A stretch of DNA of 64,000 bases from Paramacrobiotus metropolitanus (GCF_019649055.1 NW_026570314.1:248001-312000); one strand, 5' to 3'. Counted from the first letter of the stretch, positions 1-64,000 are shown. The notes: generated by a model from the letters alone, not told the origin. Numbers and translations: made by a program.

Positions 1-26
1 GCTAAAATAAGCTGTGCTTGTTGCAG

Positions 27-1061
27 AGTATGTAAAACTTGGCACACCATTCTTAACGGTCGCCGCTGCAACCCACATGTCGCCGTCGACCTGACTAATT
101 TACTACCCAATAGTTCAAGCAATCGAGAGCGAAAGTACAGCCGCACCCATCTGCTGAATGTCCTCGACAACGTCGTAACCGCGGCCACGGTGTCGCTGAC
201 GCTGCTAAACGGCAATCTAACCGCGGAACTGGATCTCTATATCTTTCAGTTTCTATCCATTAAGGTCACCCAACTGCCGATAATCGTTTTAAAGAATATT
301 CGCTGCTTTCGCTCCTTGGCACAAAACCACGAGGAGCGACGGTTGAAATGGGCCAACCTCAGTTACTTGATGCAGGCTTGTCAAGTGTTGCGTTTGCGTG
401 GCGTCACGATTCCCAGCCTCTTCGGGCCCATTGCCGGGTTGTGGTGCGCACCGGCAGATTTCCGAGAAGACGTCGATGTTTTCGTGGAAAAAGCCGCGCT
501 AAACTGCGCTCGCAGTGAAGCGGATCGTATGTGGCATTTCCTGCAAATTTTGAACGCTGGTTGTCCGGAACTGCCCACGAGGGACGTAATCGGCATTAAC
601 GAAGCCTGCCATAAGATAATCATACGTAAAGACCATCGGTTGCACGACCGACTGTGGCTTATGCTTACGTTGTAAGTATTTTCTGCCCCCGTTTCTACCA
701 TAAGATGAACACAAATACCGAAAGCAGAATAATAATGAAGTAATTAAGCCTCCGGTTTATGATTAAAAACTTGGTGAGCTGGCCGTCCGACAGAGCGGGG
801 AATTATGTCCTAAATTGCATCGTTATATGTACACTAACTTAGCGAGCTGCTGCCTTCAGACTGAACGAACCGGTGACCCGGGAGCTGCAACCACCGCTAT
901 GCAGACTCGCCGCCCACGCCTTCCGCTACTCGTATCCCATGGAGATGTCCTCAAATTCAAGCAGCCGCCATCAGACACGCTTAGTGTCACGTGACCCATA
1001 TCACATGAACGGCGTCTGGGATATACCGGTACTGAAATTTAGTGTCGTATATTTCACGTAG
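27..1061 (+). CDS. F-box family protein, copy 0 (exons 2 and 3; exon 1 lies outside the window)
   Basis: Two exons of the plus-strand F-box family: 27-671 and 860-1061. The first begins after TTGCAG and opens with the second half of the F-box (VCKTWHTIL), then continues into the family's alpha-helical region. It ends at a good GTAAGT donor; exon 3 follows TTCAG and stops at TAG. The phase (2) and positions match the complete copy at 4122-7341, so exon 1, with the N-terminal domain and first half of the F-box, should lie just upstream of base 1. No frameshift or stop is seen. Family role by inference: an SCF ubiquitin-ligase substrate adaptor. The helical region matches no named domain I know. 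Confidence 0.75.
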
Positions 1062-1973
1062 TTTTCTAGGTAAATTGTTATAATTATTATGTCTTACGAG
1101 AATGCCACGGTCGTCCTATCTCGATGGCAGGTTAAAAATAAATTCAAAAAAAAGATAATGTGAAGTACGCATTGTCGGGTTTCCCAGGAAAACTGGGTCA
1201 GAAACTTGGTAGATAAAAGCCGTTTGTTTCCATTTGTAGATATCCCAAAACAGCTCGTATAACTGGCAGCAATTTTGTCCAGTCCCGGTTTTGCGAGGAT
1301 GCCATTAGAAAGAGTGAAATCTTCGTTGCTAATATTGCGACTGCCTTCACAAGGCAACAGTGGCGTTGCGGCACACAATCCCGTGTGCTGCCTCATTGGA
1401 TTCGTCTGACTAATTATTGGATTAGTCTGCATCATTGGATTAGTCCATCGTTAGACGTTAGTGGATGGTCCTATCGACTCCTGTGTGTTTTATTCTGTGG
1501 TCATGCTGGTCATGCATATCTTTTTGCCTTTTCATGCCCTTGTTACCAGATTTTCTGTTGTCTGAAATTTGGAAGATCCCCAGACATCCCGCGAAGCAAA
1601 CTGGTTCTGCGAATTTATGAGTCTTTTTGAATCTGTAATGAAGTATCTGGAAGAGTAAACGTTTTACCATTGGACGTAAGCCAATAAACCTAGAAAGCGC
1701 TCAGTTACCGGTACTGTTTATTTCGTACTAGGAACCAGTGCGCGATTTAAGTAAATCTCTAGTAGATAACGTTCGTTCAGAGCACTTTTGATTATCAATT
1801 ATCACCCGAAAAAATCTGGCTTTGCTCTTGGGGCGCACCGGCACACTTTATTTTTTTCTTAAAGTTTGAACAAACACTGGCTTCTTTAACGTGCAATTAT
1901 TTTCCGTCTCATCAGAGACATTTGAAATCGTTTTAACTGGCGCTACTGAGAATGACTCAAGATTAGCACTTCC
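1062..1973. other. 3' flank of F-box copy 0, duplicated block
   Basis: No gene seen. Bases about 1100-1320 recur after the other F-box copies, at about 11655-11915 and, split by a satellite insertion, at 32455-32495 plus 34071-34215. This shows that the duplicated unit extends past the stop codon. Around 1393-1450 there is a short tandem motif, CATTGGATTAGTC and variants, present about three times. Confidence 0.6.
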
Positions 1974-3056
1974 TTGAAATCTGAGCAGAATTTGTCGAAC
2001 GTACGAACCAACCACAACGACTACCCGCCTTGGCGTCAGGCAACCCTCCCGGTTAGCAGAGGTGGAATTGGCATTCGTCGGTCGGAAGAATTATCTTTAC
2101 CAGCCTTCTTGGCTTCGATTCATTCCGTATCCGGCTTGCTCTCTTCATTACTGCCTGACCACGGTGTTGTCGATGTTTCTGGTGCAGTGGAGTCATAAAA
2201 ACTGAAAGCCCGCCAGCCTGAGATTCCAGAGTTAGCATACCGGAAGTCCCAAAAGGCTTGGGACTTGCCATTATGCAACGTTTCCCTCTCCTCCCTGCTC
2301 GAGGTGTTTCAGGGTGACGAGCTAAATACAGCGCGCCTGCTTGCTCAGTCCAGACCTGAAGCTGGGATCTGGTTGAACGCCCTGCCATCCGCTCACATTG
2401 GTAACCTGCTGGGCGACGACGAATTGAAGATCAGCGTTGGTCTCCGCCTCGGCGCTACGATCTGTGAACCTCACGACTGCGTCAAATGTCTCAAACCCGT
2501 GGATGGTTACGGTCACCACGGGCTGTCATGTGTTTTCTCCGCCGGAAGGCACCCGCGCCACGGCGGGCTTAACAGTATCATCTGCCGAGGATGTGTGTCC
2601 GCCGGTGTGCCCGCAAAACTGGAGCCGCGTGGAACCTCTCACACTACGGAACGCCGCCCAGACGGTTGCACGACATTTGCATGGAAACGCGGGCTGTGTC
2701 TCGCATGGGACGTGACATGTGTAGACACGGTTGCGCCATCACATGTCAAAGCAACTTCGACCACAGTGGGAGCGGCCGCCGTGCAAGCTGAGGATAAGAA
2801 ATCCAGACTCTATATTTACCTAGCTGGCCGTTACCTATTCGTTCCAATTGCCTTTGAAACCATGGGTCCATGGGGACCGTCAGCAATCGCATTTATCAAA
2901 GAACTGGGGAAGAGACTTCAGCAGCAAACTGGCGAAGCACGCTCGCATGAATTTTTAAGACAGCGCTTGTCGATAGAGATTCAGCGGGGTAACGCGGCGT
3001 CAGTGCTTGGCACGATGGAAGGGCTGGATAAATTAAATGAGATTTTCTTGTTGTAG
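1974..3056 (+). mobile_element. 5'-truncated LINE with restriction-like endonuclease (RLE), fragment 1
   Basis: One reading frame runs from about 1985 to the TAG at 3054-3056, broken only by an in-frame TAA near 2197. It encodes the C-terminal half of a retrotransposon protein: the motif RGGIGIRR, an R2-like CCHC knuckle (CVKC, then HHGLSC), the motif GRHPRHGGLNSI, then a PD-D/ExK-like nuclease segment with RRPDG and WDVTCVDT. The reverse transcriptase core is missing. It is closely similar to the copies at 30.1-31.8 kb, 42.0-42.5 kb and 51.3 kb. Family knowledge: R2/R4/NeSL-type LINEs combine an RT with a C-terminal RLE. The copy is dead because it is truncated and carries a nonsense codon. 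Confidence 0.8.
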
Positions 3057-4121
3057 TATACATGTTTCTTTCTTTACTTTGCCCCCAAGTATGATTTGAC
3101 CAATAAAGTTACCATATTCTGAGCAACGTTGGCGACGTTTTTGGTGGAGGTCACCATATGCACAAAGATTGACAGCCAGATCGATCTTTTATCCACTGCA
3201 GTTTGTAGCGCTTTGTGTTCTTCGAGGTTCGCCAAACACCGAATTTGACTGTTTAATACGTTCCGGATATTCAGAATAATTGTGTCAATCCGACCACTAG
3301 GTTTTTCAAGGCGCCAAACAAGTACGCTTGCTTGCCCGGAAGTAACTGACAAACGATACGAAAACGAAATACTAAGTCTTTTTTGCGTATGTTTACCCGC
3401 GCCGTTATGTGTAAACATAGAAACACCAAAACACCGTAAACAGAGACAACCAGGCCGACATCAGGGGCACCTGCAAATGCTGCAATAAATACACTATGAC
3501 AATTACTTGCGCGCTGAAAAGATCTGGCGGATCCTTAATCATGCCCGACGGCCAAGTGTACAGCGCAGACGCCTAGCTGGTTAGCGCAATGTTTAGTTAT
3601 CCTGGCGCCGGGATAGATAGATATTTTTTCTGTTCCTGCATAAATTTAATTGTGTTGAAACCTTACCGCACGCTTCCTCCTTCCGTCCTCGTCTCCTTGC
3701 TTGCTAATCTCAATTCGCCGCGTCTCATGATCATGATTCATGCGCATCAAGTTGATGTGCCCGACTGCTCTCAGAACTTATCGATCGGCTTGGTAGCTGA
3801 GCAGCTGACACAACGTATATGCATGCTCGTTCTGGCAGTGTAGAAAACTCATCGATCCAGACAACCAAATAAGCTGTCGAGTAGATCACAGTCTCGGTTA
3901 CCAGTTAGTTCTTTATCATCTGCCTAGCAGGAAAAGTCTGCTTCGGAAAACTGTTGCTAATAGTTTATTAGCTTAATGTTTAATATTTCATCCCGGCAGC
4001 AGGTGACCCATAAACCTGCTGTGATGTACGCACAAAGCATTTTAAACCTGGCCGAAGGGAATCAGATGAAATCTATCACCGTTGCCATAAAGATCTGAGC
4101 TACGGTATCTTACTGCCCGCA
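3057..4121. other. Spacer before F-box gene 1
   Basis: About 1 kb with no convincing coding signal; open frames on both strands are short and have no paralogue. It contains the 3' tail of the LINE fragment and the presumed promoter and 5' UTR of the F-box gene whose ATG is at 4122. I could not pick out a TATA box or initiator with confidence. Confidence 0.5.
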
Positions 4122-7100
4122 ATGGCCAGTCACGGAACGCCAGCACAATCGATCCAAGCACGTTTCGCTCAGTGGATCCATAAGCCCTGGAAATCGCTGC
4201 CGCTGCCACTATTGCGCAGTAAGGACATCCCAAGCAATGACACATATGCCCTCGAGCTTTTTCCCGAACACGGCGACCTTGACACCATCCCCGCGGATAG
4301 CAACTATCGGCAAATCTTGGGGAAAAAGCTACATCCCGTTGTATACGAAGGCGCAGCGGGACAATTATCTTTAGGCTATGTGTGCGATGTGGACTGGCCA
4401 GGGTGTCGCGTACTGGTGGATTTTGTCTGTCGCAGTCACCCACCCCGTTGGGTGCCTTTCGGGAAAGTCCGCCGGCATCGTAACATAAGGAGCTACGAGG
4501 TTAACCTGAAAGCCCCGGTCTCAGCTGCGCTGCGGCTGAGCTCCGACCAACCCTTTGTATTCCAACCGGTGCGAATTATCTCTCCCGATTGCTACGCCGA
4601 TTCCGGTCTCATCTATGTAGAAACTGTACCCCCGGAACGCGCTGTTCCCATTCGGAAATTCATCCGTCCCATTCAACTGCGCGGGGTGCCAAAGTATCCG
4701 CAAAATTATCTCCCTACTGATGAGTCACTGTCCGTTCAAAGATACTGTCAGCTGTTGCGGGAACAAACGGCTCGTCTGATTCCTGGAAAAAAAGCGGAAG
4801 ATGTTGATCTGCAACGTCTGCTACGGGCGTTGAACGATATTCCTTGGATGAAAGTAGTGCGCATCTGGGTGGATGCCGAGTGCGTCCACTGTGTCTATAC
4901 GAACATCAAACCAGGCATCCTGGGCGGGAAGTATCTGGATGGTCTGGTCTTCAGGTCCTATCATTGCCACGCTAATCCGCCCGGAGTTTTCCCGGGCTTC
5001 GACAATGCTGACGTTCGCCAAACCCATTCTACGTCCTTGGGAATGTTGCCATACGAATTACAAGAACGGATTGTGCTGGATATTCAAGACTTCCACAGCG
5101 TCGTTAGCGCCCAAAGGTAATTTCCGTAAATCAGATGTACCGTACATGGAGTATACTGTGAGATAGGGTAATGACATACACACAAAGAATGATTTCAATC
5201 AATGACAAGAAAATACTTAAAAGCACCGCAATAGGTGCAAAATAGCAAGTGGTGTTTGTATGCGTATTACCTTCAAAAGTATCCGGCCGTCAGATGTACT
5301 CTTTACAGAGTACTTGAAATTTTTAATAAAAGCTTGAAGCATTTTCTTGCAATTCGGTCGAAAAATAAATCAGTATTTCACTTCGTCCCTGATTTCTTTT
5401 TCGACCTAATTGTAAGAAAACGATTCAAGCAAGCTTTTTGAAAATTTCAAGTTGAAGATAATGGCGGGATGAGGTGAATCCGGTGGGATACCGCGGATAC
5501 AATCATGCCGAATTACATGCCCAGAAAAAGTTAACGTGTATAAACCGTGCCATTACGTGAAACTGTAATTTAATTGCAGAGTCTGCCAGATCTGGTACGA
5601 CATTTTAAACAGTCACCTGCCATACCAACACGTGGCGGTCGACTTGAGAAATTTATTACCAGATTGTACAAGCGGTCAGGAGCGAACATACAACCGGACC
5701 CATCTGATCAACGTCCTCGACCATGCCGTGACGACATCCACCGTGTCCCTTATGCTGGTGAACGGCAGTGTGGACTCTGATTTGGAATTGTGTATATATC
5801 GGTTTGTGTCGCTAAAACGTATTTGTCTGCCGATGATCGTGTTGAAGAATGTCCGATGTATTCGCGAAGCAGGAGAAATCTACGGGGAAAAGAAGCAGCT
5901 GAAGTGGGCCAATCTCAGTCACTTATCCCTGGCGTGCCATGTACTGTACTTACGCGACGTCACTATTCCGACTCCCTTCCGTTCCATCGCCAGATTATGG
6001 TCGTCCACAACCAGATTCCCAGAGGATGACGAGATCGTGGTGGACAACGCCGCGCTGCATTGCACGCCTAACAAAGCCGATCGGCTGCAGCAATTCCTGA
6101 GAATTTTGGACGCCAACTGCCCCGAACTGACCGCCTCTGAATGGGACGACATTAACGAAGCCTACCACGCGATTATGACAAGTGCCGTACACCCATTCCA
6201 CAGTCGGCTTGTACACCTACTCAAGTTGTACGTACTCGTATCTCCACCTCTTTTAAAAAAATAATGAGCACCACTGGATAGATATGGACGACTTTGTACA
6301 CGTTAAATTTTTCGAGGCATTTTTTTGGCATGTACCCACAGTATCCCGCCGTATCCCACAGTATCTTCTAGGTATCCCTCATGTTTCCTTAATTATAATT
6401 GTTTACTTCTGTTTGATTGTTGCCGTATCCCTCCGTATCTCTGCAGTATCATCTATGTATCCCACAAGAACCCCGTTAAAAAACCTAAGAAACCTAAAAC
6501 CTAAGAACACTAAGAAAACAAAATAACGGGGTTACGGGATACATGGAGGATACGCAAAGGATACCGTGGGGATACTATGAGATACGCTAATTACGTAAAA
6601 AGAATGACCATTAACAATATTTGCAATACGTGCAGAATACCCTAAGTGATGTAGCCAGTATCCCACCGTATCAAACAGTGGGATACTGCAGTAACTAAAA
6701 CAAAGTAGAAAATTTGGGGGATACATGAAACTTACGCAGAGGATACTGTGGAATACGGTGGGATACTATGGATACAAATCATACAACTAAAAACACATGC
6801 CTGAAAAAATTTAGCGTGTACTAACCGTGCCATAGGTGCCAATGGAAGTAGCATTTAGAACAGCACAATCCTGTACACCGCTAAAATAGAACCTTATTAT
6901 TGTTGACCACTGAAAGACCAGAAAAGTGTCCTTGTTTATACAAAGCATACGAGTACTCATGCGAGTGGCAGTGCGAAGCCTCGAACACAAAAACCGGCGG
7001 TCAGACTGGCTTCGCAGTCTGACGGAATAAAACTGTGATTGTTTTCAAATGTTTTGCAGTAGGCACATGTAAACTCTACTTTAATGAGCTTCCATCTCTG

Positions 7101-7341
7101 CAGGCTGCATGAACCGGTAACCGGGCAGCTGCAAGCGCCGCTTTCCAGACTAGCCGCCCATGCCTTCCGCTACTGCGGTCTCACGGAGGAACCCTTTTCC
7201 GGCAGCCACCAGTATAGCCGCTTAACGTCACGCAACTACAATCACATCTATCACATGCCATCAGTCACCAGTGGCTCCTACTTCTGCGATAGGCCGCTTC
7301 AAGTCGGGAACTACACTTACTTCAGCCGGCTCCTAGACTAA
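4122..7341 (+). CDS. F-box family protein, copy 1 (intact, three exons, 626 aa)
   Basis: Exons 4122-5116, 5580-6227 and 7104-7341 join in frame (995+648+238 nt) to give 626 residues. Residues 1-300 form an unrecognised N-terminal region (conserved YVCDVDWP, then VLVDF, then ALNDIPWMKVVRIW). Around residue 308 comes an F-box, LGMLPYELQERIVLDI, which continues across the intron into VCQIWYDIL. The C-terminal half is leucine-rich and helical (LKNVRCIRE, LSLACHVLYLRDV). The intron splits an Arg codon inside the F-box; donors are GTAATT and GTACGT, acceptors TTGCAG and TCTGCAG. The start is chosen because the copy at 34841 begins at the same point. By family knowledge an F-box binds SKP1 of SCF ligases; the substrate is unknown. 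Both introns carry foldback elements. The gene converges on the BTB-PDZ gene at 8189. Confidence 0.85.
5313..5451. repeat. Foldback element in F-box intron 1 (61-63 bp arms)
   Basis: Arms 5313-5373 and 5389-5451 are imperfect inverted repeats of each other: CTTGAAATTTT at one end, CTTTTTCGACC or its complement at the loop side. The loop is about 15 bases. It is probably a small MITE or hairpin; the paralogous intron at 35836-36064 lacks it. Confidence 0.75.
6292..6830. repeat. MITE-like foldback with GTATCC / GGATAC arrays in F-box intron 2
   Basis: Outer inverted arms lie at about 6295-6325 (GTACACGTTAAATTTTTC) and 6794-6822 (its near-complement). Inside, many copies of GTATCCC / GTATCT fill 6335-6475, and their complements GGATAC / GGGATAC fill 6530-6780, so the whole could fold as one long hairpin. 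A second partial copy of the right end occurs at about 5485-5556 in intron 1 of the same gene, with the same GGTGGGATAC start and CGTGTAT...CCGTGCCAT end. Confidence 0.7.
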
Positions 7342-8188
7342 CATAGGTCTCTGAGGTTTGCAGGATGTTTACTGTCATTGGGTCTCTTTAATACACTTTC
7401 ACTTCTGTATTCGTAGCGGGCGCAGAAATATACGCATCAACTGCGCCAGATTTCGGTCGGACGACGATTTAAAGACGAGATACGATTGATTTTGTAATGG
7501 GTTTTCTGTTAAGCAGTTTTTTTAGATTAATATTCATTGAGGTAGTAATTAGATAGTGTTAGTAACTTCCATGCTATTGTTGCATCCCAACGGAAGCTAG
7601 TCAAATTCTGTTCGGTCGATTTACTGACATGCACGGGAAATAATGTCGCTGAAAACGCTTTTTCACACCGATCCTATTATTTCATTACAAATGCAGATAC
7701 TTATGTGTTATTTGCTGATTCATGCTTTTCTATTTTTAATGTAACGTGTCTGCTGACTCGGATTGGGTCTGGCTCCAGATTGTATGCGGACGTTAAAATA
7801 GTACACAATAACACAAGTAGCCGATGCGGTCATTCCGTTGAAACTGTTGATCCAGTGTGATCTCTAACTTTCTAGTCTCTACCGGCCTGTTTACTGCTCT
7901 GTGACAAAATGACAGCGGAAGTGCCTCCAAGGGTCGAGACCAGCAAAGTGGGACCTTCAGTTTTTAAGCGATGTCCATTTTGTTTTTGCCAAAGTAAATC
8001 ATTCAGTCTAAGAATATTCTTGGATTACCCAAAAATTAACAAATTCCAGTAGATAAAATAGCTAATGACTATGGCGTATTCATTTCATTCAACAGGTGTG
8101 GAGAAATTAAAACCAAATTAAATTTGACAAGTAGTTTATGAATCATAAAAGCCAGAGTTCCAAGAATTCACTGGGATTGGCGAAGGAA
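7342..8188. other. Convergent intergenic spacer
   Basis: Lies between the stop of the plus-strand F-box gene (7341) and the stop of the minus-strand BTB-PDZ gene (8189). No coding or structured signal seen; it should hold both 3' UTRs. Confidence 0.5.
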
Positions 8189-10790
8189 TTAATGCTGATT
8201 AGAACCCAAAAGCTTTTCACGGAGAATGTCCAGGACCAGAAAGTTTCCGGCTTTGCGGATTACACTGACCGCGTCGTTATGGGTAGCCGCTAGTAAGCTC
8301 TCTCCGTTCACCCGAATAATGCGATCGCCGTGCTGCAAACGACCTGAAAAATTAAAGGCTCCCTTATAGACGTAATTTCGTGTGTGATGTTAATGAACTG
8401 CTCTGTCTGTTATTTCCTAGCAGTATGACCTTCATGTAATGTGTTTCCTTCTTCAGCTCTAGCAGTTTTTCCTACGATGTATAATTGTTGTCGGTAATTT
8501 TATTCTACAGTTTAGAATGATGAAGTGGTTATGTGTGGATGCTGCAAACGGAAACGTCTTACTGGTTAACATTGCACAGCAGCCGCTGTTACCATCTTGA
8601 TAGGCTTGTCCTCCGGCTGGGATTTTTTCCACAACGATGGGCTTAGCTTTACTGCCCGATTCGTATCCTCCAGACTAAAAACAGTTACGTCTTTATGACT
8701 AGACCTATTTATCGTGTAGATTGAGATGATTAAGCGCTTGACATCTAATGATTCTAATCAACCCGCAGTAGAAGTAGAGAATGGAGAAAAGATTTAAACG
8801 CATTGCCTTACTGACTTGCATCAAAAACAAAGTCTGGTTACTATCCGTTACTTATGCACCATCACTCTAAAAGGGACATAATTACTACGGCGCCCCCGAA
8901 ATATAATCAAACTAGTAGCATTTTCCGTATATTTAAGGATTTCCGAAATTATTTTTAAATTAAAAAATGATGCCGATAGGAGGACACCTACAATGGTGAA
9001 TCCTAGGCCCCGATCATCTCCACGTCGCAGCACGATCGTTACGAGCCCCAGCAGACTACAAAGGTCAAAGATCACATCTGACCGTAGTATTTCATCATTG
9101 CTGTACCACGGGCATCACAGCAACGAGAAGTCAAGAACCGCTGGACAAACTGTAATTTTACGCGCGCACCGCTGCTCGACCATTGCTGGACCTTGAATTA
9201 TTTCATCCGGCAAATGCAACATCATAATACGATTTAGACTTTCCCTTGGCTGCGCTGAAAACGGTATCTCTGGTGGTGTTGCAGCGTGTCTGTACCGGTA
9301 AATGTCCCACAATTCGGCTGGCAGCAATAGTCCACTCTAAAACCATAGTAACAAAGTAGTGTGAGTATGAACCGTATTGTCTGTATCGTAGCGCGCCCGG
9401 GAGTATCTAAAATTACTGAATGAGTTCGGGAAAATGAGAAGCGTAACAGGGAGAAAAGAGAAGACAGTTGTTAAGAAGGTAGAAAATAGGAAAGATAAGG
9501 AAATCATGAGAAATGAGAAAACATGCATCACATCTTGCGACTGAAACATGCTGCTGGGTTACCGCAGCGGGTCCGTCCAGCAGCTCTTGATCGCTCATAA
9601 GCGGAAATCGTACGAGGGAGAGTAGTTCCCCAAGTACTCGACGCCGGTTGGTAGCCGTCGGCTCCTCTTTGCTACGGACGCAGCAAGCTGTCGCCCACCT
9701 GCAAGACAGGCACCCGTAATCACAGGCTTCATGAAATCGATTCACGATTTGGATCATGATCAGTTCGCCGAATCAGAAGCAAAAGGCCTTAGAAACCGAC
9801 ATTATAATCTTAAGTAAACCTCTACATGGAGCCATTTAATACAGTTTCCAGGTTTGTCAATAATTAAAATAATTAATATCCAAGTAATAAACAGGGGCAC
9901 CAACTTTTCCACTGCCTTGTAAATGTCGTTTTCCATTGCCTGTAGTGTGCTGCGCTGCAAAATTAACTCCAGTGTATTCTTCTCGAGCTGGCTGAATTGT
10001 TTGGAAAGGAGAACACTTTCGGTGTGCGCGTCGATCACCATTAAGCATGGCTCCACGAAGGTGCCGGCATGCCAGTTAATCGTCTAAATTCCATTAGAAA
10101 ACAGGGAATAAACCTTACCGGTACTAGCCGAAAGGCACCGTGTGTTAATCCCGTTAAATGGGGATAACGTAAAAAGCGGGCGTAAAAAGCGTACCATATC
10201 GAGATACATTAGGCAGCTCTCCTCATCGAGGTCGCTTAACACATACTGGGAGCAGATATCGACCAGCAACGGTATATCGTATCTGTCGGCGCAGTACAGG
10301 GTTGGCACCACGCTCTCGTTGTTCAGGTCAACGCGGTCAGCGTACAAATAGCTGAAAGAAGTAGACATGTATACGGAATTCTTGCCCATGGATTCCTGTT
10401 ACTAGAAAGCGTAAACGCCGTTTACCTGAGCATATTAGCAAAGGCTGTGGGATGGACATCGGGAACCTCAATTGGACGATCACAAGACTCTGGCAGGCTG
10501 CCATAGAACATGGCCCGAAAAACCGGACTGCGTATGCTCAGAATATTCCTACAAACCGATAAAAATAGAACCTTTCGGGTCGTTTGCATCGGGCAGAAGA
10601 CTCGGTAAGCTTAACAGGCTTACTTGTGCGCTGAAAAGGTTTTAACGGGGCCGTAGTCGCGCCCGACGGCCAACTGCACATCACTCAAATCCCCGCTGAT
10701 TAACGCAGCCTTCAAGGATTGCCGGATGCCGGAAGTATCTGGTTCGCGCTCCACGTGTGTGGCATTCGATGTTCTTGACGTTCGCGACAT
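8189..10790 (-). CDS. BTB-BACK-PDZ protein, copy B (nine exons, 409 aa)
   Basis: Exons, high to low: 10624-10790, 10426-10548, 10195-10351, 9905-10083, 9563-9698, 9170-9336, 8992-9055, 8593-8674, 8189-8343. Lengths sum to 1230 nt in one open frame ending in TAA. BTB is residues ~25-115 (GDLSDVQLAVG, then RSPVFRAMFYGSLPE). BACK follows (ILQRSTLQAMEN, then NRRRVLGELLSLVRFPLMSD) as in BTBD1/2/3/6. The last three exons form a PDZ: VLRRGDDRGLGFTI, then GRLQHGDRIIRVNG, then an alpha-B start ATHNDAV with His at the class-setting position. Known families: BTB-BACK proteins recruit substrates to CUL3, and PDZ domains bind C-terminal peptides. The exon 4 donor is GTTGGT and the exon 6 donor GTGCGC, so those two are the least certain. 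The 5' flank resembles that of the copy at 11919-14721. Confidence 0.85.
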
Positions 10791-11439
10791 GTACGGATCG
10801 AAATTAGTCTATGACAACAATGGCGAAAAAATTGATTTTGTTTTGAAGAAAAATTAATAACATCAGCTCGCAGTAGGAAATTGCAGCTTACACTAACACT
10901 GTACATCGAGTATTATTAACGGCTCCGTCAGCGAAACAGACCAACAATTACAGGAACTCAACACGGAAGGTATTCAACAAGCAGCGAAGGCAGATTATTC
11001 AGCACGGTACATACTTCAAAGTTCAAATTGTCGGCTTACATACACAGTGATCCACTCATTTACTGTATGTTTATACATCTTTTTAGCCTATTTTAGAATA
11101 GAGACTGTTATGATTCAGTACGATCGATATGACTGCTGCGTGAACCAAACGGCCGACTCTACCGACGGAGGCGGAAAGCTGTACGGATAGAACGCAACGC
11201 GTAGCTATTTTGTTTTGCATATGTGTTTCTTTGCTTTATACCATCCTTCTCGACGCTTCCTCCGGCGCGGCGATGATCCGTTAACGTCAGGTAAGCAGAC
11301 AAACAATTACAAGATCATTAAGATCATCTGAGGCAGACGATGTAATCTCCTTAAGATATTTCGTGACCTCCAACCCAATCAGAGATATTATTATGTATAT
11401 TGTAATATCTTTATTTGAAGAATCGTGCTGCAGTTACAG
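10791..11439. other. 5' flank of BTB-PDZ copy B, paralogous to 14722-15300
   Basis: No gene seen. About 10900-11020 matches 14850-14950 (for example the stretch around CAACAATTACAGGAAC and CGGAAGG), so the upstream regions of the two BTB-PDZ copies were duplicated with the genes. The promoter presumably lies here on the minus strand. Confidence 0.5.
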
Positions 11440-11597
11440 TACTCGCCGCCCATGCCTTCCGCTACTCGTATTCCATGGAAACGCGGTCCCGCATCCGCCA
11501 TCAGACACGCTCACTGTCACGTGGCTTGCATCGCATAGACGGCGTCTGGGATATACCGTCAATAAAACTGGGTGTGTCATTCATGTACAGAGAGTAA
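11440..11597 (+). pseudogene. Lone exon 3 relic of the F-box family
   Basis: Encodes LAAHAFRYSYSME followed by RHQTRSLSRG and DGVWDIP, closely matching exon 3 of copy 0 (860-1061). Its acceptor side and first codons are lost, and no exon 1 or 2 lies upstream. The 3'-flank block shared with copy 0 follows at 11655-11915 and abuts BTB-PDZ copy A. It is the remnant of an F-box gene that was paired with that BTB gene. Confidence 0.8.
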
Positions 11598-11654
11598 TAT
11601 TATACTAGAGTAGTACAGTATTCCTGGTACGTTTCCGATATTCTGTCCTACAGA

Positions 11655-11915
11655 AGTGTCACAGTCATTTTGCCTCGGTGATATGCTAAAAATTTAACGA
11701 TAGTTTTAATGAAAACGCTATCTCAGACTCCGAGAAAATAAACGGATGACAAAATCCAGCACAGGTAGATAGATAGAAACTGCTTGTTGTTCCCGTTTGG
11801 AGATACTGAAAACAGTTCGTATAATAACTGGTAACACATTCTTTCAGCTCCGATTTCCCGACGATGAAATTAAGAAGAACTGAGAAACAATTAGCCATTC
11901 ACTGTCTTCATGGAG
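11655..11915. repeat. Duplicated F-box 3'-flank block
   Basis: Matches 1100-1320 and 32455-32495 + 34071-34215 (shared words such as GCTTGTTGTT.CCGTT and CAGTTCGTATAA). It ends within a few bases of the stop codon of the minus-strand BTB-PDZ gene at 11919. Confidence 0.65.
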
Positions 11916-11918
11916 ATG

Positions 11919-14721
11919 TTAATGATTAGAAAAACACAAGGGATTGTCACGGAGAATGTCTAAAACCACGAAGTTTCCGGTGTTGCGTATCATATTGATC
12001 GCGTGGTCATAACTGACCACTTCCTCCCCGTTCACCCGGAAAATGCGATCGCCGTGCTGCAAGCGACCTGCAGAATGAAAAAGATGCCTTTGCTACAACC
12101 TACAAGCAAACTTAATCTACATTAATTTGTAGACGTTATAGTAGTCGTACCATAAGTACGTGTTTTAACTTTTAAGTACGTTTTTATGTTTTATGTACTA
12201 CTTAAGTGTTATAAATGTTTTAGGTGAGTACTATACAGTATTATACAGCAATATTATACAGTTTAGCAATATTATACAGTAGTATCAACCCACAATTTAG
12301 GACTATAAACTGTCATCGTCTGCCAACGGAGGAAATACTTTATTGGTTAACGTCACTATACAACCCATTCCATACCATCTTGGTAAGCGCTTCCTCCGGC
12401 TATAATCTTTTGCAAAAAAATGAGATGATCTTCAGCAAACGATCCGTAGCGTCCCGTCTAAAAAGCAGAGTAACAGTACAGTCTGTATATACTTTCATCA
12501 TGATGAGTTGTTCACAGTTTTGTTTTCACGGTTTGAAATTGAAATCAGCAACAGCATAAGTTCAGTTTCCCGCAGTGATACATTATTTTTGTTACTATAT
12601 GCCAGACATGCTGAAGACAGCTACAGTCATTGCAAAGCCACTGTATGCGAAAAGCTGCTAAAATTATTGAGAAAAATGGTTACGGGTATGTCTCGAATTT
12701 TGCAAGTTTTCGTTTTCGTGCGCTTCCATACGCTTTTTTTTCGTTCTATCTGGGTTTTATTATGCTCTTCTAAGGCCAAATAATCCTCCATAATTTCGGA
12801 AAATGCACTTCTCGTTACAGGTTCGTTTAATTAATCTTTGTGTTGTTTTACTCACCATTTTTAATATAAGATCGAACTAATAAAAGCCAGTTCAACTGAA
12901 AGTACTTAATTAATTTTAAGTTACATAATATGACATTCCTCCCATCGTACCAGATTCCCCGTTCCAGTGGTGAATCCTAGAGACCCGTCGCTTCCACGTC
13001 GCAGTACAACCGTTACAAGTACCGACAGACTGCAAAAGTTATACTGAATCGATTACGGAAACAGATCAACCCAAACTTCGTAAGACGTAATTTTCCACGC
13101 TCACCTCTGATCCGGCAAATGCGTCAGCCCAGTACGACTCGCACCTCGTCGGGGATGCGCAGAAAATGGAATTGCCGGTTGCGTTGTTGCGTATTTGCAC
13201 TGGTAAAGGTCCCATAATTCGGGTGGCAGTAGCAGCCCACTCTACGAGCACAGGCACGATATTAAAGTACCATAGGTACCTACTTAATACGGCAACGTGT
13301 TTTTAACCCCACCGCAGCGGGCCCATCCAGCAATTCCTTATCGCTCATTAACGGAAATCGCACGAGGAACAATAGTTCGTCTAACATTCTACGCCGGTTG
13401 GTGGCCGTTGGCTCCTCGTTGTTACGGCCGCAGGCAGCTGCCGCCCACCTGTACAAGGTAAAGAGTGCACACAGTCATACGTAAACTACCTCTTTCAAAT
13501 GTCTCTTTCATGTAGAAGTCACCAGGAGCCAGATTAAATTTACACCACTTTCCATTATCCCTTTTTATTCAGTGAGATTTAACCAGATACACTGCTTGAT
13601 ATAGTTCCCAATATTTCAATTTAACCGCCAGGTTTTTTAAAAGAAAGGTGCATCATCTAATTTTAAAGACGATCTACCTTTCGACTGCCATATAAATGTC
13701 GGTTTCCGATGCCTGTAGAGTGTCGCGCTGCAGAATTAGCTTCAGTGTTTCCTTGTCCAGCAGGCTGAATGGTTCCAGGAGCAGAACGGTTTCGGTATGC
13801 GCGTCTATTATCATTAAGCAGGGCTCCACGACGGACTCAACATGCAGTTTAACCGTCTAAACATCACGCGCCAGATGTTCGACAATGTTCGTGAAAAGCT
13901 GCCTTCTGTACTGTACTTAATGCATTTACCAAGTCCAAATACTTTAGACAGCTGCTTGCATCGAGGTCGCTGACGACAAAGTGAGAGCAGACGTCGACCA
14001 ACAACGGCAAATCGTATCTGTCGGCGCAATATAGCGTCGATAACACGTTCTCCTGATTGAGATCAACGCGATCAGAGTACAAATAGCTGAAATCATTGAC
14101 CATGTATAAGAAAGTGCAATTTAAAATAACGATTACTATACGAGGAACTATTCAACGTCACTTACCTGAGCATATTGGCAAAGGCTTCCGGATGAACATC
14201 AGGAACGTCAATGGGACGATCGCAATTCTCGGGCAAACTGCCATAGAACATGGCCCGAAAAACCGGACTGCACATGCTCAGAATAGTTCTAAAAAGCAGC
14301 GAAACGGTACCGACATAACCTACTTGGTACACCACAGATTCAACTTTGAATCGCATTTGCACTTTGCTGCTTTCTAAGCACCATTGCGTCAACTTTTACG
14401 CGACTGACATGTTGCATAAGGCTTAAACAGAAAAATTGGCTTTTTACCGTCATTTTCCAGCCAAACATTTATACAAAGAAACAGTTCTGTTTTGATTTTA
14501 CCCGTCTACAGTATGCAGTAGGCACCATTAACTCTTAAGAACCATAGTGCTTACTTGTGCGCTGGAAAGAGCTTGGCAGGCCCGTAATCATGCCCGACGG
14601 CCAACTGTACATCGCTTAAATCCCCGCTGGATAGCGCAGCGTGCAGGGTCTTACGAATGCCGGACGAAACCGCGTCCCGCTCTACAATCGTTGCACTCGA
14701 TGTTTTCCGTGTTCGCGACAT
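11919..14721 (-). CDS. BTB-BACK-PDZ protein, copy A (nine exons, 402 aa)
   Basis: Exons: 14555-14721, 14166-14288, 13930-14086, 13678-13856, 13313-13448, 13105-13241, 12951-13029, 12376-12457, 11919-12067; 1209 nt in frame, TAA stop. BTB: GDLSDVQLAVGHDYG, then CSPVFRAMFYGSLPE. BACK: ILQRDTLQASE, then NEEPTATNRR and LVRFPLMSDKELLDGPA. PDZ: VVLRRGSDGSLGFTT, GRLQHGDRIFRVNG, and alpha-B SYDHAIN with Tyr where class I PDZs have His. The ATG directly follows TGCCTGTAG, suggesting a 5' UTR intron. Oddity: the donor used after exon 7 in the paralogues reads GG here, and an in-frame GTACGA 15 bases downstream is the likely replacement, adding five residues in the PDZ beta2-beta3 region. Probable CUL3 adaptor. 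Confidence 0.83.
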
Positions 14722-16161
14722 CTACAGGCAGAAACTGATCGGAGATTAAGCAACTAAAGAATAACGATCTAGTATGAAAAGAACTGGACAACGCCGCCTC
14801 GTACAGGGAAAGTGGAATTCAAGACGTCAACTGAATATGGTATACAGGCTGTTATTACAGCTCAGTCAGCAAAACAGACGCACAATTCAAGGAACCTAGC
14901 CGGAAGGATTCTCAACAAGTATCAAAGTCAGCTGGTCTCAGCACAATATTTTTGTAGTATGCTTGCTAGTTTCCGGTATACACAAAGCTGATAGCTAAAG
15001 AAAATACTTCGGAGTATTGACCATTGATTCAGTGAGATCAACGACTGCTGTGTAAGCAGAACGGCAACATACGGTTTGTGGCTGAAAGGCGGCTTGCTCC
15101 CGTATTCCGTCCTACAACAAGCAGTTCTGTTGAAAACTGGTTTTTCGCCTGCATACCGTAGCGCTAGTAATTAATAGAAAAATTGCCAACATAATTTATT
15201 AAGTACGTGATAATGAAACAGGTGCGTGAATGTCCGAGTGCGATCGTTCAGATAATTCCATAAGGGAATAGGCGATTGCGCAAATACAAAAACAATTTTT
15301 CGAAAATTCAATAAATCCACTTAAAAGGAAATTTATCAGGCTCAGTCTAAAGCATTCCTACCTTCACGGCTTCACCCATTCGCATATTTTATGTGATACA
15401 GGGAAGGCCTAACAAATATGAATACTGTTGACAACTTATAAGGGAGGCGATAAGTAAAAACGCAATGCTGGGCACTAGTCACTGAATGGACGACGGTGAC
15501 TTTCCTGGTTGGCGCATTTCCGGGGCGCAGCGTTCGGCGAAACGAGATGTCTACATATTTGACATAGTATGTTCATAAATAATTGTAAAATCGCGTTACT
15601 TTAGCTGCCTGATCACTTAATTTTTCTGACAATAACGAAGGCCGTTTAAATCAAACGCCTCCACTGTAGAGCTCATTTATTATGCAGCAAAAAAGTGACG
15701 AAGCGAATTCCAGCGCGACAAACGGTGAAGATCTTGTTGTTCTTGGCAAATTAAGTCTTACTCTTTTTCCACCGGTAAGCCGGTATTTACGGGTAGCACA
15801 CAAAAGTTGAACGCACTTTCTGGTACTACTTTTTTTCTTTCCTTGTTTTCCAGGTGTGCTGTTCTCATCTCTCTGCGTCTCGCCAGCATGCGGGCAAAGT
15901 ATCGTAATGATAGTATCACGTGTACATCCGGCTGCTCCCACAAACCATCCATCGACTGGCTACGAAAGCCGGCACAACCTTCATGGTGATGCATTCAGTG
16001 TACTCATACGGTCATACCATATCCACGCAATGCAGCTCTAGAGTAAACCACAGACCTTTTCCGCCAGTCTGCTTCATTCCATCCTTTAAGCCCCTTTTAA
16101 AAGTGTCGCTGATCGGCTAGATTCAGACTTTCCTCCGGGTAAATCTGTTTCAGCTGTGGAA
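14722..16161. other. Spacer between BTB-PDZ copy A and F-box pseudogene
   Basis: Holds the divergent upstream regions of both. About 14850-14950 is the duplicated 5' flank also seen upstream of copy B. I see no gene; the small opposing frames at 15.65-16.1 kb have no family resemblance. Confidence 0.5.
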
Positions 16162-17583
16162 ATGGCCAGTCAAGGTTCAACGTCGCTATCCACCAAAGCG
16201 CGTGTCAGTCGTTGGATTCGTAAGCGCTGGAGATCCCTGTCATCCCCCCGACAACAAAGTAATGACGTTATACGAGTAGACACTTCAGCCCCTGCCTGCG
16301 AGCCCATCACCAACAACAGCAACTGTCGACAAATCTTGGGAAAAATCTGCAGCCTGTTGTTTACGAATCCAGTACGGGTCGGTTCTCTCTGGGCTATTTG
16401 TGCGACGTGGACTGGCCGGGCGGTCGCGTCTTGGTGGATTTCGCCTGTCACAACCGCCCGCCCCAGTGGCTGCCCGTTGGCAAGGGACGCAAGCATGAAC
16501 CATTAGAAACTAGGGAGATTGACCGTCATACTCTGGTTAAAGCCGCGTTGCGTGGAAACCCCGACGAACCCTACGTTTTCCAACCGGGGCGAGTTCTTTT
16601 CCCCCCGGCAAAGGATTTCTGCGGCAATATCGGTCCAGCATGTGTGGAAGCGATGCGCCCGGGCGGCGCCGGCTCATTCGAAAATTTGTTCATCCAGACC
16701 CGGAATATCAGTACCACCACAAAACAGGCGAGTCGCTTTCCGTTGTCGGATACTGTCGTCTGCTACAGAAGCAAACGGCGCGTCTGGCTTCCAGGATTGA
16801 TTTACGGCTTTTGTTGAGAGAGTTTATCAAAATTCCTTGGATGAAAGTTGTGCGGATATGGCTGGACGCCAAAGGCATCCACTGTGTCTACACACAAAAC
16901 AAACTCGGCTCTTTTGATCAGGCGGATATGGAACATCTGGTCCGCATGTCCAAGTGGCGTCAGACAGCACGGATACACTGACACTAAAAACAATAAGATG
17001 GAGCGTTATGTGTCCCTGGGAATGCTGCCATACGAACTGCACATAATAGTGTTTTTATTACAGAGTGTGCAAGACTTGGTACGACATTTTATGCAGTCGC
17101 CGCCGAAATCGGCATGTTGCAGTGGACATGAAACGTTTATTTTCATATCACGCCAGCTACGAGGAGAGAACCATATCAGCTACGAGAGGAAAGAACCTAC
17201 AGCCTAACCGGTCTGAACGCCATCGACAACGGCGTGACGACGGCAACGGTATCGCTGACGCTGATGAACGGCCGGCTAGACCCGGAAATGGAGTTGTTTC
17301 TCTTCGGTTGCTGTTGCTTAAGCGCATTTGTCTGCGGGTAATCGTCTTAAAGAACGTTCAGTGCATGCGCGCAATGGAGCAGAACTACGGAAGGCAGCGG
17401 ATAGGACGGGATAAACTCTGTTACTTGATGGATGTGTGCCAAGTGCTGCGTTTGTGTGACGTGGCTATTCCGACCCCATTTCGCTCCATCGCCCGGCAAT
17501 GGAATTCGGCGGACAGATTGCCGAAGGAGGTCGATATCGCGGTGAATTATGCTGCGCTGAGCTGTACGCTCAGGGAGACTACT

Positions 17584-18045
17584 TGACGTGTGTAGATACT
17601 AGTAGTACATACATATCTATTTAACTGTGATTACTGTTGTACGCCTTCTCCTATCTGTACGTCACTGCGGTTGCTCATTATCGCTACCTGTGATTCGCCT
17701 GTTCTCATCTTGATAGCGATGTATCTTGTGCTCCTGATAGTCTATAAATTCTCCTGTCATCGCTAATATCGGAGTCAGTCTTGATCATTCTTGACTGGTA
17801 ACTTGCTTTTAACTTTCCTTGTGTTGTGCATATGATTGTGCGTTAGCGAAGTAAAGCATCTTCTGTGGTATCGACGTTCGTAATTAGCTTCAGATTATAA
17901 CGTGGTAACACGGTATGCTCGTGCTTCGTCCGACCCGCATGTGTATCGACCAGGAGTTAGAAGTTTATCTTAGCACAATTGCTTAGGGATTCCTGAAGGT
18001 TCGTGTTCCTGATTGGTTCCATCCGTTCTTACTGTAACAGTTGAT
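17584..18045. other. Left part of the insertion in the F-box exon
   Basis: About 460 bases with no ORF. The insertion as a whole begins TGACGTGTGTAG at 17584 and ends CTCTACACGACA at 21264. The host exon repeats TACT on both sides (17580-17583 and 21265-21268), so the boundaries look like TG...CA with a 4-bp duplication. Whether this is an LTR-type element later hit by the LINE, or the LINE's own flank, is unclear. Confidence 0.35.
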
Positions 18046-21014
18046 TTATTATTATTATTATTATTATTACGGCACAAGAGCAGACAACCCCGAAGGGACT
18101 TCAAGTCTGGTCGAACAAAACAATTTTCTGTTAACAAAACATTTAGGAGAGATTAACAGATCTGAGTAGAAATTTAAAAGAAGGTACAGAACTAGCTTCG
18201 AGAATTTTAGGATTAACAGCAATAATTTTATCAAGAAGACGCTTTAGTCGCATTTCCATAGTCGACCCTCCGATAACTTTCTTTGCCCGCGTAACATCGA
18301 TCCGCCGGCTTCCGCAAGTTGTAGTGCGGTGTTATCTTACTTGGATCATGTCCAGGAGGTAGGCCGGAAGTGAGAACTGATCTTTGTTCCAGAACTTGAA
18401 CAACCACACCGCATCGCTCTGACGCCATCGGTCGAATATATGAGAATACCCAACTTATGATAGTAACCGATCTTGTAATCAGTGATTGTTTTCAGAGCTT
18501 TACGTTGCAGTCCGTCCAGCTTGTCGCGCTCAGTCGAAGACGCTGCAGACCATACCGGCGACTGGTGTCCGATATGGCATCCAAAGCAAGCGTGGTAAAG
18601 ACCTTTGCGCTGTGACATGCTGAGCCCTTCTTGTGCCCGCTTAATCATGGCAATGCCGAAATTCCCCTTCCGCTGCACCTTTCTGAACTGCTCACTCCAC
18701 TTCAAGTGGTTATCGATCTCAACGCCGAGATACCGTACACGTTGTGCAATGCTGACAACCGACCCGTTGATGACGACTTCCGGATCCGGTTGTTTGTTTC
18801 GGTCAGAACATAAGTAAATGGCTTGGCATTTCTTTCCATTTACGTGCAAGAGATTTTCTTCCATAACCTGGCCGACACGCACCAGTCCAGCATTCAGTTT
18901 AGCGGCCGCACATTTTTCGTTTTTCCAGTTGCATGGACAATTGTGTCGTCTGCAAAACAATCAACCTCACAATCTTCTGCGTTAACAGTAAGTACATCAT
19001 TAATGTAGATGGTGAACAGGATTGGTCCGAGCACTGTGTTCTGCGGGACGCCAGATGTTAATGGCAGCCAGTCGGATGTTCGTTTCCATCTCGTACTCTT
19101 TGCACTCTGCCGGTAAGGTAACTATGTAGCCATTGCACTACGATATCCCCGGCTCCGATTTTCTTCATCTTGTCCAGTAGTCGCGAATGGCTTACACTGT
19201 CAAATGCTTTCTTGAGGTCTAAAACACACTGCTGTCACATTCTTGCTATCCAATGCCTTTTTCCATTTCTCCGTTGTTTTTAACAATAGCGTTTCACAAG
19301 AATGACCGTCTCTGAATCCAGACTGATTTGGGGATAAGATCTGTTGTTCTTTCAAAAAACGCACTAACTGCATTGGACGCATTTCAAACACCTTCGAGAA
19401 ATTACAAAGTAGCGAAATGGGGCGGAAATCATCAACACACAGCGGGGAAACACTTTTGGCAAGGGGTAAACTTCGGCTTTTTTGAAGACGGACGGAAACA
19501 CTCCTCCTTCAGCGACTGGTTCACCATTTGCGTAAGGACTGGAGCGATGAGCGGCGTGATTTTCTGTAACAGTTTCGGTGGCATCCCGTTTGGTCCGGGG
19601 CTTTTTTTCTTCGCGGCCATTCGATGAAGTATCCCAGCCACCACTGCTGTATCAACATGCGCAAACCTGGAAAACAAAGCGTTACTATCGTCCCCCAGTG
19701 GCGGTCGCTCTGGGGGATCGTGCGGAGCCCCATGTTGGCCCATTGTCACGAAATGCTGATTAATCGCATTTAAATTAACTGCAACCGCACTAGGTTTCGC
19801 CTCTTTTTTCATTGTTCTGCCGATTTCTTTCCACACTACGTCACTCCTGCGCTGATTTTCTTTGAAAAACGCCTCTTTAGCATTTAAAATAGCCGTGGTC
19901 ACTTCTAGCTTCACTCGCTTATACTCTCGGGCTTGCTGATCGTACATCGGTGTCCCACGTGATCTGCATTTCTCTCCGTACAGTTGGTCTTTAATCTTTA
20001 GCATAGCTTTTAAATCATCGTTCATCCACGGTGGAGATGCACGCTTCACACGGCGGGAGCGTGTAGGAAAACATTTGTCAACCACAGCTGAGAGGTCTTG
20101 CACGAAATTCTCCACAACTTCATTCACGTCACGTTGTTCATCATACTGTTCGTAGCGCTTCACTGTTTCACCAATTTCATCCAAAAAACTTGTTATCGTC
20201 CGTATGGCTCCACAATCGAAATTGAATTGTTTTGTGAACTGAATTTTAGTTTTGTACTGTGCAACAGTACGACACAGGCGGTGATCCGAAAACTGACATC
20301 GGTAGCAGGCATACTGGCATACAGGGAAGGCGGGGAGCACAACATAGTATCGATTTTGGTGCAGCTGATAGAATTCATGTTATCCTTCTTCATTTTCCTG
20401 TTGGCCACACGAGTATAACCTATCACCTTTTCGTCGAGATTAAAATTTGTTTGCAGATCATGGTAATAGCGGTGGTACGGAGTACTACTGATGGAAGTAT
20501 CGATATTCAAGTCTCCCGTAAGCACGTAATCACAATCAGGGAACCGAGACAGGGTATTATCGATATGCGCAAACAAATATTTTGTATCTGAAGCGTTGGA
20601 ATCCGGAGCACGGTAAATCAAACCCCCCAATACTTTTCGCTTACCGATTTGTAATAAAATCCACAAACTTTCACAATGAGCATACGTTTCTTTGCAATCA
20701 ACGAGTTTACTGGTGATATGACTGGGCACATACAGCAGGAGACCTCCGCCGCGAACTTTACAGTGGTCTTTACTGCGATCTTTACGAAACAGCTTATATC
20801 CAGGGACTTCGTATAATTGATCAGGATCCGAAGATGAAAGATGAGATTCCGAAATACAGAAAATTTTAGAAATGTTATCTTCAGAGAGAAGAATGCTTTC
20901 AACCAAATTATGCTTGGTCGAATTGCGATTATTAATGCCCTGTATATTTAGATGGTAATAAGCCACTGAAGACAAGCTGCAGCGTTTTTTGGTCCCCATA
21001 TCGATCATATACAA
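18046..21014 (-). mobile_element. Degenerate LINE with APE endonuclease and RT (TAA-repeat tail)
   Basis: Read on the minus strand. An endonuclease of the APE/EEP type lies at 21014-20193 (ISESHLSSSDPD, YRAPDS, LTGDLNIDT). The connecting region and RT follow at 20340-18346 in shifted frames: KKKSPGPNGMPPKLLQK, QSGFRDGHSCET, the catalytic FADDTIVHA near 18950 in another frame, then RYLGVEIDNHLKW. At least three frameshifts make it inactive. The 3' end is (TAA)n, seen on the plus strand as ATT repeats at 18046-18069. TAA-type tails and this RT style fit the I/Jockey/CR1 side of LINEs; I cannot assign the clade firmly. It sits in exon 2 of an F-box pseudogene. Confidence 0.85.
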
Positions 21015-21120
21015 CCAATCCGTACAAACTTACAGTTGCAAGACTCAGAAAAAATTACTGAACATTCTACTACAGAAAAAAGTTGCTTCTGCTACATTTT
21101 GAAAGGAAAAAGTTAAAGAA

Positions 21121-21250
21121 ACTCCGCTGGCTTAGCGGAGCTAAATTTAGCCCACCAGCCAGCCAGTATTAGTTTTTAGCCAGCCAGTATTAAGAGTTGC
21201 TCTACCGATTGAGTCGTGGCAGGGAAGTGGTAATTCTCGTACATTAAACC
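21121..21250 (-). other. Hairpin and tRNA-like stretch at the 5' side of the LINE insertion
   Basis: On the minus strand, ACTCAATCGGTAGAGC near 21215-21200 followed by CTCTTAAT resembles the D-arm (A box) and anticodon loop of a tRNA-Lys, but no acceptor or T arm can be made. Beside it, 21121-21139 contains the perfect stem CTCCGCT...AGCGGAG. It may be a tRNA-derived piece of a SINE or of the element's 5' region. Confidence 0.25.
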
Positions 21251-21701
21251 GTACCGAGTCTCTCTACACGACATACTCGAATGCAGCATTTCTTGAGGGT
21301 TTTGGATGCCAGCTGCTCTGAACTTCTGTGTGGGACGCTTCTGTGTGGGACGCCATTAATCACCTTTGCCAGGTGATTAACTCGTGGAAGGAATATCCGT
21401 TGCGCAGGCGGCTGTTGGACTTGCTCAAGCTGTACGTATTTTCTCCCCGGTCTAAACAAACGATAAGTGCAGAAATTAGCCTTAAAGATTTGGAATCTTT
21501 AGGCTGAATGAACCGGTAACCGGGCGGCTGGAGCCGCCGCTGTGCAAATTGGCAGCCCATGCTTTCTCTTACTGCTATGACATAAAGGAACCCCCCAACT
21601 CCCTTTCCGGCATGCGTCCCCATAGCACCTTGCTGCAACGGGACCTTAACTACGTAACATTCATCACCGATCCCTTCTGCTTCAGCCGTAGGCCGGCATA
21701 A

Positions 21702-22309
21702 TCGACATTGAATTTTGGCTTCGATTTATGACCGACTGGGTAAAGCCTACTGGTATCATACTTATTTACCTGGAAAATTTGAAATATATTTTTTAGTTGG
21801 AGGGATATCACGCCCATTAGGCGTCAGCAAATGTCGTTCTGGTTTTGATGACAACAGTCATACACACATGTGTACTGTGGCGGAGTGTAATCGGACGCAC
21901 CAGCGAATTTTTCGGGATTGCCGTGTCGGCTTACTCAGCTATTTTTCTAAGTTTTTAACATTGTTTAAGCTTTACGACTACACAGTTTATCAAAGAAAAA
22001 CTCGTTGCACAAACCCGTATAAACATTGCATGCATCAGTTCGGTTCGATCCTGTAGCCGCGACAAAACCGATTTACGTTGAACACTACGCAAAGCTGTGC
22101 GTGACTTCCAATTTAACAAAAATTTTATAACTCTCGGCGCTCCTGCAACCTTTACAAAAACGGTGCACGCCTAGGAAGAATTTGATCGGCTGGTGAATCT
22201 TTTACAATAGTTTCACATACAATACACGAGCTACCAGTACTGGCTACTAGCAGACTAGAGCCATATACATGCAATATACTAGTATGTACGAGTATCTGTA
22301 CATATACAC
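21702..22309. other. Spacer without recognisable gene
   Basis: Between the F-box pseudogene exon 3 and the BACK-exon relic. Only short frames without paralogues are present. Confidence 0.45.
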
Positions 22310-22493
22310 TTTTCAACGGCCACATAGAATGATAGCATTCTCCGTTGCCAGCAGTGTACTGCGCTGCAGAATTGAACTTTAGCCGTGTCCAGCGTGTTAG
22401 CTTGTTTAAAGCAAAGAACGTTTTCGGCAAATATATCCACCAATTACAAACAGAACTCCCAAAATTAATGTCTTCGGCACTCCACTTAACTGC
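22310..22493 (-). pseudogene. Solitary BACK-exon relic of the BTB-PDZ family
   Basis: On the minus strand, the region after TTTAG at 22494-22498 reads AVKWSAEDI, then loses frame. It recovers pieces such as CAGCGCAGTACACTGC and GAGAATGC, and ends with GAAAA before GTGTAT, exactly the shape of exon 4 in the intact copies (179 nt there, 184 here). No other exon lies within reach. It is the remnant of a further BTB-PDZ copy that was probably paired with the F-box pseudogene ending at 21701. Confidence 0.75.
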
Positions 22494-22929
22494 CTAAAGG
22501 CGCACCTACTTATCAGCATTCTCAATATTATTCTAATCACTCTACTTAGTTTTTTTTATCACCCCAACGCGTGGCTTGGTCTGTACTTGGCTAAAAAATC
22601 TAATCTACATGGGTAAACCGGTATGTACGGTGACTAAAATGTCCATCTATACAATACAATGAATGCAGTTAATTAAATCCCGAAGTATAGCAAACGTCAT
22701 GTCAACAATCCACAGTTTCCAATATTGCGTCCACCCAGTCAAAAACAGTGCGTAATGAAGCTAAGAAGACTAATACTCTAATGATTTCAGTCTACTCATG
22801 TTGTACCAACAGCTAAATATATGAACACAAACATCGGAGCATGTACACTCATTTCAAAATAAATAAATTCAACTGAAGACCGTCCAATTCCACACCGCAC
22901 TTCCATCCCAAAAAATGCCAGCATTAATT

Positions 22930-25241
22930 TCAGGCCGCTTTCCATTCCTCGACGTGCTTACCGGCAATCTTCAACTCCCTGAATGCCACACTACTCTCTC
23001 GACCGGCAACCTCAACGGTATGGCGACCCGCTCGCTGTACGCCGTACGTCGCCTCTTGGTAGCCTCCGTCAATGTACGCGTACACGACCAGTCCACGTTT
23101 AAGAATATCCCCGGCATGAACGACTTGGGCTGGCTGGACAAAGTCACCCTTGTCTGTCGGCTCCTCCAGTTTATACTTGGCATAATCATCCACTTCATTG
23201 TCTCCAGTGACGATCGCGGGATACCAATAACCGTTCGCAAATAAAACGAACAACCTCTCCCGATTTCTGCACAAGGGCTCGCGCTTCGACCCCAGACGAA
23301 ACGCTACGTACTTCCGCGGTTTCGTGGAGAATTTCAGCTGGTCTTCACTGGTTCCATGTTTGCAGAGATACAGTTCACGTACTTCGTTGGCAGTCAGTAG
23401 ACCGCTCTACAAAAACCCAGCGAAGGGGTTAGCGATTTTTTTCAGGACCGTGATGAAGTGGTTTTGACAGAGTAGATCCCAACCTTAACAGGTCCGTTGG
23501 CCAGCTCTTCGTCATTCATCAGCGGGAAGCGTACATGGTACAATGCACCGCCCAGCAGGCGGCGACGATTAGCCGGCGTGGGAGCCAGCTTCTTGCGAGC
23601 ACAGGCTGTCGCGGCCCATCTGTAACAGTGCCATGTGTGTAACGAACGGTATAATCTTTTATTATGTCCGCTCGGGAGAACAGCAAACAATCAACTAAAT
23701 TGACATAACGTAGCAGCGCTGGTACTTCCATTACCAGTTGCTACGGTATTCACAATTTACGAGAATACACATCGTTTGCACTTGTACATACGTACTTGCA
23801 CTATACACGTACGTGTACTTGCACTATACACTACAAACAGACTACAGAAACAAAGCAACACTGACTGCTTGGCTGAGCGCTTGGCCAATGCACAGCAATA
23901 AATGCAACGGAATATTAAAAATATTGCATAAAAATTTTTTTAATGTTTAAATTTGATCATTATTTTTTATTAGTGTAAATCCGCGCAGGCATCTTGTTAT
24001 GTACACTGGTGTAAGGGCGGGACGCTCCGTCCTCTTGAGTAGCTATTCGCTGTTTCTGGGGATTTCCACCCCGGACATTTCTGCGCTGTTTTGACGGATC
24101 TGCAGCACAATTGCACTGGCTGCAGAATCCTTCCTTGCTAGTCTGGTGTTGCTGCGCCACGGTGCGCATTAGATTCGGCATTAAAGCTTCATCCGAGTTC
24201 ACCGCTGTTCGCTGTCGAGGATACGCGTGGCGCCCATACGGCCCCGCGTTATACTGGCTGTTGTCGAAATAAAAGATATCGGTACAAATATTGCATTCTC
24301 CTCTACGAATACCGCCTGAAATTTCGCAATACCTACTTGCCATGAAGCTGTTCGCTTTAAAAAGGCAATAAGAAACAGGAACAACAACCTACGTACTTTT
24401 CAACGGCAGTATACACGATATTCTCCTCTGCCGACAAAGTGTCTCTTTCTAGAATCATCTCTAGAGTTTTACGCTCCAATGCCGTGACGTACTCCGACTG
24501 GAGAACGACTTTGCTGGATACATCCAGCACATCGCAACACTTCTCCATCACAACATCAAAATCCGGAGTCCAGCGTTGCGCCTACCACGACGTATACAGT
24601 CATCTACCCTGCATATCGGGTTCAGTTTTCTTAGCAAAACACCAACATTTCCCAGGTACATCAGGCAGTTCTCCGGCTTCAAGTCCTGGAGAACGAAATC
24701 CATACAGAGCTCAGCCAGCCACGGCAAGTCGTACTTGTCCGAGCAGTAGAGCGTCTGCAGCACATTATCCTCTTTCAGATTCTCCACCGTCCCAGTGTAC
24801 ACATAGCTACAAATACGAAACAAAAGCAACTGAACTGAACAGACATCACTGGTAGATTACGCATAGGACGGTACCTGAGCATATTCTTGAAAGCGTCTGG
24901 GGGAATGTCCGGGACGTCGATGACAGCGTCGTTACGCTCGGCTAAGCTCCCGTAGAACATCGCATGGAACACCTCGCTGCTGACGCCCAAAGTCAATCTA
25001 GGGAAAAGAGGAACTTTTATTACTCACGAAAAACTGGAATGCATTTCGTCCGTTGGGAAAGGAGCGCTGTTAAACCGTGCCTGTGCGCTCGGATCTTCTG
25101 CACTCCGCCACACTGACGTCCAACGGCGAATTCCACATCCGTCAGTTCACTATTGGCCAGAACATTCTTCCAACGATTCGTAATCTCGGAAATTGCGCCT
25201 CGGCGTTCAAACCTCACGCATGATGCGGAAGGCTGCGTCAT
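22930..25241 (-). CDS. BTB-BACK protein with Tudor-like C-terminus, copy C (six exons, 413 aa)
   Basis: Exons: 25081-25241, 24875-24997, 24647-24806, 24397-24581, 23484-23619, 22930-23406 (1242 nt, one frame, TGA stop). BTB: NSELTDVEFAVGRQCGG, then SSEVFHAMFYGSLAE and DAFKNMLR. BACK: ILERDTLSAEEN, then ANRRRLLGGALYHVRFPLMND. The first five exons match the BTB-PDZ family in position and phase. The last is a single 477-nt exon: SGLLTANEVRELYLC, then two beta-rich units (LFVLFANGYWYPAIVTG and RGLVVYAYIDGGYQEATYG) that look like tandem Tudor/SH3-like folds. It has no PDZ. Exon 1 seems to use a GC donor (ACAG then GCACGG). Probable CUL3 adaptor with a different ligand reader; the Tudor call is by pattern only. 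Confidence 0.8.
23960..24340. repeat. Paralogous intron-4 block (pair with 53660-53940)
   Basis: Shares long near-identical stretches with 53660-53940 (for example GGGGATTTCCA.CCC, GTTTTGACGGATCT, GCTGCGCCACGGTGCGCA, GGCATTAAAGC). Both blocks lie in the same intron of paralogous genes, between the BACK exon and exon 5. Here the minus strand is open for 127 codons with two Cys pairs (CNIC and CSQCNC); the other copy is frameshifted. It may be ancestral intron sequence or a lost exon. Confidence 0.6.
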
Positions 25242-25776
25242 GATGGTGCTGATGGAGTAGACAGATATCTGTACTTGTACGGTTGTACCTTACAATTACT
25301 GCACACAAGAGAGTGAAGAGACCGACACACCTGGAACTTAGCTTTGGCAGAGATAAAAGCTGTCGAATTCCGTTCAAAATTGAAAACTGTCTGATGAGAG
25401 AATGATCCGAATCGTTCTCCACAAAATCTAGGACAGAAAAGTCTTATTTACCAAGTAAAACGGAGAACCATGAAAAACTGAAAAGACATCTCTTCTGCTG
25501 ACTACCGAATCCTGAGTACTGCTGTCTGGGAGTGGCTTGACTGCCGAAGAGCAGGAGGATAGACGTAGTTGCCAACTGGGGTGGTTGGCTGGTTTATTAA
25601 CCACATGTCGGACTTCCGGTTTTGTTTTCTTTGTTTTCTTGTTTTCCGGGATTCGTGGTGTAACTACTCAGTTCTACTAATTGCCCATCTTAGTACTATT
25701 AAGAAAAAGATCAATACTTCCCCCGGCCATCCCATAGTTTTGAGATCTTAATAATTTAAATATTGTTCTTTCTAAA
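25242..25776. other. Spacer upstream of BTB copy C
   Basis: Presumed promoter side of the minus-strand BTB gene. No supported gene. Confidence 0.4.
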
Positions 25777-25963
25777 CGCTCGCCACGGCATCCCACATGT
25801 AGTCGTCGACCTGACCAAACTACTACTCGATGGTGCAAACGACCGTGAGCGAAGGTGCAGCCGCGCTCATTTGCTTAATATCCTCGACAACGTCGTAACG
25901 AAGGCCACGGTTTCGTTGACGCTAATGAACGGCAATCTGAGTTCAGAACTGGATCTCTATAAT

Positions 25964-26357
25964 TGTAACAGAAGCCGATCTGGCTGCTGTTCTAGTGGGT
26001 TGGCGTGTTGACCGTACCACGATGTTGTGTGGGCTGTTGAGATGAAAGGTTGGCACGACCGGCAACGGCGCGGTCGTGGACGCTCTTACTGACGTAACAC
26101 AATTACTGATCGTAACAACGGATGTTCACGGCATGTTTAATGACAAGAACAATGCAAAACAGGGAGCAAGGTTTAGGCAAGAGTTTAACAAGCGGAACAA
26201 GCTGATCAAGCTGGTGCAAGCTGTAGCAAGCTAAGGCAAGAATGAATTCTAGAAATTGTGAAGAAGAACAGCTAGCCGGTAAAATAAAGAGAATTCATAA
26301 CGTCATGATGAGTCATAACTGGGTGGTCTTATGGGTTGTACAACTTCTATCGCTACA
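25964..26357 (-). repeat. LTR (3' LTR in element orientation)
   Basis: 394 bp, TGTAAC...CGCTACA on the plus strand; near-identical to 28937-29330. Confidence 0.92.
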
Positions 26358-26628
26358 TCCCTCACGGTAGCGATGAGATATACCTGTCTCATCAAGACAA
26401 TACAAAGGAAAAGAAATTAAGAAGGAAACTGAAAAAGGTTAAATGCGGTTAAATACTGGCTGTGCTTGCATGGCGTGTCCGGAGGGGGTAGGGACTGGTG
26501 CGGCGCCACGGTACGGTGTGTACTGTTAAAGGTGATGACGGCAGTGATTCCGGCAGGTCAGGTCAAGGGAGACTGTCGTAGTAGTCCAGTTTGTACTCCA
26601 ATTCGTCGGATACGCTGATTTGGTTCCC

Positions 26629-28413
26629 TCACGGTTGACTAAGGCATCCGGTAAACGTCCGTTTCCTTGTAGTTAGGCATCCCTTACAGTTACGGTATCC
26701 GAAAATTTTCCGCATTCGTCCGGCGTCGTGGGGATGGAGGAGCAGAGTCGCGAAATGGTAATATACCAGTAGGTATGTTGAGCAAATGCGGGCTGGTAAA
26801 CAACGTCTGATAGAATGGAGAATTGCGAATATACTCCAGTGTGGCATCAATAGAATTGACAATAGAATTGGCCGAATACTTTGTACGATAGAAATCATTT
26901 CATTTAATTTTTGTTTCAACAGCGTTGACGGCAAAAAGTTAATTTGAGGTACTCTCTGCATTACGGAATTGTTCACTGACTGAGATGGGTGCTCCTTCTC
27001 TGCGATAGACGGTGATGTCGGTGCTGTCAAATCACCGGAAATTTCATTCAGCAATGTTTCACATAAGTCGAGTTTTTGCGGAATGGTATTCGCTATTTCC
27101 CGAGAAGTCGCATTCAAGACGGCATCATTTAATTTTGCAGTGCCTGCAGTGTTGATGTATGGTGTGCGTGGTTTTAAAATATCGGGTGTGTGCATTTCTT
27201 CCCGTTGCTTAGTTAATATTTCCTTGCATCGAGATGCCGGGTCATCTGAGCGACGACTGTACAACTTATCTTCAGAGAGGCTATAGAATACGGGAGGTAC
27301 ATAGTTATAGCCATACGGGCCGCCTTTCCTGTAGCTTCCCATTCTTTTCCGTTGACTGCTAAACAAGAACGACATTCCTTTTCGCTCAAGCATGTAGTGT
27401 ATGTAGTTATCGTATTCTTCCTGAACTGCAACTCTAACGTCATTTGGGCATAAACGCGGTATAGTGTATTTGTCATCGCAACTATAGTTTGTGCATTCTC
27501 CGTACGAATGAAAGATATCAAGACACTTTGGACAAAATAATTTTCCGTTGTCTAATCTGTAGCTTTCAAAGTCGATATACCTTGGATGTATTAACTTGTC
27601 CACATTACACTTTTCGCGATTGCAGTATTTTGTGTGGTCACGGGCGGGCGAGTATCGACGGTGCGGTTTGCGATAACATTCGTAACTACGTTCACTTTCA
27701 GGCGAATAACGGTTGCGTTCCCGGAAATGTGTACTATAATATTCGTCACTACAAGTGCTATCACGAGAGTATGAACGGTGTCGTGCGCGATAGCGGTGTA
27801 AATTGGGTGACCGGGAACCATTTGAGTCACTGAAACTACTGTAATATTCACGGTAAGAACGATTCTGGTGCGCATTATCTGACCGGCGGTCATCCGATTT
27901 ACTGTGATACTCGTAAACAGCACGATGATGGTACGCGCCGCCGTTATTGTCAGCAGCAGAGCCGTTAGAAGTGCTTTCACAACGACTCATGTGATTAAGT
28001 TCTCTGTCAGCTGATTGTGCCAAAGCAATGCGCGCTACCGGCTCTGCAGCATGTGTGCTGGCTTGTGTGCTCCCTGCTGCACTGAGCGTTTGGAACCTGC
28101 ATTGAGCGCCTTCAGTACGCGCTGTAGTGGCCTGCTTTGATAGACTGTCCCTCTGAGTGTGAGAACGTGTGGTCGGTGCGGCGTTGCTGTGCACAGTGTG
28201 CTCAGCCGGCGCGACTGACTCATCGTCAGTAGGGGACTGGGAGCGCTGGAGCTGATCCACAGTAATGTGGTTCACGTACATATAAGCGGAGAGCGCGCTT
28301 ATCATTCCGGCCTTCGTGTTTTTTAAAGCGATTGTTATATTGAAACTTCTACAGATGTCACGTAGTGCATTCCGAGTGAATGTAATATCAAGTTGTTGCT
28401 GTAAAGATTCCAT
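26629..28413 (-). CDS. Gag-like protein of the LTR element (594 aa)
   Basis: Single uninterrupted ORF between the LTRs. N-terminus (residues ~5-50) resembles a SAP-type helix pair (RNALRDICRSFNITIALKN, then KAGMISALSAY). Residues ~55-150 are low-complexity Ser/Thr/Gln. Residues ~170-270 are rich in Arg, Ser and Tyr (RHRSYSRDS, HRRYSPARD), like an RS domain. A Cys/His cluster follows (CNREKC, then CPKCLDIFHSYGEC) that could bind zinc. The C-terminal third has no recognised domain, and its last ~80 residues turn hydrophobic. The position and basic, zinc-binding character fit a nucleocapsid or Gag role, but no standard Gag match was evident to me. An alternative is a captured host RNA-binding gene. 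Confidence 0.7.
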   Translation of the reverse strand: MESLQQQLDITFTRNALRDICRSFNITIALKNTKAGMISALSAYMYVNHITVDQLQRSQSPTDDESVAPAEHTVHSNAAPTTRSHTQRDSLSKQATTARTEGAQCRFQTLSAAGSTQASTHAAEPVARIALAQSADRELNHMSRCESTSNGSAADNNGGAYHHRAVYEYHSKSDDRRSDNAHQNRSYREYYSSFSDSNGSRSPNLHRYRARHRSYSRDSTCSDEYYSTHFRERNRYSPESERSYECYRKPHRRYSPARDHTKYCNREKCNVDKLIHPRYIDFESYRLDNGKLFCPKCLDIFHSYGECTNYSCDDKYTIPRLCPNDVRVAVQEEYDNYIHYMLERKGMSFLFSSQRKRMGSYRKGGPYGYNYVPPVFYSLSEDKLYSRRSDDPASRCKEILTKQREEMHTPDILKPRTPYINTAGTAKLNDAVLNATSREIANTIPQKLDLCETLLNEISGDLTAPTSPSIAEKEHPSQSVNNSVMQRVPQINFLPSTLLKQKLNEMISIVQSIRPILLSILLMPHWSIFAILHSIRRCLPARICSTYLLVYYHFATLLLHPHDAGRMRKIFGYRNCKGCLTTRKRTFTGCLSQP

Positions 28414-28918
28414 TGCGTACGCGGAGCGTGACTGCTAATGGTTTTTTGTGCACAGCTCAAAACGGCGCCAAAAAGATAGACGGCTGGAATATGCAAGGTA
28501 TAATACAAAGCGAATATATACAAACGTACTGTAAGTGTAAAGCACAATAAACCGGTAAACTGTGGTGCCGTACCGGCAAATTCAATAAGGTTTTCCGAAA
28601 AACGATCCGACTGGGATATGCGTGCAGAAAAACGTTAGCTAAGGTGTACAGCCTACGTAGCTAACTGCGCCAATTGTATCGAAATTACACGATTGATTAT
28701 GCCAGAATACATTTAATCAATTATAAGCTTAAACTGCAGTGCTGGCACGACTGACAGTTGGTTACGGTCTTACAGACGTAATCGCAGTACTTGCATCGCG
28801 AAACGACGAACCGGTAAAAGTCGAAATGACTAGGTCTGAGACTTCTTGCGGGTGGTGTGGGAAGTGGCGATGTTGTGGAAATCGCGAGTTCAGACTGCAG
28901 GCGTCCAGGTGGCCTGGT

Positions 28919-28936
28919 TCTTTTACAGGAGCGCCA
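28919..28936 (-). promoter_or_regulatory. Primer-binding site of the LTR element
   Basis: Minus-strand TGGCGCTCCTGTAAAAGA directly follows the 5' LTR. TGG pairs with the universal CCA of a tRNA 3' end; the donor tRNA was not identified. Confidence 0.65.
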
Positions 28937-29330
28937 TGTAACAGAAGCCGATCTGGCTGCTGTTCTAGTGGGTTGGCGTGTTGACCGTACCACGATGTTG
29001 TGTGGGCTGTTGAGATGAAAGGTTGGCACGACCGGCAACGGCGCGGTCGTGGACGCTCTTACTGACGTAACACAATTACTGATCGTAACAACGGATGTTC
29101 ACGGCATGTTTAATGACAAGAACAATGCAAAACAGGGAGCAAGGTTTAGGCAAGAGTTTAACAAGCGGAACAAGCTGATCAAGCTGGTGCAAGCTGTAGC
29201 AAGCTAAGGCAAGAATGAATTCTAGAAATTGTGAAGAAGAACAGCTAGCCGGTAAAATAAAGAGAATTCATAACGTCATGATGAATCATAACTGGGTGGT
29301 CTTATGGGTTGTACAACTTCTATCGCTACA
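28937..29330 (-). repeat. LTR (5' LTR in element orientation)
   Basis: 394 bp, the transcription start side of the element. It differs from the other LTR at one base I can see, which implies recent insertion. Confidence 0.92.
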
Positions 29331-30087
29331 ATATCTTTCAGTTTCTATCAATTAAAGTCACACGTCTACCGATAATCGTTCTAAAGAACATTCGATGCTT
29401 TCGCGTCTTGGCGCAGAACTGCGAGAAGCAGCGGCTAAAATGGGCCAGCCTCAGTTACGTCTGTTACTTAATGCAGGCGTGCCACGTGTTGCTCCTGCGG
29501 GACGCCAACATTCCCACCGTCTTCGGGCCCGTCGCCGGGTTGTGGTGCACTCCGGCCGACTTCCGGGAGGATGTCGATGTTTCTGTGGAGAAAGCCGCGC
29601 TGAACTGCATGCGCAGTGAGACCGATCGTTTGAGCCCTTTCCCGAAAATTCTGAACGCCGGTTGTCGTGAATTGTTCCCGAGGGAAGAAATGGACATTAA
29701 CGAAACCTGCTATAAGACAGGTAGTCACTTGTATCAAGCAACCCTTACGCAGCCGGCTGATGCTCATGCTTTTAATGTTAGTAGTTTCCGTCCACGTTTT
29801 GAAAAATTAATGAACATAAAATATCAAAAGTAGAAAATTAGTCTGCAGTTTAGGACAAATTCATCATTTTGCCACCTAAAGCGCAACCAATTAAATCTCT
29901 GTTTAAACCTAGCGTCGGCGGATAGTACGGTACGCGACATATGTAGCGCACAAGTTGGTTTCCAAAATACAGGCTCCAGAAACCTTTTCTAGCATTTGCC
30001 ACAAGCGAATTTTAGGTTAATCATCAAAAATTTTGGTTAGCTGGGCAAGCGGTTTCACGAACGGGAATTATGTCCTAAACTGCATTG

Positions 30088-31763
30088 GTGGAGGTCAATT
30101 ACATTAGCCCACTTTGCGACGCGCTTGCAAATGTCTGGAACCTAAGCCTCAGCGGAAGTGTCCCAGCCGAGATCCGACCAATATTTTTTGGTGGCAAGCT
30201 GCTAGCCTTAAAAAAAAAGACGGCGGCTTACGCCCGATTGCGGTCGGTCTAACATTGCGCCGCCTGATCGCGAAAATCATATGCCACCGAGTGGCCGACC
30301 GGATCACACCCGTTCTGTCACCCCAGCAACTTGGCTTTAACGTGCGTGGTGGTGCAGAAGCAATTGTGCATGCGACGAGAGAATTTGTGGAGTCGTCCGT
30401 AGCGGAGGTAACGGCGATTTTGAAAGTTGACTTCAAGAACGCCTTTAACACCGTATCTAGAGAAGCCGTGTTAGCCGCCGCGGAATGTTTCTTACCTGAA
30501 TATAAAGCCTTAAAGTGCGCAACAGTTAAAATGGCGTGTGAGCGGTTAGAGTTTTTGCCACGTCATCAAGCACTCTTCCTACTGAAAAACTGTCTAGGGG
30601 CCCCAAAGATCATATATATGCTGCGCTGTTGCAATGCATGGAAACAACCGCAGCAACTCTATCAACTGGATGAAGCAGTGCGGGTGTGTTTTCAGTCTCT
30701 GTGCAATGTACGCACGTCCCACGACGACTATCCGTGTTGGCGGCAGGCGACACTCCCAGTGAGCAGAGGCGGTATTGGCATACGCCGGGCGGAAGAATTA
30801 GCTCTTCCTGCCTTTTTGGCATCGATTCATTCCGTATCCGGCTTAATATCACTATTGCTTCCTGATCACCATACTGTAAATGTTTGGGACGCTTCTGAGT
30901 TGTGGAAAGTCAACGCGCGACTGTCAGATCTCCCAGACCAAAATGTCAGAAAGGTACAACGAGCATGGGACCTTCCGCTATGTAACACGTCACTATCCAC
31001 ACTGCTGGACATCTTTCGCGATGATGAAATTAACCGGACCCGCCTCCTCGCACAGTCGACACCGGAAGCCGGCATATGGTTAAATGCCTTGCCCTCGGCA
31101 CACATCGGCAACCTCCTGGACGATGACACCGTGAAGATATCAGTCGGCCTGAGACTGGGAGTAAATATTTGTGAAGCGCATTCATGTTCTAAGTGCCACA
31201 AGCCCGTAGATGTGTATGGCCACCACGGGTTGTCCTGTGCTTTCTCAGCCGGAAGACATCCACGCCACGGCGGCCTGAATAGTATTTTGTGCAGATCGTT
31301 AGTGTCCGCCGGCATCCCTGCTAAACTGGAGCCGCGAGGTACATCCCACACATCGGACCGTCGCCCTGATAACTGCACCACGTTTGCGTGGCAACGCGGT
31401 ATGTGTTTGGCGTGGGACGTGACCTGCGTGGATACTGTTGCTATGTCTCACCGGAAAGCCACATCAGTCACCGCTGGATCCGCCGCCGCACAGGCGGAGA
31501 AAGAAAGGCGGGACTGTACTTGTATCTACAGGGCAGATACATCTTTGGACCGCTGGCTTTTGAAACTCTTGGACCATGGGGAAAATCAGCTAGCCGTTTA
31601 GTGAAAGAAATTGGCAAGCGACTTCAACAGCATACGGGTGAGCCTCGCTCCCATGAGTACCTTCGTCAACGTCTGTTGCTGGAAATTCAGCGAGGCAACG
31701 CCGCTTCCGTTCTCGGTACAATGGAAGGAGCGGCAGCATTAAATGAGATTTTGTTGTTTTGAT
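30088..31763 (+). mobile_element. RLE-type LINE, fragment 2 (RT partly deleted)
   Basis: Translation shows RT motifs GGLRPIAVGLTLRRLIAK, QQLGFNVRGGAEAIVHA and KVDFKNAFNTV (motif A). It then jumps directly to LEFLPRHQALFLLKN, so the segment with the catalytic YxDD is deleted. The C-terminal part is long and clean: RGGIGIRRAEEL, a CCHC knuckle (CSKC...HHGLSC), GRHPRHGGLNSI, nuclease residues RRPD and WDVTCVDT. A one-base loss in the A-run at about 30210 and another shift near 31500 break the frame; after it the protein ends QRGNAASVLGTMEG and a stop at 31762. It inserted in intron 2 of the F-box pseudogene. Confidence 0.85.
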
Positions 31764-31838
31764 TTATTGTTTCGAAACTGTGATGTTACCGCATTTTGTA
31801 TGTATTACACACATGTTAAGCTGGATACAACAATAACA

Positions 31839-32316
31839 AATTACATTTGGGTAACTGTTGCGCGTCGGGTAATGGAGAGACGCGTAAAAAATTAGCCATG
31901 ACTCAGCAGAAAAACAATCGTCCAATCGTGAGTCGAGTACGCTTCCGTGCCAAGAAAGAAATTGAACACCGACGTGGAACTGAAAAACTCATTTTTAATG
32001 CTGTAATGTGGTAAATGTGGTATTACGTCAAAAAGTTAATTATGAGTTTTGGATTGTGAATCTCGGTCGTTGGATTTACTTTTGGTCCAAACACACAAAT
32101 TTTGTTGATCTGTGCAGGAGAGTTACGAGTTACTCGTAGTTTGTAATGGTTGCGCTTCGACGTCGAAGCGCAACGCTTACGCGGACAAGTAAGCTGAAAA
32201 CCCATCCCAGATTTTGTGACTGCGAATCAGAATGTTTGCTTGTTTACGCGCTGTTACGTCACACTTTTTACGCGTTTTCCCGTTACCCGACGCGCAACGC
32301 TTACCCAAATGTAATT
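31839..32316. mobile_element. MITE with ~55-bp terminal inverted repeats
   Basis: Left end AATTACATTTGGGTAA followed by GTTGCGCGTCGGGTAA and ACGCGTAAAAA; right end is the inverted copy (32258-32316). No transposase ORF. It abuts the exon-3 relic of the F-box pseudogene. Inside it lies a perfect 26-bp palindrome at 32149-32174 (GTTGCGCTTCGA and its complement). Confidence 0.75.
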
Positions 32317-32499
32317 GACCTGCCTTCCGCTACTCGTTTCCCATGGAGATGTCCTCCGGCTGCGGCAGCCGTCTGGGATACATCGTTATTATACCTGAGG
32401 ATCATATTATCATAGTTTTTTTGGTAAAATCTTTGTAATTTATGTCTTACAAAAAATGTCACGGTCATTCTTGCTCAGTGACAGGTTAAAAATGTAAGG

Positions 32500-34065
32500 A
32501 CTGCTTTAAATTCTTATATTAAAGCAGAGATGTTTGTTCGTCACGTTCCCGCCTCCAAAGTTTTCTGATTGGCCAGAACCAGCCTTACGTTTCCGATTGG
32601 ACAGAACCAACCTTTCGGCTTTCAAGCTTTTAACTTTTACTAAGCTTTCGAAACCATAGTGTCTGTACGAACATATACCTGATCAACCAGATCAACCAGG
32701 CCTACCTTCAGCCTTAGCCTTCGGCTTACTAAGGTTTCGAAACCTTAGTGCCAGTACAAAACTTTGCTTGATTAGTTTAAGCCACCAGATCAGCCAGAAC
32801 TACCAGATCAACCAGAATTGCCAGATTAACCAAAACACCAGACCAGCCAGAACTACCAGAGTAGCCAGAGCAGCCAGATTAAACCAGAGCTGCCAGATCA
32901 GCCAGAACTACCAGATCAAGCAGAAAATCCCGAACCACCAGATCCACCAGAACTACCAGACCAGCCAGAACTACCAGAGCAGCCAGATAAACCCGAACCA
33001 CCAGATCAGCCTGAACTGCCAATTCCTCCAGAAGTAATGTTTCCAAACACACTAAGCCATCAACGTTAGTGAACCTAAGCTTTGGAAAGCTAAGTGCAAC
33101 TAGGCTTTGGAAGCCTAAGTAGACCAATAAACACAGAAAAACTTTGTAACTGTGGGCCACGCGTGAGGAATCCACGTTTTTAATCCTTTGGTCACCCAAG
33201 GCAACGCGTGCGGTATTCGCCTTATTTGCCCTTTGGTCAACGCGTGCCGTACCCGCCTTAATAAGCCTTTCGTCACCGAAAGCCATTTAAGCCTTTGACC
33301 ACCAAAGCCTTTGGTCACTAAATACCACGCGTGCGGTATCCGCCTTTCCTTTAGTAACCAAAGGTTTTTTAGCTTTCGGTCACCGAAGGCCTTTTAAAGC
33401 CTTTGGTCACCATGATATTTAAAGCTTTTGGTCACCGAAGGCGACGTGTATGGTACCCGCCTTATTAAAACTTTGGTCAACGGAGCCCACGCGTGCGCCA
33501 CCCGCCTTATTAAGCAATTAATCCCAAGAGTAAAATTAATGTCGTAAAATCATCTTAATCGTCAGTTGTTTTCGCTTATGTTGGTTTGAACATTTTCATG
33601 GTGTCTGATAAAACATCCTTGCAGTGAATCCCAAGAGCCCTGACGTGCCGTATCCGTTTCATAAGCCTTTAGTAACCGAAAGCCACGCGTGCAGCACATG
33701 CCGTTTTCAGCCTTTGGTAACCAGAGCTCACGCGTGCGGTACCCGTCCTTTTAAGCATTTGATTACGAAAGACCTCTCAAGCTTTTGGTCACCGAAAGTT
33801 TTGCAGGCTTTTGGTCACAAAAGCCTTTTAAACCTTTGGTCACTGAAGGCCTTTTTTGCTTCTGGTTACCGAGAGCACCACGTGCGGTACCTGCTTTATT
33901 TAGCCTTTGATCACCGATGGCCTTTTTGGCCTATGCTTACCAAAGGGCACGCGTGTGTTACCCACATCTTTAAGCCGTTTGAAACCGTGGCCGCGTCAGT
34001 GCGGCGCGTAAGCGCCGCGCGTCCTGCTTGTACAAATTATTCCCCGAAAGAAACATTTCCATTAC
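32500..34065. repeat. Minisatellite and satellite block
   Basis: Two kinds of tandem DNA. At about 32680-33040, a 15/18-base motif around CCAGATCAGCCAGAA repeats more than 15 times; in one frame it would read Pro-Asp-Gln-Pro-Glu-Leu but with stops. At about 33065-33980, degenerate units combine CCTTTGGTCACCGAAGGC (itself nearly palindromic) with ACGCGTGCGGTACCCGCCTT. The block separates two parts of the F-box 3' flank that are ~70 bases apart in copy 0, so it arrived or expanded there. A GC-rich stem GCGGCGC...GCGCCGC lies at about 33990-34010. Confidence 0.8.
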
Positions 34066-34070
34066 CTCAG

Positions 34071-34840
34071 TAGATAAAAGGATAAAAGCTGCTTGTTGTT
34101 TCCGTTCGGAGATGTTGAGAAACAGTTCGTATAACTGGCAGAAATTTTGTCCAGTCCCGGTTTTGCGAGGATGCCATTAAAAAGAGTTCAGAAAGAATTA
34201 GCTATTCAATGGGATCGATGCGTTACCGGGTATGAGTGTACATGTAAGAACCACCCGGAATTTTCCCGCAGATCGAATGCGTAACCACACTGCTGTCACT
34301 GCGACGTGCAGAATAAAGATCTCTATTAGAAGTTAATTTAAAGTATGAGATTATAAGGTGTAATGTACATTTTTCTGTCTTAATTAACACTGACAGCTTC
34401 TGGTCATGTGTGCAGTGTGAGTCGTTTCAATACCGCAGGCGTTACTTGCGAGTTCAACGAGCACGCTTCCCTGGTTTCCTTCCTTTCTACGCTCCTTCTT
34501 TCCGCGTTTGTTATGTGACAATTTTGCCGCGTTTCATCATCATCATGTGCATCATTATCCTTGTGTGGGGTTGGTTGTTTCCATAAATTATTGGTCGACT
34601 AGCTGCATAACCGGCACAATATACGCGTTCTTTCCGTCGGTGCGATGAGCTGCTTTGGCTATAGGCAGGCAAGTAAATTGTCTGGGTGCCAGTAAGCTGT
34701 GCAGTAGTTTCCTCTAATAAAGCACTTTCTCGGGTGCCAAACTGTTCTTTATTATTTGTCCAGCCGTTTGCTTTTTCGGCCTTTTCTTTTCGGATAAAAA
34801 TAAGGACTTCAATCAGCTATCTTAGCTGTTTACTGATGAA
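34071..34840. other. Duplicated flank and promoter region of F-box gene 2
   Basis: 34071-34215 is the family 3'-flank block belonging to the broken copy upstream. The remainder up to the ATG at 34841 should carry the promoter and 5' UTR of the next F-box gene; no core elements could be picked with confidence. Confidence 0.5.
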
Positions 34841-37102
34841 ATGTCGAATCAGGGTTCGATGCCCCCGTCGATCCGAACGCGTTTCGCTCGTTGGATCCAC
34901 AAACCGTGGAAATCGCTGCCGCTCCCTCGGTCACACAGTACGAAACTTACACAGGAAGATCATTGTGTCGCTGCTCAGGGGATTTCGTCCATTCAGACCG
35001 ACATTGACTCTATCGACAGCGTCTGTAACTGTCGGCAAATAATGGGTAGAAACCTGTTTCCAGTTATATACCAATTCGCCGCGGGACAATTTTCTCTGGG
35101 CTACGTGTGCGATGTGGACTGGCCAGCACGTCGAGTGCTGGTGGATTTCGCCTGTCACAACCGTCCACCCCGATGGCTGCCCGTCGGGAAAGTCCAGCGG
35201 CATACACCTGCACTCAGTGAGGTTAGCTCTGAAAAGCCAGTATTAGTCGCGCTGCGACCCAACTCTGAACAACTATATGTCTTCCAACCGGCGCGAATTG
35301 TCTCCGACGGCTCCGGTAAGTCTGGTCCAATTTGTGTTGAAGTTACTCCTCCGGGTGGCGCTGTCCCTGTTCGAAAGTTTGTCCACCCGCTGCAGGTGCG
35401 TGTTGCGCCCATGAATTTGGAAAAGCACCCTGACACTGATGAATCACTCTCCGTTGTGAGATACTGCCGGCTGCTACGGAAGCAGATGACTCGGCTCGAT
35501 CCCGATCGGGATGCGGAAAAGGTTGATCTTCAGCGCCTGCTGCGGGCATTGAACGATATCCCCTGGTTGAAAGTGGTGCGGCTCTGGATGGACACCGAGT
35601 TCGTCCACTGTGTCTATACGAACATCAAACCAGGCATCCTTGGTGAGAAATATCTGGAAGGTCTGGTACGGCGATCCAATCAGGATCATGCAGTGCCGCC
35701 CGGAACAATTCCGGACTCCGACAATACCGACGTCAACGAAGACTGTTGCGTGTCTTTGGAAATCCTGCCGTATGAACTGCAGGAGTGGATTATGCTGGAC
35801 ATTGAAGACATCCACAGCGTCGTCAGCGCTCAAAGGTAGGTGCGCCGGAAACACGATGATCGCTGAATAAATACATACAAGGACATCGCTAAACGAATGT
35901 GCTGTAGTACTGAAATCACGCTGCAAGAGCATCTCAACCTGAAGTATTTATTTAGCGCTTCGAGGGAGTTACCATGTGTAGATTGCAAAAGATGTAACGG
36001 TCACAAATGTAGATGTGACTGTCCAATCTCAGCTTTCTCGAACCGCTACAGTACTCTTTTATAGAGTGTGCAAGATCTGGTACGACATTTTGAAAGGCTG
36101 CCGTCGCCAACAACACGTCGTTATCGACCTGACAAATTTATTAGCGCCCGATCGCACAATCGCTAAGGAACGAAAGTACAACCAAACCCATCTACTCAAC
36201 GTCCTCGACAACGCTGTGACCACGACCACAGTGTCGCTGACCTTGATGAACGGAAGCCTGGGTCCGGAGTTAGAGCTGTATATCTTCCGGTTCCTCTCGC
36301 TTAAACTCATCTGCCTGCCGATGATCATTTTGAAAAACATTCGGTGTATTCGCGCAGTTGGGCAAAACTACGAAAAGCAACGGATGGAATGGGCCAACCT
36401 CAGCCACTTGATGCAGGCGTGCCAAGTGCTGTACTTGCGTGACGTCAGTATTCCCACCCCCTTCCGTTCCATCGCCAGACTGTGGTGTTCAGCAGCCAGA
36501 TTCCGAAAGGATGTTGATATCGTGGTGGACAACGCCGCGCTGCGCTGCACGCTGAACGAAATCGATAGGCTACAACAATTCCTGAAAGTTTTGGACGCCA
36601 GCTGCCCTGAACTAACCGCCTCGGAATGGGAGGACATTAACGAGGCCTATTACGCAATTATCGCGTGTGCCGAACATCCTCTGCACAGTCGGCTGATGCA
36701 CATGCTCAAGTTGTACGTATCTTCCGCCTAGTTTAAGAAAACTGTGAGCTTTATTAGGCGTAGAATGTTATGTTATTAGTTATATGTACATGCATTACTC
36801 TCCTTTAAGCTTTTAAAAGCTGACGTATCTGCAGCTTGCATGAACCGGTAACCGGGCGACTGGAGCCTCCGCTGTCCAGACTGGCCGCCCATGCCTTCCG
36901 CTACTGCTGTCTCATGGAGGAACCCTCCAGCTCCGGTTCAGGTGACGCCCACCACAACCGCTCAACGCCGCGTGACCACAATCACGTGCCATTAGTCACC
37001 GATCCCTTCTTCTTCTGGGATAGACCGGCGTTCAAGCCATTGAATGTCAGTGGCGCCCGCTACAGTCTGCTCGTGGTACATCAAATAAGTCTAAGACGTT
37101 GA
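34841..37102 (+). CDS. F-box family protein, copy 2 (intact, three exons, 636 aa)
   Basis: Exons 34841-35835, 36065-36712 and 36835-37102 (995+648+268 nt) form one frame with the same intron positions and phases as the copy at 4122. The N-terminal region has IRTRFARWIHKPWKSLPLP, YVCDVDWPARRVLVDF and ALNDIPWLKVVRLW. The F-box runs LEILPYELQEWIMLDI to VCKIWYDIL across intron 1. The C-terminal part has LPMIILKNIRCIRA, LMQACQVLYLRDV and, in exon 3, LHEPVTGRLEPPLSRLAAHAFRY. Donors GTAGGT and GTACGT; acceptors TTATAG and CTGCAG. Introns are short (229 and 122 bases) and free of foldbacks. Likely SKP1-binding SCF adaptor of unknown substrate; the N-terminal 300 residues are not recognised. Confidence 0.87.
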
Positions 37103-38490
37103 AAGAACTTCTCAATCATCCGGAATCTTAATACGCTTCTGTATTCGTAGTGACCAGATAAATGTGCATGCCTGCTGCGCCGGATGTCAGTTGGACGCCG
37201 CAGCGTCTGATTCGGAATGACCGCGTCGGCCAATGCTTCTCTGGAAGGCTGGTCTAAGTTATCCTGTATGTTTTGCATTCTTTATTCTCTGAGTATGTGT
37301 CCTCTGCAGCAGTTTATGCTTTTAACATTACGTATAACCGCGTACCATCAAATCACAACAATCAATGCAGCCACGGAAGTCGGGGCAAGTTTCACCGGCA
37401 CACGTTCAGCAGTAGATAAGGCTTTCTCTAGTATATAATATAACGCTTTTTTCCACTGATATGTACACTATGTAGTTCGCCAAAGATACTCGTACAAGCA
37501 TAATATGTCATTAGGTGCAGCTCCCACCAGCATCAAACTATAGCATTTGTTCCAGCTTTCAAGTCATTCTATCGTGCATCAGAATTGTGTCACAGTGACA
37601 CCACAAAGCAGTGAAACCGGAAATTTAGTGGTAAATTACTTCGGTTTATTAGCGGTTGTTTTGTTTTAATTAGTATCGGCATACCGGTATTTCTCCTTTG
37701 TTGTATTGGGCCTATTGGCTAATGCTGACCGACCATGAGTCAAATTCATATTATTCATCTCACAAGCAACACTGATTCTAGACTAGCTGAACAGACAGAC
37801 TAGCTTCAGCGTGACTATGGCAAATCCTCTACTCTAAAAACGTTCGCATCCAAAGTGCGTCACGCTTGCTGGACTAGCCGGTGTTCTTGGAACCATATCC
37901 TGGTAGGTACATGGGTAGCGCATGTACAACAGCATGCGACACGGATCATAATATTATAACTTACGTGGAATTTTCCCTTATATACTATATAAATGTGCTG
38001 TAATTTGCATCGGCTTGATTCATTTGAAAGACTACTTTTTTCAACCTATTGGATTACAATATTTTACAGCTGGAATTTGAGCTGATCGATTTGTTCAGTA
38101 TGTTTGAAAATATTGCATTCACACAATTTCCTTAAACTGGTGGATATTCCTAAAATTTGAAAGACGAGAAACGGATCAGGAGAATTACAGAGCCGATCGA
38201 GAAATTTGTTTCAGACGTGTTATGTGCTGACACCTGCGGAAAGGGTTGTAAGTACTCGTTTTGGAACTGGGATCTAACAACAATACTCGAGCAAATAGTT
38301 TTCAGTGGTAAGTCATAGTTTCCACTTTCCACTTAAATACCCGTAGTTTTCGGTGGCTAAATATATCCAATTTTACATGCCCAGTCTTTCCAAAGAGAGA
38401 TTCAGGTATTTGAAAATTCAGGAGAGGTGGGCTGGGATTCGTGCTCGGCAGCTCCATTAATGATCTTACTGTAACTGTAAAAGTGTCAAA
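37103..38490. other. Spacer without supported gene
   Basis: AT-rich, with short frames only and no paralogue of either family. No repeat structure stands out. Confidence 0.45.
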
Positions 38491-39240
38491 ATGTATATTT
38501 GTAGAGGTACCGAAAGATACAAAGTGTTCAAACAACGAACTAAGGTCGGTCTAAGGATGAAGAAAGAGGAAAAAAGACAGCTAATCTGCGAGCTCCGCGA
38601 TGGCGGCTACACCCGACAACAAATCGCGGAACGCCTAGGTGTTACGGTTAATTCAATTCGGCAATTTATTCAGAAAGAAAAATTACATTCTCGAAACAAC
38701 AGGGCGGAGAAGCAAATAACTGAGATTATACAGCTGTCACGCACTGGAGAGTACAGTCCAGCCCAAATTGCGAAGCAGCTGAAGATTACCGCGAAGACCG
38801 TGCGGCAACTGCTGCGAATGGCCAACGTTACGGAAGAGCAAAGAAAACTGATCCTTCAAATGTTCGAACAAGGGCACTCGATGGCGGATATTCTGCAGAA
38901 AGCTGATGTCGATCAGTATGCTGTTACCGCTGTACTTCGTCAAAGCGGAAAAAGTTTTGACAGGAGGGATCGGTTAAATGTCAGTCGGGAGCAGACAGAA
39001 GAAATACTGGACTGCTTCGAACAAGGCTATAGTGCAGTGTACATTAGGGAAACATTTTGTTTGTCGCATTTCTCCCTTCAAATATTGTTGCAACAGAATG
39101 GGAAAACCTTGCAAGAGCGCTCCCAGCAACACCACCAACTGAGCCGAGCTGCTGTTCTGAAACTTTGTGCCAAGGGATTATCAAGGAATGCCATAGCGAA
39201 GCAGCTTAAAATGAGGAGGGAAACGGTACATTGCGAATAA
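38491..39240 (+). CDS. Protein of about five tandem helix-turn-helix units (249 aa)
   Basis: An uninterrupted frame made almost entirely of ~40-residue units of homeodomain-like/resolvase-type HTH form. Unit 1: LICELRDGGYTRQQIAERLG; unit 2: IIQLSRTGEYSPAQIAKQLK; unit 3: LILQMFEQGHSMADILQKA; unit 4: EILDCFEQGYSAVYIRETF; unit 5: VLKLCAKGLSRNAIAKQLK. Units 1, 2 and 5 keep the classic QIAxxL / AIAKQL turn and look able to bind DNA; 3 and 4 have drifted. No transposase catalytic domain follows. The start may instead be the ATG at 38557, since TTTGTAG just before 38505 could be an acceptor. The stop TAA overlaps the next ATG (TAATG). It could be a transposase-derived DNA-binding protein or a solo regulator; I know no family with this layout. 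Confidence 0.6.
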   Translation: MYICRGTERYKVFKQRTKVGLRMKKEEKRQLICELRDGGYTRQQIAERLGVTVNSIRQFIQKEKLHSRNNRAEKQITEIIQLSRTGEYSPAQIAKQLKITAKTVRQLLRMANVTEEQRKLILQMFEQGHSMADILQKADVDQYAVTAVLRQSGKSFDRRDRLNVSREQTEEILDCFEQGYSAVYIRETFCLSHFSLQILLQQNGKTLQERSQQHHQLSRAAVLKLCAKGLSRNAIAKQLKMRRETVHCE

Positions 39241-40198
39241 TGGACACCCAGCGGCCATATTCACTCGATAACGATGCGAGCAACGCCAACCCAAAACATC
39301 AACATAACAAAGATGACGAATCCATCGTTCCGACCGTTACTGCCATGCCAAATCCGATCATGCAGAAGCCGGGAATACCCAAGGACCACGACAATAACCT
39401 GTCCCAGACACTGCAATTACCTCTCAACCGGCACGAACAGGTAGGTTCGTGCGATGCCGTAAAGCATCGAATCGATATTTGCGTCCTATCTGCTGTCCTG
39501 TCAGTGCGAGATGCGAGTGGAATTCTTGAAGAGTCAAACAGCAGACATAATGAAGAATCACCTATTGCCCAGCTGATTGACATACGTTATAGGTTACCCC
39601 ATTGTCCCATTTTACTGCTTAGGGAGTTTGTGCAATTTAATAAGTTTTAGAAAAGCGCATAGTGTCAACCCGGAATAACGCACGGTACAGCAGAAACAAG
39701 ACAACTGGCCCCACGTGTTATCGGCAGAAGCTTTCCCGAAAGCTTTAGCGTTTTTCGGTCAAACAGAATTATTTATATTTCGGTCTCATTTAAATAATAT
39801 CCTGGTTGTTTTAGGTTGAGCCATCGGCTGCAATTCGCCGCTCTGGAATATGCGTTGCATCACAAAGCGCATTCTGTCAATTGGAAGTCGAAGATAATGT
39901 TGAAACCACACAGCAAAGATGGGGCACAGCCGAAATTCCCAGTAGGGAGGCACCGATCCAAGCATCTCCTGAGCTTGAGCGGTTACTTCGTGAGGACCTC
40001 CAGGAGAGCCAGCGGTCGATACCAACGCTAGCAAAGGATCATTCCTTCGGCGCTGAAGTTCGCACACACTTAAAGCGCAACGTTGAGCGTAGTACAGAAA
40101 CGCATTTTTCAGCTCCCGAAAATGTATCTGTCGAAGCTATATTCTATGTACTCGTATATTCGCAAGCATTAATGTATGTGTCGGCTATTGTCGATTAA
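39240..40198 (+). CDS. Unknown protein, at least two exons
   Basis: ATG at 39240 overlaps the stop of the HTH frame. Exon 1 reads MDTQRPYSLDND to RHEQ and meets a strong donor, CAG then GTAGGT, at 39441. TTTTAG at about 39809-39814 opens a second exon in the same phase (VEPSAAIRRSG, LEVEDNVETTQQRW, SPELERLLREDLQESQ) that stays open to 40198. The second exon may end earlier at a donor such as GTATCT near 40120. The composition is acidic and polar, with no recognised domain. It may be the downstream part of the HTH protein if one base is missing at the TAATG junction, since the reading frame shifts by one there. Confidence 0.45.
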
Positions 40199-40437
40199 CG
40201 TGATGTACTAAACATGAAAATTTTTTACCTACCACAGGAGCACAACTGTAAAAACAACCGATGCGTAGAATACTCCCAAAAAAAGCTAACTTGTGCTTTC
40301 TGTTACAAACAAAAGTATTCGTAATTATAGTAGAAATATTGTAAAACGTTTCGCAACAGTATTACCACTGAAAACTAAATTTAACTACTAGTCATTGCCC
40401 GTGATGACATTTCATGCTATTATCAAAAACTGATTTT
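40199..40437. other. Short spacer
   Basis: Nothing recognised; lies between the convergent ends of the unknown plus-strand gene and the minus-strand zinc-finger candidate. Confidence 0.4.
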
Positions 40438-41060
40438 CTATCGCAAATTCAAGAGGGTTTTATTAACAGAGGTACAATGGCAAAAACACGCTCTGGAAGA
40501 GCAAAAAAAGTACAAAAGAGCAAGCGCTGCAGCATATACCATATCAGCGCTCATTTGCGATTGAGTGAGTAATGCCACTGTCGCCAACAATCTCTGCCTG
40601 ATACATAACAATTGCTGGCCCATCTTCATCGGTTGCCGACTTCGAAATGCGCACCCCCTGCAACGCAGGAAGGCCTCCTTCGCCAACAGCAAACGATGCT
40701 CCTGAGCAGTCAAATGCGACAAAAACAGATCCTTGTCGTCCGATGATATGCGGCACAGATGACACTGGTATTTCGCTTTGACGGTGTTATTTCTGGTGCT
40801 CGGCTGAAGCAACGACTGTCGAGCGGCGGTCTCTGTAGAACTGTTAACTGTGTCGGGGCAGGTGTATCTGCATGCTCATCATATCCTGTGCCAGGGACAG
40901 GATAACTTTTTTCCGGAATGTCTGACGATGCGAGATAACCTTGGTGCGTGGAGTTTCGGAGATAGTTCTGCATGGCAAAATAATCATCGAAGGAACGCCA
41001 ACGATAGTTCGCAAAAGGAAAAACAAGGACGTCTGCAAAATAAACAAATATGCTTTTCAT
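40438..41060 (-). CDS. Putative small zinc-finger protein (structure uncertain)
   Basis: The minus-strand frame 40438-40812 contains KYQCHLCRISSDDKDLFLSH followed by LTAQEH and later CRGC, the C-x2-C...H...H spacing of a U1/matrin-type C2H2 finger. The upstream frame 41060-40844 (PVPGTGYDEHADTPAPTQ) may be an earlier exon. The two are in different frames and I could not fix a splice junction. An alternative is a decayed gene; expression data would decide. Confidence 0.35.
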
Positions 41061-41064
41061 AAGC

Positions 41065-41790
41065 TTCTCACCAGCGCCCGGTCACCGCCTCCCCCCTCAG
41101 AAAAATTTCATATTTTGCTTGAAGACAGAGTAGGTAGATATTGGGAATACTTAAAAATAGTATTTTCATCGGCAATGGTCCAGTGGGCGTGGCCAAAAAC
41201 AAATTATCTGCCGTATATGTACTGTTATTATTTTGTTAGTGCACTTCCAGTACATACGGCACTTATATATGGCCAATTTTCTCGTTAATACGTATTCTCA
41301 TTATCGTACACCGTTTAATGCATTAAACGGTGTTCGTCGTACTGATGAAAACTTTTTTTCCACTTTTTCTTCGCTATTTACTTTTACTGACTGGCTTGAC
41401 AATGTAAAAGTTTTGTGAGCTCGTTGTACTTGTCAGCATCGCGCGCGCGGGTGCCGCACAGAAGAATATATAGAGGTGAGCAATGCATTCAAATCAAGTC
41501 GACTACCGGTTAGATTTTTAAAAATTAGATGTTTTAGAAACCCAAATTAATAAGAATTAGTAGTCAAGAAGCAAGTCTGCAAATGCAGTAATCGGGGTGC
41601 GTATGTATTGCCAGTACAATGTACTGACACTGACAAAACATACGGCACTTAAATTTGGTTTTGGCCACGCCCACTGGACCATTGCCGACAAGTGTTGTTT
41701 GAAGTGTTCCCCACACTTGTTCTGTCTTCAAACAAAATATGAAATTTTTCTGAGAGGGAAGGCGGTGACCGGCCCCTACGAGTAGTAAGC
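41065..41790. repeat. Long inverted repeat pair around a spacer
   Basis: Arm 1 (about 41071-41265) and arm 2 (about 41594-41780, inverted) share CGGTCACCGCCT, CTCAGAAAAATTTCATATTTTG, GAAGACAGA, GGCAATGGTCCAGTGGGCGTGGCCAAAA and CAGTACATACGGCACTTA. The arms differ by indels. The ~330-base spacer holds a perfect 26-bp palindrome at 41308-41333. It is probably two opposite copies of a small transposon, or one foldback element. Confidence 0.75.
41308..41333. repeat. Perfect 26-bp palindrome
   Basis: ACACCGTTTAATG followed by its exact reverse complement, with no spacer. Confidence 0.9.
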
Positions 41791-41989
41791 TGCATGAGCC
41801 ACTTAACAATTTAAATAATGTTCTATCCGAGAACTGTAGTTTAAAATCACGAAAACCTTTCAAGCCTTCGCTGCTGCGACAGTTGTCCCCAGATTACAGA
41901 CTGCAGAATAGAATAGGTTGGAAAGATTAGGTTGTAGAATAGAATAGAATAAACATGGATTATTCATCCGATGTTCAGTACAAAAGTTA

Positions 41990-42540
41990 CAGTGGACTTC
42001 ATAAATGTGGTTACACTTAAAGCCGTGGGAGCGCGGAGCGCGGAAAACCACTGGCAATTGCAATTGATGTGACCTGCGTGGACACACTCGCATCCTCATA
42101 TATCGACCGTACTTCCGTGTGCGTCGGTGCAGCAGCTGAGCAGGCGGAGAGAAGAAAACTGTCGAAACACGGCTGGCTACAACCAAGATACAATCTAATA
42201 GCTGCCGCCTTTGAAATTTACGGACCCTTGGGAGTTGGGAGGCGGAACGAAAAAACTCGTGGAGAAGGTCGGCAACGGCATAGCTTCCGCCACAGGCCAG
42301 AAGCGGGCGAAAGAGTTTTTTAGACAGCGGCTATCTATCCAAATGCAACGGGGAAACGCGTTATGTGTTATGGGTACGATCCCCGAGCAGGATAGCATTG
42401 AAGAAGTGTTTTTGTTATGAATTTTGTTTTAGTACTCAGTATGTACTTGTATGTGATGCTTATTAAAAGTACTGGAACTTAAAGCAGATAGCGCTATGCA
42501 TACGGGTGGCTATGTGTAACCACATTTATGAAGTCCACTG
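41990..42540. mobile_element. TA-flanked MITE carrying a nested RLE LINE insert
   Basis: Ends are CAGTGGACTTCATAAATG...GTTACAC and its inverse, flanked by TA on both sides, as for Tc1/mariner-type elements. The complete 89-bp version is at 54197-54285. Here the MITE is opened by an insert (42024-42476) flanked by the direct repeat ACTTAAAGC (42015-42023 and 42477-42485). Removing the insert and one repeat leaves exactly 89 bp. Confidence 0.9.
42024..42476 (+). mobile_element. RLE-type LINE, fragment 3 (nested, with target-site duplication)
   Basis: Encodes only the end of the RLE LINE protein: IDVTCVDTLASSY, then a frameshift near 42230, then KKLVEKVGNG, EFFRQRLSIQMQRGN and a stop at 42418-42420, followed by a ~56-base 3' tail. 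The 9-bp target duplication marks both ends, so the tail after the stop is the true 3' UTR of this family in this copy. Confidence 0.88.
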
Positions 42541-45190
42541 TACTTCAGACATATGCAATATGTCAGCGTTGACGATCCAATGAAAAGGCTCGTTTGTTAC
42601 ATTCCGGCAGTAAGAGCACGAATTCTGGTGCCACGGGTTTGTGTCAGTGCGTTTGTGATTATTTAACCTGTTAATTATTATAGTTTATAGATGGCTTAGA
42701 CCAAGCCTGTCACAAACCAGAATGGTAGCAATTTTGCTCGAACAAGTTTAATTCAATAACATAATTCAATTACAGAAATGACGATGGTTTTCAAATACAA
42801 AATAACTGTTAAGTATTTATCCTGTATTTCATGAGAATGGTCGAACTCTGTATACAGTAATATTGGTAATAAAGCATAATTTTAAGTTCGTTAAAATTCC
42901 AGACTCACGATTAGGTTTCTTAAACTTGAAAACTGGATGCATGACCTTGCATTACTTACTCTAGGCTGACCTCTGACCACGTGCGCAATTTTGAAGAACG
43001 AAAGTTTATCATATATTTTGTGGCTAATTTGTACGATAATCAGATTTTCGAGAAATTACTCGAATTTTTATGTATATTTACAGAAAACGATTTTACCTGT
43101 GTACAGATAATATAAGTTAAGCTCATGATACGCGTATTATCGTATATACATATGGCCATTGACCCATTGTGCATATGGCCACTACCCTATCAATAACATT
43201 TATATGGAAAGACAGTTTCATATGTTTCGGATGAGTGGCTCACAGATAACCGCATCCGATTCACAAGTGTGCATGTCGGTTCATGCAGATCGCTTACAGC
43301 GCTGACTGATAACACCTAGGCAGTTATAACTTTATCTCGTTCGTAACGAGAAGTGTCGTGGTTTGACAAATTTTGTTCGAAAATACAAAAACTAACTTCA
43401 GCTGCCAACTGCCAAGCACCTGTCGGCATCTGGTTTATACACATAAACCTGCATTTTTATTGGCCAAAGCTCACCTTGGTCCAAGCTTTTTGAATACACT
43501 TTATATAATATTACGTTTTACATTAAACATTTTTGCCTTCTTTCTAATTTTTAAAAAACGAAAATGCTGAAGTTACACGCTTATGCGTCGTCGTTGTGAA
43601 AAACTGTGAATATAAAGTGATCAGCCGCTGCACTTTCCAGTCTTCCCATTGCGCGCGTTTGCTTGCGCACGTACGTACGGTATAATTTACAATGCGTTGC
43701 GGGAGTTCCGAGTTCCGACCGTATTACTATACTAGAACCCTTTTCTATTAAATAATATATTGATAAACCTCTATAAAACAGTATACGCAGAAAAACCTCT
43801 ATAAATCTTGATGTACTTTAAAAAGTTAAAATATTAGGTTTTTCTTCGTTTTTCTGGTTCTTAATAATTAGTCATGAAATCTGCCTCTAATCAGTAATTA
43901 TGCATAAGGCGCAGTATGCATCATTATACACCTGTATAAACGTATACTACATAATTCTACGTATATATGCTGGTAGCACTTTATAAATATTATAATATTA
44001 TTACATTAATCACCTTCACAGATCTAGAGAGAGATCGATGTACACTACAGAGAACAAGCACAATAACCGAGATACGACTTACGGAATTCTTTATTTTGGA
44101 AGCAGCTAAAAAAATTAGTAGACACTGTAAATGAAAGTCGGCATGTGTAATTTTTCACACGCGCCATGAAATACTAACCGATTACGTTAATTACTTGAAA
44201 AACTTAATGGCCTTGTATCTGTAAATTACACCGATTCCTAATGATTCTTAATCATGGTAAGCACAAAACCGAAACGGTCCGCTTTTATTATATAGTAAAA
44301 ACTGCTAAATTCTATAACAACTGCATGTTTATTGACTGTGCATGTTTATAGACTGTGTGATAAGTGCAAAATTAAATTATTTCAAAAGCCCAAATACCTG
44401 GTATACCGGCGGTCAAGTTAAACTCATCTAACTAAATTAATACAGCTCGATACATTGATACTTAACATATCTACCTATATGGCTATATGTATACTTATAT
44501 ATGTACACGGTAACAGTATACTTACAGTCTATAAAGAAAACCGCCGAAGTACTGTAATACTTTGTTTATTTTTATTTTTCCTACTTCTATTCATAACAGA
44601 AGACATTAGTAGCAGAAGACATTAGTTTAACTAACAGAAGACATTAGTCAGCTAATGGCTGACCTCCAGCAGCAGACGCGCACGGACGCGTACATGATAA
44701 CACTCGCATTACTGTTATCAAAAACGTCTCATATCAGGATTTCACACGGAGTCGCGTCGCAACGGCTGAATGCGCCATACAGTTCAATTGCGCGCGGCAA
44801 AAGTTGTCAAGTGTGATGAAAACTCAAAACTTGATATTTCAGTCGATCGTAAGCGCCATACAGCACTGCACCACTAAATCTTGATGTCACTGGTCTTACG
44901 CTTCCAAATAAATAATTACCGGTGGCAGCTCATATGGAACTATTTAATTTATTGGGATAACAACCGGGAGCATCAGGCTGTGCCAATGCGTCTTTAGGAA
45001 AGGATTTTGAAATCGTCTGAACAGTGCAGCCACATTTTATTTCGAATTGATGCTTGCCTACGATGCTCGTATTTCTTTGCTTTGGCGAACTGTTGCACGG
45101 CTATTGTTCGCATTGCACCGTTATGAATCTCTAATTGCTTCACAATCGAACCTCAAGTTTAAATTTTAATGCTCATCAAGCCAATTTGGA

Positions 45191-45216
45191 GTGGATGGTT
45201 TGTACAAACCATCCAC
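45191..45216. repeat. Perfect 26-bp palindrome
   Basis: GTGGATGGTTTGT followed by its exact reverse complement. Confidence 0.9.
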
Positions 45217-46241
45217 ACAGAAACCGGCAGCTGTCTGCAGAATACAGTGAGCAAAATTTCTTTTTCCAGGAAAGGATGAATATAATTTTGCCCGAACTGG
45301 GATTAATTAACTGTTCGATGCCGGTTACATATCTGTATCAGTCGAAAACTATTGCAACATTTATACATACACCACAACTACCGAATCCAGATCGCCCTGC
45401 TGATTAATAAAGAAATCGCCTAAACAAATGAATCCGCACAAGCGGAATAAAATTACTAGTGTCGTACTACAGAATACATATACCGGATAATATACTTAAT
45501 ATTTAGAAAACAACCGCAATTAATTTCATAAACGATTGGGGGCGGGGAGGGCACAATTTGTACCGACAAAATTATTATGTTATGTCGGATTACGACAAAA
45601 AACTTCCAGGACAAATTTTGTCTTTTTCTAGACAAAAAAACACTGATTTAAGGGTGATTGTGATTCATACGTTTCCCGTATGAGTTAACGTCTAAATTGA
45701 TGTACCGATATTACTATGATTCATATTTTTATTATTGATGGGGTATAGTACAAAACGGTGCGTGGTTTTAGTTTGAAACGGCATAGATCCCTCGACATAA
45801 TCATAACAGTTTAAAAATTTGATATGCATATAAGTTAAATTATTTACATACTCCCTCGTAGCAGTTAGTAACAATTTGCCACTAAGCATTTACTGAAAAT
45901 TAAATACTTTCGAAGATGTACTGATTTACGAGGTAATTGAGTGCTGCGTAGTTTGTTGTATTGCACTTGGTAGCATTTAACCAGGCAGTGGAAAACATCA
46001 CTGCAATTTAAATGAAAATTTCGAACTTTTACACTTCTGTTCTCCGATTATGCAATGTCCAAAGTTGCTTTAAATTACACTGCTTACATAAATTACTTAC
46101 CGTGAGTCTGCCTATCGTATCTTCTACTTTATTCTGTATCTACACTGGAAATACAGATACTGTATAGACTCCGTAGATGTTTTTCAACATATTTATTTAT
46201 ATTTCGGAAATGAAAATTGCTGAAATCCGTGACTTTGGTGA

Positions 46242-46280
46242 CAAAACATTTTGCAGTCAACATGACTGCAAAATGTTTTG
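46242..46280. repeat. Perfect hairpin, 18-bp arms, 3-base loop
   Basis: CAAAACATTTTGCAGTCA, loop ACA, then the exact complement. No T-tract or gene context suggests a terminator. Confidence 0.85.
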
Positions 46281-46680
46281 AATGGCATGACTGTTGAAAT
46301 GTTACCTGTGAGTGGAAGTTGCGCCCAGCCTTTCAACTGCGATACCATTGCGACGTTAATTCTTGTTTGAACTGTTTCATGTAGCGTCAACAGAATAAAT
46401 TGCTCAGACGAATCGATCGATCGAATTCCGATATAATATTTTTTATTAAGCGTTTGTCCAGTCAGCACACTGCTCATCCACCTCGTTAAGCACAGGGTAA
46501 ATTAAACAAGCTATTAAGAAACAATTAATTTCAACAGCAAATGCATTCAATTCAGCCACAGTAAAATAATTTAGTACAATACACAAATGCCGACAGTCTG
46601 AGAATACTGAGTAACATACGACGCAACTCATATTATTATTAAACGAAAATTTCAAAAACAGTCAGTTCCACCCAAATACC

Positions 46681-51002
<4,322 letters not shown>

Positions 51003-52078
51003 CGTAGGCGCATAGAAACAAGAGCTTGTCCCGGTACATTTTAAACAGCGCGCGTTCGCAAACTATGCTGTTTGTTAGTGCGGCACATACATAAAAATTA
51101 ACAGCAAACCAAGCTCTACAAACGAAGCGAAAAATGTGTGTTAAAAATATTTACAGTATTCTTAAATTTGGCGTCAGTGCAATGTCAACGGTACTGCACC
51201 ACCGCCTCCAAAACAACATCCGGTGGTAACAAGAACTAGGCAGAAGGGTGACCGTGAATTTTTATTTTATAATTATTTTATCTTTAACTTGCATATAGTG
51301 ATTGTTTGCCTTATTAGAATTCGTCGAAACACTCGGACCAGACGCCTCTCGCGGTTGGTCACTGAAGCCGGGAAGATGATGCAACAGGAAACAGGCGAGG
51401 TACGGGCGACTGAGTATCTACGCCAACGGATTAGCATAGAATTCCAACGCGGCATCCGTCATGGGAACAGCACCAGTATCGGCTAACTTAGACGAAATGG
51501 TCTGTTTGATTAGGCCGCCTATTTCCGTAACCGGCTGAGGTTGAGTATTCTGGACAAATCTTTCACTTTATAGGAAACTTGTGACTGTATCGTATCGCCA
51601 ATCTGATTGAATCTCAGCACTTATGTAGAGTACGTACATATTACAGACTGTACCTGTTGCCTTATAGCAACGATTGTTTCCTACTTCCTACTTCTGTTTA
51701 TTACCAGTTATCATTCAGTATCGGTTGTACTAAATACTTAATATTAAATATTAACTATATTACGAGAGACTTCACAATTAACTTGCACCGGTTTAAGCAA
51801 TGCCCTCTAACTGCAATGTGCGTCGGTGCTTTAATGCAGATAGTTGCATCGCGTTTATTGGAGCACGGGTTTATTAATTTTATCCAGTTCGTACTTGGCC
51901 AACACGCCGCATCTTTTATCGGCTTTTAAGTTTCGATGTAAAAACGTTCGAAAATGCATCCGCCAAACTGTGCCATCACAAAGAATTCCCGAAACACAGT
52001 ACGCAGAAAACCCAATAAAAGAAATTGATGGAGTAAAGTTTAAAAGGCGTAAGCCAGTCACTGAGATCGGCGGATAAA
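51003..52078. other. Spacer upstream of PLK with LINE debris
   Basis: Presumed PLK promoter side. Apart from the RLE LINE fragment at about 51310-51540, nothing is recognised. Confidence 0.5.
51310..51540 (+). mobile_element. RLE-type LINE, fragment 4
   Basis: Encodes RLVTEAGKMMQQETGEVRAT, then EYLRQRISIEFQRG, matching the C-terminus of the copies at 3.0 and 31.7 kb. A frameshift follows and the other frame continues ASVMGTAPV to about 51535. Only the last ~60 codons survive. Confidence 0.8.
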
Positions 52079-55000
52079 TTATGAACAGTCAACACACCGT
52101 TTGTGATTGCCACGAATGATTTCCAAGGTCACAATGTTTCCGGCGTTGTGCAACATACTGGCGGCTTCTTCGAAGGTGGCCGCTAGTACCCTCTCTCCGT
52201 TTACGCGGACAATCTGATCACCGTGCTTCAGTCGCCCTGCAGAATACAAGGTCACCTGAAAATAGCACGTGTGACACCGCCCTGCATGTATTTAGGAGAC
52301 TAGGACAGCTAGTGTTTCTGCTGGGCCGTGCAACTGTCCAAGTGTGACTACCGGAAAGGCTTTATTGCCCCAAACTGCACTATTGCTTCCTACCATCCCG
52401 CTCAGCGCTTGCTCCGGCTAACATCCTTTGCACAAACACTTCCAGATCTCCATCCTGATTTGGCCCTGCGCGGCCACCACCCTACAAAGAAGCACAGTAA
52501 TTATATCTTCCAGACCGGAAAATCAACTTTTCTTACATTTGCCGGGTGCATGAAAGAACTGTTCTCGTGCATGTGCTGAAAGTCAGTGCAGATATTTTAC
52601 CGCGGAAAGTGTTATTTTTTAAATTTGCCTTGAAAATTTTGGTTAACTTTGGTAAACCGACTGAACTAAACAATTTATTCTTCCTAAACCTAATTCTGGG
52701 CTTGAATCTTTGTTTTCTCGCTCTCTTTACTGGATGAAGTTAATGCTCGTAAAGTTGTTAGTGCGAGATCTAACAGTTCGTGCTTCATTGCATGCAGACA
52801 TTTTCAAATATAAACGGAAATATTTGTGCGCCAATAGTGTTGCCAGTGCCAACCTGACACGCACCATATAAAACCCCAAATGACCGTTTTCTCCACGCCG
52901 CAATACGATCGTAATAGGTTCCGACAGACTGCAACAAACAAATCAATGACCAAACTCTTTGCAGTAACAACGTGGAATGGATTGCGGGAAGGCCGAAAAT
53001 ATATGAATATGAGTACGGTCAGATTTAACCGCTCAGTGCTCACCGACGCTCCGGCACCTCTTCGCCTGAAATCCCTAACAGCATCCTAACCAGCCAAACG
53101 CCTGGCCCGATGATCTTCCTAATCCAATACCACGGCAGCCAGACCGTCGACTTCGCCACCACCTCGACACTTCCCGGTTGCGGAACAGATCCCGGGTTTA
53201 ATCGTGGCTCCCATGAAAACGGTATTTCCGGCTTCGCTGTTGCGTGCTTGTACCGATAAATGTCCCACAATTCGGCTTGCGATAATAAATTGCTCTGCAA
53301 ATAATAATGACGCCTGGAAGATGTCGAGAGTTCTGTGCCGTTTGCCTGACCTCAGCCGGCCCATCAAGCAGCTCCTGGTCGCTCATCAGCGGGAATCGGA
53401 CGAGGAACAGCAGTTCGCCCAGCGTCCGCCGCCGGTTGGCAGGTGTTGGCTCCTCGTTGTTTCGGGCGCAAGCAGCTGCTGCCCACCTGAGAAACAAATG
53501 AACGAAACATACAATCCTATTAGACTACATAGAATCGTCCTCCTGCGTCAGGGTTTTGGCAAGCCTTTAAATTTTCGCTTTGCACTGATTATTATTAGAA
53601 GCACTGTAATACTTCGGTTTTTCTTAGCAACTGGTCACTTAAACTTTACATTTCAAATAACAATTGTTCAGACTGTGAAGGCCGATAGCTCCGCCTTCAC
53701 GATTGGCCATTCGCCGCTGTCTTTTGCTGTTCTGGGGATTTCCATCCCACACATTGCTGCTGTGTTTTGACGGATCTACAGCACAGCTGCGCTGGCTGTA
53801 GGATCCGATCTCATTAGTCTGGTGTTTGCTGCGCCACGGTGCGCACATTAGATTTCGGCATTAAAGCCTCAATCCGGGTTCGCCGCTGTTTCGCCGTCGA
53901 AGGTACGTGGGCGCCCATAAGGCCCCACGTTACAAGACAGCTCGAAGTACCCAACTACAGGAGCCCCAGTGGAGGTACTGAACATTTCTCAAGTTTTTTT
54001 TTTGCTTGATTTCATAAAAATTGTATTTGTTTGTTGGATTCACCCAACGCACGAACCCAGCAGACAACATGCAACTTTAAAGTCGGCACTCGAGAGTCCC
54101 GACTAAATTAGTGTAAATTCGAGCACACGTAAATAAACAATCGAAAGCACACAACAACAATCTAAAAGAATCCCCGAAGACAGGTATCCTTAACTACAGT
54201 GGACTTCATAAATGTGGTTACACATAGTCACCCGTATGCATAGCGCTATCGGCTTTAAGTGTAACCACATTTATGAAGTCCATTGTATACGACCTACCAG
54301 TACGGCCTCGTTTATTAAATGAAGTATTCCATAATTCTTACTTCTCGACGGCTGTGTAGATAATGTTCTCCGATGCCTGCAGTGTACTGCGCTGCAGAAT
54401 TGACTCCATTGTTTTGCTGTCCAGACAGCTAAATGGTTCCGATCCCAGAACAGTTTCAGCGTGCGCGTCTATCAGTTTTAAGCAAGGTTCCATAAAGGCG
54501 TCAGCATGCCATTTAAGTGCCTAAATGTATCAGAAATTTTTCGACATGTAATTAAACAAACGTAATAGTGCTCGCGCAAACTATGTAGTTTGTTTAAAAT
54601 CTACACGCTGTAATTAATTAGGGAAGTGGCCCGGTACATAGTGCCATCTTTTTCAGATTTGCGGAAAAAAGCACATAAGTAAGTATAAGGATCATTCTGA
54701 GAGGGAACCAGTCAGTATTCTGGCATTTTTTCCCAGTTTTAAAATAAATTTTAAAATTTTTGAAATTCATTTTAAAATTTGAAAAACATCATGGAAACAT
54801 GGTTCCGTGTCAAAACGATCCTTATACTGAGTTATACTAATGCGCTTTTTTCCGCAAATCTGAAAGAAATCGTCTCATAATGAGACTTCAGGTACACCTT
54901 CTTGCATTTCAGTTTTTCGGAATCTTATTTCGCCCATAACCTTCCAACCGGATGTTGTGCACACAAACGATATCCACACCAACATATACAAATCATGTGG

Positions 55001-55696
55001 CTACAGAATGCAAGAAAACGATGCAAAAAAAGGGTTAGGGTGAGCGCAGAAGTGGAAGTTTTCGTGTATGCACCCAAAATTTGGCACCATGTACCGGGCC
55101 ACTTCCCTTAAGACAGGCGGAGAAAAGCTTACCATGTCGAGATACGTTAAGCAGTTCCGTGTATCAAGGTCCTTGAAGACAAACTGGGAGCACAAGTCTA
55201 CCATCAACGGCACATCGTATCGATCGGCGCAGTACTGCGTTGGAAAGACATTCTCGTGATTCAAATCAACGCGGTCAATGTAGAAATAGCTAGAAAACCA
55301 GCTTCAAAACACCCCATTCTTTAAGAAACTGCAAACTGACATTTACCTGAGCATATTGGCGAATGCTTCTGGATGAACATCAGGAACATCAATTGGACGA
55401 TCACAAGATTCGGGCAAACTGCCATAGAACATGGCCCGAAAAACCGGACTGCGCATGCTCAAAATATTTCTACAAACCCGTGAACCCAGAACCGACTTGA
55501 AAATTTGCATCAGGTAGACCTGGACTTTGGTAGAGACTTACTTGTGCGTTGGAAAGATCTTGACGGGTCCGTAATCACGGCCCACGGCGAGTTGCACATC
55601 GCTTAAATCCCCGTTGGCCAGTGCACTGTTTAGTATACTGTTGATGCCAGGAGAGGTTGCTCCCCGTTGAATTTGTGGACTACAGCATCCCGCCAT
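52079..55696 (-). CDS. BTB-BACK-PDZ protein, copy E (nine exons, 436 aa)
   Basis: Exons: 55542-55696, 55347-55469, 55133-55289, 54342-54520, 53351-53486, 53044-53294, 52865-52928, 52394-52481, 52079-52236; 1311 nt, TAA stop, all junctions canonical and in the family phases. BTB: NGDLSDVQLAVGRDYG, SPVFRAMFYGSLPE, HPEAFANMLR. BACK: ILQRSTLQASENIIYTAVEK, ANRRRTLGELLFLVRFPLMSD. Linker: LWDIYRYKHATAKPEIPF. PDZ: TIVLRRGENGHLGFYM, RMLAGASAERDGRLKHGDQI, alpha-B start ATFEEAA with Phe at the class-setting site, suggesting a ligand class other than S/T-x-hydrophobic. The tail ends HKRCVDCS. Intron 3 holds a 487-bp MITE, intron 4 the block shared with copy C and an 89-bp MITE. Likely CUL3 adaptor with a C-terminal-peptide reader. 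Confidence 0.87.
53660..53940. repeat. Paralogous intron-4 block (pair with 23960-24340)
   Basis: Counterpart of the block in copy C, same intron and orientation, but with indels that destroy the open frame present there. Confidence 0.6.
54197..54285. mobile_element. Complete 89-bp MITE, TA target
   Basis: CAGTGGACTTCATAAATG...CATTTATGAAGTCCATTG with TA on each side; ~27-bp terminal inverted repeats around a short core (CACCCGTATGCATAGCGCTATCGG). Lies in intron 4 of BTB-PDZ copy E. It is the unbroken form of the element at 41990-42540. Confidence 0.88.
54621..55107. mobile_element. 487-bp MITE with TTA duplication in intron 3 of copy E
   Basis: Ends GGGAAGTGGCCCGGTACAT...GTGCCA and inverse, flanked by TTA at 54618-54620 and 55108-55110. 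A second inner inverted pair, TTTCAGATTTGCGGAAAAAAGC (54652-54673) and its complement (54845-54866), brackets an AT-rich core. It has no transposase. The right end lies 23 bases from the exon 3 donor. Confidence 0.85.
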
Positions 55697-56634
55697 CTCT
55701 GGACTCAGGATTCTGCACAGAAAATGATCAGCTATAAGCTTAGCAAAAATGGCGATCCAAAAGCTTATCAGACAGATGCGGCCAGTAAACGCGTGCCGTC
55801 CGAGCTTACCAGCGCCAGTTGAGGCCGTCATTGTTTACCAGCACTTCACAACTGACAAAAACAATGCATTAGAGAATTTGCGTTGCAAATTCTTCGACAT
55901 TAAATATTATGATATTGTTGCGTTTTTTATTGGTTACAGGTAGAGAATCTGGGGGACTGTATCCGTGCACAGTACAACTAAAACAGAGAAATGAATTAAT
56001 TTTATCTGGTTAAGAATGTAGTAGCTGCTGCTCGTTGGCGGTAGATAACGGGATGTATTTTACCGGGTGGCCCGTGGCCCAACAAAATGGCGGCTTCAGT
56101 TTTTGTTTGCTTTTCGTGAACCAGTTGTCATACAGCAAAGGTTCTGGACTCATTAAATTACAAATTTTGTTAGCTACTGAACGTAAAAATTTGAAAAATT
56201 GTGGCGCGCTCGTGTAAAGCTGTTGTGACCTCGGCCACCAGACATCAGTCGAGTACAGTGTTGTTCGGTCTAGTGATCACTTCTAGTCGGGTATGGTAGT
56301 GGGCAATGGTCGTGGCTCATTAAAGGCCATTTGTAACTGCGTGTGCTACGTTGCGTGTGCTGCGTAACTTATAAGTAACATAGGTACCACCGCATCCGGA
56401 CATCGCATACCTTTTAAGGTGATATAGTGCTTTTGCTTATTCCCAGAGAAAGCGCGCCACACAAACACAGTGGACAACAGTACGACTACCACCTGTACAT
56501 AAAGTGATAAAATACATATCTGTATGTATGTAGTACTAGTACATGCACGGATAGAACTCGTGTTCACAAATTATTACTGTGACAGTTTCAGGGCAAATTA
56601 AATCTAACGGAAACCAAAGTATAAGAAACACAGT
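55697..56634. other. Spacer between BTB-PDZ copies E and F
   Basis: Upstream side of copy E and 3' side of copy F; no gene or repeat recognised. The GTGCAG before the ATG context of copy E (55697-55710) may be the acceptor of a 5' UTR intron. Confidence 0.45.
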
Positions 56635-59250
56635 TCACTCATTGTGATGGGCGGTGGGGCTGCGAACAGCCAGGAACGAGAGTCGCATAACGTCTATTGC
56701 CATGTTATTCCCGGCGTTCCCGAACACACTGACAGCCTCGTCATGCGTGGCCCCTTGCAGACTCACTCCGTTCAGTCGAATAATCTGATCTCCCGGCAGC
56801 AGTCGTCCTGCAGAAATTAAACGGTCTCGGCTCCAAAAGCGTAACTTCGATATATAGAAGTAAATTGTTTCCGTCGCATCACATTATGCCGAAAAGACAA
56901 ACATATTATTGCTCCTAACCTAACTGAGTATTTTTTTGTTACCATCTTTGTGGGCGCTTCCTCCGATTAAGATTCTCTTCACATAGATGGGCACGCCACA
57001 ATCACGGCCGCCAGCCTAAGCACAGCAGTTCGTTTTAAGCACTAAAAGCAAAACTCTGAGATACTTCGCAACAACAACCCAATAATACGTAAACAACCCA
57101 GTAACCTGGAAGCGCACAATACTTATTCCTAAAGGAATGCCTTCTCCGCGCCGCAGAACGATCGTCCCAAAAATCGGAAAACTGCAAAAATTACACGAAA
57201 CTTGTGCAAATTCGGGTCTGAAAGATATTTCCGTTTGTCTACTTAACTTATCTCGCCTACTGCCTGTTCTAATAATCTCAGTGCAAGCGCAATATGGCCA
57301 TGGAAGTTGGTCGCGCTCTTCCTAGTCTAGCCTTAGTTTTGTTATTTTCTCATTTTGGTGCGCGACAATTTAAATAAAGTCAGCCAGGTTTTTCCTGATT
57401 TTAGTAAACGCGGTCATAGCTTTTTTGGTGAACTTATGGTTTGTATCCTTTGCAGTAATCTCTAGACTGCACAACAAGAGTCTTCCTCGAAGCGCCGAAT
57501 AAGAAGTTCGAGTTGGGCTGGTATCGCTTTAATAACACGGGAACATCGACTGAGTACAGCATAATTTTCAACGCACCAATTTGCAGGCACCACTTGAACG
57601 GGATACCCTAGCAGCTTCCCGGCCAACCACAAGAATGACTGGATGAACTTCCTTATCCACCACGAAGACCGCGAGAATGACTCTGTCGTCGGCGCTATCC
57701 CGTCCGGTAACGGTGGCAGCGGAACAAATCCTGGGCTTAATCTTGGTTGAGCAAAAAAGGGTGTTTCCGGCTTCGCTTTGGCGTGTTTGAGCCGAAAAAT
57801 GTCCCACCATTCGGATTGCAGTAATAAATTACTCTACACGAACAACAACACTTGCCTCGGCCATTTCGAGAGGCACATTCGGCTGCCGTACCTCAGCGGG
57901 TCCATCCAATAGCTCCTGATCACTCATCAGCGGGAACCGCACTAAGTACAGCAGGTCGCCCAGTACTCGTCGCCGGTTGGCAGCAGTGGGCTCCTCGTTA
58001 ATACGGGCGCAGGCGGCTGCAGCCCACCTACAAAACAAGTGCACTGCAGTCATTGCACAAAACAGATCGGTTAATAACTTAATCCAATCCGAGCACAACA
58101 TTCGGACGACGAATGTTCCAAATAGATTTCAAACGCTTCTAAACGAAAACTTTTGGTGTTGATCAAATCTCTGTGGTAACATTACCTTAATGCTTACCAG
58201 TTTACGTAAAATGAACCGGTTATTGCTGTTAATGCCGGTTGGATTTTCAGTTTTTACGAAAGATACAGACAAACCGAAGCAAGTTCAAATTTCAACTAGG
58301 AGAGCCATTAATTTAACAAAATGAGAGGGTCTTTTAGGACGTCTTCAGTGCGCGACGACCAATGTGACAAAGTTTTATGTCTTCTGTCTTACATATGGGA
58401 TACCGGGATATATCTTATATATCACTCACTTTTCGACTGCCATGTAGATCGCGTTTTCCGCTGCCTGCAGTGTGCTGCGCTGCAAAATTAGCTCTAGCGA
58501 TTTCCTATCCAGTTTGCTGAATCGTTTGGAGCGAAGAATGCCTTCAGTATGCATATCCACTAATTTCAAACACGACTCAACGATGTCTTCGGCATTCCAC
58601 TTAACCGCCTGCAGGAAACCGAAGAGTTATTTGCAGTTTCGTAGCACAGGGAGCACTGAGGATACGTACCTTGTCCAGATACATTAAGCAGTTGCCTGCT
58701 TCAAGTTGACTTAAGATGAACCGCGAGCAATGGTCGACCAGTAACGGCACATCGTACCTGTCCGCACAGAATCGGGTGGGGAAGACAGTGTTGCGACTGA
58801 GCTCGACGTCGTTGGTGTAAAAATAGCTAAAAGTAACAACGCGTATAAATTCCGGTGCATGTCTTCTTCAAACTCTTGTTTATGAAAGTCCAGATACCTG
58901 AGCATGTTGGCGAAGGCATCAGGATGAACATCGGGAACAGGAATGGGGTGGTCGCAGTTTTCGGGTAGGCTTCCGTAGAACATAGTGCGGAACACCGGAC
59001 TGCGCATGCTCAAGATGTTTCTAGACAGATCAGTAAAACCAGGAACGGAAGCCCACAGCATATGTATATCAGCGAGAACGTACTTGTGTGTTGAAAAGAC
59101 TTTTACGGGGCCATATGCACGCCCCACGGCAAATTTTACATCGCTCAGGTCACCGCTGCTTAACGCAGTGTTCAGGAAACTGGGGATGCCGGAAGTGGCA
59201 AGTTCTCGGTCCGGGTTGTTGGCACCCGATGCTGTCGCAGTTGGTGGCAT
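56635..59250 (-). CDS. BTB-BACK-PDZ protein, copy F (nine exons, 442 aa)
   Basis: Exons: 59084-59250, 58898-59020, 58670-58826, 58430-58608, 57892-58027, 57577-57833, 57118-57181, 56943-57015, 56635-56807; 1329 nt in one frame, TGA stop. BTB ~25-115: SGDLSDVKFAVGRAYG, MRSPVFRTMFYGSLPE. BACK ~130-275: ILQRSTLQAAENAIYMAVEK, ANRRRVLGDLLYLVRFPLM. Linker with WWDIFRLKHAKAKPETPF. PDZ ~343-430: TIVLRRGEGIPLGISI, GGSAHKDGRLLPGDQIIRLN, alpha-B ATHDEAV with His, the class I signature. The ATG at 59250 is chosen by alignment; an in-frame ATG at 59331 would add 27 residues, and TTTCAG between them suggests a 5' UTR intron. Probably recruits proteins ending in S/T-x-hydrophobic to CUL3; the pairing is inferred. 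Confidence 0.87.
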
Positions 59251-60545
59251 ATTTGGACTGAAACCAGGTAGTGAAAAAACAACTACAAACGATATCTCAG
59301 AGGACGTCAAACCAAAAAACGACAGTTGCAATAAGCAGAAAGCTAAAACTTCTTTTGTAGAACTTAGGTCTTAATTTCAAGATACTGTAAATCGATCAGC
59401 AAGACAGATTTTTAAGCGACACAGACTGAAAATAGTTTAAGTAATATTCTGCAGATCCAGTCATCGTGAGGCTGATAGGCTCGGTAATCGGTCACACTGT
59501 GACCGATTACAGATGTGAACCTGAGAATAGAGAATCATGGTGAAAAAAAGCGCCGCATTTCGCCGTGCATCCTTGTACCCATAATGTGAATCCGGGTGTG
59601 CGGCTGCATTATACGGTCTCACACATATCGCGTCGATTTCGGTGCAATCAGCTGGAGCTGCTTCGAAGTTCGAGCACACGAGCAGATTAGGCCAACAGCC
59701 AAACCATCGTTCTTTGTAACGTGGCACTCTTTTAGGGAACGGCGAGACCACGAGGGAGCTTGACACATACAGGTATGGTGTGACACAATGCCGGGCGCCT
59801 TCGAGCTTACCCCCACGTGAGACGTGCTAGCGTATCCCAGCAGGCATCTTCCCAGACAAGCGCTATTCCATCTCGTACAGGGACGAGGGCTGTATTCAAT
59901 TACACCGTTGAATAATAAAATGTTTTATTATAATTATAGTGACCCATTGATAACGACACCCCGCTTTTTTCTTGTGACCGGAATGTAAAGTGATCCGTTT
60001 CCGTATTGATATTACTGTTTGCTAGGACGTTATTATTTTATTCTTTATTCAGTGTGTAGTAAAACTCTGTATACAGAGAAACCAAGCAATAAGTTAAAAA
60101 GTCTTTCTAACTTTTACAATGGACAAAGCTCGAAGTATTTTAGTTAGGCGAATCAAAAAAGTACGAACACAGTATATAGTTATACTAAAATGCGGTTTGT
60201 CAATCCAACTTCCAAATATCTGAGTTATTTGGAAGTTGGATTGACAATCAGACAATTGAAGGTACAAGGATGCCGGAATACCTGACCTCGTTAAAAACAT
60301 TATCCTTTGAAAACATTATCAAATGTACATTGTACATTTGTTGAAGCCATTTCGCTTTTGCAGTGCTACAAGATAATTTTCTATGTGAAATTTGGATGTG
60401 TAGACTATTTGTTCATTATTTTCGCTCAGTGAAAAATTCAGTAACTTGAAAAGCACGCATGAGGATTAAATTAATACAGTTCTAGTAAGTAAAACCACAA
60501 AAAAATCACTACACCGCGTTTTAGTTTTTAAGCCAGACGGAGGAA
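59251..60545. other. Spacer between copy F and the downstream cassette
   Basis: No supported gene. Contains a perfect stem at 60197-60247 (22-bp arms, 7-base loop). Confidence 0.5.
60197..60247. repeat. Perfect hairpin, 22-bp arms
   Basis: TTGTCAATCCAACTTCCAAATA, loop TCTGAGT, exact complement. It has the length of a microRNA precursor arm but only a 51-nt total and no mismatches, so a hairpin MITE remnant is as likely. Confidence 0.8.
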
Positions 60546-61690
60546 TTATCCGTAGAGAGATTGTGCGCATTCAGAACACGGGTAGTGACTTCCACGAACA
60601 ATATCTAAGGTCACACTGTTTCCGCCGTACTGCAGCATGGTAACGGCCTCATTGTAGGTGGCCGCTAGTACACTCTCTCCGTTTACGCGGACAATCTGAT
60701 CACCATGCTTCAGTCGACCTGTAGAAAATAGGATGTTGACTTGAAATGGCACTGCAGAGTGCAGACCCATCTGTACGTATTGAGGATAGTTGGTATTTCC
60801 GTCTGGCCGCGCCATGCCTACGGCTCCCGGAAACGCTTTCTCGCCCAAGATTGGAGAACCACTTCTTACCGTCTCCCTCGGCGCTTTCTCCGGGTGCAAT
60901 CCTTTGCACAAAAATTTCCAGATCCCCTTCTCGCGTTGCGCGGCCACCGACCTATGGGTACGCAATGTTATTAAAATATTAATGATCTTTGAAGCTGAAT
61001 CATATTAACAGAGACTTCGTAAAACCTGTATTATCTTGCTAAGCTGGTAATACGTAACTCCGGTCTTTATTGGTCAAATCAAACTGAAGGCAAAATAAAG
61101 AAGGAAACACAAAAATTACAAGTGTTTCGATGTGATACTTTACAGGATTAAGTCGCTGCTCGTAAATTAGTACAAAGATCGAGATGTGTGTCCTTCAGTG
61201 CATGCAGATATTTATTCTGTAAAATTATATTAATGGGACTACATGTACACCAATAGTGATGTCAGTGTCAACCTGACACACACCATAGAAAATCCTAGTT
61301 GACCGTTTTCTCGCCGGAGTACGATCGTAATAACTTCCGGCAGACTGCAACAAAAAAAACGAATGAGCAACGGTGAAATGATTATGACAACGCCGAGTTC
61401 TTTGTACAAGTAGCTGTGGTTGAGAATTCAACCACTCACCGATACTCCGGCACCGCTTTCAACGAAATCCCTAACAGAAGCTTAGCCAGCCACAGCATTG
61501 GGCTGGGGATCTTCTCGATCCAATACGACGGCAGCCAGACCGTTGACTTCAACCGCGCATCTAAACCGCCCGGTGGCGGAACAAACCCCGGGTTCAATCT
61601 TGGTTCCGCTGAAAATGGTATTTCGGGCTTCGTTGTCGCGTGCTTGTACCGATAAATGTCCCACAATTCGGCTTGCAGTAATAAATTGCT
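60546..61690 (-). pseudogene. BTB-PDZ family exons 6-9 only (linker and PDZ cassette)
   Basis: Exons 61440-61690, 61284-61344, 60870-60951, 60546-60718 are all open, with good splice sites and family phases: LLLQAELWDIYRYKHATTKP, TIVLRRENGQLGFSM, GRLKHGDQIVRVNGESVL, alpha-B ATYNEAV (Tyr), tail CAQSLYG. Exons 1-5 (BTB and BACK) are absent: only ~430 bases separate it from exon 9 of the next copy and they show no homology. Either it is a 5'-truncated relic, or an alternative C-terminal cassette spliced to exon 5 at 63010-63131, whose phase is compatible. The clean frame argues for recent loss or continued use. Confidence 0.7.
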
Positions 61691-62120
61691 CTGCAAATGA
61701 TAATAACCCCTGAAAGATGTACAGACTACAGGAGTTAAGATCGTTTCATACAGTTTCGCAAAGGGAGTCGTTTTTTGTTACAGTATATTTTTTCTGTTAT
61801 TAAGTACACAGAACTATGAAATGGAAAACAGACAAGATCATATTATTCAAGAGTGTAATTAAGCTAAACACGATATCAGGACGAAAAACTATTTTTCACG
61901 CGGAAGGAAAGGATAAAGTAATGCACGATGCGCTACCGAATGTAAAAATGTACGAGTACCCCACTATTCTTGCCATTCACCGGGTAAATCATTTTTCGTA
62001 AGACATTATAGTACGCACACTGCATTAAGCTATTACAAAACTAAATTGCAATCGCTAGCTGATCACACGTCCACGAAGCCGAGTTTAGACAGTGCAATGC
62101 ACAGTGTGTACAGGCAGTAT
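61691..62120. other. Spacer between two PDZ cassettes
   Basis: No exon 1-5 homology and no other signal seen. Confidence 0.5.
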
Positions 62121-63545
62121 TCAGCGAATCACATCCAGGGTTACGTTGTTTCCGGCGTTGCGCAGAATGCTCCTGGCCTGCTCTCGAGTGACCGCTTCTA
62201 GACTCTCACCGTTCACCGCCACAATCCGATCGCCTGGCTGCAATCGACCTGTAGAAAAGCTGATGTCTAACGCAAACCATGCAGTGTATCGTCTTGTCAA
62301 TATTACGTCGGATGGTTTACCACGAATCAGAACGCGTTTCTCTGCCAGGAGTACGTGCACAAAATCGTAATATTACGTTTACCATCAATCCGAGCGCTTC
62401 CGCCGTCTACGATCACTTCCACCGAAATCGGCAAATTCCCATTCGGCGAACCTAAGCCTCCAACCTATATATAAACATTTCTTCTTTCAAGATCCAGCTT
62501 CAATTCTTACTACATACAAGAGTAAGCCCAAAACGACCGTCTTGTCCACGACGCAACGAAATCATATTAGATTTCGGCAAGCTGCCATAATATACAGGCG
62601 AACTGTAAACGCAATAAACAGCGTAATAAAGCAATAGCGACAAGGTTGATGAAAAGGCAACAGGACAGCAGAAATATTGCCCGCGCACGCACCGACGCGC
62701 TGGCAATTGTTGCACCAACCGCGAGCGCTTTGGTAATTTGTTGGCCAACATGATGAATGGCCTGATGATCTTCTTTAAGCGAAATCGGAACTCCGTCTCC
62801 GGCTCGAAATCTCTATCCGGAGAATGCGGCGGCAAATCGCTTCTTGGCTGCGATAAAAACGGAATTTCCGGCCGCATAGTGGCATGTTTGTACCGGTAAA
62901 TGTCCAACAATTCCGCCTCCAGTAGCAGCCCACTCTACGAGAGCAAGGATTATGTTCTCGGTTTCCGATACCTTAGTACTTCTGCTAATTACAGCTTCAA
63001 TTTGCCCACCGTGGCGGGTCCATCTAGCAGCTCGGTATCGCTCATTAACGGAAATCGTACGAGGAGCAGCAGATCGGCCAGGATGCGCCGTCGGTTCTTC
63101 GTCATTACGGGCACAGGCCGCTGTTGCCCACCTGCAAAATCACGGAAAGAAATTATGACCCAGTCGTCGTACTGGCTATAGTGGGAATCATACATTTCAC
63201 AAGTCGTCAAAAGGTACGAAAAGGTCCGTTTCATAAATCATAATAATTTCTGCTTGGTTTTTGTTAACATAGATGCGTATACCCGAAATCGCAGTACAAT
63301 TGCACGAGTGTAGCAACTAGCAACACGACCCCGGTTCGGAAAGTGAAAATGCTCAGCAGCACTTACTTTTCTACTGCAGTGTAGACTGCGTTTTCCGATG
63401 CCCGAAGTGTGCTGCGTCGCAGAATCATCTCCAACGTTCCCCTGTCGATCTGGTTAAGCCCCTTGAAGCGCAGAACATTTTCACAATATGCGTCCACCAC
63501 TCTCAAGCAAGGATCCACGAGATCATTTGCATGCCATTTAACAGC
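62121..63545 (-). pseudogene. BTB-BACK-PDZ copy G, exons 4-9, frameshifted in exon 5
   Basis: Exons: 63367-63545 (BACK: ILRRSTLRASENAVYTAVEK), 63010-63131, 62693-62934, 62518-62602, 62383-62464, 62121-62248. PDZ: ISLRRGQDGRFGLTL, GRLQPGDRIVAVNG, alpha-B VTREQAR (Arg at the class site). Exon 5 is 122 nt against 136 in every other copy. The lost 14 nt lie between two copies of AACCGACGGCG, one of which remains, so the frame shifts between NDEEPTA and NRRRILADLLLL. Unless an unusual splice corrects it, the protein is truncated in BACK. BTB exons 1-3 are not seen up to base 64000 and may lie beyond the window. Confidence 0.78.
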
Positions 63546-64000
63546 CTATATACCACACAACGTCGTATAATTCGAAACTTCGCAATGCAACTCGACGACA
63601 CTGATAGCTTTTGTCAGAGGCCCATGACTGCGCCTGGTGCATACGGCCCACCATGGACGTACTTGCACTCATGCTTGCCATATCGCCTCTCTCGCTGTAC
63701 GTACGTGTGCTGCTGCACTGCACTCATACCCGCTGAAGCGGATATACGCGGCGCACACACTGAGCATACTTGCTCTCTCGTCCCTCTCTCGCAGTATGAC
63801 TCAGCGTTCATACGCTCGCGTTGGATTGAGTCCAGTCTGCGCATCATCACACAGCTGATGGCACACAGCACGTGCTTGCCGCCAGTTGCTTCTTTCACGC
63901 CTTGGCGAACGCTCAAGAGCTTTTTAGCATACACTTGCTTGCTTAGCCATCAGTGCTTTGTTTTGCTTTCCTGCTATTACGCAGCATTGTTCCCTTTATT
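63546..64000. other. Window end: intron or upstream DNA of copy G
   Basis: No BTB exon recognised. The region is richer in CTCTCTCGC-type pyrimidine tracts than its neighbours, but no gene is supported. Confidence 0.4.

Follow-up and report, generated by a model that had tools for sequence, protein, structure and literature searches.

Within a 64,000-nucleotide window of the Paramacrobiotus metropolitanus genome (GCF_019649055.1 NW_026570314.1:248001-312000), by which we mean the whole stretch of DNA analysed here, we describe a tandem family of genes whose exon-intron structure almost certainly reflects a genuine single-transcript fusion of BTB and BACK domains to a C-terminal PDZ domain. 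Taken jointly, the fusion and a role of its products as CUL3 adaptors form a probable reading.

Gene models and domain architecture

As the sequence-only reading had claimed, the family is arranged in tandem, with four intact genes (c1-c4) and two incomplete PDZ-family copies (c5 and c6) in the window (Table 1). Each intact gene comprises nine minus-strand exons that run from ATG to stop in an open frame, as determined by spliced protein-to-DNA alignment, and all introns are GT-AG with phases 2,2,0,2,0,2,0,1 in every copy. The earlier description of four full frames with identical intron phases thus holds for 4/4 genes, with 409, 402 and 436 residues for c1-c3, but needs amendment for c4, which measures 413 residues here and 442 with another exon 6 donor. 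Because c1 was derived from three-frame translation and then served as the guide for the spliced alignments of c2-c4, the shared phases are partly steered; the splice sites, open frames, Pfam scores and selection in c2-c4 are independent of that guidance. The linker between BACK and PDZ is short and variable, and the exon boundaries there are the weakest part of the gene models. Beyond the window there is a fifth intact BTB-BACK-PDZ gene (L002, C94:353500-360000), and the five intact genes compared below are c1, c2, c3, c4 and c7.

Table 1. Coordinates of the BTB-BACK-PDZ genes and related features in the window.
Feature	Position	Strand	Length	Remarks
c1, BTB-BACK-PDZ gene	8189..10790	(-)	409 aa	spliced model + Pfam BTB/BACK/PDZ
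c1 exons	10790-10624, 10548-10426, 10351-10195, 10083-9905, 9698-9563, 9336-9170, 9055-8992, 8674-8593, 8343-8189	(-)
c1 PDZ exons 7-9	8189..9055	(-)		entered in phase 2; the two introns within are phase 0 and 1
c2, BTB-BACK-PDZ gene	11919..14721	(-)	402 aa	spliced model + Pfam BTB/BACK/PDZ
c2 exons	14721-14555, 14288-14166, 14086-13930, 13856-13678, 13448-13313, 13241-13105, 13029-12951, 12457-12376, 12067-11919	(-)
c2 PDZ exons 7-9	11919..13029	(-)		75-nt intron to BACK-end exon
Sister BTB-BACK gene without PDZ	22930..25238	(-)		exon 6 (23406-22930) continues into tandem-Tudor-like domain
c3, BTB-BACK-PDZ gene	52079..55696	(-)	436 aa	spliced model + Pfam BTB/BACK/PDZ
c3 exons	55696-55542, 55469-55347, 55289-55133, 54520-54342, 53486-53351, 53294-53044, 52928-52865, 52481-52394, 52236-52079	(-)
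c3 PDZ exons 7-9	52079..52928	(-)
c4, BTB-BACK-PDZ gene	56635..59250	(-)	about 413 aa	exon 6 donor uncertain; spliced model + Pfam BTB/BACK/PDZ
c4 exons	59250-59084, 59020-58898, 58826-58670, 58608-58430, 58027-57892, 57833-57664, 57181-57118, 57015-56943, 56807-56635	(-)
c4 PDZ exons 7-9	56635..57181	(-)
c5, partial PDZ-family copy	60594..61690	(-)		exons 6-9 only
c6, PDZ-family copy	62124..64000	(-)		exons 4-9 recognisable, 5' exons degenerate; continues past window into L001

Pfam-A scans, run for c3 and c4 on provisional models short of some terminal and linker residues, bear out the claimed composition in each of the four spliced proteins: BTB (E-values 1.3e-26 to 1.4e-21), BACK after it (E 2e-10 to 2e-11) and PDZ (E 3.1e-10 to 8.6e-16; 40.7-58.5 bits versus a cut-off of 23.2) all score above curated cut-offs, with the PDZ profile covered from position 2 to 78 or 80 of 81. 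The 3-box region at the start of BACK falls inside the Pfam coverage, an observation of coverage and not of structural placement. In the same scans PHR (PF08005) is absent from all four proteins and a RING domain was not found in any of them. Sequence searches of the PDB identify BTBD6 (2vkp, E 2.1e-20) as the closest match of the BTB domain, and the closest matches of the PDZ domain are those of DLG4.

As the joined model is deduced from gene structure, it could be argued that adjacent BTB-BACK and PDZ genes were wrongly connected during hand assembly, a reading to which we assign only the slightest probability. The introns between BACK and PDZ measure 114, 75, 115 and 482 nt in c1-c4, and thus only 75-115 nt in three of the copies; no in-frame ATG that could start a separate gene precedes PDZ exon 7 in c1-c4 and c7 (5/5 copies checked); the junction is in phase 2 in all five intact copies; and mean dS is alike across the two halves (1.18 for BTB-BACK, 0.94 for PDZ). 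Together these features make a separate PDZ gene very unlikely, and the two-gene reading was rejected on the intron lengths and the missing start codon. Furthermore, c1 and c2 are the closest pair in both the BTB-BACK and the PDZ halves, and PDZ exon 9 is present at every one of the loci (7/7) to which the seven top-scoring exon-5 matches in the genome belong.

Selection and divergence of the PDZ module

Both parts of the fusion are under purifying selection and the PDZ domain is changing faster. Over the ten pairings that the five intact genes allow, pairwise Nei-Gojobori estimates (no tree model) give a dN/dS of 0.17 for BTB-BACK (bootstrap 0.11-0.22) and 0.45 for PDZ (bootstrap 0.28-0.62), the latter being below 1 in all 2000 bootstraps and above the BTB-BACK value in 99.9% of them. 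This roughly 2.7-fold ratio fits diversification, but relaxed constraint as well. Decayed or partial PDZ-family copies number at least four (c5, c6, L004 and L005), and we therefore regard the PDZ clade as small and turning over.

PDZ domains usually bind other proteins by their tails, and the residue at position alpha-B1 sets the ligand class, with histidine there corresponding to class I. By alignment this residue is H in c1, Y in c2, F in c3, H in c4 and R in c7, which suggests that the copies probably differ in their tail preferences; the arginine of c7 makes for an unusual groove. The x-Phi-G-Phi carboxylate loop reads GLGF in c1, SLGF in c2, HLGF in c3, PLGI in c4 and HFGF in c7. Since alpha-B1 differs among copies, the earlier description of the PDZ as canonical stands for the fold and the carboxylate loop but does not extend to one common specificity.

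Origin within a BTB-BACK radiation

Homologues of a Hypsibius CAHS protein occur at many loci (best 68-72% identity) and mark the 170-Mb genome as that of a tardigrade. Of a BTBD1/2/3/6-type BTB-BACK family the genome has some 150 exon-5 copies at a minimum, pseudogenes possibly among them (best 150 scored of 404 candidates). Among the matches listed, PDZ exons of the family type occur on contig C94, with a single exception on C319, apparently a duplicate of C94:570k. A weak PDZ exon at C94:363752 was considered as a second fusion and rejected, as it has the look of a decayed PDZ copy downstream of L003, a Tudor-type gene. With the Pfam profile run on the genome, PHR is found on C183, C21, C66 and C234 only, again among the matches listed, and the C183 locus (L006) carries BTB, BACK and PHR exons in order, as an orthodox BTB-BACK-PHR gene.

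Among the relatives, 28 sister loci were examined, eight fully read and 20 sampled, none of which (0/28) has a PDZ behind BACK. A conserved domain of about 120 residues, whole or partial and usually in the same exon, instead follows BACK in 24 of the 28; in the other four (L024, L029, L031 and L035) it is absent within the stretch read, and two of these end directly after BACK. Pfam gives no recognised match for this domain, with Agenet and DUF4537 sub-threshold only. AlphaFold2 modelling of 17 sequences, limited to the single-exon domain, yields an almost all-beta fold (mean pLDDT 85.3, pTM 0.78) whose nearest PDB neighbours in Foldseek are the tandem Tudor domains of 53BP1 (best E 4.5e-5, TM-scores mostly 0.62-0.74), so that a tandem-Tudor-like fold is well supported by the predicted models.

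The five intact PDZ genes group together as a single clade in BTB-BACK trees (support 98/99, 14 rows) and on exons 5-6 (95/100, 34 short rows), and with the long-branched L006 as outgroup this clade sits amid other genes, mostly of Tudor type, for which the tree gives a poorly resolved order. Its unity suggests that the PDZ was probably gained in a single event, and one exchange of the C-terminus in a BTB-BACK gene, followed by local duplication on C94, would be the simplest account. Parentage in the BTBD1/2/3/6 group, as proposed by the sequence-only reading, is upheld both by BTBD6 (2vkp) as the best solved relative and by intron phases largely common with the PHR gene L006; the expectation that the nearest relatives end in PHR is not, as the closest ones in this genome are not PHR-ended and most bear a tandem-Tudor-like domain. 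Because most sisters carry the Tudor-like domain, the PDZ would have replaced that domain or an already lost C-terminus, and not PHR directly. The linkers of the PDZ genes were searched for remains of a Tudor domain, and none came to light. The best other PDZ exons among the genome matches listed, C4:464851 (read as the PDZ of a syntrophin-like gene) and C4:1337377 (afadin-like by neighbouring frames), were considered as donor sources and rejected at only 41-46% identity over exon 9 and with mismatched introns, and PDB sequence searches returned generic PDZ relatives (DLG4) and no donor.

Predicted function and relation to known ubiquitin ligases

Judged from their sequences, the BTB-BACK-PDZ proteins are quite probably CUL3 adaptors. 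The phi-x-E motif through which BTB domains contact CUL3 (PMC10564622) reads LPE in c1, c2, c3, c4 and c7 (5/5 intact genes), its position having been judged visually by comparison with KEAP1 and BTBD6, not from a structure. Its retention is not automatic, since the sister gene L007 has lost it and carries SPV at the same position. In the mechanism we envisage, the BTB would dimerise and dock CUL3 through this motif, BACK would hold the C-terminal domain in position, and the PDZ, taking the place that PHR, Kelch or tandem Tudor has in related proteins, would capture substrates for ubiquitination, most probably gripping them by the free C-terminal tail. Granted the adaptor role, a PDZ that serves as the substrate module and binds C-termini is the somewhat favoured arrangement.

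Many PDZ domains are localisation modules, and the nearest solved relatives found here are the scaffold PDZs of DLG4/PSD-95, so that the PDZ could alternatively tether a CUL3 adaptor to membranes, junctions or scaffolds, its substrates being members of the bound complex. We consider this rather unlikely, as the PDZ occupies the position of the proposed substrate module in known BTB-BACK proteins (PMC1257465) and a common tether would have no need of a specificity residue that varies among copies. That the proteins are BTB scaffolds devoid of ligase function, for instance dimeric PDZ bridges, would accord with the fact that some BTB proteins do not bind CUL3, binding here being a prediction; the presence of phi-x-E in every intact copy and the strong purifying selection on BTB-BACK (dN/dS 0.17) render it quite improbable. 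Finally, the decayed or partial copies and the higher dN/dS of the PDZ could be taken to mark the genes as decaying leftovers that the BTB-BACK radiation produced in passing, either transcribed by chance or pseudogenes, whose PDZ would have no selected function, but five copies intact at dS of about 1 and a PDZ dN/dS below 1 in 2000/2000 bootstraps make such an explanation highly improbable.

Returning to the PDZ as a substrate reader, we tentatively propose a new class of CUL3 ligases that reads free C-termini by PDZ, that arose once in the tardigrade lineage by exchange of a Tudor-like domain for a PDZ, and whose copies have diverged towards different tails. If true, CUL3 adaptors would have acquired in the PDZ a novel type of substrate reader. 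Since the specificity of PDZ domains is well known, the substrates could then be predicted from the C-terminal tails of proteins, something seldom possible for orphan ligase adaptors. The genome would thereby hold a small C-degron-reading repertoire within a family whose adaptor-like genes number well above a hundred. More broadly, a single tardigrade here has upwards of a hundred duplicates of a BTB-BACK chassis on which PHR, tandem Tudor and PDZ have been exchanged as the C-terminal module, a setting that could serve as a natural experiment on the way new targets are acquired by ubiquitin ligases.

That no BTB-BACK-PDZ family has been described, a claim of the initial reading, stands after narrow phrase searches of 5.39 million open papers, which returned no BTB-PDZ protein; the architecture may yet exist unpublished or solely as an annotation. 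The main text of a 2005 survey of BTB architectures likewise makes no mention of PDZ (PMC1257465).

Among known systems, the BTB-BACK-PHR proteins BTBD1, BTBD2, BTBD3 and BTBD6 have BTB and BACK domains homologous to those of the PDZ genes and a C-terminal PHR that is expected to act as the substrate module (Stogios et al. 2005, PMC1257465); metazoan genomes covered by that survey have four to seven such proteins. The PDZ genes differ in that PDZ replaces PHR and in forming a clade of several locally clustered copies within a single genome, and their BTB-BACK core has intron phases 2,2,0,2,0, compared with 2,2,0,0,2,0 in L006. With the tandem-Tudor sisters they share the BTB-BACK core and all five of its introns, phases included; exon 6 of the sisters usually continues into the Tudor-like domain, whereas in the PDZ genes a phase-2 donor ends exon 6 and three PDZ exons are added. 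KLHL (BTB-BACK-Kelch) and SPOP-like (MATH-BTB) proteins likewise combine a BTB that docks to CUL3 with a separate module that holds the substrate (PMC1257465), a Kelch propeller or MATH domain standing where the PDZ genes have PDZ, and the MATH-BTB group is expanded in the C. elegans lineage (PMC1257465). The likeness to LNX/PDZRN, in turn, is one of functional analogy and not of membership, that of a ubiquitin ligase with a partner-recruiting PDZ: LNX/PDZRN are RING-type E3s without BTB or BACK, whereas the PDZ genes have no RING. Such RING-type E3s are not known to need a cullin. In LNX/PDZRN the PDZ domains recruit partners, several of them via C-terminal PDZ-binding motifs (PMC7765395), which shows that a PDZ can guide ubiquitination in another way as well.

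BTB expansion and decayed PDZ-family copies

Genome-wide searches returned 1040 BTB and 618 BACK matches as first-look candidates, and BTB exons also occur in separate clusters on contigs C70, C132, C59, C8 and C216, which together show that the BTB protein repertoire of this tardigrade has expanded massively. Beyond the window, the nine-exon BTB-BACK-PDZ family includes two copies with degenerate 5' exons, L004 and L005, which are near-identical to each other; exon 4 is apparently disrupted in L004 and open in L005, and the pair could represent alleles or a recent segmental duplicate. Furthermore, a lone decayed PDZ-like exon 9 lies ~3 kb downstream of the Tudor-type gene L003 and is probably the relic of a lost PDZ gene.

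Features in the window and at related loci (C, contig)
Feature	Location	Strand	Basis
PDZ-family copy L004	C94:569500-575500
PDZ-family copy L005	C319:35000-41500
Tudor-type BTB-BACK gene L003	C94:363000-371000
Lone PDZ-like exon 9	C94:363752-363871
Repeated gene family	window 4014-6264, 16266-17586, 29285-29833, 34826-36731	+
BTB-BACK gene, tandem-Tudor-like end	window 22930-25238	-	AlphaFold2, Foldseek
258-aa open frame	window 38464-39240	+	HTH_23, E 2.6e-17
601-aa open frame	window 26629-28434	-
Apparent non-LTR retrotransposon remains	window 2199-3056, 18346-21029	 	reading only
Apparent non-LTR retrotransposon remains	window 30108-31601	 	reverse-transcriptase match, E 5.4e-7

Other genes and open frames in the window

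The plus-strand repeated family is scattered among BTB-BACK genes of the opposite strand, and one of its copies gives a weak F-box-like match (E 0.007, below cut-off). The 258-aa frame is composed of several helix-turn-helix units and is perhaps transposon-derived or bacterial in origin. The 601-aa frame is S/R/Y-rich, with no Pfam match in its scanned part.

C-terminal domain of the sister genes

Most BTB-BACK genes sampled in the genome end in a tandem-Tudor-like domain, including L003, L008, L009, L011, L012, most of L018-L037 and the sister gene in the window. Pfam does not recognise this domain, and a paper search naming both parts found no description of a BTB-BACK-tandem-Tudor architecture. 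The AlphaFold2 model of the domain (pLDDT 85) has 53BP1 as its nearest Foldseek match.
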